Part shown: positions 1 to 64,000 of the stretch, piece after piece | Numbering within the stretch: the first letter of the stretch is position 1 | How the letters are laid out: every line of letters starts with the position of its first letter | Source: a virus | Virus record (IMG/VR): IMGVR_UViG_3300025161_000004 | Location: 182,769 to 246,768 of that record | Reading direction: 5' to 3' (one strand) | DNA length: 64,000 nucleotides | The notes under the pieces: model-generated | Told to the model about the DNA's origin: nothing | The model's database searches: none | The model's input: the letters and a program-made list of their open reading frames with translations, nothing else | Position numbers and translations under genes: made by a program

Positions 1-653
1 TTTTTAACATCACCTCTCATTGGTTTATTGAGTGGTTTATTTTTTTTACTCTCAAAAACCTTAAGTGATGTTTGGTTTCTATTTTCCGATGCCCATTTTA
101 AATAGTCTGGATTATTTTTTGCAAAGTCCATTTCCATTTTTTGCATTTTTTTTTCAGCATCTTTTATCCATTCAAAACTACCATAGTATTTGTATATTTC
201 ATTAGCTAATACTTCACTATCTGACGAGATTTTTTTATATTCTTTTTCTGAAAAATCTCCACCTTTTGACTGATTATACTTCATTATATTTTGTTGAAAT
301 TCAAGATCAATCCATTTATCAATCAAAGTATTTGTTTCTTCTGACACATCATAATCCTCAACAATATCATATAATTCATATTTTTCATCTAAATAATTCG
401 ATAAATACTCATTAATAAACTTACCGTATCTAAACAATTTTTTAGATGCCTCTTCATCAAAGTCCAAAATTTTATATGAAGTAAATAAATTAGATAGTGG
501 TATACTTACTGGTAATGCTGCTTGTTTTCTCAGAGATTTAAATTTAATTTCCCTATTCTCACCTATCATCTCTTTAAGAAGAATTTCAGCCTCATTAAGT
601 ATTTCACCGATATTATTTAATCTACTACTTTGATTTTTTTGCATAAAACGCAT
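1..653 (-). CDS. Hypothetical late protein, C-terminus beyond window edge
   Basis: An open frame runs from ATG at 653 leftward off the window without a stop (217 codons visible). The product is charged and helical. Its N-terminus holds NIGEILNEAEILLKE, a short amphipathic helix ending in LNE, similar to the starts of several other late genes here. A late-type motif (GTATTTATA in the gene's direction, 658-666) ends 4 nt before the ATG, so the leader would be nearly absent. It is divergent from the LamG-like gene at 709. Family not recognised; probably virion-associated by inference from the promoter. Confidence 0.75.
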   Translation of the reverse strand, partial: MRFMQKNQSSRLNNIGEILNEAEILLKEMIGENREIKFKSLRKQAALPVSIPLSNLFTSYKILDFDEEASKKLFRYGKFINEYLSNYLDEKYELYDIVEDYDVSEETNTLIDKWIDLEFQQNIMKYNQSKGGDFSEKEYKKISSDSEVLANEIYKYYGSFEWIKDAEKKMQKMEMDFAKNNPDYLKWASENRNQTSLKVFESKKNKPLNKPMRGDVK

Positions 654-657
654 TTTT

Positions 658-692
658 TATAAATACTTATAAAAGGACTATTAGTATTTATG
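658..692. promoter_or_regulatory. Divergent late-type promoter motifs
   Basis: Two copies of GTATTTAT face outward: GTATTTATA on the minus strand (658-666) for the gene ending at 653, and GTATTTATG on the plus strand (684-692) for the gene at 709. The same octamer stands just upstream of at least a dozen other genes in the window. Confidence 0.55.
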
Positions 693-708
693 TGAAACTA
701 ATATTTTA

Positions 709-2685
709 ATGGAATTAAAGTGTCTTAATGATATAATTCATAATGGTTTAGCGATTCACATTGATTTAACTAATTCAAAATCATGGGATCTCAATAATAA
801 ATTTACATTAATTAGTTTAAATCAATGGAAAAATGCTAAATCGGATAACATATTTTTATATGATTTTGGTTTAACGGCATTTGATAATGGTAGAGTTTCT
901 AATATGTATGATACTCTGTCACTAACTCCAAACGATACCAAAGTTAAACTTTATAGAGTAGGTTATAACACTGAAACTGGTGGTACTTTCTATGATGGTT
1001 ATGGTATAACTGGTGTGACAGAAAATGGATATATATATGGTTTAGAATTTACTGGTATTACTGCAAATACTACATTTACTGGCGATAGTTTTGTGGGTAG
1101 ACATTTAAACCTTAATGGTGGTTATTTACAAGGATTTTTTAAATTATATAATTATAACTATGAGTTATTTCCATCAAGATTAAATGGCATTACAATTGAA
1201 ACTGTTGTTAGAATTGATGAGAATTCATACTCTAATAATGGTATTTTGTTCATGATGGGAGCTAGATCAGAAGATAAATATAATGATCCATTTTCTGGTG
1301 AGACAATTCTTTTGTCCACCTATAAAACTAAAACAGAAAAGAATGGAATTATTGAGTATCTTGATTCATATAATTCATATTCGGGAATAACTACTGGTGA
1401 AGCTAATTACTTAGCAGCATATAAAACTGGAACTACGATACCTAATGGTGTTAAAAATTTGGATAATAAATATAATGAAATTTATATTAGACAGAAAAAA
1501 AATTCTATAAATGGTAATGTTATTGCTTTACAGTTAACTACAGATGGTTATCTTGGTTTTAAATATATCGATGACGATGGAATATTACATAACCAAATAT
1601 CATCGAATAAAATTAGTACTGGTTGGACTATAATCACATTAACATTTAAACCATATGAAATAATTACTAATCCAGATTTACTCGAATGTGCTGAAAAAAG
1701 AAAGGGAGATTTAGCTGTATATGTAAATGGTAGACTGTTCTGGAAAATTAAAGAGTTTGATGAATTCTATTTTAAAAATATTAAAAATCAAAAAGAAAAA
1801 CAATTGGGTGTTCCATATAATATTTCTTGGGGTGGTGGTAGTTTTGGATTGAGACACTCATATCATTGGGATGTGAACAAGAGAATATTATATAATGGGA
1901 ATGATCAGTCATATATTAACTCTAATTTTAAATTAGATCTAAACCCATTAGTGGACTACTCGTGCATTACTACTACTGGAATGACTGGTACTTCAGCAAC
2001 AACAGGAATACAACTTCTAATGAATGATACTCTATTCTATAGTATTGATATTTGTGATCCACAAATAGAACTACCAGTCACTGTATTGGAGATAAGAAAT
2101 CTTACTGGAGTTACTCCGACTAAATCGAAATATTATATTGAATTTATACCCTCATTTGAATTATTAAGTAATAGAGATTATGTTTTATCTGCTAAGATTT
2201 ATGATACTGGAATATTCAGAAACACGAATAACTCAACTCAATTACCAACAATGAATAAAATATCGTTAGTTGTTTATGGAACTACAGATATCAATGTACT
2301 TAATGAAGTGACTTATCGTGGTACAACCCCTAATAAATGGTCTGATTTAAGTTTAAAGTTTAGATTAAAAGATAATACTGGTTTACAAACAATTTTTGTT
2401 GGGATATACATCGAATCAGATGAACCATTAGTAGATGGTTTTAGGTTATATATTGATGATTATACTTTAACGGGATCAGATAAATTATCAAAAGATTTAT
2501 CCAAAAACGATTTACTAATAGAAAATAATTTTAGTAATTCATTTGTTGGTGGATTACAAAAATTAAGAATTTATGACTATGCATTTACATCGGAAGAAGC
2601 ATTACATAATGCATATTGGGAATCAAAAAAGAATCCAAATTTAAATTTAAATGTTGTTAAGGGAGGTAGAATAATATTTAGATAG
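709..2685 (+). CDS. LamG/concanavalin-like virion structural protein
   Basis: 658 residues, rich in Asn, Tyr, Thr and Gly, with the beta-strand texture of tail-fibre or virion surface proteins. Segments such as LNGITIETVVRI (about residues 163-174) and GGLQKLRIYDYAFTSEEA (near 630) match the way LamG/concanavalin A-like jelly-roll domains begin and end in phage structural proteins; a carbohydrate-binding-like stretch also lies around 440-610. No catalytic motif seen. The late motif at 684-692 stands 16 nt before the ATG. Likely a virion surface or adsorption protein; the exact position in the particle cannot be told. Confidence 0.7.
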   Translation: MELKCLNDIIHNGLAIHIDLTNSKSWDLNNKFTLISLNQWKNAKSDNIFLYDFGLTAFDNGRVSNMYDTLSLTPNDTKVKLYRVGYNTETGGTFYDGYGITGVTENGYIYGLEFTGITANTTFTGDSFVGRHLNLNGGYLQGFFKLYNYNYELFPSRLNGITIETVVRIDENSYSNNGILFMMGARSEDKYNDPFSGETILLSTYKTKTEKNGIIEYLDSYNSYSGITTGEANYLAAYKTGTTIPNGVKNLDNKYNEIYIRQKKNSINGNVIALQLTTDGYLGFKYIDDDGILHNQISSNKISTGWTIITLTFKPYEIITNPDLLECAEKRKGDLAVYVNGRLFWKIKEFDEFYFKNIKNQKEKQLGVPYNISWGGGSFGLRHSYHWDVNKRILYNGNDQSYINSNFKLDLNPLVDYSCITTTGMTGTSATTGIQLLMNDTLFYSIDICDPQIELPVTVLEIRNLTGVTPTKSKYYIEFIPSFELLSNRDYVLSAKIYDTGIFRNTNNSTQLPTMNKISLVVYGTTDINVLNEVTYRGTTPNKWSDLSLKFRLKDNTGLQTIFVGIYIESDEPLVDGFRLYIDDYTLTGSDKLSKDLSKNDLLIENNFSNSFVGGLQKLRIYDYAFTSEEALHNAYWESKKNPNLNLNVVKGGRIIFR

Positions 2686-2687
2686 TT

Positions 2688-2894
2688 ATGGCTGAACTAG
2701 AAGAAATATACTCGGGCTGGAAAAATTATATTTTCCCAAATAAAGAAACTGAAGAATTGGCTAAGAAAAGAATCAGTATATGCTTTTCTTGTACGAATTA
2801 TAAACAAAAAATAAATAGATGTAATATTTGTGGATGCTTTATGCCAGCAAAGGTTAGATCAATAAATTCATCATGTCCACTAAAAAAGTGGTAA
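2688..2894 (+). CDS. Small Cys-rich zinc-binding-like protein
   Basis: 68 residues starting 2 nt after the structural gene's stop, so co-transcribed. Six cysteines: CFSC at about 32-35, CNIC and C at 45-50, and one near the end (SSCPLKKW). The pattern resembles the small zinc-binding proteins found beside structural genes of Bacteroidota phages. Function unknown; an assembly or structural role is a guess from position only. Confidence 0.65.
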   Translation: MAELEEIYSGWKNYIFPNKETEELAKKRISICFSCTNYKQKINRCNICGCFMPAKVRSINSSCPLKKW

Positions 2895-2895
2895 T

Positions 2896-3306
2896 TTATT
2901 GAGCAAATACCACTAAAAATGTATCTTCAAGAAATTCTATTGAATGTGTTGTGTATTTTTTTACCTTAAAGGTTTCAAATGAATTTATTATGGTAGATGA
3001 ATTTAAAAAATTTATCTTCATTTTTCCAAATAAACAAATGTATGATTCGTTAAATTCATGAACATGATTATCAATAACAGTGTCTTTTTTTATGTAGTAA
3101 ACTTTTACCCTATCATCTTTATTTGGCATGTCATTAATACATGTAAGATGAACTCCCTTATCCTTTAAAAAATCAAGTATTTTATGATATTCAGTCTCAT
3201 GAATAATACTAAGTGCATTATTAATTTGATTGATTAATAACGCTTCCTTTTTTTTTGATATTAATCTATTAGCCTTATCGATTGCTATCTCGAAAGACGG
3301 ACTCAT
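2896..3306 (-). CDS. Cupin-like small protein
   Basis: 136 residues. The C-terminal half reads as a single cupin-type beta barrel, with a potential metal-ligand set DNHVHEFNE (about 89-97) and a second strand pair ending THSIEFLED (120-128). The N-terminal half is helical. It is tail-to-tail with the plus-strand gene ending at 2894 and carries two tandem late motifs upstream. No enzymatic role can be assigned; small cupins in phages may act on sugars or as structural pieces. Confidence 0.6.
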   Translation of the reverse strand: MSPSFEIAIDKANRLISKKKEALLINQINNALSIIHETEYHKILDFLKDKGVHLTCINDMPNKDDRVKVYYIKKDTVIDNHVHEFNESYICLFGKMKINFLNSSTIINSFETFKVKKYTTHSIEFLEDTFLVVFAQ

Positions 3307-3322
3307 TTTTTTTGTATTTTTT

Positions 3323-3340
3323 TATAAATACTATAAATAC
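3323..3340 (-). promoter_or_regulatory. Tandem late-type promoter motifs
   Basis: Two GTATTTAT-type boxes on the minus strand (3333-3340 and 3324-3331), 17-34 nt upstream of the cupin-like gene's ATG at 3306. This is the only tandem pair of this motif seen in the window. Confidence 0.5.
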
Positions 3341-3376
3341 GTCAAAAAATGAAAAAAATCATACATGATAATTACA

Positions 3377-4027
3377 TCAACCATAATTTATTAGTAATTT
3401 CTTAATAAATTTTCTTTTAAATATTGGTTTTATCGTGAATTCGAAATTTTCTTTGGGTGGTGTTTCTACTATAAAGTAGTTTTTTTGATATCTATTTTTG
3501 AAAAAAGTATTCTCGGATATATCAGTTAATTCTAATACAAATAATTCATCTGAAGTAAGTTTTTTATTTAAAAAGTATTCATAATAATATTTTTTAATAT
3601 TATCTATAATTACAATATAACCTGAGTATAATGAAAAGTTGCTAACAATATTTCCATCAATATTGATTTTTGATTCAATTTCATCATATAATTTAGAATA
3701 CGATAAAAATAAACTATCGAATATTTCCTTTCCAAATTCTGCTGTTTCTACTATGTCATTTAATGATGAATCATTTATTAATGATCTATATATAATTTTT
3801 TGTTCGATTACATCTAAACCTATAATTTCTTTTTTTCCATTTTCGAAAACATAAATATTATCTAAAAAAATGTCGATATAATTTTTATTAGCAATAATAT
3901 CAATAAAATCAGGATAAAGTAATCTATGTCTGAATCGCTCTCTTTTCTCTTTTTCATAAGCAAGCAACAAATACTTCTTGTATTCAAAATCAATTGGGTT
4001 GTTTATAAGCCAACCTTTATTTAACAT
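3377..4027 (-). CDS. Hypothetical late protein
   Basis: 216 residues, basic, rich in Tyr, Phe, Lys and Ile, with no recognisable motif, signal peptide or membrane segment. The ATG at 4027 follows a late motif (GTATTTATA, 4042-4050 on the minus strand). It diverges from the aspartic-protease gene, which has its own late motif on the other strand. Expression with virion proteins is inferred from the promoter. Family unknown. Confidence 0.6.
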   Translation of the reverse strand: MLNKGWLINNPIDFEYKKYLLLAYEKEKRERFRHRLLYPDFIDIIANKNYIDIFLDNIYVFENGKKEIIGLDVIEQKIIYRSLINDSSLNDIVETAEFGKEIFDSLFLSYSKLYDEIESKINIDGNIVSNFSLYSGYIVIIDNIKKYYYEYFLNKKLTSDELFVLELTDISENTFFKNRYQKNYFIVETPPKENFEFTIKPIFKRKFIKKLLINYG

Positions 4028-4041
4028 AGATATAATTTAAA

Positions 4042-4077
4042 TATAAATACTTGTTTGATATTTTTAAAGTATTTATT
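4042..4077. promoter_or_regulatory. Divergent late-type promoter motifs
   Basis: GTATTTATA on the minus strand (4042-4050) for the gene ending at 4027 and GTATTTATT on the plus strand (4069-4077) for the gene at 4088. The plus-strand box lies inside a longer possible reading frame that begins at TTG 4055, which argues for starting that protein at ATG 4088. Confidence 0.55.
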
Positions 4078-4087
4078 TTTGTTGTTT

Positions 4088-4576
4088 ATGGGTATAGTTA
4101 GGATTTTAATAATTACACTTATCTTAACCCTAATAACAAACATATCTTTCTCACAATCGATTTCGAAAATTGAAACACCGCAATCAATTCCATTAAAAAA
4201 TTATCAACACATGTATTATATTGAAGTTTTTATTAATGGTAAAAGAGGAAATCTAATTATAGATACTGGAGCATCATTCACATTATTTGATATCACTCAA
4301 TCAGAAGAATATGGTTTTAAACCAGTCTATAGTGATTTTGATTTAATTGGTCTTGGTGGCAGAAAAAAAAGATATCAACTAAAAAATTGTTATGTTGTTT
4401 ATAAAGACTTTCCATTATTACTTAAGGCATATGGTACAGATATGAGTGAATTAGTTAAATCATTTTCTGAACATGGTTTACATATTTTAGGTATAATTGG
4501 ATCAGATTACTTTACAATGGCAAATGCAATAATTGATTATAAAAACAAAAAATTATTATTAAATTGGAAAATGTAA
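4088..4576 (+). CDS. Secreted retropepsin-like aspartic protease
   Basis: 162 residues from ATG 4088, chosen because the late motif sits directly upstream. A hydrophobic segment (IVRILIITLILTLITN) followed by SFSQS reads as a signal peptide or N-terminal anchor. The mature part has YIEVFINGKRG and then NLIIDTGASFTLFD (about 55-68), whose DTGAS is the catalytic signature of single-domain retropepsin-like proteases, followed by a Gly-rich flap (IGLGGRKKR) and the closing strand HILGIIGSDYF. Such enzymes act as dimers. An envelope location in the host is inferred from the signal sequence; the substrate is unknown. Confidence 0.8.
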   Translation: MGIVRILIITLILTLITNISFSQSISKIETPQSIPLKNYQHMYYIEVFINGKRGNLIIDTGASFTLFDITQSEEYGFKPVYSDFDLIGLGGRKKRYQLKNCYVVYKDFPLLLKAYGTDMSELVKSFSEHGLHILGIIGSDYFTMANAIIDYKNKKLLLNWKM

Positions 4577-4673
4577 TTTATATTAATTACGTACGCATAA
4601 AAATGTTGGAGTTTTGTTTTTTTATGTAAAATTTTAATTATATTTGAAGCTACAAATTTTAATAAATTTAAAA

Positions 4674-4787
4674 ATGGCAAAGACACCACCGAAACCAACA
4701 GGTAATCGTATTATAGATTTAATTACTATTGTAAATAATTCAAGCTGGATTTCTAAAGTAAAAGCAGTTCTTCTATTAAAGAAATAG
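4674..4787 (+). CDS. Small basic peptide, 37 residues
   Basis: ATG 4674 to TAG 4785-4787, encoding a peptide that starts MAKTPPKPTGNRIIDL and ends in a basic-hydrophobic tail. A TATATTTG box (4639-4646) lies upstream, typical of the host primary-sigma -7 element. The stop is 2 nt from the 3' end of the convergent tRNA-Gln gene. The PKPTGNRIIDLI opening resembles short conserved Bacteroidota peptides; function unknown. Confidence 0.5.
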   Translation: MAKTPPKPTGNRIIDLITIVNNSSWISKVKAVLLLKK

Positions 4788-4788
4788 T

Positions 4789-4860
4789 AATTCTGCTCAG
4801 ATTCGAACTGAGAACTTAACTTTCAGAGAGTTATGTGTTTGACCAATTACACCACAGAAT
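4789..4860 (-). tRNA. tRNA-Gln(CTG)
   Basis: Acceptor ATTCTGT pairs with GCAGAAT; anticodon stem TAACT/AGTTA with loop CTCTGAA gives CTG (codon CAG). T-arm TTCGAAT is canonical. Last gene of the minus-strand Pro-Pro-Gln-His-Gln operon, whose leader peptide contains both CAA and CAG codons. Confidence 0.9.
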
Positions 4861-4869
4861 AATATAAAG

Positions 4870-4941
4870 GGTGAAAGGTCGGTTACGATCCGACGACTCC
4901 ATTTTCACAGAATGGTATGTTACCATTACACCACAATCACC
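4870..4941 (-). tRNA. tRNA-His(GTG)
   Basis: Anticodon loop CTGTGAA in stem CCATT/AATGG. The gene encodes an extra 5' G (position -1, base 4941) facing C73, the tRNA-His identity element. Acceptor positions 5 and 6 are T-T mismatches and the T-loop (ATCGTAA) is divergent, so the molecule may depend on repair or editing. A Thg1-like enzyme is encoded at 54934. Confidence 0.85.
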
Positions 4942-4948
4942 ATATTGG

Positions 4949-5020
4949 ATGTCGTGGATGGACTTGAACCATCACTTTCAGAGTCAAAGTCTGAAGTACT
5001 ATTCATTATACTACACGACA
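4949..5020 (-). tRNA. tRNA-Gln(TTG)
   Basis: Acceptor TGTCGTG/CACGACA; anticodon stem TCAGA/TCTGA with loop CTTTGAC gives TTG (CAA). T-loop TTCAAGT. Third gene of the minus-strand operon. Confidence 0.9.
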
Positions 5021-5091
5021 ATATAGCTTTCAAAAAAATAATTCATATTTATCACTTCTACTTAAAGATATAACTCACATAATAAGTATTG

Positions 5092-5166
5092 TCGAGTAGG
5101 CTGGATTCGAACCAGCGACCTCTTGCTCCCAAAGCAAGTGCGTTGACCTGACTACGCTACTACTCG
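5092..5166 (-). tRNA. tRNA-Pro(TGG)
   Basis: Acceptor CGAGTAG/CTACTCG with C1-G72, the bacterial Pro identity pair; anticodon stem CTTGC/GCAAG and loop TTTGGGA give TGG. T-arm GCTGG TTCGAAT CCAGC is perfect. Confidence 0.93.
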
Positions 5167-5208
5167 TTTTATCAAATCTCTATTGATTACACAAAATCAA
5201 TATTTGTG

Positions 5209-5284
5209 TCGGGTAAGCAGGATTTGAACCTGCGATCTCCTGAGTCCAAGTCAGGCGAGAACGACCAAACTTCTCCATTACCCG
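5209..5284 (-). tRNA. tRNA-Pro(TGG), second copy
   Basis: Acceptor CGGGTAA/TTACCCG again with C1-G72; anticodon stem CCTGA/TCAGG, loop CTTGGAC, anticodon TGG. The D-loop is long. First tRNA after the leader/terminator; the body differs clearly from the other Pro copy, so this is not a recent duplicate. Confidence 0.88.
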
Positions 5285-5320
5285 ATAAATATTCAAATTC
5301 CAGCATACCCTGTAAAATCA

Positions 5321-5348
5321 AAAACCCAAGCAAATTGCTTGGGTTTTC
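5321..5348 (-). terminator. Attenuator terminator of the Pro/Gln/His tRNA operon
   Basis: On the minus strand AAAACCCAAGCAA pairs with TTGCTTGGGTTTT, followed by T-rich sequence, directly before the first tRNA-Pro. The inner 5' arm CCCAAGCAA (plus 5335-5343) can instead pair with TTGCTTGGG inside the leader ORF (plus 5395-5403), which would be an antiterminator. A perfect 9-bp hairpin (ATATCCTAA/TTAGGATAT) separates the two. Confidence 0.8.
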
Positions 5349-5373
5349 TTATAATATCCTAATTTGGATTACT

Positions 5374-5457
5374 TTAGGATATGTGTATAGTTTGCCCAAG
5401 CAACAGCTTTTGTAGCTGATGTTTGGGTTGTGGTACTATAAACACATCCATTTTCAT
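5374..5457 (-). CDS. Leader peptide of the Pro/Gln/His tRNA operon
   Basis: 27-codon ORF from ATG 5457, ending TAA at 5374. Codons 9-16 read P Q P K H Q L Q, with later Q and H, matching the tRNAs immediately downstream (Pro, Pro, Gln, His, Gln); both Gln codons CAA and CAG are used. The stretch CCC AAA CAT CAG C can pair with GCTGTTGCTTGGG further on in the leader (11 of 13 positions), which in turn can pair with the terminator's 5' arm. This is region 1:2 / 2:3 / 3:4 logic as in trp/his attenuators. The role is inferred; peptide function other than ribosome positioning is not expected. Confidence 0.75.
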   Translation of the reverse strand: MKMDVFIVPQPKHQLQKLLLGQTIHIS

Positions 5458-5474
5458 TTCTTTAAAATTTTACA

Positions 5475-5504
5475 CAAAGTTATAACTAAATACGTTAATG
5501 TCAA
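5475..5504 (-). promoter_or_regulatory. Promoter of the Pro/Gln/His tRNA operon
   Basis: Minus strand TTGAC (5500-5504) and TAACTTTG (5475-5482), with 19 nt between TTG and TAACTTTG: the Bacteroidota primary-sigma consensus. GTATTTA (5487-5493) lies in the spacer, 8 nt after TTG and 4 nt before the -7 box, exactly as in the Tyr/Lys and Phe/Asn/Cys operons. Confidence 0.7.
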
Positions 5505-5527
5505 GCAAATGGTTATAATTATTTTTT

Positions 5528-6532
5528 TTATTCTTCGAATGCTCTATCAATATCGTCGTTTCTGAGGTCATAAAAAACATCATCAGCTATTTCTTTTAAC
5601 TTCCTTCTATTTGGTTGACCAGTTAAAATACCATTAATTAAATTAACAAACTCATTATTTTCAGATGGTACTTTATAGAGTTCTTGAAGAAAATACAATA
5701 AAAAATCGGGATACCGATCCAAATATTGTTCAAAGTTATCAATAACATAATCACGTATTTTACTATAAATATCTCTACCGTTTATAATATCATCAAATTC
5801 ACTATCAATGGTATCGGTATATTTAACAAGTTCGGTGTTTTTTTCTTTATCTAATTCAAATCCTTCAATAGAGATAATTTCGAAAAGTGCTTTAGTTATT
5901 TCATGTACCAATACAGGAAATGTTTGTGCTCTCGCAATAATTCTATACACACCATTATTGTATGAGTACGTTGAAGAGCCCGCTGCCATTCCTTGCCTAT
6001 TACTCATAATAGCCATATTGGCTAGTTGATTTTTATCTGCCAAGTGATATATAATATCGTTCGACTTACCCAACTCATCATACATACTAATCAAATTAGG
6101 GTCTATGGCATCTAATCTATCCTTGAGCATGTGAAATATACCATGAGTTGACACTGCAGAACCCTGTGTAATTGCGTTAATTATTCTTCTTTTGTATGCA
6201 GGGTTTTTAAATTCATCAGGAAGGGTTTCTTTTGGTTTTCTTCTTTCGGGTGCATTTACTGTTACATTAGAGCTTAATTTTGCATCAATTTCAATACCAA
6301 ATTTCTCAATAATTGGAAATTGTTCTTTCACTAATTCGATAGCTAAATTTTCCAATTCTTCTTTATGCTGATTTTCTATCTGTTTAACTTGATGTAAATT
6401 TCTCATTACATTACTACCGAGTTGATGTAATGATTGACCTCTCGCAATTTCTTGACTTCTTCTTTTTAGATCTTGTAGATAGTTTGGATCTAAGAAGTCT
6501 TCGTAGTCAACTTCTTTTAATTGTTTTTTCAT
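5528..6532 (-). CDS. Hypothetical phage protein, 334 aa
   Basis: Highly charged and helical, with a basic proline-containing segment around residues 115-135 (PERRKPKETLPDEF). A region with NRQGMAAGSSTYSYNNG and then TFPVLVHEITKALFEI (about 180-225) is the best-conserved-looking core. VHEIT is reminiscent of, but not equal to, the zinc protease HExxH motif, so no protease activity is claimed. Its ATG overlaps the stop of the gene at 6532-6789 (translational coupling), and both share the late motif at 6815. Probably a virion or assembly protein. Confidence 0.6.
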   Translation of the reverse strand: MKKQLKEVDYEDFLDPNYLQDLKRRSQEIARGQSLHQLGSNVMRNLHQVKQIENQHKEELENLAIELVKEQFPIIEKFGIEIDAKLSSNVTVNAPERRKPKETLPDEFKNPAYKRRIINAITQGSAVSTHGIFHMLKDRLDAIDPNLISMYDELGKSNDIIYHLADKNQLANMAIMSNRQGMAAGSSTYSYNNGVYRIIARAQTFPVLVHEITKALFEIISIEGFELDKEKNTELVKYTDTIDSEFDDIINGRDIYSKIRDYVIDNFEQYLDRYPDFLLYFLQELYKVPSENNEFVNLINGILTGQPNRRKLKEIADDVFYDLRNDDIDRAFEE

Positions 6533-6789
6533 TACTTTAATTTATTAAACTTATCTGCAATTTTATTAGCGATTGACATTTCAGACGCTGTAGCAGGTTT
6601 TTTATGACCCTTAGGAGTTGGTTCAGGAGCTTTTTCTGGTGTAGGTAAACGTCTTCTAAGTGGTTTGACTTCCTTCTCTTTATCTGGAGAAGTCTCAACC
6701 TCCTTTTCCCTTTTAGGTTTTTCTGGTTTTGGATTAGTAAATTCTAATAGGGTTTCTTTCACCAATTTTTTTAATTCCTGTAATTTCAT
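6532..6789 (-). CDS. Short Pro/Lys/Glu-rich protein with capsid-targeting-like N-terminus
   Basis: 85 residues. The first 17 (MKLQELKKLVKETLLEF) form an amphipathic helix with an LLE element, followed by a disordered Pro-Lys-Glu segment and a short basic helix. The design resembles T4 internal head proteins, whose N-terminal helix targets them into the prohead and is removed after L/I-x-E by the prohead protease (established for T4). The same type of start occurs at 17518, 17838 and 21894. Late motif AGTATTTAC lies 25 nt upstream. Packaging is inference. Confidence 0.6.
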   Translation of the reverse strand: MKLQELKKLVKETLLEFTNPKPEKPKREKEVETSPDKEKEVKPLRRRLPTPEKAPEPTPKGHKKPATASEMSIANKIADKFNKLK

Positions 6790-6814
6790 AATTAAAATAT
6801 ATTAAAGTATATTA

Positions 6815-6873
6815 GTAAATACTGCTTAAATATATAAAAAATTATACTTTAAGTTATCAAAAGGGTATTTATG
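6815..6873. promoter_or_regulatory. Divergent late-type promoter motifs
   Basis: Minus-strand AGTATTTAC (6815-6823) for the gene ending at 6789; plus-strand GTATTTATG (6865-6873) for the large gene at 6893. The plus box is 19 nt before ATG 6893. Confidence 0.5.
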
Positions 6874-6892
6874 TATAGTGTTTGTACGTAAT

Positions 6893-9412
6893 ATGTTAAA
6901 TATAAGAACATTATTATTCGAGGATGTCGCTAAATCGAAAAAAATCCTTAGAGAGTTAAATATACCTGAAAGTGACCCAAGATATCAAAAACTTAAGAAG
7001 TTATTAGAAAAAAATATTGGCTATCTGGGTTTGTTCACAACATTCATGTTCAAAAATAGAGTCGAATATGATGAATTGGTGAGTCTATACGATGAAATTA
7101 AGAGAGAACCTGCAAAATTTAAAAAATTACCTAAGCCACTGATTCAGTATAGTTCATATGTTGAATTACAAGATGCATTAACTGAAGTAGAGAAGGATAT
7201 TAAGTTTCAGAAAGCATATAAAATGCTTCCTAAAAATGTAAGAGAGTTAATCGACAATAATTTATCTAAAGATGTTAAAGATAAATTAATATCATTGTCA
7301 GATGACTTTATTAAAGCATATGATTTTCTTTCAAAATCACAAGGTAAATCTCCTGAACAAATTGAAAGTGATAAAAACGAATTAAATAAATTTTATTCTG
7401 GATTTGCAACTATTACTCGTAATCAAGGTGATGTTTCGGATATCTTGAACAAGATTGATCTTTTTGTGAAAAAATATGCAGACCAATTAAGTTTTGAAAA
7501 AAAAGTTGAGGAAATTAAAAACACTGATGGCGCAGAAATTATTACTGCAAATCCACAAACAAAAATTATTGTTGCAGCAATATACACATATAATGCATCA
7601 AAAAAACTAGGTAGCCCATATTGGTGTATTAGTTATTCTAATAGCCATTGGAATGAAAACACAAATGGTAGAATACAATTCTTTATTTGGAACTATAATT
7701 ACCCTGTATCAGATAAAAACAATCTTCTAGGCTTAACACTTAACACAGATTTTACACTAAATAGTTTTCAAAACTCATTAAATAAGCCAGTTAATGTTAA
7801 TAGTAGAGATGAATTAATTTCGTACTTAAGCCGCATAAATATTCCTGTCGAATTAATTCAAAATAAAATACAAAACTTTAATAGAGAAAGAAATAAATTT
7901 AGACTAGAAGAAATAGAAAGAAAAAATGTAAATGAGATAACACAACAAGATATATATTTTCTAATTCAGAATTATTATAGTACTCCAGAAGAGATAATTG
8001 ATTTCTTAGCTAAGAAATATGATAGAATGCCACGTTTTGCATTGCCGATTATTTTGGAAATGAGAACTGGTGATAAGAAAAAAATTATACCTGATATAAT
8101 TAGTAAGTTTAAAGGTAAATTTGTAGATGAGGATGACTTTTATTTCATGATTAATACTGATAATTTACGTAGAATCTATCCTGAAAGTGATCCTGAAAAA
8201 TTCAGAGATGCCATTATTGCAAAATTAACTAAAGAAAGAAATCCAAAAGATATCGATAAATCATTAGCGTTTTCATATATTATTCATAATTTAGGAAGAT
8301 TGTCGGATGCAATAAAGTATATTGGCGTAGATAAATTAAAACTATTCGATAATGATGAGATAATGTTGTTGCTTAATAGAGCAATAATTGCCGATGATAG
8401 TGAAACAATAAAATTACTTAATTCGGTCGGTAGATTACCAAATTTCAAACCAAAAGACATATTAGGATTAATATATAGTTTATATAATCAGGGATATAAG
8501 AATGCGTATCAGAAAATAGTATCGTTATTTGGTGATTCATTTGTTGATGAACTCGATAATAACGCACTATTTACAGTAATAATAAACTATCCTGATGAAA
8601 TCTTTATACCAATGTTTGAAAAAAATAGAGAAAAATTATTCGATAAATTAACTCCCTCACAAATACAAATAATTTTAAAATCAGAAAATGCCGAAAGACT
8701 TAAAAATTTTAAAGGGATAGAAAAAACTAATGAACCAGATCAGGAAGATGGTAGCGAATTTAAAGATGATAAGAGTAATTATCGAATATATAGTGAATTG
8801 ATAAGAGCCAGAACTAAAAGTGAAATAATTAGTATAATAAATAAGTATGGTAAAAGTGCCATACGTCAGTTAGAGCCTGCACAAGTAGTTAAGATACTAA
8901 AAAACACAACACAAAAAAAATTACTTGCAGATACTTTCGGCAAAGATTTAGTACAGAAAGCAATTAATGATCCAACAGGAGGATCAACACTTCAATTTTT
9001 ACTGAATAGAGAAAAATTATCAATAGATAATATTGCTGAAAGTAATCATGTGTTTGAATTATTTCCTACGCTAAAAAATAATGATCTTGATGATTTACTT
9101 AACAGCAAAGAATTTCAAGTTAACTTAGTTTATGATATAATAAATTTACGAAATATACATAATATAAACTATGAAAAATCAAGTCAAACAATAATTGATA
9201 AGTACGCTGATTATAGTTGGAATTCAAATGTTCAAGAATTCGAATTTGATTATGATTTTAATGGTAAAATAGTTTCTTTGAAAATATGGATTGACAATAA
9301 CGAACCAGTTTTTATGGATAGTACTGGTACAAGATTTAGAATGGACTGGTTGAATACAGAAAAGGGTTCATTCTATAAAAAGTTAATGTTATCAAAATTA
9401 AATTCAATATAA
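6893..9412 (+). CDS. Large hypothetical late (probably virion) protein
   Basis: 839 residues from ATG 6893; an in-frame GTG at 6878 is less likely because it almost abuts the late motif. Mostly helical and charged. Residues of the segment GSPYWCISYSNSHW followed by FFIWNY and LGLTLNTDFTLN (about 240-285) resemble the W-C-T/S plus yfI motif seen in uncharacterised large proteins of big myoviruses. The N-terminus MLNIRTLLFEDV carries an L-F-E that could be a head-protease site. The C-terminal 200 residues look like helical repeats. Function unknown; abundant, late and virion-associated is inferred from size and promoter. Confidence 0.65.
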   Translation: MLNIRTLLFEDVAKSKKILRELNIPESDPRYQKLKKLLEKNIGYLGLFTTFMFKNRVEYDELVSLYDEIKREPAKFKKLPKPLIQYSSYVELQDALTEVEKDIKFQKAYKMLPKNVRELIDNNLSKDVKDKLISLSDDFIKAYDFLSKSQGKSPEQIESDKNELNKFYSGFATITRNQGDVSDILNKIDLFVKKYADQLSFEKKVEEIKNTDGAEIITANPQTKIIVAAIYTYNASKKLGSPYWCISYSNSHWNENTNGRIQFFIWNYNYPVSDKNNLLGLTLNTDFTLNSFQNSLNKPVNVNSRDELISYLSRINIPVELIQNKIQNFNRERNKFRLEEIERKNVNEITQQDIYFLIQNYYSTPEEIIDFLAKKYDRMPRFALPIILEMRTGDKKKIIPDIISKFKGKFVDEDDFYFMINTDNLRRIYPESDPEKFRDAIIAKLTKERNPKDIDKSLAFSYIIHNLGRLSDAIKYIGVDKLKLFDNDEIMLLLNRAIIADDSETIKLLNSVGRLPNFKPKDILGLIYSLYNQGYKNAYQKIVSLFGDSFVDELDNNALFTVIINYPDEIFIPMFEKNREKLFDKLTPSQIQIILKSENAERLKNFKGIEKTNEPDQEDGSEFKDDKSNYRIYSELIRARTKSEIISIINKYGKSAIRQLEPAQVVKILKNTTQKKLLADTFGKDLVQKAINDPTGGSTLQFLLNREKLSIDNIAESNHVFELFPTLKNNDLDDLLNSKEFQVNLVYDIINLRNIHNINYEKSSQTIIDKYADYSWNSNVQEFEFDYDFNGKIVSLKIWIDNNEPVFMDSTGTRFRMDWLNTEKGSFYKKLMLSKLNSI

Positions 9413-9452
9413 AAATTTGTAGATACGAAAAAAACTCATATATTTGCTATTC

Positions 9453-9854
9453 ATGAAAAATCTGTTTCTAGACGATATTAGAACACCAAAAGATGTTTTT
9501 AGGTATACACATAATAGTGATTATCTAAAATTTGAATGGGATATTGTGAGGAATTATGATGACTTTGTTGAATATATCATAAAAAACGGTTTGCCCGACT
9601 TAATTTCTTTTGATCATGATCTTGCTGATGAACATTACGATGAAGCTATGTATAATGGTGATTTGTACAACAATCTATATGATAAATTTAAAGAGAAAAC
9701 TGGTTATGATTGTGCTAAATGGTTGATTGAATACTGTATGGACAATGATATTGATGTTCCAAAAATATATGTACACTCAATGAATCCTATTGGTGCTGAG
9801 AATATTAGAAAATTATTTATAAACTATATAAATCAACGGAAAAAGAATGCTTAA
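9453..9854 (+). CDS. Cyclic-phosphate processing receiver (cPPR) domain protein
   Basis: 133 residues from ATG 9453 (an in-frame TTG lies 9 nt earlier). The receiver-like fold is visible as LFLDDIRTP at the N-terminus, SFDHDLADEHYD in the middle, GYDCAKWLIEYC and then VHSMNPIGAENI. These are the signatures of the cPPR family, proposed from comparative genomics to process cyclic phosphate ends and found beside RNA repair genes. Here an RNA ligase (16059) and a polynucleotide kinase-phosphatase (29394) are in the same window, which fits a role in tRNA end healing. Its stop overlaps the next gene by 8 nt. Confidence 0.7.
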   Translation: MKNLFLDDIRTPKDVFRYTHNSDYLKFEWDIVRNYDDFVEYIIKNGLPDLISFDHDLADEHYDEAMYNGDLYNNLYDKFKEKTGYDCAKWLIEYCMDNDIDVPKIYVHSMNPIGAENIRKLFINYINQRKKNA

Positions 9855-10149
9855 ACGAGATATAAAAATATTGAATATATCAAAAGGGTTAGTATTTTCA
9901 ATCACATATGAGATGAGTGATAATTACTTAACAACACTACTACTCATTCATTCCAATAACTCATCAATTGAATTTGAGCAGAGGTCATTGAAAAACCCAT
10001 ATGATATACATGGATTTAATGTTACTTGGATGTTATGTGATGAGTTAGTTGATATTGGTATATTAGTTGAAGATTATGAGTCTTTTAATGTTCGTTATGT
10101 AATAACCCCATTAGGTTTACAAATAATAAATAAAATTAAAAAACTATGA
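9847..10149 (+). CDS. Small winged-helix-like protein
   Basis: 100 residues, overlapping the cPPR gene by 8 nt. The layout of helix (FNVTWMLCDELVDIGILVE) followed by a beta-hairpin wing (FNVRYVITPLGLQII) resembles winged-helix DNA- or protein-binding domains; the N-terminal 55 residues are beta-rich. Specific family not recognised. Co-translation with the cPPR protein is suggested by the overlap. Confidence 0.5.
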   Translation: MLKRDIKILNISKGLVFSITYEMSDNYLTTLLLIHSNNSSIEFEQRSLKNPYDIHGFNVTWMLCDELVDIGILVEDYESFNVRYVITPLGLQIINKIKKL

Positions 10150-10150
10150 A

Positions 10151-10555
10151 ATGAATTATTTAAAGGTAGTTTTAACTTTTTTTAAAAAAAATTTAGTTAA
10201 AATAATAACTAAAGTAGTATTATTATTATTGATAGTAATCCATATACATTACAGACATACAACTGGAAAAAAAATAGATCACCTTATAAATTTATACGGT
10301 AAAGTAAAATATGATATAAATAAGTTACCAAATGGACTTGTAATATATAAATCAGAAAAGGCACTAATAGATAAATCAACTGGTATGGTATTTTATGAGA
10401 TCGGAATTTGGGATTATATTAATGATTTTGTGCACTATGTAAGAGTTCCATATTATGCTCATAATCGTTTTAATGTTGGAATGGAAATTAGGGCTAAACA
10501 AAAACAGAAAAATTCAGAAAAGAAAAGAATAAGAAAATCGAAATCATTAATTTAA
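10151..10555 (+). CDS. Membrane-anchored basic protein
   Basis: 134 residues with one N-terminal membrane segment (VVLLLLIVIHIHY, about 22-34) preceded by lysines and followed by a soluble basic domain and a Lys/Arg tail (KQKQKNSEKKRIRKSKS). The topology suggests the soluble part lies outside the cytoplasmic face or in the periplasm. No family recognised. Last gene of the 9.4-10.7 kb cluster apart from the small ORF at 10589. Confidence 0.55.
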   Translation: MNYLKVVLTFFKKNLVKIITKVVLLLLIVIHIHYRHTTGKKIDHLINLYGKVKYDINKLPNGLVIYKSEKALIDKSTGMVFYEIGIWDYINDFVHYVRVPYYAHNRFNVGMEIRAKQKQKNSEKKRIRKSKSLI

Positions 10556-10588
10556 ATAAAAAAATAAACCCTTACAGTAAGCCAATTT

Positions 10589-10747
10589 ATGGTTAATAAC
10601 AGTCATGTTGATATTTTAAGACCCATTATTGATAAAATAAAAAGTTCTGTTAGACCAGAAGAAATTGAAGAAAAAAAACTTTTATTATCCAACCCGATTG
10701 AACTTTTTCAAAAATGGTTAATTTATAATCTAAGGCACTATCCATAG
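10589..10747 (+). CDS. Short helical protein, 52 aa
   Basis: ATG 10589 to TAG 10745. The product is amphipathic and charged (SSVRPEEIEEKKLLLSNP, then ELFQKWLIYNLRHYP) and reads as protein-like, without low-complexity runs. It follows the previous stop by 33 nt. No family recognised; could be the start of a truncated gene. Confidence 0.45.
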   Translation: MVNNSHVDILRPIIDKIKSSVRPEEIEEKKLLLSNPIELFQKWLIYNLRHYP

Positions 10748-10877
10748 CACCATACATAGCACAAGCAGAATCAAAATGATGTGGAAGTGTACGTTCACTA
10801 TTTGATTGTATGTAAATCATAACTACATTTGCAATGTATTACACGTAAAAGTAGTCAAAAAAAATATTTAAAAAAAC
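10748..10877. other. Non-coding spacer before the large tRNA operon
   Basis: No ORF, tRNA or strong hairpin was seen here; it ends at the promoter of the Ala/Val/Glu/Leu/Asp/Trp/Met tRNA operon. Confidence 0.5.
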
Positions 10878-10908
10878 TTGATAATTAATTAAACCTTTTA
10901 TACTTTTG
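10878..10908 (+). promoter_or_regulatory. Promoter of the large tRNA operon
   Basis: TTG at 10878-10880 and TACTTTTG at 10901-10908, spacer 20 nt, matching the Bacteroidota primary-sigma consensus. Unlike the other tRNA operons, GTATTTA is not in the spacer but just downstream (10913). Confidence 0.7.
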
Positions 10909-10936
10909 TAACGTATTTAAGGAAAAACAGAAATTA

Positions 10937-11029
10937 ATGGAAAACTTAATATTAGATATGGCAGTCGTAGCAGAAGCGTTGGTTTTAGACGCTGAGTGGA
11001 ATTGTATTGGGTTTTCTATTAAGAGATAA
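10937..11029 (+). CDS. Leader peptide of the Trp/Glu/Val/Ala/Asp/Leu/Met tRNA operon
   Basis: 30 codons, ATG 10937 to TAA 11027. Residues 7-21 read DMAVVAEALVLDAEW; 19 of the first 21 residues belong to the set Ala, Val, Glu, Leu, Asp, Met, Trp, exactly the amino acids of the tRNAs that follow up to 14093. The last nine residues contain none of them. Leu codons are TTA and TTG only, matching tRNA-Leu(TAA) and (CAA) in this operon. AATGGAAAACTTAAT (10936-10950) can pair with ATTGGGTTTTCTATT (11006-11020), which can also pair with the terminator's 5' side. Interpreted as an attenuator leader. Confidence 0.8.
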   Translation: MENLILDMAVVAEALVLDAEWNCIGFSIKR

Positions 11030-11064
11030 TTGAATTTAAAATTATACAAATAGAAAACCCGATC
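11006..11064 (+). promoter_or_regulatory. Antiterminator of the large tRNA operon
   Basis: ATTGGGTTTTCTATT (11006-11020) is complementary over 15 consecutive positions (one G-T wobble) to AATAGAAAACCCGAT (11049-11063), which includes most of the terminator's 5' arm. The two structures exclude each other. Confidence 0.75.
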
Positions 11065-11086
11065 ACAAAAAAGATCGGGTTTTTTG
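11054..11086 (+). terminator. Attenuator terminator of the large tRNA operon
   Basis: AAAACCCGATC / GATCGGGTTTT stem around a short A-rich loop followed by a T run: a textbook intrinsic terminator, placed between the leader ORF and the first tRNA. Confidence 0.85.
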
Positions 11087-11188
11087 TTTTATAGCTTTTG
11101 TAGATGACAAAAGCAATTTTGAGATATTTGATCTATAGTCACACCCATTTACATGTGCAAAATATGTTCTTTGAAATTTTGTAATATA

Positions 11189-11262
11189 CACATCTATAGT
11201 TTAATTGGTAAAACGATAGTCTCCAAAACTATAAATTTCAGTTCGAGTCTGAATAGATGTGC
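11189..11262 (+). tRNA. tRNA-Trp(CCA)
   Basis: Anticodon stem ATAGT/ACTAT, loop CTCCAAA, anticodon CCA. Acceptor CACATCT/AGATGTG. First tRNA of the operon; TGG occurs once in the leader, at codon 21 close to the antiterminator. Confidence 0.88.
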
Positions 11263-11267
11263 GAAAT

Positions 11268-11339
11268 GCTCGGTTCGTCTAACGGTTAGGACACATGGTT
11301 TTCAACCATGGAATAGGGGTTCGATTCCCCTATCGAGTA
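11268..11339 (+). tRNA. tRNA-Glu(TTC)
   Basis: Acceptor GCTCGGT/ATCGAGT with a G1-T72 wobble; stem CATGG/CCATG, loop TTTTCAA, anticodon TTC. Confidence 0.92.
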
Positions 11340-11375
11340 CTTTAAATTCTTTTTTCCTGTTAGGAATTAAGATAT

Positions 11376-11450
11376 GTTGCCGTAGCCAAATGGAATAAGG
11401 CACAACACTTTCAATGTTGTAATGTGTGGGTTCGAGTCCCATCGGCAATA
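11376..11450 (+). tRNA. tRNA-Glu(TTC), second copy
   Basis: Acceptor GTTGCCG/CGGCAAT (G1-T72 wobble); anticodon stem CAACA/TGTTG, loop CTTTCAA, anticodon TTC. The sequence is very different from the neighbouring Glu copy. Confidence 0.88.
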
Positions 11451-11464
11451 CGAAAAAAATAAAT

Positions 11465-11539
11465 GCCCTTGTAGCTCAGTAGGTTCAGAGCAACACTCTT
11501 ACAAAGTGAAGGTCATAGGTTCGATTCCTGTCAAGGGCA
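11465..11539 (+). tRNA. tRNA-Val(TAC)
   Basis: Acceptor GCCCTTG/CAAGGGC, anticodon loop CTTACAA, anticodon TAC, T-arm GGTTCGATTCC. One A-A mismatch at the outer anticodon-stem pair. Confidence 0.9.
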
Positions 11540-11636
11540 CTTAAAAATATGTTTAAGTTATGAAGAACAATTACAGCTTGGACGCAAGAGAAAATTCTCA
11601 AAAAGATTCGATAGAAACTTTGAATTGTTTTTGAGA

Positions 11637-11975
11637 ATGTATAGAACACAATTAATTACATTCTGTGGTTCTGAAGTAAAAGTTGTGTTTGATGTAAATG
11701 GTCTTGATGGAAAGAATTGTTTCAATAATTATGAAAATGGTTTATATAAACATAAAGAAACAATTGTAACAAGACACCCAAACATTGTAAGAGCTGTAAT
11801 AACATCAAAAAGGGGTTGGGGTCTTTGGGTTGGTGAATGGAGTAGAGGAATTAGTGAAGGGTTATTTAGTAAAGATGACATACTAAATGAGTTTGAAATA
11901 AGAAATATTAAATTACCAGAGTTCTTATTAAAAGAGTTTGATAATTTAATACATAAAAAAAATATGGGGCTATAG
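11637..11975 (+). CDS. Hypothetical protein inside the tRNA operon
   Basis: 112 residues from ATG 11637; an in-frame TTG lies at 11625, and a 24-codon ORF (11560-11634) overlaps it in another frame. The core KRGWGLWVGEWSRGISEGLFSKDDILNEF is compact and protein-like, but no family is recognised. The stop codon TAG is formed by bases of the following tRNA-Ala (the gene overlaps the tRNA by 10 nt). An inverted repeat (AATTCTCAAAAA / TTTTTGAGAAT) spans the start region and could hide the initiation site. Confidence 0.55.
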   Translation: MYRTQLITFCGSEVKVVFDVNGLDGKNCFNNYENGLYKHKETIVTRHPNIVRAVITSKRGWGLWVGEWSRGISEGLFSKDDILNEFEIRNIKLPEFLLKEFDNLIHKKNMGL

Positions 11976-12038
11976 TTTAATTGGCTAAAATTCCTGACTT
12001 GCACTCAGGGGATCAGGGTTCAAGTCCCTGTAGCTCCA
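11966..12038 (+). tRNA. tRNA-Ala(TGC)
   Basis: Acceptor GGGGCTA/TAGCTCC with the G3-U70 wobble that identifies tRNA-Ala; stem CCTGA/TCAGG, loop CTTGCAC, anticodon TGC. Confidence 0.94.
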
Positions 12039-12104
12039 CTGTTCTTTACCATAGGTAGGTAAAGTACAAAGGCTTTATAACGTTGTACCCACAACGTTTA
12101 TAAC

Positions 12105-12175
12105 GTGAATGTGGTGTAATGGATTGCATATGATACTGTCACTATCAAGGTTGGGGTTCGAGTCCCCCATTCACG
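12105..12175 (+). tRNA. tRNA-Asp(GTC)
   Basis: Acceptor GTGAATG/CATTCAC, discriminator G; stem TGATA/TATCA, loop CTGTCAC. First of three Asp tRNAs in 400 bp. Confidence 0.92.
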
Positions 12176-12272
12176 GCAAAAACTGGTACTAATACCGAAC
12201 TGACTGCAATCAAAGTAGGTAAAAGTAAAGGTTACTTTAATTGAAATCGTTGCAGCAATAGAAATTAAAGTT

Positions 12273-12340
12273 TAGCTATAGGTGTATTGGTGCATATTCT
12301 GCGTTGAGCTGAAATGGAAAGTTCGAATTTTTATAGCTAG
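12273..12340 (+). pseudogene. tRNA-like sequence, probably decayed
   Basis: A 7-bp acceptor TAGCTAT/ATAGCTA and a T-loop GTTCGAAT frame a tRNA-sized element between two Asp tRNAs, but the anticodon arm TTCTG-CGTTGAG-CTGAA has a T-T mismatch and G at position 33. If functional the anticodon would be TTG, otherwise it is a degenerate tRNA. Confidence 0.4.
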
Positions 12341-12349
12341 CAAAATATA

Positions 12350-12421
12350 GTGCGTTGGTGTAGTGGTCTAACATGCTTGCCTGTCACGCAAGAGATCATG
12401 AGTTCAAATCCCATACGCACT
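12350..12421 (+). tRNA. tRNA-Asp(GTC), second copy
   Basis: Stem CTTGC/GCAAG, loop CTGTCAC, anticodon GTC; acceptor GTGCGTT with TACGCAC has one mismatch at position 7. Confidence 0.87.
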
Positions 12422-12433
12422 GCAAAAATTATT

Positions 12434-12505
12434 GGTCTATTGGGGTTATGGGTATGCTTCCAAACTGTCACTTTGGAGAAACGGGTTCGAGTCCCGTATA
12501 GACCG
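12434..12505 (+). tRNA. tRNA-Asp(GTC), third copy
   Basis: Acceptor GGTCTAT/ATAGACC, discriminator G; stem CCAAA/TTTGG, loop CTGTCAC. The three Asp tRNAs differ strongly in their stems. Confidence 0.88.
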
Positions 12506-12526
12506 CCAAAAATTATTAATAGTAAA

Positions 12527-12619
12527 ATGGGTGAATGTTATGTATATCGAGATTGTAAGAAGTGTGGGGTTGAGATATATCCGTTTGTTTCCAAAATTGT
12601 TAAATCGTTATCACAGTGA
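12527..12619 (+). CDS. Short zinc-ribbon-like fragment
   Basis: 30 codons from ATG 12527 after tRNA-Asp. The start MGECYVYRDCKKCGVEIYP has the C-x5-C-x2-C spacing of a truncated zinc ribbon. Another frame continues from about 12600 to 12743 with a helical, Lys-rich sequence, so this may be a frameshifted two-part gene. Function unknown. Confidence 0.35.
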   Translation: MGECYVYRDCKKCGVEIYPFVSKIVKSLSQ

Positions 12620-12865
12620 TAATGATATGACAATTATAAGACTAATTAGTAATGAGATTATTAATAATAAAGAAATCACTGGTGTAATTAATAAGAAAGA
12701 ATTAGAGAAAGAAATACAAAAAACATTAGAAATAAAGAAATGAGAAATCATAACATATATAGTGAACGATTATACTACCAATAGTAGCGATTAGTTACTG
12801 TCAACAATAGCTTTTAAATTTTGAAAGTCTTTACTGTTATAAAATAAATTAAAGTCATAAAATAT

Positions 12866-13027
12866 AAAATCACTAAAGAAAAATTAGAATTAGTTGTTGA
12901 AAAATCATTATTTTTTTCAGATATTTGTAAAGATTTAAATATTAGATTTGTTGGCATAAATTATAAAAGTGTTAAATCAAAATTAAAAGAATATAATATT
13001 AATACTGATTTAATACAGATCTATTGA
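12866..13027 (+). pseudogene. N-terminal fragment of an HNH-type homing endonuclease
   Basis: A reading frame without its own ATG encodes about 53 residues with FSDICKDLNIRFVGINYKSV followed by SKLKEYNINTDLI. This is the DNA-binding head that precedes the HNH domain in many phage homing endonucleases (G-x-NYK...EYNIDT). The catalytic half is missing. Its place between tRNA genes suggests decay of a former free-standing homing endonuclease. Confidence 0.5.
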
Positions 13028-13123
13028 ATCATGGAAATAGATTTAGAACTTTCGGATTAAATAAATGAGAATCATTAAAAATTTATATTAGTGTTTATCT
13101 GAAAAAAAAAGAAAAGCATAAAT

Positions 13124-13209
13124 GCCTCTGTGGTGAAATCGGTAGACACGCTACACTTAAGATGTAGTTCTCATTAATGGGAGTACAGGTTCGAGTCCTG
13201 TCAGAGGTA
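13124..13209 (+). tRNA. tRNA-Leu(TAA)
   Basis: Class II tRNA with a long variable arm; acceptor GCCTCTG/CAGAGGT (G1-T72), stem CTACA/TGTAG, loop CTTAAGA, anticodon TAA, discriminator A. Confidence 0.94.
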
Positions 13210-13303
13210 CAAACTAAATTAAAATGCCTTGTGAAAAAAGAAAGTTACATTGAATGAAAGATTGAAACATTAAGAAAAGAATTAACAAACATTAAATAGT
13301 GTA

Positions 13304-13312
13304 GTATTTATA
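13304..13312 (+). promoter_or_regulatory. Late-type promoter motif
   Basis: GTATTTATA 15 nt upstream of ATG 13328. It allows the small membrane-protein gene inside the tRNA operon to be expressed separately. Confidence 0.5.
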
Positions 13313-13327
13313 AGAAATTATAATACT

Positions 13328-13558
13328 ATGAAAAAAGTGATTGAATTTGTATTAAATCCACTAAAAATGCTTGCTCTTTGCGGTGTTTGTTTTGGTGTGG
13401 CATTCGTTGATTCGTTGATTCATGATGCATCATCTATGGCTGATTTGTCAATTGTTGGTAAAATATTTACTGGTATATTTATGGTTGGCTTTACCATATT
13501 AGTTATTAGATATTTATTGTTACCATTATATTATTGGTTAATCAGTTTGGTTCAATAA
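13328..13558 (+). CDS. Small two-helix membrane protein
   Basis: 76 residues with two hydrophobic segments (MLALCGVCFGVAFVDSL and GIFMVGFTILVIRYLLLPLY) joined by a short loop. Size and topology would fit a holin-like protein or other small phage membrane protein, but no signature decides this. It lies between tRNA-Leu(TAA) and tRNA-Leu(CAA) with its own late motif. Confidence 0.6.
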   Translation: MKKVIEFVLNPLKMLALCGVCFGVAFVDSLIHDASSMADLSIVGKIFTGIFMVGFTILVIRYLLLPLYYWLISLVQ

Positions 13559-13567
13559 AAACCAGAA

Positions 13568-13649
13568 GCACCAATGATGGAACTGGTAGTCATGCTTGTC
13601 TCAAAAGCAAGTGTCGAAAGACGTGTAGGTTCGAGTCCTACTTGGGGTA
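13568..13649 (+). tRNA. tRNA-Leu(CAA)
   Basis: Class II; anticodon stem CTTGT/GCAAG with loop CTCAAAA gives CAA; variable arm GTGTCGAAAGACGT; T-arm GTAGG TTCGAGT CCTAC. Acceptor GCACCAA/TTGGGGT carries a G1-T72 wobble and an A-G mismatch at pair 3. Confidence 0.85.
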
Positions 13650-13726
13650 CTAAACAGCATTTGACAAACATATTTTAAATGCTTATTTTGAACACATCCT
13701 AATTGCTTCGGTTGCAATTATGGATT

Positions 13727-13984
13727 ATGAACTCTAATAGTAGAGAAAATGACAAAAGATGGGTAATTCCAAGTCTTGATGTAAGACTGCCTCAACCATC
13801 TCAAGTCATAAACCGAGAACCCATCCGTTACTGGATGGTCGAACTAACCCTTACGAGTGGTGATGTTCAGAATTTTTATGTGAAGGCAAAAACATCAATT
13901 GATGCATTGGTAAAAGCAAACGAACTAAAAAATCGTTTTGAAATACCAAGACTTCGAAAACGTAAATTAATCTTAGTTGATTAA
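13727..13984 (+). CDS. Hypothetical protein in the tRNA operon
   Basis: 85 residues from ATG 13727. A central beta-rich stretch (IRYWMVELTLTSGDVQNFYV) is followed by a helix and a basic tail (RLRKRKLILVD). The order strand-strand-helix resembles the small domain in which residues are read as X-FYVKAKTSIDAL, seen in phage orphan proteins, but no family name can be given. It sits between tRNA-Leu(CAA) and tRNA-Met. Confidence 0.5.
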   Translation: MNSNSRENDKRWVIPSLDVRLPQPSQVINREPIRYWMVELTLTSGDVQNFYVKAKTSIDALVKANELKNRFEIPRLRKRKLILVD

Positions 13985-14021
13985 TTTCCCTTGCACAATT
14001 CCCTGTTTTAACAGGGAACAT

Positions 14022-14093
14022 GGCGATATAGTATAATGGGTATTACATCTCCCTCATAAAGAGAAGATTGCAGTTCGATTCTGCATGTCGCTA
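14022..14093 (+). tRNA. tRNA-Met(CAT)
   Basis: Acceptor GGCGATA/TGTCGCT with G1-T72 wobble, loop CTCATAA, anticodon CAT. Elongator Met or lysidine-modified Ile cannot be told apart; the leader of this operon has two internal ATG/AUG contexts. A small hairpin (CCCTGTTTTAACAGGG, 14001-14016) precedes it. Confidence 0.85.
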
Positions 14094-14167
14094 CTAACTA
14101 CTAATTGGAAAGTTGAATACCATTCTATTTTAAACGCTATGTAACTAATTTTTATTTAGAAATCACT

Positions 14168-14208
14168 TGACAAGTATTTATTATTAAGCTATATTTATAG
14201 CTTAATAA
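14168..14208 (+). promoter_or_regulatory. Promoter-like region of the vWA gene
   Basis: TTG (14168-14170), GTATTTATT (14174-14182) and, about 20 nt after TTG, a TATATTTA box: elements of both promoter types overlap. Confidence 0.4.
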
Positions 14209-14236
14209 TAATATCTTATTCAAAATCTTAAATCAG

Positions 14237-15034
14237 ATGTCCAAAAAGAAGGTAACAAAAACAGTCACAACAACAATTACCGAAGAAATTGTTGAAAATC
14301 AATCAAACAAAACACATATCGTATGTATCCTTGATAGATCTGGATCAATGGGTTTAGTAGCACAAGATGCTATTGGTGGGTTCAACAGATTTTTAAAAGA
14401 TCAAAAAGAAACAGAAGGTGAAGCAACAATGAGCGTAACTTTATTTGATGATGAATATACTCCACTCTATGATGGTAAAGCTATCCCATTAAAAGAAGTT
14501 CCTGAGTTAGATGAGAAGACATTTATACCAAGAGGTGCTACTGCCCTGTATGATGCTATTGGTAGAACGATAGCAAGAACCAAAGAAGATTTTGATAAGA
14601 TGACACCTTCAGAAAAACCAGATAAGGTCTTAGTAGTTATTGTCACTGATGGTAAAGAAAATTCTTCTAAAGAATATAATCAAAATCAAATTAAAGATTT
14701 AATCACTGACTTGAAGAAAAAGAACTGGCAGTTTATTTTCTTGTGTTCGACTGAAGATGCATTAACAAGAGCGAATTCTATTGGAATTGGTTATGGAAAT
14801 GCATTTAAATTTACTAATACATCTGCTGGTAATAATGTTCTTTATACTAGTGTTATCAATAACGCAACTAAGTTATATAGAAGTTTGACTACAAATAATT
14901 CAGAATATGATGTAATATCTAATAATATTATTTCATATGCCATATCTAATGTTAGTCATGTTGATCATATCAACACAAATTCTGAGTCAAATGAATCAAC
15001 AACTAATACTTATAGTACTCCACAAAAAGTATAG
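14237..15034 (+). CDS. von Willebrand factor A domain protein (TerY-like)
   Basis: 265 residues. A short Thr/Val-rich head is followed by a vWA domain: CILDRSGSMG (DxSxS of the MIDAS metal site, about 31-40), RGATALYDAIGRT (the MIDAS Thr, about 96-108) and VVIVTDGKENSS (MIDAS Asp, about 131-142). The C-terminal 60 residues are Ser/Asn-rich. TerY-type vWA proteins occur in phages and stress systems; the partner is unknown. Located after the tRNA operon, ahead of the phosphatase gene. Confidence 0.85.
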   Translation: MSKKKVTKTVTTTITEEIVENQSNKTHIVCILDRSGSMGLVAQDAIGGFNRFLKDQKETEGEATMSVTLFDDEYTPLYDGKAIPLKEVPELDEKTFIPRGATALYDAIGRTIARTKEDFDKMTPSEKPDKVLVVIVTDGKENSSKEYNQNQIKDLITDLKKKNWQFIFLCSTEDALTRANSIGIGYGNAFKFTNTSAGNNVLYTSVINNATKLYRSLTTNNSEYDVISNNIISYAISNVSHVDHINTNSESNESTTNTYSTPQKV

Positions 15035-15066
15035 AAATAATATTTTTTGGTTTGGTGTTTTTGTTT

Positions 15067-15097
15067 AAAAGGTATGGGTAATACTATACCTTTTTTA
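15067..15097 (+). terminator. Intrinsic terminator after the vWA gene
   Basis: AAAAGGTAT / ATACCTTTT hairpin followed by T's. A TAAATTTG -7-like box (15109-15116) directly follows for the next gene. Confidence 0.75.
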
Positions 15098-15121
15098 TTT
15101 TAGATTAATAAATTTGTAATT

Positions 15122-15865
15122 ATGGGAAAAAAAAGAATTATTTCTATTGGTGATATTCACGGAAGAACCTTTTGGAAGTCCATTAACATCATTGAATATG
15201 ATTATATTATATTTGTTGGTGACTATGTAGATTCGACCATATATGGTAATGAGCAAATATTAACTAATTTACTTGACATTATTGAATTAAAGAAAACTTA
15301 CCTAGATAAGGTAATACTATTATTAGGTAATCACGATATCCAATACATGTTTTTGAATGAAGGTTATGAATGTAGCGGTTACAGACCATCAATGGCATCA
15401 ACACTGAATCATATATTTACAGATAATAAAGAACTATTTCAAATGGCATTTCAGATAAACAATTATATCTGGACACATGCTGGTATTTCTGAAAAGTGGT
15501 ATAACCTTAATAAGGATGAAATCGATATTTTTTCTGATAAATTTAATTGTAAGAATTTATCCGACATATTTAATAGGATGATGTATACTAAAGAAAATAA
15601 ATTATTGCATCAGGTCGGAAAATTGCGTGGTGGTCTTTATCCTGCTGGTGGTATTACTTGGGCAGATCGTAATGAAACAAAATATGCATATCTTGTGGGT
15701 TATCATCAGATAGTAGGTCATACATCAATAGATGGAATTGAAAGATTTGGTGATGATAATAGTTCAATAACATATATTGATTGTCAATATAAGCTAGAGA
15801 ATTTAGAAAATTTTGACGATATTCGATTAGAAGACTATTTTTTAGTACTTGATTTGGCTGAATAA
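15122..15865 (+). CDS. PPP-family metallophosph(o)esterase
   Basis: 247 residues with the calcineurin-like set in order: SIGDIHGR (residues 8-15, GDxHG), FVGDYVDST (about 31-39, GDxxDRG variant), LLGNHDIQYMF (about 64-74, GNHE variant), WTHAGISE (about 120-127) and VGHTSIDG (about 200-207). All metal ligands of a serine/threonine phosphatase or tetraphosphatase-type enzyme are present. T4-like phages carry similar NinI/Lambda phosphatases. Substrate unknown; protein phosphatase or nucleotide phosphatase are both possible. Confidence 0.85.
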   Translation: MGKKRIISIGDIHGRTFWKSINIIEYDYIIFVGDYVDSTIYGNEQILTNLLDIIELKKTYLDKVILLLGNHDIQYMFLNEGYECSGYRPSMASTLNHIFTDNKELFQMAFQINNYIWTHAGISEKWYNLNKDEIDIFSDKFNCKNLSDIFNRMMYTKENKLLHQVGKLRGGLYPAGGITWADRNETKYAYLVGYHQIVGHTSIDGIERFGDDNSSITYIDCQYKLENLENFDDIRLEDYFLVLDLAE

Positions 15866-16058
15866 CTAAATCTAAATATATTTCGTATAATATTATTTAA
15901 AACCGTTTTTTTTTGTGTGTGATTTCGGATAAAATCATATTAGAATTGAATTTATTGTGGAAACTATTACTGATTTTAATCCGTAAAAATATAAAAAAAT
16001 TTAACTAGAAGAAAAGACATATATCATTATAGAAATTAAAATAAAAACTAGAGCAAAA

Positions 16059-17114
16059 GTGAAATTAAATAATGATATATTGAATAAATTGATTGATGAT
16101 GGTTATGTTATGGTTAATAATCATCCATCTCTACCTTTAAGAATTTATAATTATACTCGCAAAACTCAGTTTGAAAAATATTGGAACGAATATACATTAT
16201 TATGTCGTGGACTTATTCTTGATCATGATTTAAATGTTATCGCTAGACCTTTCATGAAGTTCTTCAATTATGAAGAACATAAACCAGAAGAAATTCCAAA
16301 TACAAATTTTGAAGTCTATGAAAAGGTAGATGGTTCATTGGGTATTATATTTAATTATGCAAATGAATGGCATATTGCCACCAGAGGTTCATTTGTATCA
16401 GAACAAGCTATTAGAGCTAAATCAATGCTTAGCAGATATAATATCGATGGTTTAGATTCTGAAAAGACTTATTTGGTTGAAATTATCTATCCAGAAAATC
16501 GTATTGTTGTTGATTATTTTGGTGAAGAAAAATTAGTGTTGTTAGCTGTTGTTGACATTAAAACAGGACATGATATGCCATATTCACATATGAAATATCA
16601 TACCTATATGCGTAAAATAGATTTCCCATTAATTAAATATTATGATGGTATTAATGATATTTTTGAATTAAGCAAACGTAACAATCAAAATGAAGAGGGT
16701 TACGTGTTAAGATATGAAAATGGATTTCGTGTAAAAATTAAATTTGAGAATTATTGTCGTCTACATGCAATCATTACCAATCTATCAACTAAAGATATTT
16801 GGAAATATTTACGTGATGGTAAAGATATTAATGAATTGCTTGATCGCACACCAGATGAATTTGATGATTGGGTAAGAAATGAAATGAAGTCATTAACTGA
16901 CAGGTATTTGGCAATTGAATCTGAAGCAAAATTAATATTTTCTAAAATTTATGTGGATGGTATGTCAAGAAAAGATTTTGCAATGAAAGCATTGAATGAA
17001 AATCATTCACCAATTTTATTTAAGATATTAGAAAATAAACCATATGATAGTATTATATGGAAAATGATTGAACCAAAATATTCAAAAGCATTCTTTAAAG
17101 AAGAAGGTAATTAG
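16059..17114 (+). CDS. rnlA: T4 RnlA-type RNA ligase
   Basis: 351 residues from GTG 16059. The nucleotidyltransferase motif I EKVDGSLG (about 90-97) holds the AMP-accepting Lys; RGSFVSEQA follows as in T4 RNA ligase 1, then LVEIIYPENRIVVDY (motif IIIa/IV region), EEGYVLRYENG (motif IV) and VKIKFENY (motif V). In T4 this enzyme with Pnkp repairs tRNA cut by host anticodon nucleases. A Pnkp homologue is at 29394 and a cPPR protein at 9453, so a full 'cut-heal-seal' repair route for the many phage tRNAs is likely. Confidence 0.9.
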   Translation: MKLNNDILNKLIDDGYVMVNNHPSLPLRIYNYTRKTQFEKYWNEYTLLCRGLILDHDLNVIARPFMKFFNYEEHKPEEIPNTNFEVYEKVDGSLGIIFNYANEWHIATRGSFVSEQAIRAKSMLSRYNIDGLDSEKTYLVEIIYPENRIVVDYFGEEKLVLLAVVDIKTGHDMPYSHMKYHTYMRKIDFPLIKYYDGINDIFELSKRNNQNEEGYVLRYENGFRVKIKFENYCRLHAIITNLSTKDIWKYLRDGKDINELLDRTPDEFDDWVRNEMKSLTDRYLAIESEAKLIFSKIYVDGMSRKDFAMKALNENHSPILFKILENKPYDSIIWKMIEPKYSKAFFKEEGN

Positions 17115-17517
17115 TTGAAAAGTGTATGTAAAATCACACCTAAAAGCATAAAATTCACATTTAATATACAATGTGATTAATTAAACTATTTATATAGTTT
17201 CACAGTATTAATTAAAATTATGAAAAACAGAAATTTAGATTATAACTATAATTAGGTTGCCATAAAAGAATTTTATAATAAACTAAATACTGAGTCCGTT
17301 TTTTTTATTCAATCCTTGTCCTTTAAGGGAAAGGGAGACGATAAAAAATAACCAAATTTAAAATAGAATATATATTCTATTGTTGAGTTGTAAAAAATAT
17401 ATAAAAGTAGTTAAATGTGAAACTATAGTAACTATAGTCAATAGAATAACTCTAATGATTGGCTATGTATATGATGAAAATTTTAATTTTTTATATATTT
17501 ATATATAAAGAAAGGTA
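17115..17517. other. Intergenic region, about 400 bp
   Basis: No protein-like frame or tRNA is visible. It contains a purine-rich patch (AAGGGAAAGGGAG near 17327) and, just before the next gene, ATATTTATATATAAAG, a weak version of the late motif. Confidence 0.4.
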
Positions 17518-17733
17518 ATGGAATTGAGAAAACTTATAGAAACCACAATAAGAGAATATCTAAATGAAAACAAGATAACGAAAACAGTCTATAAATCAGG
17601 TTCTGATATGGGTAGTAATTATTTCAATATCACATTTTACACTGATTCAAAAGATGTTGCAAAAAAATATGTAGAAAAATTACAAGGAAATAATAAAATA
17701 TATAAAGAACTATATCCTTCAATAATCCATTAG
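17518..17733 (+). CDS. Short late protein with capsid-targeting-like N-terminus
   Basis: 71 residues. The first 19 (MELRKLIETTIREYLNENK) are nearly the same as the starts of the proteins at 17838 and 21894: a Leu/Ile amphipathic helix closing with L-N-E. The remainder (TKTVYKSGSDMGSNYFNITFYTDSKD...) is a small beta-alpha domain. In T4 such N-terminal peptides direct internal proteins into the head and are cut after L/I-x-E. That this protein is packaged and injected is inference. Function of the body unknown. Confidence 0.6.
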   Translation: MELRKLIETTIREYLNENKITKTVYKSGSDMGSNYFNITFYTDSKDVAKKYVEKLQGNNKIYKELYPSIIH

Positions 17734-17837
17734 CTTTGATTAAAAGTCAAATTGGGCAAAGTAAATTATATAAAATAATGGTTATAATGGTATGATGGGT
17801 AAAGTCTTTTTTTTTACGGGATTGGAAATTTAAAACT

Positions 17838-18356
17838 ATGAAATTAAGAAAATTCATAAAAACAACTATACACGAATATTTGAATGAAGACTATTTAAAG
17901 CGTGCTATCAAAAATTATTTGATCGAAGGTAAATATCTTTTTCATTATACATTAACTGATTATTTAGATGATATCAAAACCGAAGGTCTAATACCCAGAA
18001 AGAACCCAAATTCTTATTATAAAGGTGGGTCAAAAGGCGTTTTCTTAACAACATCAAGCTCATTAAATAAAGCAAATTTACCACAATCATTGTATGATGT
18101 AATGGATGATTATTATGAGAATAAGGAAAATTATGATGTTAAACCAATAGTTAGATTATGGATTGATGTTACCAAATTAGATTTAGATAAATTAACATGG
18201 GATGATGATTATATCCTGAATAGATATGGTTGGAACAAAGCGAAAACTGACAAAGAAAAAATAATCGAAAGTTTAGATATATGGGGTTCTGTTGCGTATC
18301 TTGGGACTATACCAAGTAAATTTATAGTAAAATATGATTTTGATTATAAGAATTAA
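17838..18356 (+). CDS. ART-like protein with capsid-targeting-like N-terminus
   Basis: 172 residues. N-terminus MKLRKFIKTTIHEYLNED resembles that at 17518. The body starts GKYLFHYTLTDYLDDIKTEG, then LIPRKNP and GVFLTTSSS (about 66-75), and ends IWGSVAYLGTIPSKFI. The order 'H-Y-T ... I-x-x-x-G-L ... G-V-F-L-T-T-S' is that of ADP-ribosyltransferase/RNA 2'-phosphotransferase-like folds (H-Y/h-S type). In T4 the injected ADP-ribosyltransferase Alt also carries a cleaved targeting peptide. An injected modifier of host proteins is the favoured reading; a hydrolase with a similar fold is possible. Confidence 0.5.
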   Translation: MKLRKFIKTTIHEYLNEDYLKRAIKNYLIEGKYLFHYTLTDYLDDIKTEGLIPRKNPNSYYKGGSKGVFLTTSSSLNKANLPQSLYDVMDDYYENKENYDVKPIVRLWIDVTKLDLDKLTWDDDYILNRYGWNKAKTDKEKIIESLDIWGSVAYLGTIPSKFIVKYDFDYKN

Positions 18357-18502
18357 TTTGTCGAATTTATGTTTGGGTATTGAATTTTTTAAACCAAAAT
18401 CTCAACAACATGAATGAAGTAAGAATTTGATAGAGTATTTTGTAATATTACTTATAATGGTTTGGTTTACGAGAAGGTTTGTTTATAAAAATTTTAAGTA
18501 AT

Positions 18503-18799
18503 ATGATATTTAATAGAATAGTTTTGTTAGTGTTGTATATATATACTATTATATATCGTTATATATTCCCATATAAGACATGGATTAAATTGAGAGAAAA
18601 ATCTATCGACGAATATGGTGAAAAATTATGTTACTGTGGACATACATATAGATGTTCATGTGCTAATCCAGACAAGAAGTTATTTAAAGAAAGTGTAAAG
18701 TGTGGTAGTATAATTCTGTGGGATAAAAAAAAACGGCTGGAAAAATGGAATATGATTTATTGTATATTTATGTTAGTTTTTGTATATTATGAACATTAA
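18503..18799 (+). CDS. Small membrane protein with Cys-rich centre
   Basis: 98 residues from ATG 18503 (an in-frame TTG lies at 18479). Hydrophobic segments at both ends (IVLLVLYIYTIIYRYIF and YCIFMLVFVYY) flank a soluble middle with CYCGHTYRCSC, a tight cysteine cluster that could bind zinc or form disulfides. No family recognised. Confidence 0.5.
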   Translation: MIFNRIVLLVLYIYTIIYRYIFPYKTWIKLREKSIDEYGEKLCYCGHTYRCSCANPDKKLFKESVKCGSIILWDKKKRLEKWNMIYCIFMLVFVYYEH

Positions 18800-18889
18800 A
18801 TCACTTACAAATATCAACCACAAAATTCACACGACTAGCTTGTTGTTGCTAAGGTTGTTTAAGAATATTCATAGTAAAAACAATATAAT

Positions 18890-19192
18890 ATGAAATACAT
18901 GGGTAGTAAAAACAGAATAGCTAAGGAAATACTACCAATAATGCTAAAAGAGCGAGGTGGGAGAATTTGGATAGAGCCATTTGTTGGTGGTGGAAACATC
19001 ATTGATAAAGTAGAAGGTGAAAGAATTGGTGCTGATATAAATCCTTATGTGATTGATGCATTAATTACTATTAGAGATTCTGTGATGGATTTACCAAAAA
19101 ATAATAAAGAATTTACTGAAGATGATTACAAACGATTAAGATATAGTGACGATTATAAATACAAAGGTTATGCTGGTTTTGCGTTTTCTTAA
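18890..19192 (+). pseudogene. Truncated D12-class DNA adenine methyltransferase (Dam-like)
   Basis: The first 100 residues of a Dam family enzyme: MKYMGSKNRIAKEILPIM, the SAM-binding IEPFVGGGNIID (D12 motif I, FxGGG) and GADINPYVIDALITI. Full enzymes are about 270 residues and contain a DPPY catalytic motif, absent here: the frame stops right after GYAGFAFS, where the family continues with the Gly-rich segment. The following DNA encodes the tail of an unrelated protein, so a deletion fused two gene remnants. Methylation activity is not expected. Confidence 0.75.
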
Positions 19193-19445
19193 TGTAAATA
19201 AAATTGATAGTAAAACATTTTATCAAAAAACAAAACAATATTTTCCTTCTAAAGTTTTAAGTAAAAATCCAAATTCAGCATTGTGGGAATTAATACGTTT
19301 AGATTTTGATTGTGAAATAAAAAAAACATTTCAAAGTAGAGGTTTTGATGGATTGATTATTATTGAAAAGAAAAATAACGAATTATTTGAATGTTATGTG
19401 TTATTCAACACAAACCCAATTGTTGTGTTTTTAAACGGAGGTTAA
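19193..19445 (+). pseudogene. C-terminal remnant of an ART-like phage protein
   Basis: The open frame overlapping the Dam fragment's end encodes, from about 19194 on, NVNKIDSKTFYQKTKQYFP and later FQSRGFDGLIIIEK and ECYVLFNTNPIVVFL. The 'GFDG...E...Y-V-x-F-N...I' ending is typical of ADP-ribosyltransferase-like virion proteins of phages (compare GYDGIKI in the protein at 58324). The N-terminal part is missing. It forms the right-hand side of the same deletion junction. Confidence 0.45.
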
Positions 19446-19467
19446 AAAATAAAACTAAAATATTATT

Positions 19468-20055
19468 ATGACAAAAGAAGAAATTGACCAATTAGTCAGA
19501 CAAATTTACGAGGAGTATATCTTTGGAGGGTCTGAAACACCTACTTACGGAGTAGATTTTGACAAGAAAGATATTTTGCAGGCACTTGAAATGGTGGTAC
19601 AAAAAACCAACGAATATTGGTCAGGAAAAAGTATTTCTCCAAAACCCCTGCTGACTGGCGGTAGCGGACAGTTACCATTACCTTCCGAAAGGTTTGATGC
19701 GGAGGAATGGCTTGGGGAACAGAAAGACATTTGGAATCATCCACAAGTTACAGATAGAAATAATAAAAATAGCTATGAGGTGGCTGATTTAATGGCTGAA
19801 TTTGCTAATTGGTACTATAACAACAGTAAAGTTACCTTTAACAGTTCTCAGATTGCTGTCGGAATCAACGTAGTAACACAGCAACAAACCAATGTTATGG
19901 GCAGTGTTTTTTTAGTTTATAATCCAAATGGGCACGTTATAGCTGTTTGCAGCAACTATAAAAAAGCAGAAGAAATATTTAGGTCGGAGTTCGGTGACCT
20001 TGATCCATCTATTGGGATTGAAGAAATGGATGTTGATGTTAAACATTGCCCATAA
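19468..20055 (+). CDS. Orphan protein, first member of the cassette-like run
   Basis: 195 residues, acidic, with a Gly/Pro/Ser linker around 62-77 (KPLLTGGSGQLPLPSERF) separating an N-terminal helical part from a mixed alpha-beta C-terminal part (SVFLVYNPNGHVIAVCSNYK). Base composition is less AT-rich than the phage genes around it, suggesting recent transfer. The gene ends 2 bp from a TAACGGTT junction (20053). No family recognised. Confidence 0.55.
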   Translation: MTKEEIDQLVRQIYEEYIFGGSETPTYGVDFDKKDILQALEMVVQKTNEYWSGKSISPKPLLTGGSGQLPLPSERFDAEEWLGEQKDIWNHPQVTDRNNKNSYEVADLMAEFANWYYNNSKVTFNSSQIAVGINVVTQQQTNVMGSVFLVYNPNGHVIAVCSNYKKAEEIFRSEFGDLDPSIGIEEMDVDVKHCP

Positions 20056-20092
20056 CGGTTACAGCTATATTTAGTGCCGGTTTTAAAAAAAC
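20053..20092 (+). repeat. Cassette junction with TAACGGTT
   Basis: TAACGGTT (20053-20060) directly follows the preceding stop codon; AAC-GG is mirrored about 20 nt later by CC-G-GTT (TGCCGGTT), a short imperfect hairpin with an unpaired base, reminiscent of integron attC sites. Other TAACGGTT-like junctions are at 20783, 21111, 22251 and 22800. Confidence 0.4.
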
Positions 20093-20113
20093 AAAACTTA
20101 ATAAACAGGTAAA

Positions 20114-20398
20114 ATGAAAAACGAAGAACAAAACTCAAATACTCCACAGAACTCAGCATTGAATATAGTTGATGTTAGCGACAGTTTTAAACTTCCTAAC
20201 CAAACTGGAAAGCTAATGTTTAAATTTGATGATGATGAACCACAGGAATGTGCAACAATTTATGACTACGGAAAAGTTACGATAGAATTGCAACAACAAA
20301 AAGAGTTAGACAATAATTTACGGCAAACGACCAACTCAATCGAATTTACTTCCAAAGACGGAAAGAAGTTTAAACTGTTCATAGAGAATTGCCACTAA
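20114..20398 (+). CDS. Orphan protein, cassette-like
   Basis: 94 residues, acidic, beta-rich: SFKLPNQTGKLMFKFDDDEP, ATIYDYGKVTIELQQ and NSIEFTSKDGKKFKLFIENC alternate strands. It is followed by CACTAAC and, 90 bp on, by ATGTTAGTAT, which together may form a junction palindrome. No family recognised. Confidence 0.5.
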   Translation: MKNEEQNSNTPQNSALNIVDVSDSFKLPNQTGKLMFKFDDDEPQECATIYDYGKVTIELQQQKELDNNLRQTTNSIEFTSKDGKKFKLFIENCH

Positions 20399-20507
20399 CT
20401 TCTGTATTAACTCAGATACGATAAAGGATGTTATGAATTATTGAAGCTAACAGTTTTCAGATCTATGTTAGTATACAATTTTGTACAAACCTCAAAATTT
20501 AAAATCT

Positions 20508-20774
20508 ATGAAAATTAATTTTTTAAAGACAATTCATCTCTTTGTGGGTAGGTTGTTTTTAACAGAAAAGCCACGTATCGGTAAGTTTCCTTTAGAATTT
20601 AAATTTTCATTCCGAAGAAATGAATGGTATTTATTCCCACAAGGATGGTCTCATTTGCACACAGCAAAAGACGAGGGTACAGATAGAAGATTTGAGTATC
20701 ACTATAAGTACAATTTTTCATGGCTTTTTATTGATCTCGAATGGACACAAAGATTGTGTAATGTTGATTTTTAA
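20508..20774 (+). CDS. Orphan protein, cassette-like
   Basis: 88 residues from ATG 20508 (an in-frame TTG lies at 20481). Aromatic and basic: EKPRIGKFPLEFKFSFRRN, EWYLFPQGWSHLHTA and NFSWLFIDLEWTQRLC. No signal peptide or known motif. Ends 8 bp before the ACAACGGTT junction at 20783. Confidence 0.5.
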   Translation: MKINFLKTIHLFVGRLFLTEKPRIGKFPLEFKFSFRRNEWYLFPQGWSHLHTAKDEGTDRRFEYHYKYNFSWLFIDLEWTQRLCNVDF

Positions 20775-20905
20775 ACTTACCCACAACGGTTTTAAATATA
20801 AGAAGTAAATTTTACTCATAAAATTTGGATAAATGAAAATTTATTTATTATATTTGTTCTTATAATTTATTAAAAAATAATTATACAAATTTAAAAAATA
20901 AAATT

Positions 20906-21094
20906 ATGAAAACATTATTAAGTAGAGTAGAAGAAGAAAGTGTTAATTATCCAACAGCAGAACACGCAGCAATAGACCATTTGAAAATGGCATCTGCACA
21001 TTTATTTGAAGAAACAGAAGGTAGAGACATTGATAATTGTTTATCTGATATTGAAAAAATAATTAAAAAACTTGAAAATAGAATAAACTCATAA
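20906..21094 (+). CDS. Small helical protein
   Basis: 62 residues, acidic and helical (AEHAAIDHLKMASAHLFEE, then a coiled segment). It has its own upstream TATATTTG box near 20852 and is followed at 21111 by ATAACGGTTG. The His/Glu-rich helix pair could bind metal, but no family is recognised. Confidence 0.5.
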   Translation: MKTLLSRVEEESVNYPTAEHAAIDHLKMASAHLFEETEGRDIDNCLSDIEKIIKKLENRINS

Positions 21095-21110
21095 TTTTTT
21101 TTTATTACTT

Positions 21111-21377
21111 ATAACGGTTGGATGTATAAGTGGTCTAAGATTAGAAACGCTTAACTTCACTTAAGCACAACTGTTGATTAGAATTATAAACTTAAACAAC
21201 CAACTAAACATCAGATTACATATATACCATCTTATACACTTTTAAATTTTATATATTATGAGAATATAGGAAAAACTTTAAATCGAAACATTCAGGCTCG
21301 TAGCAGCATTTTGCCTACCTGCTGTTAGATGTCTGTGAAAAATAAATTTAGTGTTGGGCAATTAAACAAATTTTAAA
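21111..21377. repeat. Cassette junction region with attC-like R-boxes
   Basis: About 270 bp without a gene. It contains ATAACGGTTG, GTTAGAT (21325 region) and GTTGGGC (about 21354), the last two matching the GTTRRRY consensus of an integron R' site. Several short inverted segments (GGATGTATAAGTGG with AAGTGTATAAGATGG on the other strand; CAGCA/TGCTG) are present. Confidence 0.35.
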
Positions 21378-21659
21378 ATGAAAGCAGAAAGAAAAAATTA
21401 TTTAACCCTAAAATGGGGAACATTGAAAGAGTATGATTTTAGTAATTCAAAAAAAGGACAAAAGTTGCTAAAAGAGTACAAACGAATTGGAGCATCTTTT
21501 AGTAGAATGTTACAAGAAGACACTCCGAGACAAAAGGAAATTATTTGTGAATTGATAGACCTTTGTGATGGGGATAAAATTTATTTAGAGTGGGATGGAA
21601 AATATGTGTCAAAACAAAAAGCAAAAGACTATGTCCTAAATTATGGTAAAGAAGACTGA
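21378..21659 (+). CDS. Orphan protein, cassette-like
   Basis: 93 residues with LKWGTLKEYDFSNSKKGQKL, FSRMLQEDTPRQKEIICELI and a closing YLEWDGKYVSKQKAKDYVL. It starts 18 bp after a GTTGGGC box and ends 39 bp before ATCTAAC, which fits the RYYYAAC consensus of an integron R'' box. The helical, charged make-up is like small bacterial cassette proteins of unknown function. Confidence 0.5.
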   Translation: MKAERKNYLTLKWGTLKEYDFSNSKKGQKLLKEYKRIGASFSRMLQEDTPRQKEIICELIDLCDGDKIYLEWDGKYVSKQKAKDYVLNYGKED

Positions 21660-21862
21660 TACTGTTGATGCGATAAGAAATTTATTTTTTTATTGTATCT
21701 AACGTACAGGTGCGGTGAAGTTCAGATAGAATTTAATTAGAACCACAGACAAAAACAAAAAAGAATATTACAATGAAACTTAATAAGAAGTGATAACGTA
21801 GTATTTCTTATAAAGGTTGATAAGAACTTTTTAAAAATATTTGGTGGGAAATTTAATTCTAA

Positions 21863-21871
21863 GTATTTATA
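21863..21871 (+). promoter_or_regulatory. Late-type promoter motif
   Basis: GTATTTATA 22 nt upstream of ATG 21894, in the middle of the cassette-like block; it marks the following gene as native phage DNA rather than cassette. Confidence 0.5.
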
Positions 21872-21893
21872 TATAATAAACTATTTATTCTAT

Positions 21894-22202
21894 ATGGAAA
21901 ACGATAAAAAAATAAGGGACTTAGTTAAAACTACTCTTAGAGAGGTTTTGAACGAAAACAAAGATATTGAACCATATTATAATGAAGATTTTAAAGATAA
22001 ATTAAAAAAATTATTAATTGAACTTGGTTATGAGGATATTGAATTTGAAGTGGATGGTGTGTCTTTTCATAATCCCTATGGGGATGATGTGTTAGTGAAT
22101 AAAAAAAGTTCGGTAATATATGATTTCATTGAGAATTATGGTTATGATCCGGATGATTTTATTATAGGAAATTTTAGAATATTTTATCCAACTAATTTTT
22201 AA
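21894..22202 (+). CDS. Short late protein with capsid-targeting-like N-terminus
   Basis: 102 residues. Residues 6-23 (KIRDLVKTTLREVLNENK) repeat the helix-plus-LNE start of the proteins at 17518 and 17838. The body is acidic with LKKLLIELGYEDIEFEVDG and a C-terminal YGYDPDDFIIGNFRIF. Late motif 22 nt upstream. Packaged internal protein by analogy; function unknown. Confidence 0.55.
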   Translation: MENDKKIRDLVKTTLREVLNENKDIEPYYNEDFKDKLKKLLIELGYEDIEFEVDGVSFHNPYGDDVLVNKKSSVIYDFIENYGYDPDDFIIGNFRIFYPTNF

Positions 22203-22250
22203 TTTTTTTTACGAAGAACTATAACTGTAACACGAATGTAGTATTGTGTA

Positions 22251-22387
22251 TAACGGTTAGGGTATTGCTGCCGTGTGGTATTCCTTGCACGTCAGCCGAA
22301 TAAATTACTAATGTTAAATAGAAATACTATGGATGAAAATTTAAGCGTCAGCCCACATGGAAGCAATACCATGTTAGCGGCTGTTAC
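22251..22387 (+). repeat. Long imperfect palindrome, attC-like
   Basis: Left arm GGTATTGCTGCCGTGTGG (22261-22278) and right arm CCACATGGAAGCAATACC (22353-22370) pair at 17 of 18 positions counting a wobble. Outside them lie TAACGGTTAG on the left and ATGTTAGCGGCTGTTA on the right, i.e. complementary AAC/GTT boxes. Length and layout match an integron attC site, or another folded recombination site. Confidence 0.5.
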
Positions 22388-22802
22388 GGTGGGTAGAATT
22401 ACTCCCGAAAATATTACAAGCATTTCAGAAAATGAAGTATTTGTCTTTGGTAGTAATTTGTCTGGAAGGCACGGGAAAGGTGCTGCAAAAACTGCTTTAG
22501 GTTGGGGTGCAAAATGGGGTCAAGCCGCAGGAATACAAGGCAAAACCTACGGAATACCAACCAAAGATGCTTCGATAAAAAGAACGCTCCGAATTGATGA
22601 AATAAAGCCATTTGTAGATGATTTTATTGAATGGGCAAAGCATCACACAGGGAATACTTTTTATGTAACTGAAATAGGCTGTGGTTTGGCTGGATACAAG
22701 CCTAAAGATATTGCTCCACTATTTGCAGAATGTGTCAATTTGAAAAATGTCAAACTGCCACAAAGGTTCTGGCACGAGTTGGTTGGTAGTAATAGCCGCT
22801 AA
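22371..22802 (+). CDS. A1S_2505-family (macro-domain-like) protein
   Basis: 143 residues from ATG 22371, chosen because the upstream ATGs (22311, 22329) lie inside the palindrome. The conserved core is complete: RITPENI, FVFGSNLSGRHGKGAAKTAL, GWGAKWGQAAGIQGKTYGIP, then FIEWAKHHTGNTFYVTEIGC and GLAGYKPKDIAPLF. This family is annotated as a phage non-structural protein and has macro-domain-like motifs, suggesting binding of ADP-ribose-type ligands. Codon use and GC content are higher than in neighbours. It ends at the TAACGGTT junction at 22800. Confidence 0.8.
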   Translation: MLAAVTVGRITPENITSISENEVFVFGSNLSGRHGKGAAKTALGWGAKWGQAAGIQGKTYGIPTKDASIKRTLRIDEIKPFVDDFIEWAKHHTGNTFYVTEIGCGLAGYKPKDIAPLFAECVNLKNVKLPQRFWHELVGSNSR

Positions 22803-23111
22803 CGGTTGCAAATATAAAACGTTGCAACATAAATGTTAATTAAATACGACAATTTTTAAAATTTAACATATAATAATAATTGAAACACGACAGCAACGTT
22901 TTTGTTGTTATAAGTTATATTGAAATTTATCTTGATACTAAGCTAAATTTATCCATCCGATAATCAATATATTATAAAATAATTTAAAATTTTCTTGACA
23001 AATCTGAATAATTCGTGTACTTTTGACACGAATTAATAGTATTTATAAGTGAATGGTAAAATAAAAACTGTTTTTTTTGACCAGATTAATTTGTGTATAA
23101 ATTACAATAAT
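22803..23111. other. Intergenic region before the NAD module
   Basis: Holds a small inverted repeat (GTTGCAA/TTGCAAC, 22805-22826) that closes the cassette-like block, then the strong host-type promoter at 22995-23025 and a GTATTTATA motif (23039-23047). No gene seen. Confidence 0.5.
22995..23025 (+). promoter_or_regulatory. Host-type promoter of the NAD module
   Basis: TTGAC at 22995 and TACTTTTG at 23018-23025 with a 20-nt spacer after TTG: a near-consensus Bacteroidota primary-sigma promoter. Early expression of the following operon is inferred. Confidence 0.75.
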
Positions 23112-23504
23112 ATGATGACATTTAGGGATATAGTTCAAATTATTGAAAACATAACCTATAAAAGGGGGTGGTCAATTTTAGTGAATGTGGATGGTCTTGA
23201 AAAAAGACCATATCTTCAAGTAGAATTTAATGCTGAAGATGCTGAAACTGGGAATGTGGAAAAGCAGAGATGTAGAAAATGGATGTTGTCATATCACATG
23301 ACCACTACTGAAATTGTGTATACCGCATTAAAAGCTATTCAAGCTGCAGAAGACCATGAAACAAGAGAATTCTTCAGATATAAGAATGTTCGTATTGTCA
23401 ATCCACACTTTTCGGTGGATGATATTGTTAAAATGGTGAATCAAAAGAAATTAAACGAAGAATCAAGAATCTTAATCCCTTCATGTGGGACTGATAAAAA
23501 TTAA
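23112..23504 (+). CDS. Hypothetical first gene of the NAD operon
   Basis: 130 residues from ATG 23112 (the longer frame from GTG 23049 would start inside the promoter's leader). Contains FRDIVQIIENITYKRGWSIL, ELYLQ-type beta strands (RPYLQVEFNAED) and a helix TTEIVYTALKAIQAAEDHE ending in a Phe/Arg-rich stretch. This looks like the small conserved protein often placed ahead of phage nucleotide-metabolism genes; function unknown. Confidence 0.6.
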   Translation: MMTFRDIVQIIENITYKRGWSILVNVDGLEKRPYLQVEFNAEDAETGNVEKQRCRKWMLSYHMTTTEIVYTALKAIQAAEDHETREFFRYKNVRIVNPHFSVDDIVKMVNQKKLNEESRILIPSCGTDKN

Positions 23505-23533
23505 ACTTTTATGAATAAAAAATCACAGATAAT

Positions 23534-24466
23534 ATGGAGGAAGTTAAAAAAAAATATGATATAGGGGTAATCATAGGACGTTTTCAAGTTCACGAATTAC
23601 ACGATGCACATAAGGGAATGATAGAAGAGGTTCTATCAAGACATGAAAAGGTAATTTTGTTTTTAGGGGTATCTCCTACACTTTCTACAAAAAGAAATCC
23701 ACTTGATTTCTTATCAAGAAAAGTAATGTTTGAAGAAGAATATGGTAATCGCATTTCTGTGATCTTACCATTATACGATAAAAAATCTGACTATGTTTGG
23801 TCTAAACAAGTCGATACTAAAATTCGTGAAGTATTTCCGCTTGGCTCTGTTGTTCTTTATGGGTCAAGAGATTCGTTTATCCCACATTATAAGGGAGAAT
23901 TTGATGTGATTGAATTAGTACCAAGTTCTTTAGTATCCGCAACTGAAATCAGAGAATCTGTATCTAAAAGAGTTGAGCGTAAAAAAGAATTTCGTGCAGG
24001 TGTTATTTATGCATGTTATAATACATTTGATTTGGTTCATCCTGTAGTCGATGTTGCAATTATGAATGATGATGAAACAATGGTTCTTCTTGGTAGAAAG
24101 AAAGATGAAACAGAATTTCGATTTATTGGTGGATTTGTTGATGTTACAGATGAATCTTTGGAACAGACAGTAAGACGTGAAGTATATGAGGAAACTGGAT
24201 TAGAAATTGACAATATTCAATACATCGCATCAATAAAGGTAAATGATTGGAGATATCGTTTAGATAAAGAACGTTCTGTTATGACATCATTTTTTAAGGC
24301 AAAGAAGATTTTTGGTGGTGGTTCTGAACAAGCCAAAGATGATATTGCTGAAGTAAAATGGTTTGACATTAATAAAATTAATGGAACTCAAATTGTTAGT
24401 GAGCATTTGAAACTACTCAACATCCTAAAAAATTTACTAAAAACCCAAAAGCTAAATAATTCTTAA
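23534..24466 (+). CDS. nadM: Bifunctional NMN adenylyltransferase / Nudix hydrolase
   Basis: 310 residues. N-terminal nucleotidyltransferase: IGRFQVHELHDAHKGMI (variant of GRFxPxHxGH, residues 15-31) and SATEIRESV (SxTxxR-type, about 139-147). C-terminal Nudix domain with ESLEQTVRREVYEETGLEI (about 224-242). The first half makes NAD+ from NMN and ATP; the Nudix half cleaves ADP-ribose-type compounds. With NadV next door it rebuilds NAD+ from nicotinamide, the pathway named NARP2 in phages that overcome NAD-depleting defences. Confidence 0.92.
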   Translation: MEEVKKKYDIGVIIGRFQVHELHDAHKGMIEEVLSRHEKVILFLGVSPTLSTKRNPLDFLSRKVMFEEEYGNRISVILPLYDKKSDYVWSKQVDTKIREVFPLGSVVLYGSRDSFIPHYKGEFDVIELVPSSLVSATEIRESVSKRVERKKEFRAGVIYACYNTFDLVHPVVDVAIMNDDETMVLLGRKKDETEFRFIGGFVDVTDESLEQTVRREVYEETGLEIDNIQYIASIKVNDWRYRLDKERSVMTSFFKAKKIFGGGSEQAKDDIAEVKWFDINKINGTQIVSEHLKLLNILKNLLKTQKLNNS

Positions 24467-24483
24467 CTAAAAATTATTAATTT

Positions 24484-25941
24484 ATGAAAACAATTAATTT
24501 AATCCCGAATTTAATTCTAAGAACTGATAGCTATAAACTTAGTCACTGGAAACAATATCCGAAAGGTATGACTAAAGTATATTCATATCTTGAAAGTAGA
24601 GGTGGTGCATATCCTGCAACACTATTCTTTGGATTGCAATATTTCTTAAAGCAATTAGAGGGTGTTGTGATTACCATGAAAGACGTTGAAGACGCTGATA
24701 AATTTTCAAAAGCACACTTTGGGAGTGATATCTTTAATAAAGAAGGTTGGAAATATATTGTTAAAGTACATGGTGGCAAACTCCCAATTCGTATTAAAGC
24801 GGTGAAAGAGGGTACATTAGTACCAACACGTAATGTTTTGATGACTATTGAAAATACTGATGAAAATTGTTTCTGGTTAACTAATGCAATGGAAACAATG
24901 CTAATGCGTATTTGGTATCCGATTACAATTGCAACAAATAGTTTTTATGCAAAACAAATGATAGCAAAATATTTAAAAACCAGTGCAAATGATTTAAATT
25001 CATTACCTTTTAAACTTCATGATTTCGGATATCGTGGTGTGTCAAGTGAAGAAAGTGCTGGTGTTGGTGGTATGGCTCACTTGGTAAATTTCATGGGTAC
25101 AGATACTCTTGCAGCAATTGTATATTCTAATGAATATTATAATGCTGGTGGTGTAAATGCATTTTCAGTTCCTGCATCTGAACACTCTGTGGCTTGTTCA
25201 TTTGGAAAAGAAAATGAAGAAGAATATTTCTTGAACATGCTTAATCAGTATCCTACAGGTATTGTATCGATAGTATCTGACACATATGATGTATTCAATT
25301 TTGTTGATTCTATGTCGAAGAAACATAAAAAGAAAATTCTTGAACGTCAAGGTACTACAGTATTTCGTCCTGATTCTGGGGATCCGATTGATGTTAATGT
25401 TAAATTAATCAACATCCTTTGGAATGTGTTTGGTGATGTAGGTTCTATTACTAAAACAGGACATAAATTATTACCACCACAAGTACGACTTATTCAAGGT
25501 GATGGTATTGATTTGAAAACATTAGATCAAATTCTTAAAACTGTTACTGACTTAGGATTCTCAGCTGAAAATTGGGTGTTCGGTTCTGGTGGTGGGCTTC
25601 TTCAAAAATTTGATCGTGATACATTGAAGTTTGCGATTAAAGCATCCTATGGTGAGAGAATAGTTGATGGAAATCGTCTAGAATTTGATATTCAGAAAGA
25701 CCCTATCACTTCATCTGGTAAGAAAAGTAAAGCAGGTAAATTGAAATTGGTAAAATCTCAATTAGATGGTGAGTTTTTCACTGTAACAAGTGAGCACCCA
25801 CATTTCGAAAAATTTAAAGATGAATTAGAGGTTGTATTTGAAAACGGTGAGATTAAGAGAACTCAGCAATTCGAAGAGATAAGAGTTCTTGCAAATTCAT
25901 TTATAAAAATTAATTCAGATGTAGAATATCAGAATCACTGA
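24484..25941 (+). CDS. nadV: Nicotinamide phosphoribosyltransferase
   Basis: 485 residues, usual length for NadV/NAMPT. Recognisable elements: LRTDSYKLSHWKQYPKGM (N-terminus), YSYLESRGG, FKLHDFGYRGVSSEESAG (about 178-195), FSVPASEHSVACSFG (about 236-250), VSDTYDVFNFV and FRPDSGDP (about 296-303), and GDGID. These line the phosphoribosyl and nicotinamide sites. It converts nicotinamide and PRPP to NMN, the substrate of the upstream NadM, while the downstream gene makes PRPP. 17-nt and 53-nt gaps suggest one operon. Confidence 0.95.
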   Translation: MKTINLIPNLILRTDSYKLSHWKQYPKGMTKVYSYLESRGGAYPATLFFGLQYFLKQLEGVVITMKDVEDADKFSKAHFGSDIFNKEGWKYIVKVHGGKLPIRIKAVKEGTLVPTRNVLMTIENTDENCFWLTNAMETMLMRIWYPITIATNSFYAKQMIAKYLKTSANDLNSLPFKLHDFGYRGVSSEESAGVGGMAHLVNFMGTDTLAAIVYSNEYYNAGGVNAFSVPASEHSVACSFGKENEEEYFLNMLNQYPTGIVSIVSDTYDVFNFVDSMSKKHKKKILERQGTTVFRPDSGDPIDVNVKLINILWNVFGDVGSITKTGHKLLPPQVRLIQGDGIDLKTLDQILKTVTDLGFSAENWVFGSGGGLLQKFDRDTLKFAIKASYGERIVDGNRLEFDIQKDPITSSGKKSKAGKLKLVKSQLDGEFFTVTSEHPHFEKFKDELEVVFENGEIKRTQQFEEIRVLANSFIKINSDVEYQNH

Positions 25942-25994
25942 ATTATAAAATAAGATAGTTCAATACTTAAATTTACAATATTAATAGAAGCAAT

Positions 25995-26924
25995 ATGATA
26001 AAAATTTTCCCACAATCGAATAGTCTTAAATTTACTGAGCAACTGGTAAATTCTAATTCTGTATTGGAAACTGGTAGAGCAAATTACTATAGTTTGGGTA
26101 AAATACATAAGACCAAATTTGCTAATGGTGAGATTACTGTTGTATTTGAAGAATCGGTTCGAAATGAATCGATTGTGATTGTATCACAACCAAAAACATA
26201 TGAAGATATTTTCGAACTTCTTGAGACAATTGATGCAGCAAGAAGATCTTCAGCGAAAGAAATCATCGGAGTGATACCATCATTACCACATTCAAGACAA
26301 GAAAGAAGAGAGAATGGTGTAAGAACAACAATCTCGGCAAGATTAATTGCTGATATATTACAAGTTGCTGGTCTTGACAGATTAATAACTATGGATGTTC
26401 ATACTACCGCCATTGAAGGATTTTATAAAATACCATTTGATAATATTGATCCTTTTGATAGTATTCTAAAAAAAATAAAAACATTGAATTTGCAAAACCC
26501 TACAATTGTATCACCAGATTTTGGCGGTATGAAACGAGCAAAAAAATATGCTAATAAGTTAGGGTATAATATAGCATTCATTAGTAAGGAAAGATTAAAA
26601 GCAAATGAAGTTGAAAGTATGACATTAATTGGATCAGTAAAAGATTCGGATGTCATTATTGTTGATGATATGATTGATACTGGTGCTACTATATTGAAAG
26701 GGCTTGATTTGCTTAAAGAGAATGGTGCAAAGAACTTTTATGTATTTGCTACACATGGTGTATTTTCTAATGACGCTATTAATAAGTTTGCAACTAATCA
26801 TAATTTTCCACATGTTTACATAACAAATACAATACCTGTAGATAATCATAGTAATTTTGTTAACATTAAAGAAATTAATGTTATTTCCGAATTTGATAAG
26901 GCATTAAGAAAAATTTTTATATAA
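25995..26924 (+). CDS. prs: Ribose-phosphate pyrophosphokinase (PRPP synthase)
   Basis: 309 residues. Contains PSLPHSRQERRE (the Mg-ATP flexible-loop region, about 95-106), VRTTISARLIADIL, ITMDVHTTAIEGF and the PRPP-binding IVDDMIDTGATILKG (about 217-231). It supplies PRPP for NadV next door and for nucleotide synthesis. Its stop overlaps the next start (TAATG). Confidence 0.95.
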   Translation: MIKIFPQSNSLKFTEQLVNSNSVLETGRANYYSLGKIHKTKFANGEITVVFEESVRNESIVIVSQPKTYEDIFELLETIDAARRSSAKEIIGVIPSLPHSRQERRENGVRTTISARLIADILQVAGLDRLITMDVHTTAIEGFYKIPFDNIDPFDSILKKIKTLNLQNPTIVSPDFGGMKRAKKYANKLGYNIAFISKERLKANEVESMTLIGSVKDSDVIIVDDMIDTGATILKGLDLLKENGAKNFYVFATHGVFSNDAINKFATNHNFPHVYITNTIPVDNHSNFVNIKEINVISEFDKALRKIFI

Positions 26925-27337
26925 TGTGCATAATAAAAGCAATCGATAAAGCACTAAAAAATAAAGAAAAAAAGGGTTGGGATAAGATTTATTTTTATTT
27001 TGACATTCATGAGACAATTCTTTATCCCGATTATAATAATGAAGAACCTTTAAAATTTTACAAACACGCTAAAGAAGTTTTACAATATCTTTCTAATAGA
27101 AGTGATATTGAATTGGGTTTATTTACTTGTTCGTATCCACAAGAAATAAAGCGTTATAGAAAATTTTTTATGGATAATGGTATTATTTTTAGGTATGCAA
27201 ATAAAAATCCTGATGTTGAAGATACTGCATATGGATATTATGAAGATAAACCCTATTTTAATGTATTATTTGAAGATAAAGCAGGTTTTGATGCTGAAAA
27301 TGATTGGATATTAGTAAAAAATTATTTTGGTATTTAA
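26924..27337 (+). CDS. HAD-like phage protein
   Basis: 137 residues, start overlapping the prs stop. The N-terminal strand YFYFDIHETIL takes the place of the HAD motif I (DxDxT), with His-Glu instead of the second Asp, and LGLFTCSYPQEI (about 64-75) is the motif II position. Later NVLFEDKAGFDAENDW (about 108-123) carries the acidic motif IV. This matches a phage-typical HAD subfamily encoded next to NAD or nucleotide genes; substrate unknown, and activity may be altered by the missing second Asp. Confidence 0.65.
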   Translation: MCIIKAIDKALKNKEKKGWDKIYFYFDIHETILYPDYNNEEPLKFYKHAKEVLQYLSNRSDIELGLFTCSYPQEIKRYRKFFMDNGIIFRYANKNPDVEDTAYGYYEDKPYFNVLFEDKAGFDAENDWILVKNYFGI

Positions 27338-27358
27338 TTTTTTTATTATATTTGTGAT

Positions 27359-27973
27359 ATGAGAAAAAAGTACATAACAACAATTTTGTTAGTTACGACT
27401 CTCGTATCAACAGCTAACAATAAAAAAATAGATTTACATGCCCTTAATGATTCTTCAAAAAAGGGTATGATTAATTCTAATTTAATACTTGAAGAACCTA
27501 AAGTGGTATGTCCTGAAGATATTGTTATTAGGGATTTTCACGTATTACATCCAGCTTTTAGAAATAAAGTAGTATTATTATTTATTGAAGCTAAAAAACA
27601 GGGTATTGATTTAGTTATTTCGGAAACATATAGAACACCTGAAAGGCAAAATATGTTATATAATAAAAAATTAACTAAAGTTAAGTCAGGTAAATCAAAA
27701 CATCAATATGGTTTAGCAATTGATCTTATACCAGTGATAAATAATAAATCACAGGCAAATAATGATGAAGTATTAAAACGTGTTGGAATTATTGGTGAAA
27801 AATTAGGATTAAAATGGGGTGGTAGATGGAAATTCTATGATCCTGTCCATTTTGAATATAAATGGAATATTAATGATGCATTGAGTGGTAGATTACCTGA
27901 AATACCCGATACATTAATTATTCCAGATACTGATTTTTTCTACAAAAATATTAAAAGAACAAATATAGAATAA
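27359..27973 (+). CDS. M15-type peptidase (endolysin-like)
   Basis: 204 residues. The N-terminus (MRKKYITTILLVTTLVSTA) reads as a signal peptide. The peptidase domain shows ETYRTPERQNMLY, KSKHQYGLAIDLI (zinc ligands His and Asp, SxHxxGxAxD) and the third ligand in DPVHFEYKW, as in L-alanyl-D-glutamate or D-Ala-D-Ala peptidases. It should cut peptidoglycan stem peptides, for lysis or entry. A TATATTTG box stands just upstream (27348). It overlaps the next gene by 1 nt. Confidence 0.9.
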   Translation: MRKKYITTILLVTTLVSTANNKKIDLHALNDSSKKGMINSNLILEEPKVVCPEDIVIRDFHVLHPAFRNKVVLLFIEAKKQGIDLVISETYRTPERQNMLYNKKLTKVKSGKSKHQYGLAIDLIPVINNKSQANNDEVLKRVGIIGEKLGLKWGGRWKFYDPVHFEYKWNINDALSGRLPEIPDTLIIPDTDFFYKNIKRTNIE

Positions 27974-28437
27974 TGATTGAGTATAAACCACCATACGACA
28001 TTCGCACCATTAATTTATCCAATAAATCAGTATTTCTTGCAGGCACAATTGAAATGGGTAAATCAATTGATTGGCAAAGAGAAATTGTTGAATTGTTAAA
28101 AGATGAAGATATAATTGTTTTAAATCCAAGAAGAGATGATTGGGATTCATCATGGGTTCAAAGTATCGAGAACCCGCAATTTAAAGAACAAGTTGAATGG
28201 GAATTGTATGGTATAGAAAATGTAACGAAGGTAATAATGTGTTTTATGCCTAATACATTATCACCAATATCTATGCTTGAATTGGGATTATGTTTGAAAA
28301 GGGGTAATGTCATAGTTTATTGTCCAAAAGATTTTTGGAGAAAGGGAAATATAGATGTAACTTGCTCAGTGTATGGTATTCCAGTGTTTGATGACTTCGA
28401 TCTTTTTAAAGATAAGATTAAATCAATTTTAAAATAA
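27973..28437 (+). CDS. Nucleoside 2-deoxyribosyltransferase-like protein
   Basis: 154 residues with the family's order of motifs: SVFLAGTIEMGKSIDWQRE, VLNPRRDDWDSSWVQS, EWELYGIENVTKVI and SPISMLELGLCLKRG (the catalytic-Glu region, about 96-110), then VYCPKDFWRKGN. It probably cleaves or exchanges the N-glycosidic bond of deoxynucleosides or nucleotides; in NAD context a nucleotide hydrolase role is also possible. Translationally coupled to the peptidase gene (ATG overlaps TAA). Confidence 0.82.
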   Translation: MIEYKPPYDIRTINLSNKSVFLAGTIEMGKSIDWQREIVELLKDEDIIVLNPRRDDWDSSWVQSIENPQFKEQVEWELYGIENVTKVIMCFMPNTLSPISMLELGLCLKRGNVIVYCPKDFWRKGNIDVTCSVYGIPVFDDFDLFKDKIKSILK

Positions 28438-28442
28438 CAAAT

Positions 28443-29111
28443 ATGAAAGTTGCTGTTGATGCAGTGGTATTTGCTTATATTAATAAAGAATTGAATATTC
28501 TTCTTATTGAAAGAGCATTTGAACCATTTAAGGGTAAATTATCTTTGGCTGGTGGTTTTATTAATGAAAATGAGACTGCAGATCAGGCAGTTATTAGAAA
28601 ATTAAAAGAAGAAACTAATGTGAAATTGAACTATCTTGAACAACTATTTACATTCACAGACGTGGATCGTGATCCAAGAGAGAGAATTATATCTATAGCA
28701 TATTATGCTTTAATTAATCCAACAAATCATAATTTAGAAGCTAATATTCATGCTAAAGACGTTAACTGGTATCCAGTTAGTAAACTGGAATATTTACCAA
28801 TAGCTTTTGATCACTATAAGATTATAAACTATGGGATAACACGTTTAAAGAATAAGGTGATTTATGAACCAATAGGGTTTGAATTATTACCAAAATATTT
28901 TTCAATGAGTGATTTGTATGATTTATACTGTGCAATACTTGGTAATAATTTAGATAGAAGAAATTTTATTAAAAAAATAACCAGTTTTGGTTTATTAAAA
29001 AAAACTAAATTTAAAACAAAAGGTCATATAGGTAGACGTGCTCAGTTATTTGAGTTCGATCAAAAAAAATATGAAAAACTTAAACTGAATGGATTTAAGT
29101 TTGATATTTGA
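28443..29111 (+). CDS. NrtR-like Nudix transcription regulator
   Basis: 222 residues. The N-terminal Nudix domain (GKLSLAGGFINENE, AVIRKLKEETNVKL) has the box degenerate at one key acidic residue (RKLKEE instead of RELxEE), as expected for a sensor rather than a hydrolase. The C-terminal 80 residues form a winged helix (FSMSDLYDLYCAIL, RRNFIKKITSFG, RRAQLFEFD). NrtR proteins bind ADP-ribose and repress NAD genes. Lying just after nadM-nadV-prs, it is a likely regulator of that module, though a pyrophosphatase role is not excluded. Confidence 0.75.
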   Translation: MKVAVDAVVFAYINKELNILLIERAFEPFKGKLSLAGGFINENETADQAVIRKLKEETNVKLNYLEQLFTFTDVDRDPRERIISIAYYALINPTNHNLEANIHAKDVNWYPVSKLEYLPIAFDHYKIINYGITRLKNKVIYEPIGFELLPKYFSMSDLYDLYCAILGNNLDRRNFIKKITSFGLLKKTKFKTKGHIGRRAQLFEFDQKKYEKLKLNGFKFDI

Positions 29112-29231
29112 TATGTAAAAACTGATTGAGATATCACATATTTATTAGGGAATGATAAATCAAATCATCATATACATTGTGAACATGATTGTTTGTTAAT
29201 TTTGAAATATTAATCCATTAATCCATATAAT

Positions 29232-29348
29232 GTGTCAGAAGAAGACGTGAAGAAACTTGATAAGTTAGGGTTCTTCATTGGAGAAGATTTTAAATTATAT
29301 AAATGTTGTTTTATAATGGAAATAAAGAACGAATATCATCGAAAATGA
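29232..29348 (+). CDS. Short protein or remnant, 38 aa
   Basis: GTG 29232 to TGA 29346. EEDVKKLDKLGFFIGEDFK is a motif typical of the C-terminus of small phage proteins (DVKKLDELGF); the remainder is basic. Probably a shortened copy of such a gene. No late or host-type promoter is obvious. Confidence 0.4.
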   Translation: MSEEDVKKLDKLGFFIGEDFKLYKCCFIMEIKNEYHRK

Positions 29349-29393
29349 GAAATGTGAATAACTAAAATATCTGATATATCGTATACTATAATA

Positions 29394-30308
29394 ATGGAAA
29401 ATTTAAAAATTATATTAACAATAGGGATACCAGCGTCAGGTAAATCTACATGGTCAAAAGAATTTGTACGCATAAACAATAACTATGTCCGTGTTTGCCG
29501 TGATGATTATCGTTTAATGTTAGCTCAATCTAATATGCTCAATCCTAAGGGCGAAAAATTAGTTAGCCGATTAGTTAAGAGTGCTATTTCTAATGCAATC
29601 GATTCTAAATATAATGTTATTGTTGATCAAACAAATGTTAATATTAAATATTTGGATGAGTTGGTTGATTTTTGTCAAAAATTGGCTGATGTTGAGTTTA
29701 AAATATTTGATATACCAATAGAATTAGCTATCGAAAGAGATAAGAAAAGAGGTTCTGCTATGGTTGGTGAGGAAATTATAAGAAAAATGTATAAAAATTA
29801 TTTAGATTTATGTTATTCTTTTAATTATGATTTTTCTTATAGGAAGAAAAAATCAAGAATCGTCACAAACATTGATTGGAAACCAAAAAATGAATTACCT
29901 AATGCTGTTATTTTTGATATTGATGGTACTCTTGCACATATAAATGGTAGAAGGGATTACTTTGATTGGGATCAAGTCGATAAAGATTTAGTTGATGAAC
30001 GTGTCCGTCAAACATTAGATGTACATAGATATGCTGGTTACCATATTATTATCGTAACTGGACGTGATGGTTCTTGTGAGAAATTAACTAAGATGTGGTT
30101 AGCAAAAAATAAAATACACTATAATCATTTCTTTATTAGACCTGCAGGTGATTTTCGTAAAGACACTGTCATTAAAAAAGAAATATTCGATAAGTATATT
30201 AATGGAAAATTTAACGTGCTTAGTGTTTATGAAGACAGAGATCGAGTAGTTTCTATGTGGAGAGAAATGGGATTAAAGTGTTTTCAAGTTATTGATGGTA
30301 ATTATTAA
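29394..30308 (+). CDS. pseT: Polynucleotide kinase-phosphatase (T4 PseT type)
   Basis: 304 residues. N-terminal kinase with P-loop GIPASGKSTW (residues 12-21), RVCRDDYR and DQTNVN; C-terminal HAD phosphatase with VIFDIDGTLAH (DxDGT, about 174-184), IIVTGRDG and VYEDRDRVV. It converts 2',3'-cyclic phosphate and 5'-OH ends into 3'-OH and 5'-phosphate, which the RNA ligase at 16059 can join. In T4 the pair reverses anticodon-nuclease damage. The same order (kinase then phosphatase) and length as T4 Pnkp. Confidence 0.93.
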   Translation: MENLKIILTIGIPASGKSTWSKEFVRINNNYVRVCRDDYRLMLAQSNMLNPKGEKLVSRLVKSAISNAIDSKYNVIVDQTNVNIKYLDELVDFCQKLADVEFKIFDIPIELAIERDKKRGSAMVGEEIIRKMYKNYLDLCYSFNYDFSYRKKKSRIVTNIDWKPKNELPNAVIFDIDGTLAHINGRRDYFDWDQVDKDLVDERVRQTLDVHRYAGYHIIIVTGRDGSCEKLTKMWLAKNKIHYNHFFIRPAGDFRKDTVIKKEIFDKYINGKFNVLSVYEDRDRVVSMWREMGLKCFQVIDGNY

Positions 30309-30309
30309 C

Positions 30310-30642
30310 ATGAAATTCTATAGATATACATTAGTACAATATGCCGTTAAAGATATAGATGGTGAATATGTTCGTTCCGAACATCCAAGTCCAACATTAA
30401 CTTTATATGAATATGATATAATATCCGAAACTCCTAAAGGGTATTGGATTGGTATGTCAGGTCTAAAAATCAAATGGATATCAAAGAAATCTAAAAACTG
30501 TTTTGCATATCCTACAAAAAGAGAGGCATTACTGGACTTAATAAAAAGAACTGAAAAGAGAGTGAGAATACTTGATTATCAATTAAGATTCTGTAAAATT
30601 GGATTAGGTATACTTAAATCTAAGCAAAATAAAGAATCATAA
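30310..30642 (+). CDS. Hypothetical protein, 110 aa
   Basis: Starts at ATG 30310, 1 nt after the kinase gene's stop. The first half is beta-rich (FYRYTLVQYAVKDIDG, TLYEYDIISETPKGYWIG) with WISKKSKNCFAYPTKREAL in the middle and a basic helical tail. This arrangement (Y-x-V...G-Y-W...F-A-Y-P-T...A) recurs among small phage proteins of unknown role. Co-transcription with pseT is likely. Confidence 0.55.
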   Translation: MKFYRYTLVQYAVKDIDGEYVRSEHPSPTLTLYEYDIISETPKGYWIGMSGLKIKWISKKSKNCFAYPTKREALLDLIKRTEKRVRILDYQLRFCKIGLGILKSKQNKES

Positions 30643-30762
30643 ATTATCCTAATATAATTATTGTTTTTTTATAATTTATTTTGCTATCATATCTATTGAA
30701 TACCCAACCTTCTATTTTTAAAGGTAAATTTCTAATTTCAGTTCTGATGATTTTATTTTAAA

Positions 30763-31959
30763 TTATTTATGTTTTGATTTATCAATCATTCTTATTAATT
30801 TATCTTTGCCTCTCTCAGCAGACATTTTTTTTAATTCTTCTTTAACTGTCGGATCATCAATGTACTTTTCCATCGAAATCGGTGATTCAATTGTTTCATC
30901 TATAGAACCTCTCATTAATAGTTTTGACATAACATCACCAATCCTATCCATCATCCCCTCTATCATTGGTATATTAGGTGTAGAACCTCTGTATTTTAAT
31001 ACATCAATTATGAATTTTGGATCGCTGAAAAATGCATTTTTCAACATTATAGTATGAGTAGTTAGTTGTCCACCATCCATCACTTCCTTTATCGCTTTAG
31101 TGATGATTTTTTTATACTTAGCTAAGTATTCTGGATTACTATCAATTACATCCATCATATCAGAAAAATCATCCATCTTTTTATTTATACCTTTAATACG
31201 AAGAATACTTTCTATAATATATGATTTTTCTTTATTGTGTGATATTGATTCATTTTGTTCTGTTTCTAATTCGGATGATTGCTCATCATTACGCATAACA
31301 GCTACCATACCTTTTGTCAATGAATGATAAACATCATCACCAAATCTTTCTTTAATTCTATTTTTTTCTCTCATGTCAAATAATTCACCACCTGTTAAAA
31401 ACGCCAGTACGTTACCAAGATTTATATTTCTAAAACTTTCTTTTGCAGCCAAATCATCACTACCAAGTTCCCTTTTTTTCTTAATAAAAACATTAGTATC
31501 GTATACATTTAATAAATTGTTGTTTTTTAACATGTTTATTTGAGCATCTGTTTTGGGTGCATCACTTTTTTTATAAGATTTTAGATTTCTTCTAAAAGCC
31601 ATGTGTCTAACTGTACCATCCTTTTTTACAAATGCTACACTAATAGTAATATTCTTATAAAAATTATTTTTAACTTTTTCAGGTAATTGATCAAATGTTA
31701 ATAAACCCTTCATATCATTAGATTCATCCACGTGAGATAAACCAAGATCTTCTTTACATGCTGCAATTGCTTCTTTTAATGAACCATATTGGAAATATAT
31801 TTCTTCAATAATTTGTGCTATATCACCATGACCCATGTCTTCAGCATGTGTCCATGCAGCATCTGGATCAGACAATTTAACTAATTCAATAGCCTCAACT
31901 ACCTTTTTTGGGTCATGCCCTAACCATTTAGCAAATTGTTGTACAGTTAATTTAGCCAT
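30763..31959 (-). CDS. Hypothetical late (virion-associated) protein
   Basis: 398 residues from ATG 31959; nine further codons upstream lie inside the promoter motif and are unlikely to be translated. N-terminus MAKLTVQQFAKWLGHDPKKV looks like a compact helical domain; the middle contains VAFVKKDGTVRHMAFRRNLKS, and the C-terminal 150 residues are helical, with TIMLKNAFFSDPKFIIDVL. Late motif GTATTTATA at 31976-31984. Known from other large phages only as unknown virion or assembly proteins, as far as can be judged. Confidence 0.6.
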   Translation of the reverse strand: MAKLTVQQFAKWLGHDPKKVVEAIELVKLSDPDAAWTHAEDMGHGDIAQIIEEIYFQYGSLKEAIAACKEDLGLSHVDESNDMKGLLTFDQLPEKVKNNFYKNITISVAFVKKDGTVRHMAFRRNLKSYKKSDAPKTDAQINMLKNNNLLNVYDTNVFIKKKRELGSDDLAAKESFRNINLGNVLAFLTGGELFDMREKNRIKERFGDDVYHSLTKGMVAVMRNDEQSSELETEQNESISHNKEKSYIIESILRIKGINKKMDDFSDMMDVIDSNPEYLAKYKKIITKAIKEVMDGGQLTTHTIMLKNAFFSDPKFIIDVLKYRGSTPNIPMIEGMMDRIGDVMSKLLMRGSIDETIESPISMEKYIDDPTVKEELKKMSAERGKDKLIRMIDKSKHK

Positions 31960-31975
31960 ATATTGTTTTTTTTTA

Positions 31976-32003
31976 TATAAATACATTTTTTTTTGTATTT
32001 ATA
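31976..32003. promoter_or_regulatory. Divergent late-type promoter motifs
   Basis: Minus strand GTATTTATA (31976-31984) for the gene starting at 31959; plus strand GTATTTATA (31995-32003) for the gene at 32027. The clearest divergent pair in the window. Confidence 0.6.
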
Positions 32004-32026
32004 TAAAGTAAACACAAAAAAATATC

Positions 32027-32527
32027 ATGAAAAATCATGGTAAAAAAAGATTATTTGAAATGATGGGTAGATTAAACCCCGATTTTAAGAGAGATAATTA
32101 TCATGAAAATGATGGTACTTATTTTAAGCCTAAATTGAAGGATATTATTAAAATGGCAACCGAAATTGATTCCATGTTAAAGAATTCTGATGATCTTGAT
32201 GCTTGGATACAAGATAAGCTAAGTATTTCTTACCATAATATGGATGCCGTTTTGGGATATTTTAAAAGAAAAATGGATAATGATTTTGTGAAAAAAACTA
32301 ATTTGATTACTGGCGGTAGAGCAGATAAACTAACAGTGGATGATATCGCCAAAAAACATAATGTATCTGTCGATTTAATTAAGCATCAGTTAGAGAAAGG
32401 TAAGAGAGTTGAGATGGAACACACTAATAATATTGAAATGGCTGAAGAAATTGCCATGGATCATCTTTATGAAATACCAGATTATTATGAACGATTAGCT
32501 AAGATTGAAAAAGATACTAAAAAATAA
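32027..32527 (+). CDS. DUF5661-like late protein
   Basis: 166 residues. The N-terminus MKNHGKKRLFEMMGRLNP includes an L-F-E, and the C-terminal third shows DDIAKKHNVSVDLIKHQLEK, GKRVEMEHTNNIEMAEEIAM and DHLYEIPDYYERLAKIEK, the E-H-T...A-x-x-I-A-x-D-H-L-x-E pattern of DUF5661. Proteins of this family occur in virions of large phages; biochemical role unknown. Late motif 24 nt upstream. Confidence 0.7.
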   Translation: MKNHGKKRLFEMMGRLNPDFKRDNYHENDGTYFKPKLKDIIKMATEIDSMLKNSDDLDAWIQDKLSISYHNMDAVLGYFKRKMDNDFVKKTNLITGGRADKLTVDDIAKKHNVSVDLIKHQLEKGKRVEMEHTNNIEMAEEIAMDHLYEIPDYYERLAKIEKDTKK

Positions 32528-32553
32528 TTTTTTAAAAAAAAAATAAGTTTTTT

Positions 32554-32583
32554 TTGATTTAAAAGTATTTAGTACTATATTTG
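32554..32583 (+). promoter_or_regulatory. Promoter of the Tyr/Lys tRNA operon
   Basis: TTG (32554-32556), GTATTTA (32565-32571) and TATATTTG (32576-32583), spacer 19 nt. GTATTTA is 8 nt after TTG and 4 nt before the -7 box, the same geometry as in two other tRNA operons. Confidence 0.75.
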
Positions 32584-32599
32584 CAAAATATTTAAGGGA

Positions 32600-32668
32600 A
32601 TGATAACTATTAAGAAATATTATTATAAAAAGTCTTCAAAAGTGAAGATCAGTAATACTATATCTTAA
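32600..32668 (+). CDS. Leader peptide of the Tyr/Lys tRNA operon
   Basis: 22 codons, ATG 32600 to TAA 32666. Residues 5-11 read KKYYYKK, and the operon's two tRNAs are tRNA-Tyr(GTA) and tRNA-Lys(TTT). Directly after the Tyr/Lys run, TCTTCA and TGAAGA (32633-32648) form a small hairpin (regions 1:2). Region 2, GTGAAGATCAG (32642-32652), can instead pair with CTGATCTTCAC (32693-32703), the 5' arm of the terminator. A ribosome waiting on Tyr or Lys codons would cover region 1 and favour read-through. This is the simplest of the five attenuators and the easiest to check. Confidence 0.8.
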   Translation: MITIKKYYYKKSSKVKISNTIS

Positions 32669-32686
32669 CAGTAATATAAAAAAATA

Positions 32687-32724
32687 AAAACCCTGATCTT
32701 CACAAAAAGATCAGGGTTTTTATT
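32687..32724 (+). terminator. Attenuator terminator of the Tyr/Lys tRNA operon
   Basis: AAAACCCTGATC / GATCAGGGTTTT stem followed by T's, ending 5 nt before tRNA-Tyr. The 5' arm and loop can pair with 11 consecutive bases of the leader ORF. Confidence 0.85.
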
Positions 32725-32728
32725 TTTT

Positions 32729-32812
32729 GGGAGTGCGCTAACGTTGGAGTGTTAGGCTTGTCTGTAAAACAAGTGCCTGTTGGCTTAGTAGGTTCGAATC
32801 CTACCACTCCCA
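32729..32812 (+). tRNA. tRNA-Tyr(GTA)
   Basis: Class II; acceptor GGGAGTG/CACTCCC, stem CTTGT/ACAAG, loop CTGTAAA, long variable arm TGCCTGTTGGCTTA, T-loop TTCGAAT, discriminator A. Confidence 0.95.
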
Positions 32813-32869
32813 CAATAAACCATATAGAAAAAAATGAAAGCTAAACAAAGTAAACGAAAACACTAATTT

Positions 32870-32899
32870 AATCACACCTCATGACTAAGAGGTGTGATT
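32870..32899 (+). other. Perfect 11-bp hairpin between tRNA-Tyr and tRNA-Lys
   Basis: AATCACACCTC / GAGGTGTGATT around an 8-nt loop, with no T run after it, so not an intrinsic terminator. Could be a processing signal or RNA-stabilising element. Confidence 0.6.
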
Positions 32900-32906
32900 G
32901 GTCAAT

Positions 32907-32993
32907 CCCCTCTTAGCTCTAATTGGCGAGTCGAAAGACGAGAGCTTCTGACTTTTAATCAGAAGGTTGCTGGTTCGAATCCAGCAGAGGGGA
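32907..32993 (+). tRNA. tRNA-Lys(TTT) with enlarged D-arm
   Basis: Acceptor CCCCTCT/AGAGGGG, anticodon arm TCTGA/TCAGA with loop CTTTTAA, T-arm GCTGG TTCGAAT CCAGC. The D-loop contains about 13 extra nucleotides with a potential GTC-GAAA-GAC mini-hairpin. Anticodon nucleases such as PrrC target tRNA-Lys in other systems, so an altered D-arm could matter; that is inference. Confidence 0.88.
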
Positions 32994-33136
32994 CAAAAAA
33001 AATATTTTTTATTATAATTATCTTTGATAACCATTGTAAGACATATAGTATTTTATACCAGTTCTTATTTACGTAAAAGTTATATAGTATTGAATATTAT
33101 TCAAATTAATGTGTTTTAGTGTTTAGCTTTTTTATT

Positions 33137-33144
33137 TATATTTG
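33137..33144 (+). promoter_or_regulatory. -7 box upstream of a short ORF
   Basis: TATATTTG, 21 nt before ATG 33166. No clear TTG at the right distance. Confidence 0.4.
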
Positions 33145-33165
33145 TACTTATAGAAATAAGTTATT

Positions 33166-33303
33166 ATGAATAAAGTGATTGAAAAAGCAAAAACGATAAT
33201 TATATCATTAATTTCATATGAGGTTGCAAGTAAAAAATTTGGTTTTAGATTATATTCTAAAAAGTTTATCGATAATCAAGTTAATCGATACACCCATATC
33301 TAA
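33166..33303 (+). CDS. Short basic protein, 45 aa
   Basis: ATG 33166 to TAA 33301. Begins MNKVIEKAKTIIISLISYEV and ends KKFIDNQVNRYTHI; basic and partly hydrophobic. A host-type -7 box lies upstream, suggesting early expression. Family not recognised. Confidence 0.45.
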   Translation: MNKVIEKAKTIIISLISYEVASKKFGFRLYSKKFIDNQVNRYTHI

Positions 33304-33354
33304 AGGGATGATTATATTATTTTTTTCGTGTCTTGAATTATCTAATATATTCAA

Positions 33355-33385
33355 TTGACAAATTGAAACTACTGATATATATTTG
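33355..33385 (+). promoter_or_regulatory. Host-type promoter
   Basis: TTGAC from 33355 and TATATTTG at 33378-33385 with a 20-nt spacer, 20 nt ahead of ATG 33405. Confidence 0.7.
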
Positions 33386-33404
33386 TTTTTTTAGTTTAAA
33401 ATCT

Positions 33405-33680
33405 ATGTCAAAGAAAAAAAATATATCTAAATACTACTTGCTTTACAATAATGAATATCAAGAAAAATTACTTACAACAGCTTCATCTGAAGAAATGCTA
33501 TTAGAAGAAACTTCCTACTACTCTGGCGGTACTTGGTTCGAATATGATGTTGTAAGTGGCTCAAGTATTTTATTCAATGAAAAAATAAAAACAGGAATTA
33601 AATTCCCAAAACAACCAAAAGAAAGAGAAAGTTTTAAAAGTTCTTCTTTATCTAATGAAAAAAAATTTTGGTTGAAGTAA
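33405..33680 (+). CDS. Hypothetical protein, 91 aa
   Basis: Start at ATG 33405 because the promoter lies inside the longer frame. Basic N-terminus (MSKKKNISKYYLLYNNEYQ), then ETSYYSGGTWFEYDVVSGSS and a basic C-terminal tail with KFPKQPKERESFK. Likely an early protein by promoter type. Function unknown. Confidence 0.6.
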   Translation: MSKKKNISKYYLLYNNEYQEKLLTTASSEEMLLEETSYYSGGTWFEYDVVSGSSILFNEKIKTGIKFPKQPKERESFKSSSLSNEKKFWLK

Positions 33681-33849
33681 CTGATAATCATTACTATTTT
33701 TTTAGGATAAAAATATTTATCTATTTTTTTTTGATATTGGTTGACGATATTAGTATTTATCCATAAGATTGTAAAAAATATTCAAAAAATATTCTGATGC
33801 TGTCAGTATCAGAAACAAATTATTTTATTAAAAAATTATATAATCAAAA

Positions 33850-36432
33850 ATGGAAACACTATCGTTGGAAGATTCAAAAAAACAAGAAAAAACTATTTTA
33901 AAACGTTACACGAGAGATGAGGTTTATAAATCGACGTTAGATTATTTTAAAGGTGACACATTAGCTACAGAGGTATGGATTAACAAATATTGTTTGAAAG
34001 ATTCTAGTGGTAATCTGTATGAGTTAAATCCCAATGATATGCATTGGAGGTTAGCTAATGAACTTGCAAGAATTGAAGCTAAGTATCCAAATCCACTTAC
34101 AGCACAAGAAATTTACGACAAGATTAAATATTTTGAAAAGATAGTTCCACAAGGATCACCAATGGCTGGTATCGGTAATAACTTTCAAACTATTTCGATT
34201 TCAAATTGCTTTGTGATTGGTAATGATCAAGATGCGGACTCATATGGTGGTATTTTTAAATTAGATCAGGAGATTGCTCAATTACAAAAAAGGCGAGCTG
34301 GTGTTGGTGTTGACTTATCATTTATCAGACCACAAGGTTTACCAGTAAAAAACTCAGCACTAACCTCTACTGGAGTTGTTCCTTTTATGGAACGTTTTTC
34401 AAATACAACAAGAGAAGTTGCACAGGACGGGAGAAGAGGTGCATTAATGGAATCAATATCTATCAAGCATCCTGATTCAGAGTCATTTATTGATGCTAAA
34501 ATGACTATGGGTAAAGTAACTGGTGCTAATGTGTCGGTTCGTATTGATGACGCATTTATGGAGGCAGCAATAAATAATAAATCATATACTACTCAATATC
34601 CTGTAGAATCGAAAAACCCAATTTATACTAAAGAAATTAATGCAAATAAATTATGGAAAAAAATAATCCATAATGCATGGAAATCTGCAGAGCCTGGTAT
34701 CTTATTTTGGGATACTATTATACGTGAATCAATTCCAGATTGCTATGCTGATTTAGGCTTTAAAACTATTTCGACAAATCCATGTGGCGAAATTACTCTT
34801 TGTGCTAATGATTCTTGTCGTTTATTAGCCATAAATCTGTATGGTTATGTCGTGAATCCTTTTACTAAAGAAGCATATTTTGACTGGGATGCATTTAAAA
34901 AGGATGTGATTATTGCAGAAAGATTAATGGATGATATTGTTGATCTTGAATTAGAAAAAATCGATAAAATTCTTGATAAAATTAATAGTGATCCAGAAAA
35001 TGACGATATCAAAAGAGTAGAAAGACAGCTTTGGATAAATATAAAAGATAAAGCAATTAGAGGTAGAAGAACAGGATTAGGCGTAACTGCAGAAGGTGAT
35101 ATGCTTGCAGCACTTGGATTGAAATATGGTACTGATGAAGCCAATGATTTTTCGGAAGAAGTTCATAAAGTACTAAAACTCGAAGCGTATCGTTCATCGG
35201 TAATAATGGCAAAAGAACGTGGCGCATTTCCAATATATGACCATAAGCGTGAAGTAAATAATCCATTCATTCAAAGAATTAAGGCTGAAGACCCTGAATT
35301 ATATGAGGAGATGATTAAGTACGGTAGAAGAAACCTTGCATTACTAACCATTGCTCCAACTGGTTCAGTATCTATTATGACACAAACATCTTCAGGTATT
35401 GAATGTGTATTTTTAGTCTATTATACTCGTAGAAGAAAAATTAATCCTAATGATAAAAATGTTAGAATAGATTTTACTGATGAACTTGGTGATCATTGGA
35501 TGGAGTATCCAGTATTTCATCATAAATTTGAAACTTGGTTAGCTGTTAATGGTTATGATGTTGAAAATATAAAACAAAATTATACGAAGGAACAAATTAA
35601 TGAACTTGTAAAACTTTCACCATACTACGGAGCAACATCTAATGATGTTGATTGGGTAAAAAAGGTTGAAATGCAAGGTCGTATACAAAAACACGTAGAT
35701 CATTCTATTTCTGTTACAGTAAATTTACCAAACGAAATTAGTGAAGAAATGGTAGGTAAGGTTTATGAAACTGGATGGAGAACAGGCTGCAAAGGTATTA
35801 CTGTTTATCGTGATGGTTCTCGTTCTGGTGTTTTGATTTCAGATACCGATAAGAAGAAAATGGAGAAGGAAGAACTTTTCAAAGATAATCATGCACCAAA
35901 GAGACCAAAGAGATTAAAGGGTGAGATTATTCGTTTCCAAAACAATCTTGAAAAATGGATTGCTGTTGTTGGATTACTTGATGGGAGACCTTACGAAATT
36001 TTTACTGGAAAACTAGAGAACGGTTTAAGTGAATTACCCACTACTATCACTGAGTGTGAGATAGTTAAAAAGAAGTATGAAGATGGTACTAAACGTTATG
36101 ATATTGAATATATAGATGCTAACGGTGAGAAAAAAATTCATACTGGTTTAAATCACACTTTTAATCCAGAATTTTGGAATTACGCTAAGCTGATTTCGTC
36201 CGTATTACGACATGGTATGCCAATAGTATATGTATTGAATTTAGTGCAGTCACTTAATTTAAATGACGATCATCTTAATACGTGGAAAAATGGTGTTGCG
36301 AGAGTGATTAAGAGATATATTCGAGACGGTGAAAAGGGTAATGGTAAATGTCCTAGTTGTGGGAGTGAAAATCTCGAATATAAGGAAGGTTGTTTAACAT
36401 GTATTTCTTGTGGTAATTCGAAATGCGGTTAA
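33850..36432 (+). CDS. nrdJ: B12-dependent class II ribonucleotide reductase
   Basis: 860 residues. Class II/NrdJ features: NCFVIG (about 118-123), QKRRAGVGVDLSFIRP (about 147-162), TNPCGEITL with the active-site Cys (about 310-318), the finger-loop APTGSVSIMTQTSSGIECVF (about 503-522), and VNLPNEIS...WRTGCKGITVYRDGSR near the C-terminal part. The C-terminus is a zinc ribbon (CPSCGSENLEYKEGCLTCIS) as in the adenosylcobalamin-type enzymes. It makes deoxyribonucleotides without oxygen, so host or salvaged cobalamin is needed. No thioredoxin or small subunit is visible here. The start of the next gene overlaps its end. Confidence 0.92.
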   Translation: METLSLEDSKKQEKTILKRYTRDEVYKSTLDYFKGDTLATEVWINKYCLKDSSGNLYELNPNDMHWRLANELARIEAKYPNPLTAQEIYDKIKYFEKIVPQGSPMAGIGNNFQTISISNCFVIGNDQDADSYGGIFKLDQEIAQLQKRRAGVGVDLSFIRPQGLPVKNSALTSTGVVPFMERFSNTTREVAQDGRRGALMESISIKHPDSESFIDAKMTMGKVTGANVSVRIDDAFMEAAINNKSYTTQYPVESKNPIYTKEINANKLWKKIIHNAWKSAEPGILFWDTIIRESIPDCYADLGFKTISTNPCGEITLCANDSCRLLAINLYGYVVNPFTKEAYFDWDAFKKDVIIAERLMDDIVDLELEKIDKILDKINSDPENDDIKRVERQLWINIKDKAIRGRRTGLGVTAEGDMLAALGLKYGTDEANDFSEEVHKVLKLEAYRSSVIMAKERGAFPIYDHKREVNNPFIQRIKAEDPELYEEMIKYGRRNLALLTIAPTGSVSIMTQTSSGIECVFLVYYTRRRKINPNDKNVRIDFTDELGDHWMEYPVFHHKFETWLAVNGYDVENIKQNYTKEQINELVKLSPYYGATSNDVDWVKKVEMQGRIQKHVDHSISVTVNLPNEISEEMVGKVYETGWRTGCKGITVYRDGSRSGVLISDTDKKKMEKEELFKDNHAPKRPKRLKGEIIRFQNNLEKWIAVVGLLDGRPYEIFTGKLENGLSELPTTITECEIVKKKYEDGTKRYDIEYIDANGEKKIHTGLNHTFNPEFWNYAKLISSVLRHGMPIVYVLNLVQSLNLNDDHLNTWKNGVARVIKRYIRDGEKGNGKCPSCGSENLEYKEGCLTCISCGNSKCG

Positions 36433-36623
36433 TATATATTAATAAAGAGATTTATTGTCAGATATGTGACATACTTGATCATAAGTATGTCACATTATTT
36501 GACTATGAAGAAAATCTTCTAGATATCATTAGAAGAGAAATTAATTCAAAAAAATTTACTGTATTAGACGGAAATATTATATTGGATGATAATAACAATA
36601 AATATAAATTAATATTAATATAA
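36423..36623 (+). CDS. Small hypothetical protein overlapping nrdJ
   Basis: 66 residues; ATG 36423 lies within the last codons of nrdJ in another frame. Acidic, with YINKEIYCQICDILDHKYVT and a closing beta pair FTVLDGNIILDDNNNKYKL. Reads like a small beta-grasp or regulatory protein, but no family is known to match. Confidence 0.45.
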   Translation: MRLIYINKEIYCQICDILDHKYVTLFDYEENLLDIIRREINSKKFTVLDGNIILDDNNNKYKLILI

Positions 36624-36671
36624 TGTATACTTATTTAGGAATCGAATGTTGGGTTTATACTCAATTTATTT

Positions 36672-37547
36672 ATGAAACAAGAAAGATTTAAGACTTACAC
36701 TAAAGACCATTGTTGGCAATACGATATTAGATTAAATAATTTTGAAGAAGATTTGAAATTATCAGGTCTAGATATTAACACAGTTAAAAATTTGAAATGT
36801 AGTGACTTTACATTTCAACATGAGGAAAAATCATCGGTCTATTCGGAAGTTAAATCATTTATCGAAAGACATGAATGGCTTGGGAAAATGTCTTTATATC
36901 CAACACATATCTTTACTGCAAGATATAATGGTATATTAGCTGGTGTTGTTATAATGGATATGCCCAATTCTTTTAGTAAGATGTTAGGTGAAGACACAAG
37001 AAAAATAGAGCGATTAATAAGTAGAGGTGCTTGCATATCTTGGAGTCCAAAAAATTTAGCAAGTAGTTTACTTTCTTTTGCAATAAGATGGATGGTAAAG
37101 AATACACAATATCGTTTATTTGTAGCGTACAGTGATACTGAAGCAAAAGAGCTCGGAACTATTTATCAGGCATGTAATTTTTATTATTTGGGTAAAAAAT
37201 CTGGTGCGACCTTTCAATATAAAATAGAAAATGGTAAATGGGTATCTGATAGATACTTTAGAAGTAGAAGTGTTTATAAAAGACTTGCATTGAAAGACGG
37301 TATTATTTGGAAGGATGAATGGCAAAAAGGAGATAGAGTTCTTTTTGATTTGATGCCTAAAGATATTGCTGATAGAATAAAAGAATTATCTAAAAATTAT
37401 ATGAACTCATGTGAAAAAAGAAGAATAAACCCAAAACATAAATATGCTTATGTTTTAAGTCACAATAAATATGATACAAAAAGACTAAGAAGCATATTTT
37501 TAGCTAATAATAAAATTTATCCATATCCAAAAGAAAGAGGTAACTAA
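36672..37547 (+). CDS. Mom-like GNAT-fold DNA-modification protein
   Basis: 291 residues. The centre has the GNAT/Mom pattern: FIERHEWLGKMSLYPTHIFT, then ARYNGILAGVVIMDMP, IERLISRGACISWSPKNLAS, SLLSFAIRWMVKNTQYRLF and VAYSDTEAKELGTIYQACNF-YYLG. The pairing R-G-A...N-x-x-S and S-D...G-x-I-Y-Q-A-x-N-F-x-Y-L-G is characteristic of the phage Mu Mom relatives, which modify adenine to protect phage DNA. A plain acyltransferase is the alternative. Two DNA methyltransferases in the window fit a modification theme. Confidence 0.65.
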   Translation: MKQERFKTYTKDHCWQYDIRLNNFEEDLKLSGLDINTVKNLKCSDFTFQHEEKSSVYSEVKSFIERHEWLGKMSLYPTHIFTARYNGILAGVVIMDMPNSFSKMLGEDTRKIERLISRGACISWSPKNLASSLLSFAIRWMVKNTQYRLFVAYSDTEAKELGTIYQACNFYYLGKKSGATFQYKIENGKWVSDRYFRSRSVYKRLALKDGIIWKDEWQKGDRVLFDLMPKDIADRIKELSKNYMNSCEKRRINPKHKYAYVLSHNKYDTKRLRSIFLANNKIYPYPKERGN

Positions 37548-37548
37548 T

Positions 37549-38109
37549 ATGCGTAAAATATTAATGATTGAGAAAGGTAAGAGATTTGGTAAATGGACAG
37601 TAATTGATACTTTGCCACGAAGAAAAAATAAACAAACATATTGGCTATGTAAATGTGATTGTGGTTGTGTTTTGGAAGTTAAATCTAATTCACTAATGAA
37701 TGGTAAATCAACACAATGTTCTAATTGTGCTAAAAAACTAATTGGATTAAAAAATAGAAAGGGATTTGGAGAAATATCTGGTGATATGTGGGCACAAATA
37801 AAAAGAAATGCTATAAAGAAAAAAATTGTATTTGATATTAGAATAGAAGAGGCATGGAATTTATTTATCTTACAAAATAAAAAGTGTGCATTAAGTGGTA
37901 TGGATTTAAAATTCTCTGCATATCCATATGATCCAGCAAATACAACTGCAACACTTGATTTGATAAATCCCGAATTTGGTTATGTAATTAATAATATACA
38001 ATGGATACATAAAGAAATATCAATTAGTAAGAAATCGATGTCAAATACACAATATATAAGATTATGTTCTTTAGTATCAAATTATTGTATTCACAATGGC
38101 AAAAAATAA
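37549..38109 (+). CDS. HNH-type endonuclease with zinc-binding head
   Basis: 186 residues, starting 2 nt after the previous stop. N-terminal domain GKRFGKWTVIDTLPRR...WLCKCDCGCVLEV...QCSNC (Cys-rich head that recurs in phage homing-endonuclease-like proteins); C-terminal domain with LQNKKCALSGMDLKF, ATLDLINPEFGYVINNIQWIH (D-x-I-x-x-x-x-G-Y-x-x-x-N, HNH-like). The HNH His/Asn set is partly degenerate. Either a free-standing endonuclease or a domesticated relative. Confidence 0.65.
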   Translation: MRKILMIEKGKRFGKWTVIDTLPRRKNKQTYWLCKCDCGCVLEVKSNSLMNGKSTQCSNCAKKLIGLKNRKGFGEISGDMWAQIKRNAIKKKIVFDIRIEEAWNLFILQNKKCALSGMDLKFSAYPYDPANTTATLDLINPEFGYVINNIQWIHKEISISKKSMSNTQYIRLCSLVSNYCIHNGKK

Positions 38110-38230
38110 TTTAATTGTAGGTATTGATTATGTTATTGAGTCAGGTAAAATTGTTTTTACTAAAACATATCATTTAAAAAGAGGATATTGTTGTAAAAAT
38201 AAATGCAAAAACTGTCCATATAAAAAATAG
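38096..38230 (+). CDS. Short C-x-C-x-x-C protein (DUF5522-like)
   Basis: 44 residues, ATG 38096 overlapping the preceding gene's end by 14 nt. It ends KRGYCCKNKCKNCPYKK, the CC...C..CP cluster of DUF5522-type small proteins, preceded by a short beta pair (IDYVIESGKIVFTKTYHLK). Probably zinc or iron binding; function unknown. Confidence 0.6.
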   Translation: MAKNNLIVGIDYVIESGKIVFTKTYHLKRGYCCKNKCKNCPYKK

Positions 38231-38258
38231 ACTGAAAAAATATAAATTAATTGATAAC

Positions 38259-38540
38259 TTATTTTATTTTGATAGCTTTATTACCCTTTACAATATATTC
38301 AACCTTCGGCGGTAAAGATTTGTATAGCGTATCAATACATCTTTTTTTAACTCTATCATAAAAAGCATTATATTCTTTTGGGTAGTTCATTCTCCATTCA
38401 AGACATTCTCTTTTCATGTTATCATCATCTAAATAGAAACAAGGATTTGTATTATAGATGCCTCTATTCGATACGATACAAGAGTCTACTGATATTAATA
38501 TAATTAACGTTGATATAATTTTAATTAATTTTTTCTTCAT
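38259..38540 (-). CDS. Putative small lipoprotein
   Basis: 93 residues from ATG 38540; the longer frame would begin upstream of the late motif. MKKKLIKIISTLIILISVDSCI is a signal peptide with a lipobox-like S-x-S-C, so Cys 21 would be the lipidated residue. The mature part is basic with two more cysteines. Could act at the host envelope late in infection (superinfection exclusion or lysis), but this is inference. Confidence 0.65.
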   Translation of the reverse strand: MKKKLIKIISTLIILISVDSCIVSNRGIYNTNPCFYLDDDNMKRECLEWRMNYPKEYNAFYDRVKKRCIDTLYKSLPPKVEYIVKGNKAIKIK

Positions 38541-38545
38541 CCGAA

Positions 38546-38554
38546 TATAAATAC
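38546..38554 (-). promoter_or_regulatory. Late-type promoter motif
   Basis: GTATTTATA on the minus strand, 5 nt upstream of the lipoprotein ATG at 38540. Confidence 0.5.
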
Positions 38555-38586
38555 ATTTTTTATGTATATAAAATTTTATAATCGTA

Positions 38587-38616
38587 TTGATTATTATCAA
38601 TTATTATTTAAATTTG
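38587..38616 (+). promoter_or_regulatory. Host-type promoter of clpP
   Basis: TTG (38587-38589) and TAAATTTG (38609-38616), spacer 19 nt; ATG follows 18 nt later at 38635. Confidence 0.75.
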
Positions 38617-38634
38617 TTTTTTAAAAAAAAATTT

Positions 38635-39330
38635 ATGGATATTAATAAAGAATTTAGAAATTATGCAGTTAAACACATAGGTATTTCATCGTTATCATTA
38701 CATAGATATGATAATGCATTAATTAATCATGGTGTTACCAATATGACTCGTTCAATTATAGAAGAAAGGCAAGTTAACTTCAGAGAAATCGACGTTTTCT
38801 CAAGATTAATGCAAGATAGAATCATATTTTTAGGTATGCCCATTGATGATATTGTATGTAATATTGTGACTGCACAATTATTATTTCTTGATAATCTCGA
38901 TCCAAGTAAAGAAATCACAATGTACATAAACTCCCCTGGTGGTTCAGTTTATGATGGTTATGGGATTAGAGATGTTATGCAATATGTTACACCAGAAGTA
39001 TCAACCGTTGCAATATCATTAGCAGCATCAATGGCGGCTATTCTTTTAACTTCTGGTGCTGCAGGCAAAAGATACTCACTTCCTTACTCTCGTATTATGT
39101 TACATCAACCATTAGGTGCTATGCAAGGTCAAGCATCTGATATGGAAATTAGCTATAAGCAAATTTCAATAATAAAGAAAGAACTTTATGAAATTATTCA
39201 AATGCACTTACCAGACAATAAAAAGAAATCACTTGAGCAGATTGAAAAAGATTGTGATAGAGATTATTGGATGAATGGTAAAGAAGCTGTTGAATACGGC
39301 ATTATTGATGAAGTAATAGAAAGAAGATAA
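38635..39330 (+). CDS. clpP: ClpP-type serine protease
   Basis: 231 residues from ATG 38635. Clear ClpP order: IIFLGMPIDD, MYINSPGGSVYDGYGIRDVM (about 97-116), AISLAASMAAILLTSG with the catalytic Ser (about 127-142), RIMLHQPLGAMQGQASDM with the catalytic His (about 153-170), and DRDYWMNGKEAVEYGIID with the Asp. A serine peptidase barrel; ATPase partner is presumably the host ClpX or ClpC. In phages ClpP-like enzymes serve as prohead proteases or take over host proteolysis. A host-type promoter suggests early expression and thus the second option. Confidence 0.93.
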   Translation: MDINKEFRNYAVKHIGISSLSLHRYDNALINHGVTNMTRSIIEERQVNFREIDVFSRLMQDRIIFLGMPIDDIVCNIVTAQLLFLDNLDPSKEITMYINSPGGSVYDGYGIRDVMQYVTPEVSTVAISLAASMAAILLTSGAAGKRYSLPYSRIMLHQPLGAMQGQASDMEISYKQISIIKKELYEIIQMHLPDNKKKSLEQIEKDCDRDYWMNGKEAVEYGIIDEVIERR

Positions 39331-39348
39331 ATAAAAATGAACTTTTTC

Positions 39349-39380
39349 TAAAAAAGAATGTATTTAATAATATATTACGA
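39349..39380 (+). promoter_or_regulatory. Weak promoter of the Thr/Arg/Ile tRNA operon
   Basis: GTATTTA (39360-39366), 4 nt before TATATTAC (39371-39378), has the same spacing as in the other tRNA operons, but the -7 box departs from TAnnTTTG and the -33 TTG is replaced by TAA. Confidence 0.4.
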
Positions 39381-39387
39381 TAAAACT

Positions 39388-39465
39388 ATGAAAAATATAA
39401 TCACAATTACCCAAATTACAAGGATAAGAGGTACAAAAACCTCAAGTAATGGGTTTATTGTGTGA
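39388..39465 (+). CDS. Leader peptide of the Thr/Arg/Ile tRNA operon
   Basis: 25 codons, ATG 39388 to TGA 39463. Residues 4-14 read IITITQITRIR: ten of eleven are Ile, Thr or Arg, and the tRNAs that follow are Thr(TGT), Arg(TCT), Arg(ACG) and Ile(GAT). Both Arg codons are AGG/AGA, read by tRNA-Arg(TCT). GGGTTTAT plus GTGT (39451-39463) can pair with ACAC-ATAAACCC (39488-39499), which overlaps the terminator's 5' arm; the same segment can pair with ACAATTACCCAAATTAC earlier in the ORF. A GAGGT/ACCTC hairpin (39428-39443) may act as a pause site. Confidence 0.78.
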   Translation: MKNIITITQITRIRGTKTSSNGFIV

Positions 39466-39493
39466 AATTTTTTAGTTAATATCTTTAACACAT

Positions 39494-39520
39494 AAACCCG
39501 ATAAAAAATCGGGTTTTTTT
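39494..39520 (+). terminator. Attenuator terminator of the Thr/Arg/Ile tRNA operon
   Basis: AAACCCGAT / ATCGGGTTT stem with an A-rich loop and a T run, between the leader ORF and tRNA-Thr. Confidence 0.85.
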
Positions 39521-39631
39521 GTTTATATATCTTGATGATATGGAGTAAATTATGTTTATTTGCCATAATAAAATCTAAATTCCATTTTTAGTCAAGGTAT
39601 AGAGATTGTTATTTGATATATTGGGTTTTAT

Positions 39632-39716
39632 GCTTGGGTCGCATAGAGGTCGATTGCGCCTGACTTGTAATCAGGAGAGTTTATACTCCACGTGGGTTCG
39701 AATCCCACCTCAAGCT
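39632..39716 (+). tRNA. tRNA-Thr(TGT) with a long variable arm
   Basis: Acceptor GCTTGGG/CTCAAGC, stem CCTGA/TCAGG, loop CTTGTAA, anticodon TGT, T-arm GTGGG TTCGAAT CCCAC. The variable region (AGAGTTTATACTCCAC) can form a hairpin as in class II tRNAs (Leu, Ser, Tyr), which is abnormal for Thr. First two acceptor pairs G1-C72 and C2-G71 agree with Thr identity. T73 is unusual. Confidence 0.85.
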
Positions 39717-39721
39717 CATTT

Positions 39722-39793
39722 GCCTCTGTAGTTCAATGGATAGAACATTTGACTTCTAATCAAAAGATACAGGTTCGACTCCTGTCAGGGGTA
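39722..39793 (+). tRNA. tRNA-Arg(TCT)
   Basis: Acceptor GCCTCTG/CAGGGGT with wobble pairs, stem TTTGA/TCAAA, loop CTTCTAA, anticodon TCT; decodes AGA/AGG, the Arg codons used in the operon's leader. Confidence 0.93.
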
Positions 39794-39887
39794 CTAAAAC
39801 TTAGTTCAGTATTTTTTTTTAAATAAGCAATAATTTTAATTTAAAAATATTTTATTTTAGATAAATGGTTTTCAGGTTAAAGTTTAT

Positions 39888-39960
39888 ATCTCCATAGTTT
39901 AATTGGACAAAATAGATGACTACGAATCATCAGTTATAGGTTCGAATCCTATTGGAGATA
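39888..39960 (+). tRNA. tRNA-Arg(ACG)
   Basis: Acceptor ATCTCCA/TGGAGAT, stem GATGA/TCATC, loop CTACGAA, anticodon ACG. Confidence 0.93.
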
Positions 39961-39964
39961 CAAA

Positions 39965-40087
39965 GAAGTGTGTTTAGCTTAAAATGTCCATTAGTAATGA
40001 TAGAGAGAGTTACTAATGCTTAAATGATAGAGTCCCTCGCTCTCTGTAAGAGGTGGATGTAGAAATTGACTAACTACAACACACTTC
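39965..40087 (+). ncRNA. Structured, possibly split or expanded tRNA-like element
   Basis: GAAGTGTG (39965-39972) and CACACTTC (40080-40087) form an 8-bp closing stem, followed inside by TTTAGC as in a tRNA D-arm. The interior has an 8-bp hairpin (ATTAGTAA/TTACTAAT) and a CCTC...GAGG stem, but no proper anticodon or T-arm. Could be a tRNA with an insertion, a degenerate tRNA, or a separate structured RNA. Confidence 0.4.
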
Positions 40088-40202
40088 ATATGATATTACT
40101 ATATATCTTAATTAGTTAAGGTATGAAGTCGATACTTACGAGATTACGGGTTCAAATTCAGTCTTGACTACTAAGTGGGTTATGTGGAATTTCTTTCAAC
40201 AT

Positions 40203-40277
40203 TGTCGGATAGCTCAGTTTGGTTAGAGCACAAAGCTGATACCTTTGGGGTCGCTGGTTCGAATCCAGTTCCGACAA
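40203..40277 (+). tRNA. tRNA-Ile(GAT)
   Basis: Acceptor TGTCGGA/TCCGACA, stem CAAAG/CTTTG, loop CTGATAC, anticodon GAT, T-arm GCTGG TTCGAAT CCAGT. Confidence 0.92.
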
Positions 40278-40291
40278 CATTATTTTTTTTT

Positions 40292-40753
40292 ATGGAAAAG
40301 CAAATACGATTAACAATTGAATTAGTGCCAAGTACATGTTGGTATACTAATGTACGTAGTCATGTATCAGAATTTACTTGGGATATAATAAGAAAAAAAT
40401 GCTATAGACTTGCTAATCATAAATGTGAAATATGTGGTTCTACGGGTAAAGAGCAAGGATATAATCACAATGTTGAATGTCATGAAATATGGTATTATGA
40501 TGATGTAAATCACAAACAAATCCTTACGGGATTAATTGCGTTATGTCCTTATTGTCACAAAACTAAACACGTTGGTTTAGCTCAAATTAATGGTGAAAAA
40601 GAAATTGTTATTAATCAATTAATGAAGGTTAATGGTATGTCTAGAGAAGAAGCAATAAAATACATAACGGAATCATTTTCGATTTGGAAAAAAAGAAGTG
40701 AATTTAAATGGGAAACCGATATTACCTATATAAAAAAATATATCAATGATTAA
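40292..40753 (+). CDS. HNH endonuclease-like protein
   Basis: 153 residues from ATG 40292, 14 nt after tRNA-Ile. Zinc-binding and HNH pieces: NHKCEICGSTGKEQGYNHNV, ECHEIWYYDD and LIALCPYCHKTKHVGLAQ (CxxC ... CHxxxH). This is the HNH layout of small phage nucleases; the closing helical part (KVNGMSREEAIKYITESFSI) is shared with similar orphan proteins. Position next to tRNA genes is common for homing endonucleases. No frameshift seen. Confidence 0.75.
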   Translation: MEKQIRLTIELVPSTCWYTNVRSHVSEFTWDIIRKKCYRLANHKCEICGSTGKEQGYNHNVECHEIWYYDDVNHKQILTGLIALCPYCHKTKHVGLAQINGEKEIVINQLMKVNGMSREEAIKYITESFSIWKKRSEFKWETDITYIKKYIND

Positions 40754-41033
40754 TAGAAAAAATAAAATAGTATTTTATGATTATCAATTAACTAAAGATA
40801 TTGATAAGTTTGGTTTGGATGCTCATCCTAAATTAGGATTTGAAAATCAAAGAAACGTAATTAAATATATCGAAGATAATTTTGATAAATCTGATTTATC
40901 AAATAGCACACTAGAGATTATGATTTACAAAGTAGAAGTAATTAAAACAATTAGAGTAGGAATTGATAAAAATAATAGTATTATCATAAAAAAATCACAT
41001 AACCAAAATTTGAATAAATTATTGACGGCATAG
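40746..41033 (+). CDS. Hypothetical protein, 95 aa
   Basis: Start overlaps the previous stop by 8 nt. Basic N-terminus (MINRKNKIVFYDYQLTKD), then GFENQRNVIKYIEDNFDKSD and a beta-rich end. Reads like an accessory protein co-translated with the HNH protein. Family not recognised. Confidence 0.5.
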   Translation: MINRKNKIVFYDYQLTKDIDKFGLDAHPKLGFENQRNVIKYIEDNFDKSDLSNSTLEIMIYKVEVIKTIRVGIDKNNSIIIKKSHNQNLNKLLTA

Positions 41034-41163
41034 TATCGGTTTTAAAACAATTTTTTAGATAAAAATTATTTACTAAATCCCATATTTTTTTCATTACTAA
41101 AATAACCGAATTATAAAATTTATCGTATAATATATTTATACTTAATATTTAATTTATTCTATT

Positions 41164-41433
41164 ATGAATTTTGGTTTAAAAGAAAAAATCATTGAATTGC
41201 GCAAACAAAAATTAACTTACAATCAGATAGCCGAAAGGCTGAATTGTGCCAAATCTACTATTTCATATCATTGTCAAAAAGAGGGTTTAGATGACATCGG
41301 ATTAAAACTTAATCCTGTCGAAAAAAATGTCGTGAAACAAATTAAGAGCTTTACTCGTAATAATTCTTTAAATGCTGCTGTCAAACATTTTGGATTGTCA
41401 AAAACGACAATTATAAAATATAAGAAATTATAA
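41164..41433 (+). CDS. Double helix-turn-helix DNA-binding protein
   Basis: 89 residues with two HTH units: QKLTYNQIAERLNCAKSTIS (about 14-33) and NSLNAAVKHFGLSKTTIIKY (about 66-86). This arrangement is that of small phage regulators or homing-endonuclease DNA-binding heads that lost the nuclease. The next gene starts 1 nt after its stop. Regulatory target unknown. Confidence 0.75.
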   Translation: MNFGLKEKIIELRKQKLTYNQIAERLNCAKSTISYHCQKEGLDDIGLKLNPVEKNVVKQIKSFTRNNSLNAAVKHFGLSKTTIIKYKKL

Positions 41434-41434
41434 A

Positions 41435-41881
41435 ATGCTTGTGGAAAGTATAGGTGGTGAGTGTCCATGCTGTAACTATGATAAAATGTTACAACGACAT
41501 GGCTCATCGGAGTACTATCTTTTGGATGGCTGTCCAAATTGTGGTTTTGGATATGGTACTAATCATCATGATTTACATAATTTCGGTATTGATGCTTGGA
41601 TTGATTACGGTAGACATGTGTTAGCATCCATATTCTCTCATTCTATTGATGGTGAGTTTTATTTAGTAGATGATAGTAAATTTGAGCATGATGATATACG
41701 ATATTATTTGTTGAATAATGATTTAAAAAAGTTGGATAAAGATGTTCTCAGAAAAAGAATATTTGATTGGATGGAAACACAAGATATAAAGTCTGACAGT
41801 ATCACCGTATTTCGATATAATCGTGTTGATGTTGAAAGATGGTTATCTACTAATCCAATGATATTTAAAAAAATTGATTGA
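41435..41881 (+). CDS. Zinc-ribbon protein
   Basis: 148 residues. An N-terminal zinc ribbon GECPCCNYDKML...DGCPNCGFGYG (two CxxC-type pairs, about 9-41) is followed by an acidic alpha-beta domain (FEHDDIRYYLLNNDLKKLD, DVERWLSTNPMIF). The combination is known from phage proteins of unknown function. Co-transcribed with the HTH gene. Confidence 0.6.
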   Translation: MLVESIGGECPCCNYDKMLQRHGSSEYYLLDGCPNCGFGYGTNHHDLHNFGIDAWIDYGRHVLASIFSHSIDGEFYLVDDSKFEHDDIRYYLLNNDLKKLDKDVLRKRIFDWMETQDIKSDSITVFRYNRVDVERWLSTNPMIFKKID

Positions 41882-41927
41882 TGATTAAGGAAAAAAAATA
41901 TCAAACACAATTTTGTAAAATAAGGTA

Positions 41928-42035
41928 GTGAAAGAAGAAATCTATAAGAAACATTACAATGGAATGATTGAATGTTTTAAATTATCTGAATTACCTACAA
42001 ATCTAGAACCTGACGATTTAATTGTATTCCATTAA
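41928..42035 (+). CDS. Short ORF, 35 aa
   Basis: GTG 41928 to TAA 42033. KEEIYKKHYNGMIECFKLSE followed by LPTNLEPDDLIVFH resembles the N-terminus of a longer conserved phage protein; probably a truncated copy. Confidence 0.35.
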   Translation: MKEEIYKKHYNGMIECFKLSELPTNLEPDDLIVFH

Positions 42036-42050
42036 ATTATATGATTAATT

Positions 42051-42278
42051 ATGATTTGGATTGACGCTAATGTAGAACTCCCAGATGAATTTATACATGT
42101 ATATGTTAAAATTCGCAGAAGAAAAAGAATTATAAAGGAGGTTGCTTTTTATTCCGCAGAAAGAAAAGAATTTTTTACTAAGTCAGGTGATACGTTTAAA
42201 ACAAAATATGTTCAATGGCTAAAAGATAACGACTACTTAAAAGAATCAAGTAAAATGAAAAAAATAATCAAAAAATAA
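42051..42278 (+). CDS. DUF551-like protein
   Basis: 75 residues: MIWIDANVELPDEFIHVYVK, KRIIKEVAFYSAERKEFFT and VQWLKDNDYLKE. The W...LP......V.V......V..W pattern is that of DUF551, common in phages and thought to be a small beta domain. Function unknown. Confidence 0.7.
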   Translation: MIWIDANVELPDEFIHVYVKIRRRKRIIKEVAFYSAERKEFFTKSGDTFKTKYVQWLKDNDYLKESSKMKKIIKK

Positions 42279-42289
42279 TAAACCTTTTC

Positions 42290-42319
42290 TTGGCAAGAAC
42301 GTATTTATGTGTATATTTG
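42290..42319 (+). promoter_or_regulatory. Promoter of the Phe/Ile/Ser/Gly/Asn/Leu/Cys tRNA operon
   Basis: TTG (42290-42292), GTATTTA (42301-42307) and TATATTTG (42312-42319) with a 19-nt spacer; the GTATTTA element sits 8 nt after TTG and 4 nt before the -7 box. Confidence 0.78.
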
Positions 42320-42338
42320 CAGAAAAATAAGAAGAAAA

Positions 42339-42458
42339 ATGAAATTTTTAAATCTAAATAATAATCCTTCGAACCTGAATAGTAATTTTATATCAGGGAA
42401 TATTTTTCTTGGTACTTGTCAAGAGAAGTCGGGTTATTCTTTAGATTTTGGTGGATGA
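42339..42458 (+). CDS. Leader peptide of the Phe/Ile/Ser/Gly/Asn/Leu/Cys tRNA operon
   Basis: 39 codons from ATG near 42339 to TGA near 42456. Residues 3-22 read FLNLNNNPSNLNSNFISGNI and continue FLGTC; 23 of these 25 residues are Phe, Leu, Asn, Ser, Ile, Gly or Cys, matching the tRNAs up to 44374. Leu codons include CTA, CTG and CTT, read by the Leu(TAG) and Leu(AAG) tRNAs of this operon; ATA is read by Ile(TAT). AATAATCC (42360-42367, within the triple AAT run) can pair with GGGTTATT (42431-42438), while GTCGGGTT (42428-42435) can pair with the terminator's AACCCGAC. Classic attenuator layout. Confidence 0.8.
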   Translation: MKFLNLNNNPSNLNSNFISGNIFLGTCQEKSGYSLDFGG

Positions 42459-42495
42459 TAAACTAAAACAACTAAAGAAATCAAGAAAACCCGAC
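42428..42495 (+). promoter_or_regulatory. Antiterminator of the Phe-Cys tRNA operon
   Basis: GTCGGGTT (42428-42435) plus TTCTTTAG just after it can pair with CTAAAGAA...AACCCGAC (42473-42495), 16 bp with an internal loop, competing with the terminator stem. Confidence 0.65.
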
Positions 42496-42515
42496 ACAAA
42501 AGTCGGGTTTTTTAT
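42486..42515 (+). terminator. Attenuator terminator of the Phe-Cys tRNA operon
   Basis: AAAACCCGAC / GTCGGGTTTT stem followed by T's, located 80 bp before tRNA-Phe. Confidence 0.85.
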
Positions 42516-42595
42516 TATAAGTATATGACATGGAGATGAGGTTATTGATTATTATCAAAAAAGTATGGTTTTGATTCATATCAAATTTACAATAT

Positions 42596-42668
42596 GTGGT
42601 AGTTACCGAGTAGGTCAAGGTGACGGTCTGAAAAACCGTTAATGTGGGTTCGATTCCCACCTACCACA
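42596..42668 (+). tRNA. tRNA-Phe(GAA)
   Basis: Acceptor GTGGTAG/CTACCAC, stem ACGGT/ACCGT, loop CTGAAAA, T-arm GTGGG TTCGATT CCCAC, discriminator A. Confidence 0.94.
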
Positions 42669-42738
42669 CAGTTTAATATGAAAACTAAAGATCTTTGACA
42701 GATTGATATTTTTTTTCTACCTTTATGTGTAGGTTTAT

Positions 42739-42811
42739 GCTCATGTGGCGCAATGGTTAGCGCAGGATGCTTATATCATCAAGGTTGCAGGTTCGAGTCC
42801 TGCCATGAGTA
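42739..42811 (+). tRNA. tRNA-Ile(TAT)
   Basis: Acceptor GCTCATG/CATGAGT (G1-T72), stem GATG/CATC, loop CTTATAT, anticodon TAT, which reads ATA directly. Bacteria mostly use lysidine-modified CAT for this codon, so a TAT tRNA avoids the need for TilS. Confidence 0.87.
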
Positions 42812-42814
42812 CAT

Positions 42815-42904
42815 AGAGAGTTGGCAGAGTTGGTTTATTGCACTTGTTTGCTAAACAAGCAGTCGAGATAACTTGACTCAAGGGTTCGAATCCCTTACTC
42901 TCTA
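42815..42904 (+). tRNA. tRNA-Ser(GCT)
   Basis: Class II; acceptor AGAGAGT/ACTCTCT, stem CTTGT/ACAAG, loop TTGCTAA, anticodon GCT, long variable arm. Confidence 0.94.
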
Positions 42905-42912
42905 CTTATTAT

Positions 42913-42985
42913 GCAGTAATAGCTCATTTGGTAGAGCATTGCATTGCCAATGCAAGGGCGGCGGGTTCGAATCCCGTTTACTGCA
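42913..42985 (+). tRNA. tRNA-Gly(GCC)
   Basis: Acceptor GCAGTAA/TTACTGC, stem TTGCA/TGCAA, loop TTGCCAA, anticodon GCC. Confidence 0.94.
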
Positions 42986-43039
42986 CAATAGACTTGGAAA
43001 AACCTCTTATCTTGTTAAAGATAAAGTAACCAAGTTGTT

Positions 43040-43110
43040 GCCCGAATGGTGTAAATAGTAGCATACTTGCTACGCAGCAAGAGGTGTTGGTTCAAGTCCA
43101 ACTTCGGGCC
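43040..43110 (+). tRNA. tRNA with 6-nt anticodon loop, anticodon uncertain
   Basis: Acceptor GCCCGAA/TTCGGGC and T-arm GTTGG TTCAAGT CCAAC are perfect, but the anticodon stem CTTGC/GCAAG encloses only TACGCA (6 nt). If the T is position 33 the anticodon is ACG (Arg), yet the operon's leader contains no Arg codon. A base may have been lost, or the loop is genuinely short. Confidence 0.6.
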
Positions 43111-43239
43111 TAATAACATATTACTACTGAAGTAGATTAATATGTGTGAATAGAATATAGAAATGTGATTATAGAGATAAAAATAGAAACAAAAAAAACT
43201 ATTTTTATTATGGATTTAAAACCTACTGACACAGTAATT

Positions 43240-43311
43240 GCGATATAGGTGTTGATGGTTACATAGCAGACTTCCAATCTGCAGTAGCGGGTTCGAGCCC
43301 CGCATATCGCT
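43240..43311 (+). tRNA. tRNA-Gly(TCC)
   Basis: Acceptor GCGATAT/ATATCGC, stem GCAGA/TCTGC, loop CTTCCAA, anticodon TCC, T-arm GCGGG TTCGAGC CCCGC. Confidence 0.94.
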
Positions 43312-43369
43312 CATAACTATATTTGGTTAGTATAATTAATATAATAAATATTTTATTATAAAATAATAC

Positions 43370-43454
43370 AGAGAGTTGGCAGAGCGGTCGAATGCACCTG
43401 TCTTGAAAACAGGAATCCTTTCGGGGATCGGGGGTTCGAATCCCTCACTCTCTG
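43370..43454 (+). tRNA. tRNA-Ser(TGA)
   Basis: Class II; acceptor AGAGAGT/ACTCTCT, discriminator G, stem CCTGT/ACAGG, loop CTTGAAA, anticodon TGA, variable arm AATCCTTTCGGGGATC. Confidence 0.95.
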
Positions 43455-43573
43455 CAAACAAATTAAATTGATATTTTAATTCAGTTAGTGCATATTTTAG
43501 CTTTACCAATAATATGTTGATATTTTAATAGACAAAATAATGATATATTTATATAATTAATATAGAATTTTAT

Positions 43574-43664
43574 TCTGGTGTAGCTGATGTGGTTTTAGCT
43601 GCGGACTGTTAATCCGTGAATGAAATATATTGAAATAAAGTAGGTTCGAGTCCTACCACCAGAG
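43574..43664 (+). tRNA. tRNA-Asn(GTT) with an expanded variable region
   Basis: Acceptor TCTGGTG/CACCAGA, stem GCGGA/TCCGT, loop CTGTTAA, T-arm GTAGG TTCGAGT CCTAC. Between the anticodon and T arms lie about 22 AT-rich nucleotides instead of 5. The next CDS starts 2 nt after the tRNA. Confidence 0.88.
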
Positions 43665-43665
43665 C

Positions 43666-44079
43666 ATGGAAATTAAGAAGCAATTTAGAGTTATCGTTGC
43701 AGGTAGCAGAAACTTTAATGATTATGATTTCTTAAAAGAAAAACTTGATCGTTTATTAATTAATAAAATTAAAGATTCTGAAATCATAATAGTATCTGGT
43801 ACTGCATATGGTGCTGATAAATTGGGAGAAAAATATGCAAAAGAAAGGGGATTCAAAATCCATAGATATCCAGCTGATTGGGGAAAATTTGGTAAAGCAG
43901 CTGGATATATAAGAAATATTGAAATGTTAGAAAATGCTGACGCATGTATTGTTTTTAGGGTAAATAATTCGAAAGGTTCAACACACATGATAGATATTGC
44001 AAAAGAGAAAAATATCCCACTGAGATACTATGATATATACGACACACGCTCCAATGATGGAATTGGTAGACATGCCTGA
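43666..44079 (+). CDS. DUF2493 / YspA-like SLOG-fold protein
   Basis: 137 residues, ATG 43666 directly after tRNA-Asn. Rossmann-type SLOG motifs: FRVIVAGSRNFNDYDFL (G-S-R-x-F), IIVSGTAYGADKLGEKYA (SGxAxGADxxG, about 46-63) and KFGKAAGYIRNIEML (GxxAGxxRNxxM). The family may bind nucleotide-derived ligands; some members are in NAD or nucleotide signalling contexts. The last 12 codons and the stop lie inside the following tRNA-Leu gene, so processing of that tRNA would cut this mRNA. Confidence 0.8.
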   Translation: MEIKKQFRVIVAGSRNFNDYDFLKEKLDRLLINKIKDSEIIIVSGTAYGADKLGEKYAKERGFKIHRYPADWGKFGKAAGYIRNIEMLENADACIVFRVNNSKGSTHMIDIAKEKNIPLRYYDIYDTRSNDGIGRHA

Positions 44080-44135
44080 TTTAGAATCAGGTGCGAACTA
44101 ATAGTAGCGTGTAGGTTCGAATCCTACTTGGAGTA
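44048..44135 (+). tRNA. tRNA-Leu(TAG)
   Basis: Class II; acceptor GCTCCAA/TTGGAGT (G1-T72), stem CCTGA/TCAGG, loop TTTAGAA, anticodon TAG, discriminator A. Overlaps the 3' end of the SLOG gene by 32 nt. Confidence 0.93.
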
Positions 44136-44207
44136 CAAAAGGTATGGTTAATGATTGGTGTTCTATCAATTATAAATCTCAATTTATTAATTAAACAATA
44201 CTAAAAT

Positions 44208-44289
44208 GCCCTTATGGTGGAAATGGTAGTCACGCTGGTCTAAGAAGCCTGTGTCGAAAGACGTGTAGGTTCGAATCCTACTAAGGGCA
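44208..44289 (+). tRNA. tRNA-Leu(AAG)
   Basis: Class II; acceptor GCCCTTA/TAAGGGC, variable arm GTGTCGAAAGACGT, T-arm GTAGG TTCGAAT CCTAC. The anticodon arm CTGGT/GCCTG has one T-T mismatch and the loop CTAAGAA gives AAG, which would need A34 (or inosine) decoding of CTT/CTC. Backbone close to the Leu(CAA) tRNA at 13568. Confidence 0.8.
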
Positions 44290-44297
44290 CTTAGTAT

Positions 44298-44374
44298 GTG
44301 GGAGTCGCCAAGTGGTTCAAGGCGCAAGTCTGCAAAACTTGTATATGTCGTGGGTTCGAATCCCACCTCCCACT
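44298..44374 (+). tRNA. tRNA-Cys(GCA)
   Basis: Acceptor GTGGGAG/CTCCCAC with U73 (Cys identity), stem CAAGT/ACTTG, loop CTGCAAA. Last tRNA of the operon; TGT occurs once in the leader. Confidence 0.94.
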
Positions 44375-44583
44375 CGAATAAAATTTAGTAATACGGATTG
44401 ACTTTTTTATTATACTTTCTATTTTTACAATCCATACCAAAACAAATTAAATAAAACATATTATCAATTTAATTAAGTGATAATATTTTTATGCTTATTA
44501 TTACCAATTTAAATTGTATTGTTTTCTTAGATAAAAAAATTTATTCTCAAAATTTTTCATGTAATTTAAATTAAACAGAAATA

Positions 44584-45714
44584 ATGAATATATTCCATAA
44601 CTTCATTCATAGTAATGAAATATTTGTTAAACCTAATGACTGGATTTCCATAAAAGAAAATTACAGTCAGGAATTTATTATTAAACAATTATCAGATGCC
44701 ATTGTTGAATATAATATAAAATTACCATATCAAATAATCACACATCAAGATATGGTTGACAGCTATAATGATCTTATGAATTTCGATTCTCTAACTCTAA
44801 TTAAAAATGGGAAATGGGTAAGTAAATTTGAATATAAATATCACTTTAACGAAATCTATATTGATCTGAGTTCTGTTGGTGCTAAAGCATCTAACTATTT
44901 TCATCAAGTTGAGAGATGGAAGTGTGATGCAACAGGTTATCCTTCACCGCAAAAAACATGGGAAAAAGAACGATTCAGAATTACACTATTGAAAGCGTTA
45001 TTTTCATTGAAAGTTTCAGAGATAAACCCTCATATTTTACGTAATATTATTTCTCTTAGAAAATATATAGCACCTCAATTTAGACCAAGTGCAGCGAAAG
45101 CAATATATGATTACTTTAAGGCTGAAAGAGTTCTTGATTTTAGTATGGGTTGGGGTGATAGATTATTAGCGGCACATACTTCGAAATATGTGAAGAAATA
45201 TATCGGATTTGACCCTAATAAAAACCTTTATAGTGGTTATTTAAGTCAAATTGAGGAGTATAATAAATTAAATCTGTTAAAAAAAGAATTTGTTCTATAT
45301 CCACTTTGTGCTGAAGATGAGAATATTGATTTGTCTAATGAACAATTTGATTTAATATTCACATCACCACCATATTTTGATAAAGAAAAGTATGATCAAT
45401 CGGATAGACAATCATATAAGAGATATAAAAAGTTTGATGATTGGTTGAATAATTTTTTATGTAAGACTATTGAGTTAAGAATTAAGAATTTAAAAGTTGG
45501 TGGATATTTAGTAATCAATATAAGTGATATTTATACCAGAAAAAAACTTTATAAGATATGCGATGGTATGAATAATTTTATTCATAATAACTTACCTGAT
45601 ATGAAATATATTGGTGCTATAGGATATAGAATGCCTAAAAGACCACAGAGTATTTCAAGTGATCAAGTAGGTATATATGGTGAACCTATGTGGGTTTATC
45701 AAAAAATATCATGA
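44584..45714 (+). CDS. DNA methyltransferase (SPPY type)
   Basis: 376 residues. The N-terminal 150 residues are a target- or DNA-binding part; SAM-binding motif I is RVLDFSMGWGDRLLAA (about 186-201), followed by IGFDPN (acidic motif II) and the catalytic FDLIFTSPPYFDKE (about 253-266). SPPY points to N4-cytosine or N6-adenine amino-methylation of DNA. The end MPKRPQSISSDQVGIYGEP is typical of phage-borne members. A solitary modification enzyme protecting phage DNA is likely; target sequence unknown. The next start codon overlaps its stop. Confidence 0.8.
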   Translation: MNIFHNFIHSNEIFVKPNDWISIKENYSQEFIIKQLSDAIVEYNIKLPYQIITHQDMVDSYNDLMNFDSLTLIKNGKWVSKFEYKYHFNEIYIDLSSVGAKASNYFHQVERWKCDATGYPSPQKTWEKERFRITLLKALFSLKVSEINPHILRNIISLRKYIAPQFRPSAAKAIYDYFKAERVLDFSMGWGDRLLAAHTSKYVKKYIGFDPNKNLYSGYLSQIEEYNKLNLLKKEFVLYPLCAEDENIDLSNEQFDLIFTSPPYFDKEKYDQSDRQSYKRYKKFDDWLNNFLCKTIELRIKNLKVGGYLVINISDIYTRKKLYKICDGMNNFIHNNLPDMKYIGAIGYRMPKRPQSISSDQVGIYGEPMWVYQKIS

Positions 45715-45980
45715 GCAAATTTACTTTATTAAAAAGAACATACCCAACATCTAAAGTCGATAGAGAATGTGATGGTTATAAATATATTATGGAGTCATTT
45801 ACTAAAGAACAAAGAGATGCTGCAGGTATTGACGAAAGTAAATTAAAAAAGATAATATATTCTGGTGAGACATATATGTATCAAGTAGGAAAAGAAGATG
45901 GCGAATTTAAAACGAAATATATCTCATTAGAAAACTTTGAAATTATAAGAATGAAATTTTTTGGTAACCAAGATGATTAA
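45711..45980 (+). CDS. Hypothetical protein, 89 aa
   Basis: ATG 45711 overlaps the methyltransferase stop (ATGA). MSKFTLLKRTYPTSKVDREC, GYKYIMESFTKEQRDAAGI and SKLKKIIYSGETYMYQVGKE. Its last codons (GNQDD, stop) are part of a direct repeat that recurs at 47691, on the other side of the 46-47.7 kb insertion. Function unknown; probably functions with the methyltransferase. Confidence 0.6.
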   Translation: MSKFTLLKRTYPTSKVDRECDGYKYIMESFTKEQRDAAGIDESKLKKIIYSGETYMYQVGKEDGEFKTKYISLENFEIIRMKFFGNQDD

Positions 45981-46037
45981 TTTTTCGTATTATCTACATA
46001 TACGATATATTAACATAGTGGTTAATACTGGACTCTA
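45964..46037 (+). repeat. Left direct repeat: gene end plus 5' half of a tRNA
   Basis: Starts GTAACCAAGATGATTAA and runs through TTAACATAGTGGTTAATAC to GGACTCT, similar (about 80%) to 47691-47766. It contains the 5' half of a suppressor-like tRNA, broken off in the anticodon loop, where foreign sequence begins. Confidence 0.65.
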
Positions 46038-47328
<1,291 letters not shown>

Positions 47329-47352
47329 TGCCACACCAAATTCCCAAATTAA

Positions 47353-47565
47353 ATGAGAAACAAAATTTTCATAAGCCATGCTGCACCTGATGACAACGAT
47401 TTTACTAAATGGTTGGCATTAAAGCTAATTGCCTTGGGTTATGAGGTATGGTGTGATGTTTTATTCTTAGATAGAGGAGTTCACAGTAAACTTATGTATG
47501 AGTTGACAGTAAATTTCTGTAAAATAGCCAATAGCGGCAACATTCCAAATGTTATTATGTTTTAA
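47353..47565 (+). pseudogene. Truncated TIR-domain protein
   Basis: The first 40 residues (RNKIFISHAAPDDNDFTKWL, ALKLIALGYEVWCDVLFLDRG) are the start of a TIR domain (K-x-F-I-S-H, W-C-D); after that the sequence loses similarity and stops at residue 70. Full TIR NADase proteins need a downstream catalytic Glu, absent here. A disabled bacterial defence gene carried in with the methyltransferase is the simplest reading. Confidence 0.6.
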
Positions 47566-47690
47566 GACATCGTCTTATAACAAGACAGTTTGTAAGTTTT
47601 GATGTTAAACCACCATTAATGGACTTCAAAATATTAAATTTAGCTATATGAAATTATCTTGGGACAAACTTGATGTGTTAGCAAAAAAGT

Positions 47691-47766
47691 GTAACCAAGA
47701 TGATTAAATTTTCGTATAATACAACAAATACGATCCATTAGCATAGTGGTTAATGTAGGACTCTCT
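47691..47766 (+). repeat. Right direct repeat
   Basis: GTAACCAAGATGATTAA onward repeats 45964-46037 and continues into a complete tRNA gene, so the intact tRNA lies on this side of the insertion. Confidence 0.65.
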
Positions 47767-47803
47767 AAAAGTCTTGAGGTGGGTTCGATTCCCACATGGA
47801 TCA
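47732..47803 (+). tRNA. Amber-suppressor tRNA, anticodon CTA
   Basis: Acceptor GATCCAT/ATGGATC, anticodon stem GGACT/AGTCT with loop CTCTAAA: T33, anticodon CTA, A37. T-arm GTGGG TTCGATT CCCAC, discriminator A. CTA reads UAG. The two genes that follow (47971 and 48321) each have an in-frame TAG within the first four codons. Charged amino acid not determinable by eye. Confidence 0.85.
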
Positions 47804-47932
47804 CAAAAATTTATTAAATATGATCTTAAAGATATATCACAACACCAATCGGAAGGTTGAATATGAACTGTGGGCTGTGGTGTTTTTATTTAAAAATCAT
47901 AAAAAATAACTTAACAATTTGAAACTTTTTAA

Positions 47933-47940
47933 TAACTTTG
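47933..47940 (+). promoter_or_regulatory. -7 box upstream of the amber-start genes
   Basis: TAACTTTG, 30 nt before ATG 47971. No TTG at the expected distance. Confidence 0.4.
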
Positions 47941-47970
47941 TACGTATATATAAAAAAAAACAGCACAACA

Positions 47971-48324
47971 ATGAAAAGGTAGATATCTAAACTAATTACT
48001 ATAACCAGACAGGATTTACCTATTGGTTATCAAATTGCACAATGCTGCCATTCTGTTGCAGATTTTGCGTACTATCAACCAGAATTATTTAAATATTGGA
48101 GAGAAAATTCTAACTATAAAATATGTCTCTCTGTTAAAGACGAACAATCTCTAATCAAACTTCATAAAAAACTTATTGATAAAGGCGCACAAGTTGTCGC
48201 ATTTATTGAACCTGATTTACAAAATCAAATGACGGCAATTACCTTCTATGGTACTCCTGAGTATCAGAAAGTAACATCATATCTACCACTTGCAGGCAAA
48301 CAATTAAACCATAATATACTATGA
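47971..48324 (+). CDS. PTH2-type peptidyl-tRNA hydrolase with in-frame amber at codon 4
   Basis: Reading ATG AAA AGG TAG ATA TCT AAA and on, the frame stays open to TGA 48322 (117 codons including the amber). After the UAG the product is KLITITRQDLPIGYQIAQCC, HSVADFAYYQPELF..., VKDEQSLIKLHKKLIDKGAQ and TAITFYGTPEYQKV, the pattern of phage PTH2-like hydrolases that free tRNA from peptidyl-tRNA. The UAG lies in the short N-terminal extension only. With tRNA-CTA 170 bp upstream, suppressor-dependent synthesis is plausible; decay or a non-AUG start after the UAG are alternatives. Confidence 0.7.
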
Positions 48325-48578
48325 AATAGATAGTCGATTCAAATCAGAAAGAAGTGATTGTATTCCACTTTAACAAGAAACATTTGGAGGATCCAAATAT
48401 TCCTATGTGGACAATCAAACATAAAGGTAAAACCTATTATGTACATCACTTAACAAGCTATATTGGATTTTCGACAAAAGAAACTCCAGATAATGAGCAT
48501 ACTAAAGGTAGTTTAAAATTTAAAGGTAAATTAAAGATATATGAAAAAGATAATCAGATACTTGCAGAGATAAGCTAA
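48321..48578 (+). CDS. Small protein with in-frame amber at codon 3
   Basis: ATG 48321 overlaps the preceding stop (ATGA). The frame reads ATG AAA TAG ATA GTC GAT and continues to TAA, 85 codons with the amber. Product: VDSNQKEVIVFHFNKKHLED, PNIPMWTIKHKGKTYYVHHL, then a beta-rich end. A GTG at 48354 could start a shorter, amber-free form. The shape is that of a small phage beta-barrel protein; function unknown. The repeated 'ATG AAA ... TAG ATA' start in two coupled genes argues against chance. Confidence 0.6.
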
Positions 48579-48586
48579 TATCTAAA

Positions 48587-48659
48587 GCAGGGATAGCCAA
48601 GAGGTAAGGCATGACACAGCAAATGTCACATTCAGGTGGTTCGAGTCCCCTTCCCTGCT
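48587..48659 (+). tRNA. tRNA-Cys-like(GCA) lacking U33
   Basis: Acceptor GCAGGGA/TCCCTGC with U73; stem TGACA/TGTCA, loop CAGCAAA, so the anticodon is GCA but position 33 is A, against the near-universal U33. T-stem has one mismatch. May be decayed or functionally special. Confidence 0.65.
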
Positions 48660-48665
48660 CGATAA

Positions 48666-48736
48666 GTCGATGTGGCTGAGTGGTTAGGCATAGGATCGCA
48701 AGTCCTATTAGATTGGTTCGATTCCAGTCATCGACT
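48666..48736 (+). tRNA. tRNA-Cys-like(GCA) with C33
   Basis: Acceptor GTCGATG/CATCGAC with U73; stem TAGGA/TCCTA, loop TCGCAAG: anticodon GCA, position 33 is C. T-arm ATTGG TTCGATT CCAGT. The second adjacent Cys-type tRNA without U33. Confidence 0.65.
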
Positions 48737-48880
48737 CTTTAATTAATAAAGGTATGAATTACAAGTAGGTAACAGCAAGACCACCATAATTGGTGTATTA
48801 TATCATCTTATATATGTTGTATGTAGCTCTGATGATATGAAACATGATCAATAATAAATTTAAGTTAAAAAAAAACAATT

Positions 48881-49321
48881 ATGGAAACAAAAAAAATTAA
48901 TCACATTCACGTTAGTGAATTAAATGCTGGATTAGTATATCTAACAATCGAGAACATCGAAAAATTCGCAAATAGAAATCTATATCAACTTAAAGATTGG
49001 AATAATGTAACAAACATTATCCCTACACAAATCAACACTGGTATTATAAACTTGAGCAAGAAAAAGAAGAAGAAATTGGCATCAATAATAAAAAGTATTG
49101 AAGTATCACCCACATTAAAGAAGGTGAATATCTTTCTTCATTTCTTGGTAAAGAATGTGCTTGGTTCTGATTTAACTGCTAAGGTTGTTTTAAGTGAAAA
49201 AGAAATTGCTATTCAAAAGAAAAGAGCAGAATATAAAGCATTACTTGAAAAATTGAAGCAAGTATATTCTGAATATAAGGCTGAGAAGGGTAATTTTTAT
49301 AAATTGAGATTGGGTGGATAA
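48881..49321 (+). CDS. Hypothetical basic helical protein
   Basis: 146 residues. METKKINHIHVSELNAGLVY, then IINLSKKKKKKLASIIKSIE and a C-terminal coiled coil (EKEIAIQKKRAEYKALLEKL). Highly basic; could bind nucleic acid. No recognised family. It follows the odd Cys tRNAs. Confidence 0.5.
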   Translation: METKKINHIHVSELNAGLVYLTIENIEKFANRNLYQLKDWNNVTNIIPTQINTGIINLSKKKKKKLASIIKSIEVSPTLKKVNIFLHFLVKNVLGSDLTAKVVLSEKEIAIQKKRAEYKALLEKLKQVYSEYKAEKGNFYKLRLGG

Positions 49322-49477
49322 TTAAACTTACGAGGATAAAAAATTTATAAAATACCACAAAAAAGTTGATCCTTCTGGTAAGTTTGTGTAATGAATAAAT
49401 GATGTTGGATTTTGTCCTGAGACAGGAAAGAGGGTGGAGAATTAGTTAATACTAAAATAGTATAAATCTTAATTATG

Positions 49478-49507
49478 AAAAGGTTAATAGAAATATTAAC
49501 CTTTTTT
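49478..49507 (+). terminator. Intrinsic terminator
   Basis: AAAAGGTTAAT / ATTAACCTTTT stem followed by T's. Confidence 0.7.
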
Positions 49508-49514
49508 GTTTTAC

Positions 49515-49545
49515 TTGACACATTTGTTATTATTGGTTAAATTTG
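49515..49545 (+). promoter_or_regulatory. Host-type promoter
   Basis: TTGAC from 49515 and TAAATTTG at 49538-49545 with a 20-nt spacer; ATG 49564 follows. Confidence 0.75.
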
Positions 49546-49563
49546 TTAAAAAAATATTTGTTT

Positions 49564-49848
49564 ATGGACAAAAACGATAAACCATTAGACAATCCAGAAT
49601 TTTTAGTGGAAAATGAACCACATAAAAATGAGTTAACTAAAGAAGAAAAAGATGGTCGTATTAATGACGATAAATTAACTGAGAAAGATAGTCAAAATTT
49701 ATATGAGTCACTTGAAAAGCATGCAGAAATACTGCCACGTTATTATTTGAGTAAACCGATAAGAAATATTTCATTTAAAGAAAGAAAAATTAAAAAGAAG
49801 AAAAGAAGAATGACAAACGCATCCCGTAAAAAAAATAGAAAAAGATAA
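49564..49848 (+). CDS. Acidic-basic hypothetical protein
   Basis: 94 residues from ATG 49564 (promoter inside the longer frame). Acidic N-terminal half (NDKPLDNPEFLVENEPHKNE) and strongly basic tail (FKERKIKKKKRRMTNASRKK), as in small nucleic-acid-binding or ribosome-associated proteins. First gene of an early operon that runs to about 52.8 kb. Confidence 0.5.
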   Translation: MDKNDKPLDNPEFLVENEPHKNELTKEEKDGRINDDKLTEKDSQNLYESLEKHAEILPRYYLSKPIRNISFKERKIKKKKRRMTNASRKKNRKR

Positions 49849-49853
49849 ATTAT

Positions 49854-50216
49854 ATGGGAAAAGAGGAAGCAATAAAAGAATTTTATTGGGAAAGAATTAG
49901 AGGATTTATATCCGAAAATGATATTGATGCTCGTTGGATTCTTCGTAAATATACAGACAATAAAGCTCATGGTTCATTACGTATTGTAAGTCATCCAGAT
50001 TTGAAACCTGGGTATTTACGTGCATTCTGGACTGTTGTTACTAAGCGTAGTCCTAAAACACAACAAGAAATTCTTGAAACAATTGAAAAATATAAAATGG
50101 ATATAAAAGAACTTGAGTTGTATTCTGTTGATGAAAATATCGAAACAACTTCAAGAATAATAGAAGAACCGCTAAAAAAAATTGAAGAATTATTTGGAGT
50201 AAAAATTTTTGAATGA
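49854..50216 (+). CDS. Hypothetical protein, 120 aa
   Basis: GKEEAIKEFYWERIRGFISE, DIDARWILRKYTDNKAHGSL and GYLRAFWTVVTKRSPKTQQE; an acidic helical C-terminus. Its stop overlaps the next start (GAATGA). Family not recognised. Confidence 0.5.
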   Translation: MGKEEAIKEFYWERIRGFISENDIDARWILRKYTDNKAHGSLRIVSHPDLKPGYLRAFWTVVTKRSPKTQQEILETIEKYKMDIKELELYSVDENIETTSRIIEEPLKKIEELFGVKIFE

Positions 50217-50479
50217 AAATGGAAGAGAAAAATTTAACACAAGAAGAATACGATTATATTAGACCTCAACATTATAAAGAGAAAGATGGTCGTGAAACTT
50301 GGGAAGTAATGGTTGAATTATTTGGTGCTGAAAGAGTGGCAGATTGGTGCGAATTAACTGCATACAAATACAAAGCACGCATGGGTAAGAAGCCTAATGA
50401 AAGTATTGAACGTGAACAAGCTAAAATTGAATGGTATGAAAATAAAGCAAGAGAAATTAGAGAATCACTTAAAAAGTAA
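50213..50479 (+). CDS. DUF3310-like protein
   Basis: 88 residues: EEYDYIRPQHYKEKDGRETW, then MVELFGAERVADWCELTAYK and YKARMGKKPNESIEREQAKI-EWYENKA. The 'P-x-H-Y ... E-x-x-x-L-F-G ... A-x-C-x-x-x-A-x-K-Y-x-x-R-x-G-K-K' pattern is DUF3310 (phage nucleotide-kinase-like). Role in nucleotide metabolism suspected. Confidence 0.7.
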   Translation: MKMEEKNLTQEEYDYIRPQHYKEKDGRETWEVMVELFGAERVADWCELTAYKYKARMGKKPNESIEREQAKIEWYENKAREIRESLKK

Positions 50480-50513
50480 TATTTCTGATATTGTGACTAA
50501 AACAATTGATGTT

Positions 50514-51353
50514 ATGAACAGTCAATCAGAAAATGAGGATACTAAAGCTCTTAGATATAATAAAGGGAAGAACCGTCATGACTTACTTCATCCTCAAGCA
50601 ATAGAAGATTTAGTTAAAGTTCTTACGATTGGTGCTAATAAATATGCAGATCGTAATTGGGAAATGGGTATGTCGTGGTCATCCGTGCTTGCCTCACTTA
50701 AAAGACATTTAAATGAATTTGAAAAATCAAAAGATTATGATGCGGAAAGTGGGCTACTTCATATTGCACATGTTGCGGCTAATGCGCATTTTTTAAATGC
50801 ATACTATTATCTCTATCCACAAGGTGATGATAGACCTAAAAGATGGCTTGAATTACCAAGAATAGGTTTGGATATTGACGAAGTATTAGCTGATTGGTTA
50901 AATCCTTGGAGAGAGAAATTTAACATAACTAACGTTCCAAATTCATGGTATTTCGACAGAGAAATACGTCATAGATTTGAAGCACTTAGAGATCGAAATG
51001 AACTTGATGATTTTTATTTGAGTCTTAAACCATTGATAGACGCTAAAGATTTACCTTTTGAACCACATTGCTACATTACGTCAAGACCAATAGCCACTGA
51101 AACAACCATCAAATGGTTAGATCATCATGGCTTTCCTGCAAGACCAGTATTTACTGTTAACGTTGGAGAATCTAAAGTAGATGTTGCAAAGAAAGCTGGT
51201 GTGGAAATATTTATTGATGATTCATTTGATAACTTCAGGGATTTCAATAAAAATAAAATCTTTTGCTATCTATATGATAAACCACATAATAGAAGATACG
51301 ATGTTGGACATATGAGAATAAAATCGTTACATGATTTACCAATATTGAAATGA
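50514..51353 (+). CDS. Fusion of DUF5664 (dATP/dGTP diphosphohydrolase N-terminal type) and 5'(3')-nucleotidase-like HAD
   Basis: 279 residues from ATG 50514 (GTG 50493 also possible). N-terminal 110 residues: RYNKGKNRHDLLHPQAIEDL, GANKYADRNWEMGMSWSSVL and LLHIAHVAANAHFLNAYYYL, the NTP-PPase-like helical fold of DUF5664. From about 125: IGLDIDEVLADWLNPWREKF (HAD motif I, DxDEV), CYITSRPIATETTIKWLDHH (motif II) and VEIFIDDSFDNFRDF (motif IV). Two linked steps, NTP to NMP and NMP to nucleoside, in one chain. Similar domains appear in 2-aminoadenine phages, but purZ is not visible here. Confidence 0.75.
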   Translation: MNSQSENEDTKALRYNKGKNRHDLLHPQAIEDLVKVLTIGANKYADRNWEMGMSWSSVLASLKRHLNEFEKSKDYDAESGLLHIAHVAANAHFLNAYYYLYPQGDDRPKRWLELPRIGLDIDEVLADWLNPWREKFNITNVPNSWYFDREIRHRFEALRDRNELDDFYLSLKPLIDAKDLPFEPHCYITSRPIATETTIKWLDHHGFPARPVFTVNVGESKVDVAKKAGVEIFIDDSFDNFRDFNKNKIFCYLYDKPHNRRYDVGHMRIKSLHDLPILK

Positions 51354-51410
51354 ACTAAAAATTAATTGAATAATGAAACATTAATACAAAGATTAAAAAA
51401 AAATATAATT

Positions 51411-51752
51411 ATGGAAGACCAAATTTTAACAAAATTAAATGAAATTAATTCTCAGTTACAAGCATTGAGACAAGAAATTGAATCATTGAAGCTATCAATA
51501 TTGTATATTAAACAAGCACCCTTACCTCAAGACCCTAATGCTTGTATTGATGGATTTGGTCATGATTATCCAAGTCCTTGGTTTGGTACTATACCACCTA
51601 GGTGTAAAAAATGTGGTAAAGAATCAACTTATACAATTATTTCATATAGAAAAAGTGGAACTGGTGATGCTCCAGATTTTAATCTATTTGGTGGTAATAT
51701 GATGTATACAAATATTAATACTACACAATATGTTATTGATAATGGAAAATGA
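51411..51752 (+). CDS. Coiled-coil plus zinc-binding hypothetical protein
   Basis: 113 residues from ATG 51411. MEDQILTKLNEINSQLQALR starts a coiled coil of about 35 residues; then GFGHDYPSPWFGTIPPRCKK-CGK, a probable zinc pair, and a Gly/Asn-rich tail. Unknown function. Confidence 0.5.
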   Translation: MEDQILTKLNEINSQLQALRQEIESLKLSILYIKQAPLPQDPNACIDGFGHDYPSPWFGTIPPRCKKCGKESTYTIISYRKSGTGDAPDFNLFGGNMMYTNINTTQYVIDNGK

Positions 51753-51769
51753 TTTAATAGCAAGAAGTT

Positions 51770-52771
51770 ATGGGAGGTAATGCATTAAAATCTGTATCCA
51801 CCAGAAGATATCAAAAAGATGAATATGAAGAAATAAAAAACGAAGTCTTATATAAATTAAATAAAAAAAATATAATCTGTCAATCGACAATCTCATATAA
51901 ATCTAAAGATTCCTTTGGCGATCTTGACATTCTTGTTCTAAAAAGGATGGATATGGATGAATTTATACCCATAGCAAGGGATATATTTCAACCCAAAGAA
52001 GAGTATCGTAACGGTAATTGTTTTACAATCAATTACAAAGAACTTCAAGTAGATTTTATTTTGATTAAACCAGAGGAATGGGATACCTCTATTGTATATT
52101 ACTCATATAATGAACTAAGTAATTTCATGGGTAGGATTGCACGTAAACTTGGATTCAGATATGGTAATTATGGATTAGCGTATACATTTCCAGAAGGTGA
52201 ACGTGTTATTGTGAGCAGAAATGTAAAAAAAATATTTACTTTCCTTGGTTTTAATCATGATAGATATCTACAGGGATTTAATACACTTGAGGATATTTTT
52301 AATTATGTTATAGATTCAGAATACTACAATAAAGAATTATTTCTCTTCAAAAATCTAAACCATCCTACTAGAGCTAGAAATATGAAAAGAAAATCATATA
52401 TACAATTTGTAGAGTATATACAAACTAAAAAAATTACTAAGGAGGATTATTCGTTTAATAATAAAGAATTTTATTTAACAATGGCATTCAATTTCTTTGA
52501 TGAGGAAGCCTTTAAGGTTAGATATGATGAAATTGTAAGCATTAAAAATCTAAAAATGAAAGCCAAAGAATTCTTCAATGGTAATTTAATAAGTCTTTAT
52601 TATCCAAATGTAGATCATAAAGAATACAGTTTTTTAATTTCAAATTATAGAAGAGCTATTGAGAAGATAATTAATTCTGATGATGAACTATGTTTTGAAA
52701 AGTATCTTATCAATATTGGCGATCCAGAACTCATTATGAATGAGTTTGGGTATATTAATAATCTGAATTAA
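51770..52771 (+). CDS. Nucleotidyltransferase-fold protein
   Basis: 333 residues. Residues 37-60 contain KSKDSFGDLDILVLKRM, a Pol-beta-type G-D-L-D-I active site with a further acidic residue later (LQVDFILIKPEEW). The middle KLGFRYGNYGLAYTFPEGER and the helical C-terminal half (AKEFFNGNLISLYYPNVDH) resemble a family of phage nucleotidyltransferases. Substrate (tRNA CCA-adding, protein or small molecule) cannot be decided; since the phage tRNAs lack CCA, a tRNA-directed role is worth testing. Confidence 0.65.
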   Translation: MGGNALKSVSTRRYQKDEYEEIKNEVLYKLNKKNIICQSTISYKSKDSFGDLDILVLKRMDMDEFIPIARDIFQPKEEYRNGNCFTINYKELQVDFILIKPEEWDTSIVYYSYNELSNFMGRIARKLGFRYGNYGLAYTFPEGERVIVSRNVKKIFTFLGFNHDRYLQGFNTLEDIFNYVIDSEYYNKELFLFKNLNHPTRARNMKRKSYIQFVEYIQTKKITKEDYSFNNKEFYLTMAFNFFDEEAFKVRYDEIVSIKNLKMKAKEFFNGNLISLYYPNVDHKEYSFLISNYRRAIEKIINSDDELCFEKYLINIGDPELIMNEFGYINNLN

Positions 52772-52919
52772 AGACACAAAAAAATAGAAAATGAGTTTAA
52801 GTAAAATTTTAATGAAAAAAATCCTTTAATAAAAGGGTTATACTCAACATGGATTTAACTATGCACTAATAACTAAAATCATGTCATTTTCGTATATTAT
52901 ATGAAATTAAGGAATAGAT

Positions 52920-53294
52920 ATGATAACTAAATTAATGTATTATTTTGCGATATTTGGGAAGATAGTTGTTTTTTTATTTATTTTGATGGTTATGCTAACT
53001 GCAATAATTAATCATGGTAAACCTAAGATTTCGGTACATGATAAGTTATTTGCAAGCATAATACTGCATTTGATATTAATAACATTCTATGCGATAAATG
53101 GAATATTAAATAATTTAACAATAGGTCTTATATGTGTTGCATTATTTCATCTCGTTGATATTGTTGAGACAATCCGTAAAAATGGATATGTCGAATTTAC
53201 AATATTCAATGCATATAAATCAGTACCTACTATGATATTTTATTTTATGTCATTATATTTGACTAATTTTTGGAGTCCAGTGCTCGTTTTTTAG
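52920..53294 (+). CDS. Membrane protein with three or four helices
   Basis: 124 residues: YYFAIFGKIVVFLFILMVML, LFASIILHLILITFYAINGI, LTIGLICVALFHLVDIVETI and TMIFYFMSLYLTNFWSPV. No signature of a transporter family. Could be involved in envelope remodelling; unknown. Confidence 0.6.
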   Translation: MITKLMYYFAIFGKIVVFLFILMVMLTAIINHGKPKISVHDKLFASIILHLILITFYAINGILNNLTIGLICVALFHLVDIVETIRKNGYVEFTIFNAYKSVPTMIFYFMSLYLTNFWSPVLVF

Positions 53295-53314
53295 TGTAAT
53301 ATAACTAATCTATG

Positions 53315-53350
53315 AAACGGCACTTAATTTAAAAAGTGCCGTTTTTTTTT
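53315..53350 (+). terminator. Intrinsic terminator
   Basis: AAACGGCACTT / AAGTGCCGTTT stem followed by a long T run, closing the 49.5-53.3 kb operon. Confidence 0.85.
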
Positions 53351-53362
53351 ACTTCGTAAACT

Positions 53363-54223
53363 ATGCCACAGATATTAAGGAAAGGTAGTAAAAATTTGGG
53401 TATAGAAAACTGGAAGGTATATCATCCGAACGGTAAACATATGTTTACTTGTAGTGAAAGAAAAGCTGAATGGTATCTTAAAAGAAATCTTGCAGAAATT
53501 ATTGGTGAAAAGGAGATACAATTAACATTCATACCGAAAGGATATGGTTTCAGTGCTGATGAGACATTTGGTCTTTCAGGTAGAAATATTATATGTGTGG
53601 TGACAGGTAGCAAAGATGACCTTCAAAGACATCATATAGTACCGTATTGTTATAGAAAGCATTTTAAAGAAGAATATAAAAGTAAAAATCATCATGATGT
53701 GGTTTTGGTTACTTATTCTGTTCACCAGTACTATGAAACATTGGCAACTAAATTTAAAGATGAATTAGCGATTAAATATGGGGTCAGAAATCTTAATGAA
53801 GCAAACAGTATGTTCACTAAAGAAATGTCTGAATTTGCTAAAGAAAAAGTCAAATCATTAAGCGGACTACATTCAATATTCAAAGCATATGGTAAATTAC
53901 CTCAAGACAAGATAAATCAAATATTAAAGTTAGTTGCAAATACATCAGGAATGGACTTGGAGTATATAAAAAAACTTAACTATATTCAACTTTACAAGTT
54001 ATATCAAATCCTCAAAGATAGGTATAATGAGGAATTTAAAAATTTTAAAGCAAAAAAATCACTTGAATACGATCATGGATATCAAATAGTGAAACAACTA
54101 GATACTCATGAGAAAATTGAGGATTTTATAAAGATGTGGAGAAAACACTTTATTGAAACTATGAATCCACTTTATATGCCAGAAGGTTGGTCTATTGATT
54201 TTAGATGTAGAGTGGAATTATGA
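53363..54223 (+). CDS. HNH-like nuclease domain protein
   Basis: 286 residues. N-terminal beta-rich part (NWKVYHPNGKHMFTCSERKA) followed by ICVVTGSKDDLQRHHIVPYC-YRKHF (CxxTG...LQRHHIVP, about 78-102) and HHDVVLVTYSVHQYYE, an HNH layout also found at the end of EXD2-type exonucleases and in phages. The C-terminal 120 residues are helical. Endonuclease activity is likely; target unknown. Confidence 0.7.
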   Translation: MPQILRKGSKNLGIENWKVYHPNGKHMFTCSERKAEWYLKRNLAEIIGEKEIQLTFIPKGYGFSADETFGLSGRNIICVVTGSKDDLQRHHIVPYCYRKHFKEEYKSKNHHDVVLVTYSVHQYYETLATKFKDELAIKYGVRNLNEANSMFTKEMSEFAKEKVKSLSGLHSIFKAYGKLPQDKINQILKLVANTSGMDLEYIKKLNYIQLYKLYQILKDRYNEEFKNFKAKKSLEYDHGYQIVKQLDTHEKIEDFIKMWRKHFIETMNPLYMPEGWSIDFRCRVEL

Positions 54224-54233
54224 TATAATTGAC

Positions 54234-54264
54234 TTGACATCATAATTCTTGCTTAATATATTTG
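54234..54264 (+). promoter_or_regulatory. Host-type promoter
   Basis: TTGAC from 54234 and TATATTTG at 54257-54264 with a 20-nt spacer, 22 nt before ATG 54287. Confidence 0.78.
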
Positions 54265-54286
54265 TATATTATTATTCATTACTGGT

Positions 54287-54718
54287 ATGAAACTATATCA
54301 AGCTCTTAAAGAAAAAAATAAAATCATTAATAAAATTAATGAATTAACCATTATAATTCAAAATAAAAATTCGACTCTTAAAACTAACCCTTCAAATTTT
54401 AATCTACATGAGATATTGGCTGAGTTAGATTCTCAAAGAGAGTTGCTTGTGTCATTAAAGACCCGTATCTACAAAACCAATATGCCTATTCAGCATAAAA
54501 TTTTTAAACTTGCAGAATTAAAAGCGGAAATTAAATTTTGGTCATCTTTGAATACTAAAGAAGGTGTTGAATTTGAACGTTTTTCAAAAGAAAAATTTGA
54601 ATATACTGCTCATTTCAACGATGTTTTTGTTCGTAATAAAAAAGAAGAACTTCAAAAGGAAATAGAAAAAATACAAGAAGAACTTGATTATTTTAATCAC
54701 GTTACCGATCTAATCTAA
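54287..54718 (+). CDS. Coiled-coil protein
   Basis: 143 residues, almost entirely heptad-rich: QALKEKNKIINKINELTIII, ELDSQRELLVSLKTRIYKT and EEIQKEIEKIQEELDYFNHV. This is the DIP1984-type septicolysin-like coiled coil seen in phages (ALKEKN...INEL). Function unknown. Confidence 0.6.
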   Translation: MKLYQALKEKNKIINKINELTIIIQNKNSTLKTNPSNFNLHEILAELDSQRELLVSLKTRIYKTNMPIQHKIFKLAELKAEIKFWSSLNTKEGVEFERFSKEKFEYTAHFNDVFVRNKKEELQKEIEKIQEELDYFNHVTDLI

Positions 54719-54933
54719 AGGTATAATTGGGTATGATGTGATAATTAGTAATTTTAAGTCGATTTCAAACACACATATATAACTATACTAAATTGATAGC
54801 CGTAGTTGGTATTAAGGTCAAAATGTAAATTTTAAGTATTCAAGATTTAAAAATAAAACTTCAAAACGCAACTATTGGAATCAGATTATTAAAATGAACG
54901 TTATCCATCAACCCAATTTAATCATGAATTTTT

Positions 54934-55662
54934 ATGGGAAAAAATGATAGTCTTAGTGACAGGATGAAGCGTTATGAGGATACGTCACGCATATTCCTTT
55001 TAAGAAGGATGTATACCATAATACGTATTGATGGTAAGGCATTTCACACATACACTAAAGAATTAAAGAAACCGTTCGACCATGACTTAATTTATGATCT
55101 GGACGAAACAGCAAAATTCCTTTGTAGAAATATTCAGGGTTGTAAATTGGCGTATATGCAATCGGATGAAATTTCATTGGTTCTCACTGATTTTGATGAA
55201 TTAAATACTTCTGCTTGGTTTGATAATAACATTCAAAAAATTGTATCAGTGTCTGCAAGTATGGCTACATCAAAATTTAATCAAATGAGAGTGCTGAGAA
55301 ATAAAGAATTTTTAAATAAACTAGCATTTTTCGATGCAAGAGCATTTCAAGTCCCAACTAAAACTGAGGTAATTAATTATTTGATTTGGAGACAAAATGA
55401 TGCGATAAGAAATAGTGTACTATCAGTAGCACAATCATTTTACTCACATGAAGAGTTACAAGGTAAAAACATAAATCAGATGTTAAATATGATTTCCAAG
55501 ATAGGTCTTAACTGGGATAATTTACCATCTGGATTGAAAAGAGGTAGATTAATCTATAAAAGACAAGAGAATAAACGTAGTTTTTGGGATTTATTGTCAG
55601 TTACTCCATCACTAAAAGAGGATAAAGAACTAGTTAATAAAATATTACCAAATAATTTTTGA
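54934..55662 (+). CDS. Thg1-like tRNA-His guanylyltransferase
   Basis: 242 residues. RMKRYEDTSRIFLLRRMYTI, IIRIDGKAFHTYTKEL (R-x-D-G-x-x-F, about 29-44; the metal-binding Asp) and YMQSDEISLVLTDFD (about 75-89; second catalytic Asp) are the Thg1 signatures, with FFDARAFQVPTKTEVINYLIWRQ following as in Thg1-like proteins. These enzymes add nucleotides in the 3'-5' direction to repair 5'-truncated tRNAs or add G-1 to tRNA-His. Several phage tRNAs here have mismatched or wobble first acceptor pairs, and tRNA-His is encoded with G-1. Confidence 0.9.
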   Translation: MGKNDSLSDRMKRYEDTSRIFLLRRMYTIIRIDGKAFHTYTKELKKPFDHDLIYDLDETAKFLCRNIQGCKLAYMQSDEISLVLTDFDELNTSAWFDNNIQKIVSVSASMATSKFNQMRVLRNKEFLNKLAFFDARAFQVPTKTEVINYLIWRQNDAIRNSVLSVAQSFYSHEELQGKNINQMLNMISKIGLNWDNLPSGLKRGRLIYKRQENKRSFWDLLSVTPSLKEDKELVNKILPNNF

Positions 55663-55665
55663 TCT

Positions 55666-56694
55666 ATGAATTTTAAGATTGACTTTGATGATTTAATTAT
55701 TGTTCCTAATATATTAACCGATATCAAATCAAGAAAAACAGTTAACCCCTATGATAAATATGGTTATTTACCATTATTTACTGCACCTATGAGTACTGTA
55801 GTTAATAGTAGTAATGCTCAACAATTCACATCCAATAATATCCATGTCGTTTTACCAAGAACAGAAAAATATAAATTCAATCAAAACTATTTTAATTCAT
55901 TTAGTTTAAATGAATTCGAAAGAGAGTTCTTAATTAAAAAATATGATGGTGATGATATAAAAATTTTAATTGATATTGCTAATGGACACATGCAAGACAT
56001 AATTAGATTAGCTAAAGAAGCGAAAAGTAAATATCTTAAAGCAAATCAAACATCTAAATTAACTATTATGGCTGGTAATATCGCTTCACCCGAAACATAT
56101 GAGCTATATTGTAAATCTGGAGCAATAGATTACGTAAGATTGGGAATAGGTAACGGTAATGGTTGTCTTACGACCCAACAGACAGGTATTGGATATCCCA
56201 TTGCTTCACTAATTATTGAGTGTAATCAAATCAAAAATAAATTTAAAAATCCCACTAAAATAGTTGCTGATGGTGGAATGAAAAAATATGCTGATATTAT
56301 AAAAGCATTGGCTTTGGGTGCTGATTATGTAATGGTAGGTTCATTGTTTAATAAAGCATTAGAAAGTGCATCACCTAACTATTGGTATAATTTTAAATTA
56401 CCTAATATTCTCGCAGAATACTTATATAAAAATGGTTATAGTATCTATAAAGAGTTTTATGGAATGAGCACCAAAAAGGCACAAAAGGAAATGGGTAATA
56501 CTCAACTAAAAACAAGTGAGGGAGTTATACGTAAACAAAAAGTAGAATATACATTGTATCAATGGAAGGATAATTTTGAATCTTATTTGAGAAGTGCCAT
56601 GAGTTATACAAATTCCCATAATTTGACTGAATTTATCGGGTCAGTAAATTATGTTCTAATCACTGAAAATTCTTTTTTAAGATATAATAAATAA
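55666..56694 (+). CDS. guaC: GMP reductase / IMP dehydrogenase family protein
   Basis: 342 residues, TIM barrel. FDDLIIVPNI (N-terminus), LFTAPMSTVV (about 36-45), IDIANGHM (about 104-111), IMAGNIASPETYEL (about 132-145), GIGNGNGCLTTQQTGIGYP (catalytic Cys loop, about 164-182), IVADGGMKKYADIIKAL and GADYVMVGSLF. It interconverts GMP and IMP or XMP. The flap after 250 is shorter than in IMPDH and there are no CBS domains, favouring GMP reductase. Co-transcribed with thg1 (3-nt gap). Confidence 0.85.
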   Translation: MNFKIDFDDLIIVPNILTDIKSRKTVNPYDKYGYLPLFTAPMSTVVNSSNAQQFTSNNIHVVLPRTEKYKFNQNYFNSFSLNEFEREFLIKKYDGDDIKILIDIANGHMQDIIRLAKEAKSKYLKANQTSKLTIMAGNIASPETYELYCKSGAIDYVRLGIGNGNGCLTTQQTGIGYPIASLIIECNQIKNKFKNPTKIVADGGMKKYADIIKALALGADYVMVGSLFNKALESASPNYWYNFKLPNILAEYLYKNGYSIYKEFYGMSTKKAQKEMGNTQLKTSEGVIRKQKVEYTLYQWKDNFESYLRSAMSYTNSHNLTEFIGSVNYVLITENSFLRYNK

Positions 56695-56720
56695 TGTTAA
56701 TAATATAATTAATATATAAT

Positions 56721-56822
56721 ATGGAAAAAGTTGATAAAGAAGTATTAAATTTTTCTATGGTACTAACAATATTACTTGTTGTAATAATGTTGGGATGTTG
56801 GATATTTACACTTCTAAAATAA
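56721..56822 (+). CDS. Small single-helix membrane peptide
   Basis: 33 residues: short acidic head (MEKVDKEVLNFS) and one membrane helix (MVLTILLVVIMLGCWIFTLL). Its stop overlaps the next ATG (TAATG). Reminiscent of phage membrane micropeptides; function unknown. Confidence 0.5.
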   Translation: MEKVDKEVLNFSMVLTILLVVIMLGCWIFTLLK

Positions 56823-57022
56823 TGAGAAAAAATAAAATTGTTGTTATCAGTAGCTGTGAGCAATGCCCATTTTATGATTACGATGATACTTTCCACGTGC
56901 ATAAATGGGGTAGACATTGGTGTAATAAATTAGATATTGATTTAGGTAGTAATGTGGACATTATTCCAGAAGTTTGCCCATTACCAGATGAAAATGGACA
57001 AGAAAATGAGAGAAATAACTAA
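56822..57022 (+). CDS. Cys-rich small protein
   Basis: 66 residues: MRKNKIVVISSCEQCPFYDY, WGRHWCNKLDIDLG and PEVCPLPDENG. The C-x-x-C-P-x-Y ... W-C ... V-C-P-L-P pattern recurs in small phage proteins of unknown function that probably bind zinc. Confidence 0.6.
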   Translation: MRKNKIVVISSCEQCPFYDYDDTFHVHKWGRHWCNKLDIDLGSNVDIIPEVCPLPDENGQENERNN

Positions 57023-57280
57023 ACTTAATATTATTATATTCAAATAATGTCGAATCAACTAAACATAATATTTAATCTACATCAAATAAATTAATAATCA
57101 ATTTAAATGTAATGATTTGGATTTTATATAATTTTGGATTTTATTGGCTATGTATTGAAAATAATACTGTATATAAGAGTTGAAATGGAAATGAACATTC
57201 TATAATATTGGATGCAATGTTGACACTATAAGTAAAATTTTAAAAAAACGCAAACCAAAATTTATTATATATTTATCACA
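57023..57280. other. Intergenic region
   Basis: No coding frame, tRNA or clear hairpin recognised in these 258 bp. Confidence 0.4.
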
Positions 57281-57694
57281 ATGAATACTAATTTTGATTA
57301 TTTAGTTGAAAGTCTTGACGACTTAACGGAAGATGAAAAGGCTAGGTTAGTAACCTATTTTAAAGAATCGATAACATACATTAATTCAAATTATAAACAT
57401 GAAGAGTTGTATAAAAAACAACTTGTTGTATGGATGATAAGAAACCTTATAAATGAAATTAAATTAAATGAAGTGCAATCATTTATTGATGACTGGTTTA
57501 AACGTACCAACATAAACAGTGATGAAATAATTAAATTAAAGGGGTGTTATTATTATTATGAGGATAATGATCAACTCTATTTAGGTATTGCTGAAAAAAT
57601 AATGCAAGAAAGAAGAAATAATGGATCATTATCTGGATTATTAAATTTAGTAATATCTTTATTCACTTTACAATGTTTCAAAATATTTCATTGA
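57281..57694 (+). CDS. Hypothetical protein, 137 aa
   Basis: Acidic helical N-terminus (NFDYLVESLDDLTEDEKARL) and a helix-rich middle (KQLVVWMIRNLINEIKLNEV), with a Tyr-rich patch KGCYYYYED and a hydrophobic C-terminal helix (GLLNLVISLFTLQCFKIF). Overlaps the next gene by 22 nt. Function unknown. Confidence 0.5.
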   Translation: MNTNFDYLVESLDDLTEDEKARLVTYFKESITYINSNYKHEELYKKQLVVWMIRNLINEIKLNEVQSFIDDWFKRTNINSDEIIKLKGCYYYYEDNDQLYLGIAEKIMQERRNNGSLSGLLNLVISLFTLQCFKIFH

Positions 57695-57990
57695 GAACCA
57701 ATATAAAAATATTACCCAATAGCTCAACCATACTTAGTTTTTTTATGTTAAATGGGATTTTGCATGAAAAATCGAGTACTCATTTATTAGTTAATTATAG
57801 TTTCTTTAAGAGAAATAATTCTGATGAATCGACACCAAAATATGAGGGTGAGGTGCTACTATATCCTTTTAATCGCACACATACTTATTATAAATTAATC
57901 GATAAGACAATTCATTATTCAAAAATAAATAGAGCTAAAAAGAAATATAGGACAGAATTTCTAAACTTAATTAGAAATGAAAGTTTTTAA
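57673..57990 (+). CDS. Hypothetical protein, 105 aa
   Basis: Overlaps the previous gene. NISLRTNIKILPNSSTILSF, a beta-rich middle (HLLVNYSFFKRNN, EGEVLLYPFNRTHTYY) and a basic helical end. Not recognised. Confidence 0.45.
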   Translation: MFQNISLRTNIKILPNSSTILSFFMLNGILHEKSSTHLLVNYSFFKRNNSDESTPKYEGEVLLYPFNRTHTYYKLIDKTIHYSKINRAKKKYRTEFLNLIRNESF

Positions 57991-58310
57991 AAATACTATT
58001 TGATTCAAATTTGTTTAATAAGACCGTAACATCTTGATTTCAATATTCTGCGTTTACCAATAAAAGATATATTAATGGAGAAGACTAAACTATTCTCTAT
58101 ACCATTCCAGATGGTGTTAAAAAATTAAAAATTGCTGGTATTTATTATATTCTTAATAAATCACATGAAAAATCTCATTAAATCAAAACAAGAGCTATTT
58201 TTGAACTAAAGAAGATAAGTAAACAAAAGTATTATCTAAATAAGATGGTAAATCTAATTGGGATAAATCACATAAAAAATTTACAAAAAAAGAAAAGCCT
58301 AAAAATACAT
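57991..58310. other. Region with coding remnants
   Basis: Near 58105-58180 a short frame encodes YTIPDGVKKLKIAGIYYI, reminiscent of beta-helix tail-fibre starts (IPSGVxKLxI), without a start codon. No complete gene is seen. Confidence 0.4.
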
Positions 58311-58319
58311 GTATTTATT
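58311..58319 (+). promoter_or_regulatory. Late-type promoter motif
   Basis: GTATTTATT, only 4 nt before ATG 58324. An ATG at 58309 lies on top of this motif and is therefore not chosen as the start. Confidence 0.5.
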
Positions 58320-58323
58320 AAAT

Positions 58324-59361
58324 ATGGCAAGTAAACAACGTCTTTTCGAGATTTTTCAATACGTAACAAAAGCCAAAATAAATGAAGCTAATAGCCATGA
58401 TATAATAATTAAAAAGGGTACTGAATTATTCCATGGTACAATAGAACAATTCAAAAAAGAAAAGGCTGGTGTTGGTGGATATGATAATATATTTTGGACA
58501 ACAGATTCACCTGCTATAGCTCAAACATATATCCCTGTTGCAAGTAAATACCATATTAAGAGTGAACATCTTGCAATGCCAACGAATAATAAAATAATAC
58601 AAGACTTTCAAAAAAGCATAGGTATAGATTATGATTATACTCAGGTAGAATTTGATGGTAATAGATTGATATCCTATAAAGAAGCACCAATATTTAGGGA
58701 TTATTCCAATAAAGTAAATGAATTAAATTATGCTGTTGTTCGTGCCTATACCAAATTGAATGACATGCATAAGAAATTTCTTGAAATGTATAAAGCCGAC
58801 CAAGATGTTCCAGATGATTTTCTTGAAGAATATAAGAGGGTTGAAGATGAATATCATAGATTAGAAACAGAAAATAAAAAATATAATCTTGAAAAATATA
58901 AAAACGATTATGTAAATCAGCAATTAGCTAAGTTAGGGTACACCCCAATAAATATAGGTAGTAACGGTAATCATAGTTGGGAATTATTATATGATAATAA
59001 TAAAATTCAACCTGCAAATTATAGAGCTAAGGGTAGACTCCTAATAGTTACTCCTAAACGTGATCTTAGAATTTATGATAATACTTTGGGTGGCAGCACC
59101 GAAGGAGATTTAACCGATCCTGAATATCATAAATTAGATTTATTCAAAATTGTCGAAAAACAAGGCTACGATGGTATTAAAATTAATGATTTTGCCCAAA
59201 GTAGTGATTGGGGTAACGTTAACCACACATCAATAGGACTTTTTAAAAAAACCCTAAAAGATCTTAATTTTGAAGAAATTGAGGCAATTCACCACGATTT
59301 ATCTGATGTGTCTAAAGACTGGAAAACGCCTGAATACAAAAAATTCAAAGGTTTAGCATAA
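58324..59361 (+). CDS. ART-like late protein, candidate injected effector
   Basis: 345 residues from ATG 58324. The N-terminus MASKQRLFEIFQYVTKAKIN-EA holds L-F-E and I-N-E, possible head-protease sites. Then IIKKGTELFHGTIEQFKKEK (FHGT), YDNIFWTTDSPAIAQTYIP (about 53-71), and near the C-terminus GRLLIVTPKRDLRIYD and EKQGYDGIKINDF. H-G-T, W-T-T-D-S and G-Y-D-G-I-K-I are the landmark blocks of ADP-ribosyltransferase-like virion proteins. With a late promoter this resembles T4 Alt in logic: made late, packaged, injected. Catalytic Glu not pinpointed. Confidence 0.55.
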   Translation: MASKQRLFEIFQYVTKAKINEANSHDIIIKKGTELFHGTIEQFKKEKAGVGGYDNIFWTTDSPAIAQTYIPVASKYHIKSEHLAMPTNNKIIQDFQKSIGIDYDYTQVEFDGNRLISYKEAPIFRDYSNKVNELNYAVVRAYTKLNDMHKKFLEMYKADQDVPDDFLEEYKRVEDEYHRLETENKKYNLEKYKNDYVNQQLAKLGYTPINIGSNGNHSWELLYDNNKIQPANYRAKGRLLIVTPKRDLRIYDNTLGGSTEGDLTDPEYHKLDLFKIVEKQGYDGIKINDFAQSSDWGNVNHTSIGLFKKTLKDLNFEEIEAIHHDLSDVSKDWKTPEYKKFKGLA

Positions 59362-59405
59362 TTACTTATTTTTGTGTATATTTGAATTTAATGATGAATT
59401 CCAAT

Positions 59406-59428
59406 GCTTCTGGTAAATAACCAGAAGC
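59406..59428 (+). other. Perfect 9-bp hairpin
   Basis: GCTTCTGGT / ACCAGAAGC with loop AAATA, 20 nt after a TATATTTG box (about 59375). Not followed by a strong T run; might be a weak terminator or an RNA end-stabiliser for the small genes that follow. Confidence 0.5.
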
Positions 59429-59547
59429 AAGTTTGTTTCATTGATAATGAGATTTTTAATCATGAATTTAAAATTATTTTTTAGATTAAAATTAGATGGT
59501 AAAAAAATACTATATTGATATTGATTACAAACTAAAATAAATATCAT

Positions 59548-59754
59548 ATGGAAAATAAAAGAAAAAAATATTTATCCCACATAACATCAAATAACGGAGA
59601 GTTTGTATCCTGTTTAATAATAATTGATAATTTACGATATAATTTGGAAGGTGGGGCTATAACCTATAATGAACCCATACCCGAATATCATTTAGATAAA
59701 TATAATGCATCTAAAAGTTATCTTACTACAACGACTTTAACACCGATAGATTAG
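59548..59754 (+). CDS. Hypothetical protein, 68 aa
   Basis: MENKRKKYLSHITSNNGEFV, CLIIIDNLRYNLEGGAI and a Thr-rich end. Small beta-rich protein; not recognised. Confidence 0.5.
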   Translation: MENKRKKYLSHITSNNGEFVSCLIIIDNLRYNLEGGAITYNEPIPEYHLDKYNASKSYLTTTTLTPID

Positions 59755-59777
59755 GATTAAATTTAAAACACTTTATC

Positions 59778-60269
59778 GTGAATAAAAAGATGGTGACACC
59801 ATATATAAATCAATATAAAAATCTATATACTTCTCAGCATAATAAATTGATTATGGAATATGAAAAACAATTAGATGCACAAATGGCTGAATTAGATATG
59901 CATTTTTCTATGCTGATGAAGCGACTTTATTTTTCAGATAATGAATTCGAAAGAATTACTATGTTAGTTTATTATGACCAAAAACTAATTATAAAATATG
60001 GTCTTAGAGTTGATTTTTATTTTTCGAGACATGACCGAGATGGTGAACATATATACTACACCTATACAATAAAGACTCAAGAACAACTCAAAGCCTTAGT
60101 TAATTACATCCTACTTAATAATCAAAATAGCATTCAAACAATTTTCAATACCTTTTATAACTATGAAAATAGTTCACAGAAAAAATGGAAATTGAAAATA
60201 AATAAATTAGGATTCTATATTAGATCATTCTTATTTCCAAAGAAATGGATATCAGAACATATGAATTAA
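59778..60269 (+). CDS. Hypothetical protein, 163 aa
   Basis: GTG start at 59778. Helical N-terminal half (NKLIMEYEKQLDAQMAELDM), then FYFSRHDRDGEHIYYTYTIK and a basic C-terminal stretch ending RSFLFPKKWISEHMN. No recognised motif. Confidence 0.5.
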   Translation: MNKKMVTPYINQYKNLYTSQHNKLIMEYEKQLDAQMAELDMHFSMLMKRLYFSDNEFERITMLVYYDQKLIIKYGLRVDFYFSRHDRDGEHIYYTYTIKTQEQLKALVNYILLNNQNSIQTIFNTFYNYENSSQKKWKLKINKLGFYIRSFLFPKKWISEHMN

Positions 60270-60343
60270 TATTTGCAGATCATTAAATAATTGAATTTAG
60301 ATTTTTTTATTTAGCAAATAGGATAATTTCCTATTATAGTGTT

Positions 60344-61375
60344 TTAATTTGTATATCCTTTCATTTTCTTAAGTAACTTCTGATTTTTTATTGCTTGTGT
60401 ATTTAAACCAGATTTCTTTGGCTGTTTACCGTGTAATAGTAAAGCAAAATTTTTATCGGAATTATAAGCTAAACTATCATCTACATCGATAGGTAGTTTC
60501 AATTCCTTTGCTTCTTCTGGGCTAGTCACTATTTGTGAATATCTTAAATTATATTTATCAATCAAGTGATCATATTTTCCGCCCTTGCTAGCAATTAATT
60601 TAAGATTAGGTGGTATCTGTCCTAATCTGGCAACCCAATATGGTAATGCTTTTGTGTAGGTATAAAACTTAATATTCGGATTATTTTTTGCAACCTCCAA
60701 CCAAGCATCAAAGTATTCCTGACTAAAAAAATCACCCGATTCATGTATTCTGAATAATGAGAAGTTCTTACCAGCATATTCCAATGATTTTTCAATCAAT
60801 TCAGCCATTCCCTTCACGTCACCCTTGAATTTTTGTAATAAGTCAAAATTTCTCCATCTTGAATTTTGTACATTTGGATAGATTAATTCTGTGGATGCAG
60901 CATAGCAACGAATATCACCAGTATCCATAATCTTCATGCCCGAGGATTTAAATTTGCTTCTATCTTTTTTGACGAATGATTTGCAAACATTAGCAAATGG
61001 ACATGTATTTCCTGCAGGTAATGAGAAATATGGATGATTCAGTTTAGCATTACCACCCATAGAAATAGATAATACACAATCATTCTTTTCATCTATCTTA
61101 TCTGTTTTTACTAAATGAGCAAATGGATCGAAATTATCATTTTCTAGTAGTAAAGAGAATTCCTTTAGATAGGCTACATCTTCTCTTAAATTACCAGTTA
61201 ATTTATTATGGGCAGAAAAATGCTCTACTAAATTATGATATAATTCAGTATAATGACCTTCATTTAATTTTTTTAAGTATGAGTTCTTTGCAGCTTGTTC
61301 CAGTAAAGAACCCTTTTTTATACAACCCTTATTATATATAAATAGCTCCAGTAATCTTAATGAATTATCTTTCAT
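60344..61375 (-). CDS. Gp88-like protein
   Basis: 343 residues. Conserved-looking centre: LSISMGGNAKLNHPYFSLPA, GNTCPFANVCKSFVKK (Cys pair), DIRCYAASTELIYPNVQNSR, then FRIHESGDFFSQEYFDAW and KFYTYTKALPYWVARL. This is the pattern of the mycobacteriophage gp88 superfamily (SLPAG-x-TCP-x-A...C-Y-A-x-E-x-x-Y-P-x-V...R-x-H-x-x-G-D-x-x-x-x-x-Y), of unknown biochemical function with conserved Cys suggesting metal binding. Late motif GTATTTATA (61382-61390) 6 nt upstream. Confidence 0.75.
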   Translation of the reverse strand: MKDNSLRLLELFIYNKGCIKKGSLLEQAAKNSYLKKLNEGHYTELYHNLVEHFSAHNKLTGNLREDVAYLKEFSLLLENDNFDPFAHLVKTDKIDEKNDCVLSISMGGNAKLNHPYFSLPAGNTCPFANVCKSFVKKDRSKFKSSGMKIMDTGDIRCYAASTELIYPNVQNSRWRNFDLLQKFKGDVKGMAELIEKSLEYAGKNFSLFRIHESGDFFSQEYFDAWLEVAKNNPNIKFYTYTKALPYWVARLGQIPPNLKLIASKGGKYDHLIDKYNLRYSQIVTSPEEAKELKLPIDVDDSLAYNSDKNFALLLHGKQPKKSGLNTQAIKNQKLLKKMKGYTN

Positions 61376-61381
61376 ATTTTT

Positions 61382-61390
61382 TATAAATAC
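61382..61390 (-). promoter_or_regulatory. Late-type promoter motif
   Basis: GTATTTATA on the minus strand, 6 nt upstream of ATG 61375. Confidence 0.5.
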
Positions 61391-61581
61391 TTAATTGATT
61401 CTAATTCGTAAGAACACTTAACATACTCAAATAATTATGAATCAAATATTTAAATTCATATCTGATTCGTATCTGGATAAAATGACTATATAATTATTTC
61501 ATTCGATAAAGATATTATACACTAATATAACTTACACAAAAGAATCTCATGGCAATGAGCGAGGTCCCGAACTCGGAAAAT

Positions 61582-61647
61582 TTAATTTATAATCTAAAAT
61601 ACTTTATCAGACATATTAATTTATAATCTAAAATACTTTATCAGACA
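61582..61647 (+). repeat. Tandem duplication of 32-34 bp
   Basis: Two identical 32-bp copies beginning TTAATTTATAATCTAAAA and ending TTTATCAGACA (61582-61613 and 61616-61647), period 34. The rest of 61391-61854 has only coding-like scraps (around 61735-61840), no complete gene. Confidence 0.8.
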
Positions 61648-61854
61648 CATAATATTTATCCCTTAAACCAAATGTATATCAGATATTACCATATTACCAT
61701 GTAACTACCACCAACAAAACACTACAATTTTAAAAATGATGCAAAAAAGGGAAACAGAATTGACATTTCAATTATTAGTGCCATTTTAAATAATGACAAA
61801 AATGAATATATTTACAACCCATACTTTAAAAATGGATAACATCTATTGAAACCC

Positions 61855-62079
61855 ATGAAAAATAAAATTGAAGTTGAGAATGTGATATTTATAACGAATC
61901 TTTCTGATATTGTTTATTGTGCCAATATTAAGGGTGATACATTTAATCCTGAAGGTGAGTTTATTATATATGAAGACATATGCTTTTATGAAAAAAAATC
62001 ACCAGAATCTATGATTCAACCATATCAAATCAACAAGAATAAAAAAACTATGATATTTGTGGAAAATCCACAGACATAA
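61855..62079 (+). CDS. Hypothetical protein, 74 aa
   Basis: From ATG 61855 (an in-frame ATG lies 9 nt earlier). IEVENVIFITNLSDIVYCA, then EGEFIIYEDICFYEKKSP; small beta-rich protein with no recognised family. Confidence 0.45.
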   Translation: MKNKIEVENVIFITNLSDIVYCANIKGDTFNPEGEFIIYEDICFYEKKSPESMIQPYQINKNKKTMIFVENPQT

Positions 62080-62309
62080 AAATTACATTTAAATTGAATA
62101 TCATGTGTATCATAGGTTATTATTGAAGTCAGATGTTTTATTCATCATCATAATTCTTTTTAACGATTACTCCATTAACAGTTTTGAATATTCTTTTTGA
62201 AGTCCCATCCACTATTAGCTATATATTCTACATATTTTTTTATATTGATTAAAATTCACCTAAACCTAAGATGGAAAGTTCATCATATAAAACATCATAC
62301 TCTTATCAG

Positions 62310-62610
62310 GAATTTTTTATAAAAAATTATAAAATTCTATATGTAAATTTTTAGATACAAAAAAAATGAAAGTACATCATATGAAAATATGATTCGCTTA
62401 ATAAGGTTTTTATAAAAAATTATAAAATTCTATAGCTAAATTTTTGGATCCCCAAAAAAATTTTTTTTATCTGGGATATAGGATTTCTAAAACCCATATA
62501 AAACTGAAATTTCCTAAAAAAAAATATAAAACTGAAATTTCCTAAAAAAAAATATAAAACTGAAATTTCCTAAAAAAAAATATAAAACTGAAATTTCCTA
62601 AAAAATTTTT
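62310..62610 (+). repeat. AT-rich tandem and dispersed repeats
   Basis: A segment with TTTTTATAAAAAATTATAAA and ATTCTATA occurs twice (about 62310-62355 and 62405-62446). Then a unit of about 28 bp (AAAACTGAAATTTCCTAAAA) recurs four times in tandem (about 62500-62605). No gene. Such iteron-like arrays occur at replication origins or genome ends. Confidence 0.75.
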
Positions 62611-62625
62611 TTCATGTAAGACCCC

Positions 62626-62697
62626 ACCATACGGGTGGTGGGCCTGGACGGGGGTAGGGCCAAGGGGGGGATATGGTAATAGGTAGGGGGGGTATGG
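62626..62697 (+). other. G-run block with quadruplex potential
   Basis: Seven runs of three or more G on the plus strand (GGGTGGTGGG, GGGGGTAGGG, GGGGGGG and another long run) in about 70 bp, inside a genome of about 30% GC. The block lies between the tandem repeats and a converging terminator. Confidence 0.7.
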
Positions 62698-62744
62698 TAA
62701 GTAATTCCTATATATGCAAGGAAAATCAGATATATATTTAAACC

Positions 62745-62785
62745 TGAAAAAAAGAAAAGGGCTTTTCATGCCCTTTTCTTTCGTT
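62745..62785 (-). terminator. Intrinsic terminator of the minus-strand gene
   Basis: On the minus strand AAAAGGGC, a short loop, GCCCTTTT and a T-rich tail, 12 nt beyond the stop of the 62797-63615 gene. Confidence 0.8.
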
Positions 62786-62796
62786 TTAAACCTACT

Positions 62797-63615
62797 TTAA
62801 TTAAGTAGGTATTTCATGATATTTAAATCTAATTGTGCCCTCTTATCAGGCGTAAGACGGTTTAAATCGTTATTGTAAACGTAGCCCTCATTGAAAGCGT
62901 TGTAAATATCCCATCTATTGTTGGCATACAATGCACGCTCTAAAACTGCTCTTTTGTTTTTACCATCCTTACCGTATCCATTACTTATTTTTGTTGCGCT
63001 CATTACTTTTTCAACAAGTTCTGATGGCTTGTCAACTTTGGTTATTAACAAGGTTTCGATAGCCTTTGTTATCTCTTCTTTGTGTTTAATAATTTGTTCG
63101 ACGGTATCAAAAAAATCTATACTTGCCCTTAACGATTTTTTTGTGTGTTTACCGCCTTTTAAAAAGTCTTGGTCCACTACTGGAATTGACTTTCTGTACT
63201 CGGGCTTATCCCTCCCTATTAAGCCCGCAAAGAAAGAATATGTTAGCCAGCCATCATAGGAATGAATAACCGAAATCGTCAGAGACAAGTTTATATGCCG
63301 AATATCAAACGTTTCGGTGAACAATCTGTATTCGGCATAAAACTTAGAATAGTTAATGTGTGTATAAATCGAATCAAAGGGTATGTTTTTTTCTTTCAGG
63401 CTTGCCTCAATCACAGGAAATATTTCCGAATTGGGTATAAGGCAATAGACATCACTACACGACTGCAATTTGCGTTTGACGTTATTAATAGTTGCGACAA
63501 CATCGAATGCGCAATCAGGATTGCTTTCAGGGTACGGAGTCGGTACAATTTCAACAGGAAATAAAAAATCTTTCATTGTTGCTTTGTAGTACTTGTTTTT
63601 TGCTGTGTTTTTCAT
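62797..63615 (-). CDS. DUF932-like phage/plasmid protein
   Basis: 272 residues. N-terminal part FLFPVEIVPTPYPESNPDCA and YCLIPNSEIFPVIEASL; then SLTISVIHSYDGWLTYSFFA-GLIGRD (about 110-135), the N-S-x-D...F-G-L core of DUF932-type proteins, and a helical C-terminal part ending NLNIMKYLLN. The gene is less AT-rich than its neighbours and uses more varied codons, suggesting transfer from a plasmid or the host. Function unknown, suspected in DNA metabolism. Confidence 0.65.
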   Translation of the reverse strand: MKNTAKNKYYKATMKDFLFPVEIVPTPYPESNPDCAFDVVATINNVKRKLQSCSDVYCLIPNSEIFPVIEASLKEKNIPFDSIYTHINYSKFYAEYRLFTETFDIRHINLSLTISVIHSYDGWLTYSFFAGLIGRDKPEYRKSIPVVDQDFLKGGKHTKKSLRASIDFFDTVEQIIKHKEEITKAIETLLITKVDKPSELVEKVMSATKISNGYGKDGKNKRAVLERALYANNRWDIYNAFNEGYVYNNDLNRLTPDKRAQLDLNIMKYLLN

Positions 63616-64000
63616 AGTTGCTGTATTTAAGTGTTTGTGTTTAACTGATGCAAATATGAAGAGTATTTTTTAATTACAAAATATTTTTTTAATTTTTTTT
63701 TTTCAAAAAAATGAAATTTAGAATTGTTCTAAATAATACAGAATGTAGGGTAGGTTGGAGTACACTCGGTACTGCATTATGATGCATTACAGGTACAAAG
63801 GTTTTAATAAAAAATGAGAATTCCAAATTTTTAACTAAAAAAATTTTACGGTGAAATTTAATAATTTGCCGTAAAAATTTGGATAATTCGAACCTTTGTT
63901 CTATATTTGTTTTATCGGTTCGAGTATTGCCGATGGTGGGGCGTTAATGCACTACCGCATCATCAAGGTACAAATGTAAATAGTAGTGCAAATTGTTCAA
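63616..64000. other. Right-edge region
   Basis: Contains the upstream region of the minus-strand gene (ATATTTG box near 63652), a 23-codon ORF (63709-63780), a TTTACGG/CCGTAAA inverted repeat (about 63846-63876) and a plus-strand TATATTTG box (63902-63909) for a gene beyond the window. No complete gene. Confidence 0.45.

Follow-up and report, generated by a model that had tools for sequence, protein, structure and literature searches.

Why do phages carry tRNA genes, and when are these genes expressed? This old open question arises anew at a stretch of 64,000 nucleotides (the window; positions 182,769 to 246,768 of virus record IMGVR_UViG_3300025161_000004), in which each of the five multi-tRNA operons is preceded by a short leader ORF and an intrinsic terminator. 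The initial annotation had located these tRNA sets with their terminators and leaders of 22-39 codons, and the tRNA sets and leaders were found where it had placed them. It had also ascribed such a unit to every tRNA operon of the window, which holds for the five multi-tRNA operons but not for the amber tRNA (47732) and the Cys/Cys tRNAs (48587-48737), which have no leader-terminator unit. In the following list, region 2 is the leader end that pairs with the terminator's 5' arm, and regions 3:4 are the terminator.

5475-5482, minus strand: operon 1 promoter -7 element TAACTTTG, of the Bacteroidota type TAnnTTTG
5487-5493: operon 1 GTATTTA, accompanying the -7 element
5374-5457, minus strand: operon 1 leader ORF MKMDVFIVPQPKHQLQKLLLGQTIHIS, control codons Pro/Gln/His
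5394-5405, minus strand: operon 1 region 2
5320-5348, minus strand: operon 1 intrinsic terminator, 3:4
4787-5284, minus strand: operon 1 tRNAs Pro, Pro, Gln, His, Gln (PPQHQ)
10901-10908, plus strand: operon 2 element TACTTTTG
10937-11029, plus strand: operon 2 leader ORF MENLILDMAVVAEALVLDAEWNCIGFSIKR
11002-11021, plus strand: operon 2 region 2
11048-11089, plus strand: operon 2 intrinsic terminator, 3:4
11190-14094, plus strand: operon 2 tRNAs Trp, Glu, Glu, Val, Ala, Asp x3, Leu(TAA), Leu(CAA), Met (WEEVADDDLLM)
32576-32583, plus strand: operon 3 promoter -7 element TATATTTG
32600-32668, plus strand: operon 3 leader ORF MITIKKYYYKKSSKVKISNTIS
32642-32653, plus strand: operon 3 region 2, GTGAAGATCAGT
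32679-32728, plus strand: operon 3 intrinsic terminator, 3:4
32729-32994, plus strand: operon 3 tRNA-Tyr (32729-32812) and tRNA-Lys(TTT) (32907-32994) (YK)
39360: operon 4 GTATTTA
39388-39465, plus strand: operon 4 leader ORF MKNIITITQITRIRGTKTSSNGFIV, its start placed after the extension MYLIIYYDKT
39450-39459, plus strand: operon 4 region 2
39494-39516, plus strand: operon 4 intrinsic terminator, 3:4
39632-40278, plus strand: operon 4 tRNAs Thr, Arg(TCT), Arg(ACG), Ile(GAT) (TRRI)
42312-42319, plus strand: operon 5 promoter -7 element TATATTTG
42339-42458, plus strand: operon 5 leader ORF MKFLNLNNNPSNLNSNFISGNIFLGTCQEKSGYSLDFGG
42427-42442, plus strand: operon 5 region 2
42484-42513, plus strand: operon 5 intrinsic terminator, 3:4
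42596-44375, plus strand: operon 5 tRNAs Phe, Ile(TAT), Ser(GCT), Gly, an unusual tRNA, Gly, Ser(TGA), Asn, Leu(TAG), Leu(AAG), Cys (FISGGSNLLC)

The leaders precede tRNA genes, some of which are separated by small ORFs, as in operon 2, and not amino-acid biosynthetic or synthetase genes. In operon 3, the tRNA-Tyr was missed by ARAGORN and is identified by its Rfam match (32729-32812, anticodon GTA), while the ARAGORN 'Leu(gag)' at 32907 has the anticodon loop CTTTTAA and is therefore Lys(TTT). When all 246,768 b of the record were scanned for short ORFs with a complementary terminator, only tRNA operons and the 3' ends of two other reading frames, one of them the capsid gene, were returned; this faster scan missed operon 2, which another scan did detect.

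The five window leaders combined cover all 20 amino acids, and among the 120 permutations of leaders and operons the true assignment ranks first. The unit is present in about 20 related jumbo-phage records, and 38 units from seven phages were analyzed together. All leaders were detected by one fixed detector, which also returns spurious units. Operon limits and some start codons of the 38 units were set by curation, with their content already known. Their leader ORFs are short and contain at least two cognate control codons; 144 of the 146 tRNA identities are present in the core of their own leader, a count whose units are not independent because those of the window clade are homologous. Among leader residues 8 to -10, 71% are cognate versus 24% expected, and among the last nine residues, the usual site of region 2, 25% versus 20%. 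The cognate fraction is 0.71 in frame 0, 0.22 and 0.17 in frames 1 and 2, and 0.26 on the reverse strand. In each of the seven phages, the true leader-operon pairing is rank 1 of k! (sum of log10 rank fractions, -17.2). The proposal that the leaders are rich in the amino acids of their own tRNAs has thus passed permutation, frame and expected-content controls. In split codon boxes, leader codons even tend toward the downstream isoacceptor (Leu, p=0.008; Ser, 0.021; Ile, 0.026; Arg, 0.035): the leader of operon 2, with tRNAs Leu TAA/CAA, codes Leu by TTA/TTG, and that of operon 5, with Leu TAG/AAG, mostly by CTN. The promoter element TAnnTTTG lies upstream of 21 of the 38 leaders, versus 2.9 expected.

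The match persists where the tRNAs are regrouped. Megaphages whose tRNAs are grouped quite differently (LR745206, LR756500, LR756501, LR756502 and LR756504) also carry units, and Prevotella phage Lak-A1 has one. The P/Q/H set of the window clade is P/D/Q in LR745206 and LR756502, Thr/Arg is either separate from or fused with Phe/Ile/Ser/Gly/Asn, and the groupings of LR756501 and LR756504 are wholly different; in each case the leaders match. Units can also be nested: inside a P/D operon of LR756502, for example, MTTSFQQQQQQQINRTD precedes QQQQ. That leader composition in relatives tracks tRNA content had been set beforehand as a test, and it was passed, changed groupings included. The unit is not a general property of tRNA-rich phages, as T4, RaK2, XacN1, cr108_1 and LR756511 offer no clear cognate-leader case; the matches in phiCbK and LR756511 are due to chance, in operons that hold nearly all amino acids, and LR756508 has one doubtful case. 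No unit was found in the tRNA-dense contigs L204/L205 or, in Lak-A1 and LR756500, at several of the tRNA groups, and no additional leaders emerged at the Lak tRNA groups when TAG was read as Gln. A host-derived system is likewise rejected: host-type tRNA loci of two Bacteroidota MAGs have no cognate leader, whereas phage contigs binned with one of them do.

Ribosome-mediated attenuators comprise a short cognate leader ORF and mutually exclusive antiterminator and terminator structures, and their stalled ribosome reports a shortage of charged tRNA (PMC1183508). We infer, with a probability of about 0.9, that each such phage tRNA operon is under its own attenuator of this type, which would provide demand-driven feedback on tRNA supply. 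RNA polymerase would initiate at the Bacteroidota-type promoter and transcribe a leader ORF dense in the codons of the downstream tRNAs, transcription-translation coupling in Bacteroidota being assumed. With charged tRNAs plentiful, the ribosome would reach the leader end and cover region 2, whereupon 3:4 would fold and the tRNA genes would be off. If one tRNA were scarce, owing to insufficient encoding by the host, anticodon-nuclease cleavage or degradation, the ribosome would stall at its codon and region 2 would stay free to pair with region 3, so that no terminator would form and the operon would be read through, its tRNA products completing a loop of negative feedback. Region 2 would be left free by a stall at nearly any codon that precedes it, so that the leader may act as an OR gate with up to eight or nine tRNA species as inputs. 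Placed behind a leader of their own codons and an adjoining RNA stop signal, the tRNAs are thus probably synthesized only in times of shortage.

The RNA elements are consistent with this scheme. An intrinsic terminator (III:IV) lies between leader and structural genes, and the predicted folding contains a mutually exclusive II:III antiterminator. In all five window operons the terminator's 5' arm is complementary to the leader end, as first annotated, but not over the lengths then given (9, 15, 11, 12 and 16 bp): contiguous complementarity is 8-15 bp, and pairs including interruptions number 10, 17, 10, 8 and 13 for operons 1 to 5. The pairing of region 2 with the terminator arm has an energy of -13.8 kcal/mol versus -6.1 in shuffles, a strength that is partly selected because the detector demands at least six paired bases. 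The covariation anticipated for this stem was found: the YK and PQH classes show compensatory changes and DEVLAW shows one, few of the changes being independent. The long CNISFGTR leaders align poorly, and for that reason RNAalifold gave no information on them. In an in-silico ribosome scan of the 38 units, 2:3 is predicted for 96% of the stalls on control codons, while with the ribosome at the stop codon the terminator is predicted in 38 of 38 and 2:3 in only 3 of 38. Of the regions 1:2, 2:3 and 3:4 proposed at the outset, the 2:3 versus 3:4 switch thus stands, but 1:2 is little above shuffled leaders (-8.7 kcal/mol, versus -7.3 in codon-shuffled leaders; p=1e-4 across the units, weak in each). 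This signal is weak for an obligatory 1:2 pairing; the two-structure switch, which suffices in the model, is better supported.

Sequence tests and folding also support the earlier suggestion that shortage releases the matching tRNAs. Among the proposed triggers amino-acid starvation is the least likely, because more tRNA cannot cure it, and a shortage of tRNA itself fits better. The phage also encodes a T4 Rnl1-type RNA ligase and a tRNA nucleotidyltransferase, enzymes that suit a setting of tRNA damage. It is somewhat probable that huge Bacteroidota phages run their tRNA complement as self-regulating circuits at the isoacceptor level, in which losing any tRNA, chiefly to anticodon nucleases of the host, would induce just the set with its replacement. 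The same attenuator could instead respond to starvation or a general translational slowdown, with tRNAs that compensate codon usage rather than replace losses. Classical attenuators of like design do sense amino-acid supply (PMC1183508), and amino acids are always what the leaders list; yet these two enzymes, the futility of extra tRNA against such a shortage, and the tendency of leaders to follow the isoacceptor beyond the amino acid alone make this reading unlikely.

A switch of opposite sign, with read-through under free or fast translation and termination upon stalling, appears very unlikely. Some attenuators terminate when their leader is untranslated (super-attenuation through 1:2), and 1:2 pairing here is slightly above chance, but the median distance from region 2 to the stop codon downstream is 13 nt, which means that a ribosome that has reached the stop would cover region 2 and leave the terminator, whereas a stalled one would free it. 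Direct sensing of tRNA by the RNA, with an incidental leader ORF, is still less plausible: T-boxes, which precede aminoacyl-tRNA synthetase genes, do sense uncharged tRNA, but no T-box motif with specifier loop or other known leader family was matched at these sites (Rfam, E<=1) except one Trp_leader match at 25.1 bits versus 41 needed, no Trp, His, Leu or Thr leader family reached its gathering score, and the codon-by-codon match runs in a single frame from ATG to stop. That the ORFs are ordinary small proteins, the terminators insulators and the match a product of chance and base composition is close to untenable, for although the leaders are short and of low complexity and terminators precede tRNA operons elsewhere too, the permutation, frame, reverse-strand and shuffle controls refute it, the match recurs with new groupings in distant megaphages, and T4, RaK2, XacN1 and host-type tRNA loci are without such leaders, phiCbK having chance matches only.

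The attenuator reading thus joins a known mechanism to a new target, tRNA genes in phages; searches of the open-access literature brought up no account of tRNA genes under leader-peptide attenuation, as had been surmised for those of phages. The reading would bring phages, and tRNA genes as targets, into the range of such attenuation, tie supply to demand and indicate, from the leader sequence, which tRNAs are sensed jointly. The leaders offer natural multi-input translation sensors, the unit is a sequence signature for spotting responses to tRNA shortage in metagenomes, and the leader-operon match allows direct testing of one tRNA against one operon.

As in the tRNA arrays of T4, phiCbK, XacN1 and huge phages (Al-Shayeb 2020, PMC7162821), the clusters may supplement or replace host tRNAs; the arrays of T4, phiCbK, RaK2 and XacN1 lack cognate leaders, whereas the present ones would be under leader-terminator control, which is not known to be described for such arrays; the main text of PMC7162821 contains neither 'leader' nor 'attenuat'. 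T-box riboswitches also sense tRNA shortage by antitermination upstream of translation-related genes, but they bind tRNA directly and have no leader ORF. The closest likeness in architecture is to the trp, his, leu, thr, ilvGMEDA and pheA leaders of enterobacteria, which share control codons and an antiterminator exclusive with an intrinsic terminator. Unlike these, the phage units would control tRNA genes rather than biosynthetic enzymes and lie in phages of Bacteroidota, their leaders would sense up to eight or nine amino acids and tend to follow isoacceptors, region 2 lies mostly inside the ORF, a strong 1:2 is not needed, and units may be nested within one operon. More than one control amino acid is also found in thr (Thr and Ile) and ilvGMEDA (Ile, Val and Leu), and E. 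coli pheST and Firmicutes hisZ are leader-controlled genes whose target belongs to tRNA charging. The same holds for the aminoacyl-tRNA synthetase gene hisS of Firmicutes (PMC2965389). In all of these the product is an enzyme, whereas in the phage operons it would be the sensed tRNA itself, which makes the feedback loop direct.

The window forms the final 64 kb of an IMG/VR virus record totalling 246,768 bases, which carries a T4-like head and tail gene set (major head protein, terminase, portal, sheath) and whose capsid protein matches phages of the reference collection at no more than about 40% identity, and there along only a part of its sequence; two Bacteroidota MAGs hold close relatives of this capsid. 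Of the tRNAs of the virus, 33 lie in five operons, which together represent all 20 amino acids, and each operon opens with a unit of leader ORF and terminator, the 5' arm of the terminator pairing with the leader end. The initial annotation had ascribed such a unit to every tRNA operon of the window, which is true of these five and not of an amber/Cys/Cys group.

Amino-acid sets of the five window operons
op1 (minus strand): Pro, Gln, His
op2: Trp, Glu, Val, Ala, Asp, Leu, Met
op3: Tyr, Lys
op4: Thr, Arg, Ile
op5: Phe, Ile, Ser, Gly, Asn, Leu, Cys

One tRNA-like gene (43040-43110) is without clear identity, because its anticodon loop has just six bases (CTTGC TACGCA GCAAG). The TAnnTTTG leader promoters are accompanied by a GTATTTA element (at 5487, 10913, 32565, 39360, 42301 and at other gene starts), which some classes have some 5 bp upstream of the promoter and others immediately downstream of it, so placed that it might be a separate operator.

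Candidate units, 91 in all and a few of them spurious, were collected over all loci by a fixed-rule detector (ORF of 14-45 codons ending at most 70 nt from a terminator; leader end able to pair with the terminator arm through 6 or more bases; at most 900 nt upstream of a tRNA). For 38 units of seven phages, with operon limits and some start codons set by hand once content was visible, leader-to-operon assignments were shuffled inside each phage; the true assignment ranks first in 7/7 (1/120, 1/24, 1/24, 1/720, 1/5040, 1/5040, 1/120), window-clade relatives being non-independent and megaphage units the cleaner test. That leader composition follows cluster content, as proposed earlier, is thus borne out. 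The own operon scores best for 35 of the 38 leaders, whose cores contain 144 of 146 operon tRNA identities. From residue 8 up to the last nine, residues matching a downstream tRNA make up 71%, where the composition of phage proteins would give 24%; over the final nine residues, the usual site of region 2 (the leader end), they make up 25% versus an expected 20%. This signal is limited to the ORF's own frame (0.71 versus 0.22 and 0.17). Where an operon holds a single isoacceptor family of a split box, leader codons are biased to that family (Leu 12:2 versus 5:10; Ser 39:17 versus 2:6; Arg 5:1 versus 2:9; Ile 13:6 versus 14:25; p<0.05 in each, none strong alone, homologous units pooled), a bias which points to individual tRNAs, rather than amino acids, as what the leaders would sense.

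Relatives (n=61) were found by an RNR search of viral contigs, followed by examination of tRNA-bearing stretches of longer records. Within the window clade, operon classes are orthologous and their tRNA content drifts: most members join Thr/Arg to Cys/Asn/Ile/Ser/Phe/Gly, with T and R codons added to the leader, whereas the window and L035 keep Thr/Arg/Ile as an operon with its own leader; addition of Leu(CTN) tRNAs to the Phe/Ile/Ser set is accompanied by new CTN codons in its leader. In megaphages the groupings are rearranged throughout, and in both settings leaders track tRNA content, as the initial annotation had anticipated for related phages.

Regrouped operons in other phages
LR745206 and LR756502: P/D/Q (versus P/Q/H); H/F/W/K; R/S; E/Y; I/G/A; N/L/V/I/T/M/R
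LR756504: E/A/I/V/G, leader MKTVNTNIAIVEIAVIGGAEEG...
LR756504: L/S/C, leader MKAMILSLCLSLSLSLQK...
LR756501: R/A/T/V/G/P, leader ...TPAPAVAFRRGTGTGTGTCVPAG
LR756500: A/L/P/Y/Q/G/T, leader MKTLSTYPLGQAQTLGTPPITG
Prevotella phage Lak-A1: H/P/R/G/C/M, leader MKTLNMTYGMHPVCGMVHMFPCGGGRPM...

Some operons contain a second, narrower attenuator (MTTSFQQQQQQQINRTD upstream of four Gln tRNAs; MKTTIKNTSSRSRSSKSG upstream of Arg/Ser). Between leader stop and terminator, D/E/V/L/A/W-class leaders of relatives (L082, L085, L100, L102 and others) conserve CUCCUUUCUU, a sequence missing from the window and similar to the 3' terminus of 16S rRNA in Bacteroidota.

In the virus's own genome, short ORFs with a complementary terminator precede tRNA operons, the only other places being where two further frames finish (their 3' ends). 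No clear unit was found in T4, RaK2, XacN1, cr108_1 or LR756511, and none at host-type tRNA loci of two Bacteroidota MAGs, one of whose bins includes phage contigs with units; candidates in phiCbK were dismissed as chance matches. Even carriers have none at single tRNAs, the window's amber/Cys/Cys group and most Lak-A1 groups. Two tRNA-dense contigs of a Bacteroidales MAG (L204, L205) show no such leader and offer a handy contrast for learning which phages are without the system. In LR756508 (L242:4398-4505), MSRFHTLPLINILNANLALANNNPISLSGSSALDA and a complementary terminator lie about 680 nt upstream of Leu and Asn tRNAs, possibly a case in a further huge-phage lineage.

The stop codon lies a median 13 nt past the end of region 2. 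When a ribosome was set on each control codon and the RNA downstream of it folded, the antiterminator (2:3, region 3 being the terminator 5' arm) was predicted at 96% of positions; for a ribosome that had reached the stop codon, 2:3 was predicted in 3 and the terminator (3:4) in all 38 of the 38 units. Mean folding energies are -15.1 kcal/mol for 2:3 and -17.1 kcal/mol for 3:4, and direct folding of window segments gives 2:3 in op1, op2 and op3 and 3:4 in op4 and op5. RNAalifold recovers 2:3 unprompted in 3/4 classes, and the covariation predicted for this stem is present as compensatory changes (counted by cells) in YK (6), PQH (3, with 0 broken pairs in 84 cells) and DEVLAW (1). Of the three pairings first proposed, folding and compensatory changes thus uphold 2:3 versus 3:4, while 1:2, slightly stronger than in shuffles, is unneeded. 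Because folding gives this switch without 1:2, the simplest mechanism would be a two-structure attenuator, in which a stall anywhere upstream of region 2 would allow read-through into the tRNA operon, and the leader would act as an OR gate across all codons listed. Feedback would be negative, since the operon's product is the tRNA being sensed. The virus encodes a T4 Rnl1-type RNA ligase (16059-17114) and, elsewhere in its genome, a tRNA nucleotidyltransferase; we infer that tRNA loss or insufficiency is the trigger best matching this parts list.

Two other gene sets of the window deserve mention. Consecutive genes at 23534-26924 (cytidyltransferase/NUDIX, nicotinamide phosphoribosyltransferase, PRPP synthetase) form an NAD salvage set, which could act against NAD-depleting defences. 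At 47732, a tRNA whose anticodon is CTA (amber) is followed by two frames with an in-frame TAG right past the start, which, judged from sequence, look like genes gated via amber suppression.

Amber-interrupted frames
47971-48324: ATG AAA AGG TAG...; read through, peptidyl-tRNA hydrolase Pth2 (PF01981, E 3.9e-9)
48321-48578: ATG AAA TAG...

An Rfam scan placed the window leaders neither in the leader families known from amino-acid operons nor among the T-boxes. Leader peptides have been catalogued for Proteobacteria, Actinobacteria and Firmicutes by Naville and Gautheret (PMC2965389), and the open-access literature searched contains no report of them for tRNA genes, phages or Bacteroidota. On this literature, leader-peptide attenuation of tRNA genes is likely to be new. 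In kind, the predicted tRNA-operon switch would be a member of ribosome-mediated attenuation (PMC1183508), the I:II hairpin aside.

Follow-up and report, generated by a model that had tools for sequence, protein, structure and literature searches.

The window analysed here is the final 64 kb of an IMG/VR phage record of 246,768 bases and has a G+C content of 29%. It carries a tRNA gene with a CUA anticodon (loop CUCUAAA) and, downstream on the same strand, two overlapping genes that each contain an in-frame UAG a few codons after the ATG (Table 1). By its tRNA fold and CUA anticodon the gene qualifies structurally as an amber-suppressor tRNA, while its charging and the decoding of UAG in vivo are inferred. 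A nearest-neighbour comparison was uninformative on its amino-acid identity and the isotype cannot be read from the sequence. No theta ribozyme or other RNA family was found beside this tRNA. The two Cys tRNA genes directly downstream are probably part of the same transcript as the interrupted genes; a role in the mechanism proposed below is not shown. Within the tRNA array of the window, ARAGORN assigned a two-base anticodon (cg) to a tRNA-like gene at 43040-43110.

The first interrupted gene opens with ATG AAA AGG TAG ATA (ATG to TAG, 47971-47982) and its frame comprises 117 aa. Residues 7-80 match PF01981 with 37.2 bits (E 3.9e-9), which exceeds the curated cut-off of 23 and places the protein in the PTH2 family; peptidyl-tRNA hydrolase activity is inferred in the absence of an assay. 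Phage relatives are 42-50% identical, and the alignment contains invariant R, Q, H, D and T columns, for which no activity data exist. In the window copy the first ATG, GTG or TTG occurs only 83 codons past the UAG. The second gene, which opens with ATG AAA TAG ATA (48321-48329), shares an ATGA overlap (48321-48324) with the first. A preliminary description of the window had reported a CUA tRNA next to early UAGs in two ATGA-coupled genes. This observation was confirmed on the sequence; it is real and becomes far stronger once relatives are compared.

Table 1. Features of the locus in window coordinates, and sites of a micro-ORF in Stenotrophomonas phages in the coordinates of the respective locus.
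Feature	Position	Strand	Basis
Amber-suppressor tRNA gene, anticodon CUA	47732..47804	+	ARAGORN (cta), Rfam RF00005 63.7 bits, cloverleaf fold
PTH2-type peptidyl-tRNA hydrolase gene, UAG at codon 4	47971..48324	+	PF01981, phage relatives, conserved early UAG
In-frame UAG (lock codon) of PTH2 gene, then AUA	47980..47982	+	Sequence; conservation
HFNKKH-family gene, 85 aa, UAG at codon 3	48321..48578	+	Sequence; about 250 IMG/VR relatives; predicted fold
In-frame UAG (lock codon) of HFNKKH gene, then AUA	48327..48329	+	Sequence; conserved in 50 distinct genes
Two tRNA genes, Cys (GCA) anticodon	48587..48737	+	ARAGORN, Rfam
Micro-ORF, L288 (NC_042082, DLP_5)	about 830-875		
Micro-ORF, L289 (MZ326862, Summit)			
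Micro-ORF, L290 (MT110073, DLP_3)			

The phage itself uses the standard code. Across the 246,768 bases of the record, nineteen open frames of more than 150 codons end in TAG, and the next stop follows after a median of 6 codons. When the complete record was scanned with a codon-usage score, only two convincing TAG-interrupted genes emerged, those of PTH2 and HFNKKH. A further internal-TAG candidate on the minus strand at record position 97875 was rejected, as it looks like a homopolymer frameshift; the ATPase-like gene there, which lies before the window, seems to shift frame at a stretch of nine A, perhaps through misassembly. The record contains 36 tRNAs, one of them with a CTA anticodon, and no release-factor gene was found in it. 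It might be argued that the phage uses code 15 throughout, so that UAG is a sense codon and the two UAGs are unremarkable, and the presence of a CUA tRNA, as in code-15 phages, speaks for this. However, only two internal UAGs occur in 247 kb, the 19 long UAG-terminated frames have short extensions, and the position at codon 2-5 is kept across relatives, so that this reading can practically be ruled out. The definition of a code-15 recoded phage, in which UAG is sense in many genes and rarely a stop, is not met, and the earlier claim that TAG is not generally reassigned held. In this standard-code phage, then, only two genes stand out, and they adjoin its sole identified suppressor tRNA.

A search of IMG/VR with the 85-aa protein revealed relatives in 250 stretches, of which the best 80 were fetched. 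Nearly all of the fetched genes of this family open with MK-UAG-I, MS-UAG-IE, MT-UAG, MM-UAG or M-UAG. Many of them are preceded by a PTH2 gene, which likewise has a UAG within a few codons of the ATG. In a mechanical test over the loci, open frames following ATG, up to five codons and a stop were clustered. Two large families emerged, HFNKKH with UAG in 48/48 and PTH2 with UAG in 24/24 members, without a single UAA or UGA. No other TAG-locked family was found in the fetched loci; the remaining clusters had 2-3 members and appeared chance-like, whatever their stop. Additional PTH2 searches extended the set to 36 PTH2 and 50 HFNKKH distinct genes. One PTH2 gene (L221) was later removed from the count, since its start lies at a later ATG. 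In all 85 remaining relatives (35 PTH2, 50 HFNKKH) the early stop at codon 2-5 is UAG, never UAA, although these counts are of sequences and not of independent events. Most PTH2 members share no more than 22-51% identity with the window copy.

Two nonsense mutations in decaying genes, or sequencing errors, would be the simplest alternative, and beyond the odd reading frame nothing speaks in its favour. Against it, this codon is shared by dozens of assemblies that are independent of one another and by isolate genomes in the databases, and selection acts on the protein after the UAG; we consider it as good as excluded. The preliminary description had called paired nonsense mutations unlikely by chance and had proposed conservation of the in-frame TAG in related phages as a check. 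The former held, chance and sequencing error being excluded by conservation, and the conservation was found, with some exceptions among the HFNKKH genes. That both genes carry a UAG held only in part. Several phages gate only the first gene of the pair: the HFNKKH gene behind a locked PTH2 gene lacks its own UAG in L012, L014, L019, L034, L062 and several of L202-L213, as would be the case if a lock on the leading gene were enough for both coupled genes. Four further HFNKKH genes (L029, L043, L058, L066) are UAG-less with a CUA tRNA 100-1140 nt away, indicating that the lock does not account for the whole association of HFNKKH with this tRNA. No early UAG was found in the PTH2 genes of XacN1, phiM12, SCTP-2, phiAS5, RAS14 and LR756511. 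L219 and L220, considered as a UAA/UUA pair, were rejected together with the UAG of L221, as PTH2 there overlaps the upstream frame and starts at a later ATG. tRNAs with a UUA anticodon, ochre suppressors by sequence, were observed near PTH2 genes that are not stop-locked (L219 2347-2419, L281 3411-3487).

The second family is named HFNKKH here after its core VFHFNKKHLEDPxIPMWxxKxxGxTxYVxHV. The 85-aa protein belongs to no Pfam or PHROG family, and comparison with Pfam, PHROGs, PDB sequences and PDB folds gave nothing informative. Viral models returned only unnamed or uncertain phage proteins, and no relative was found among 84,980 bacterial and archaeal genomes. The predicted fold is small and beta-rich (pLDDT 91.5); a longer form of the protein has an extra second domain and an acidic tail. 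With some 250 phage contig stretches and no cellular match found, the family can serve as a marker for the lock system.

Several observations bear on where translation starts. Of the 50 HFNKKH genes, 36 have a Shine-Dalgarno match no more than 20 nt upstream of the ATG, and in 28 the spacing is 6-8 nt. Where such sites occur they are thus spaced to the ATG before the UAG, supporting initiation at that ATG; the AT-rich HFNKKH group, to which the window copy belongs, mostly lacks them. Within 20 codons past the UAG no ATG, GTG or TTG occurs in 25/36 PTH2 and 25/50 HFNKKH genes. Directly after the UAG, the pN/pS ratio is 0.38 in PTH2 (first 10 codons) and 0.43 in HFNKKH (first 7 codons). The residues right after the stop are under purifying selection and their codons evolve as protein. 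In UAG-less HFNKKH genes the ATG directly precedes the equivalent residues (MIKLAC and MVELAC compared to MS-UAG-IELAC). Since these genes start there, UAG and the preceding codon look as if they had been added in front of the gene, and not like a functional residue.

In principle, ATG-X-UAG could also be an upstream mini-ORF, with the protein starting right after the stop, mostly at AUU, a rare start codon as in infC, or later by reinitiation. The occurrence of AUU after the UAG in 67/86 genes of two unrelated families is in line with this, as are 14 HFNKKH genes with GTG or TTG 8 codons later. However, the codon after the UAG may also be GTA, GTT, CTT, GGA, AAG or AAC, and the stop is strictly UAG, a constraint that reinitiation does not require. 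Two phages discussed below, Atu_ph07 and Phosso, have a conserved post-stop stretch without ATG, GTG or TTG, and the UGA/UCA case of the former is left unexplained. We therefore regard the mini-ORF as highly improbable; AUU as a start codon was rejected on the variable next codon and the strict identity of the stop.

The surroundings of the stop were compared in 86 genes (36 PTH2, 50 HFNKKH). Immediately 3' of the UAG, 78 genes have A, 7 have G, one has C and none has U, which amounts to a purine in 85/86, and the following codon is the AUU mentioned above in most genes. At the true UAG stops of the source phage, U comes next in 9/19 and AUU in 0/19. In the PTH2 family the distance from the UAG to the conserved domain varies and AUU stays adjoining the UAG, which points to selection on the stop context. 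A purine after UAG is reported to improve amber suppression, with A tenfold over C in the case of supE (PMC6266110). From these sequences and that report we infer that the context after the early UAG probably favours suppression.

UAG-locked genes were found at 73 loci, and the fetched DNA of 58 of them contained a CUA tRNA. At 49/73 loci this tRNA lies within 1.5 kb of the locked gene and always on the same strand; at 17 loci its 3' end is no more than 70 nt before the codon after the UAG. The shared strand and a spacing of often a few dozen nt are compatible with common control, for which transcript data are lacking. In the cultured Rhizobium phage RHph_I1_18 the locked HFNKKH gene is unannotated and is followed by an annotated tRNA-Pyl(cta). 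The CUA tRNA was absent from the fetched piece at 15/73 loci, most of which are fragments. It was located elsewhere on the contig for L222/L244, and the tRNA loop of L047 is ambiguous. LR745206 (635 kb), which was read completely, has no clear CUA tRNA and only a weak selC-like candidate; the other loci without a local CUA tRNA are fragments or unresolved. The candidate is a selC-like fold at record positions 507340-507419 (L191 12340-12419) with the loop CUUCUAA, scoring 28.5 bits with RF01852, below the gathering score (E 0.002). It may conceivably represent an unusual amber suppressor.

Two deposited phages extend the comparison to the identity of the stop. In Sinorhizobium phage Phosso (PV764938), which carries two CUA tRNAs, the annotated PTH2 start is internal, and upstream of it lies ATG AAG TAT TAG GTT with a good Shine-Dalgarno site. 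In Agrobacterium phage Atu_ph07 (MF403008) the PTH2 gene reads ATG ATT GGC GAA CAC TTT TGA ATT, with UGA at codon 7. ARAGORN analysis of the whole Atu_ph07 record gave a single suppressor tRNA, with a UCA anticodon, and no CUA tRNA; the UCA suppressor tRNA had been reported by the authors of that genome (PMC6102473). In both phages no start codon occurs between the stop and the next ATG, and this stretch is partly conserved (EASxKLRIYSIxRxDLE). The database annotation of both chooses the internal ATG, whereby the first strand of the PTH2 domain is lost. Stop identity follows the suppressor anticodon, with the reservation that the swap rests on one phage.

Taken together, these data probably reflect a start-proximal stop lock that is opened by a linked suppressor tRNA, for which expression data are lacking. 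The sequences show where translation starts, which stop is used, in what context it stands, that the tRNA is linked and, in one phage, that the stop changes with the anticodon; read-through and how efficient it is, as well as the inserted residue and the purpose, are inferences from sequence alone. Ribosomes would initiate at the ATG and reach the amber codon within the next few codons, where host release factor 1 would terminate after a very short peptide, leaving little PTH2 or HFNKKH protein. The CUA tRNA is probably co-transcribed, since many relatives have it on the same strand only a few dozen nt ahead of the locked gene. Once transcribed, matured and charged, it would read UAG as an amino acid and both proteins would be made. 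Such an arrangement would correspond to a coherent feed-forward (AND) gate requiring the mRNA and a working suppressor tRNA. Two features of such a gate are present: the target has a suppressible stop directly behind its start codon, and the identity of the stop matches the anticodon (UAG/CUA in many cases, UGA/UCA in one). The preliminary description had claimed that the proteins are made only when the suppressor reads the UAG. Comparative evidence supports this, as UAG was found in 85/85 relatives together with the Shine-Dalgarno spacing, the stop context, the linkage and the UGA/UCA swap, again without expression data. Its further claim, that the gate reports the state of the tRNA pool, goes beyond the evidence and remains an inference.

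The likeliest purpose of the lock may be to withhold peptidyl-tRNA hydrolase and its partner until the phage tRNA supply is in place. Alternatively, the amounts of PTH2 and its partner might be adjusted to how strongly stops are suppressed, much as prfB responds to RF2 through an early in-frame stop. In this variant the lock would be a homeostat and not a timer: read-through would gauge how much suppressor tRNA is present relative to RF1, while the role of PTH2 and HFNKKH would be to limit suppression damage or to recycle the peptidyl-tRNA released at early codons. Peptidyl-tRNA is the substrate of PTH2, and it is at early codons that short peptidyl-tRNAs are lost. As PTH2 clears peptidyl-tRNAs that are dropped mostly there, a prfB-like sensor of suppression versus termination is possible. 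HFNKKH accompanies the CUA tRNA even without its own UAG, which also fits. Against this variant, functional data are missing and HFNKKH has no informative family or fold match; on balance we lean slightly away from it.

The proposed lock resembles several known systems. In code-15 phages (crAss-like, Lak) a phage CUA tRNA likewise decodes in-frame UAG and a role in timing has been suggested; the idea that recoding delays lytic genes is that of Borges 2022, as cited in PMC10879173. There, however, UAG is sense in many genes and at any position, whereas the present phages keep the standard code and have UAG only at codon 2-5 of two families. A synthetic feed-forward "leak dampener" also places an amber codon directly behind the start codon and pairs it with a suppressor tRNA under shared regulation, which removes leak, and a UCA/UGA version works too (PMC7969014). 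That circuit was engineered in E. coli, whereas the lock described here occurs in nature, is conserved and has PTH2 and HFNKKH as its targets. The prfB gene for RF2 is autoregulated via an early in-frame UGA and frameshifting, without a suppressor tRNA. It is alike in that an early stop ties expression to the contest at that stop; it differs by the frameshifting and the lack of a suppressor tRNA, and the locked product here is not a release factor. In pyrrolysine and selenocysteine decoding a dedicated tRNA also reads a stop as an amino acid, and the residue is catalytic or structural. In the lock, by contrast, the preceding codon varies and stop-less homologues simply start at the next residue.

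Amber suppressors without an identified target have been described in the standard-code genomes of XacN1 (PMC5852040) and Summit (PMC9022506). Read-through was sought there at gene ends, whereas the lock targets lie at gene starts. Neither study identified what the tRNA serves (PMC5852040, PMC9022506), and the purpose of the Summit tRNA was called unknown (PMC9022506). XacN1 PTH2 has no early UAG, so the XacN1 suppressor is left without an identified target. We found no description of an early stop with a linked suppressor in the open-access PMC literature searched. The lock offers a concrete, testable target for suppressor tRNAs in a large group of standard-code phages and would be a natural counterpart of the synthetic leak-proof gene switch. 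The early UAG also explains gene-finder errors such as the missing annotation in RHph_I1_18 and the later ATG in Phosso.

A bolder joint reading would see a widespread class of natural switches in standard-code phages, in which stop and anticodon co-evolve (UAG/CUA, UGA/UCA), a leader-peptide version occurs in Stenotrophomonas phages, and the switch governs PTH2 and an unknown partner, which tune suppression in their turn. Arguments for and against it are, in our judgement, evenly balanced. The Stenotrophomonas element is a micro-ORF about 400 nt upstream of the CUA tRNA, in front of gp070, and is common to three siphophages (Table 1). It has a Shine-Dalgarno site and the sequence AGAAGGAGAAGACC ATG AAG TAG GTC TAC AAG CCG CC(C/G) TAA, which would read M-K-UAG-V-Y-K-P-P, and is almost perfectly conserved. 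That it represents a leader-peptide version of the same logic is no more than a possibility.
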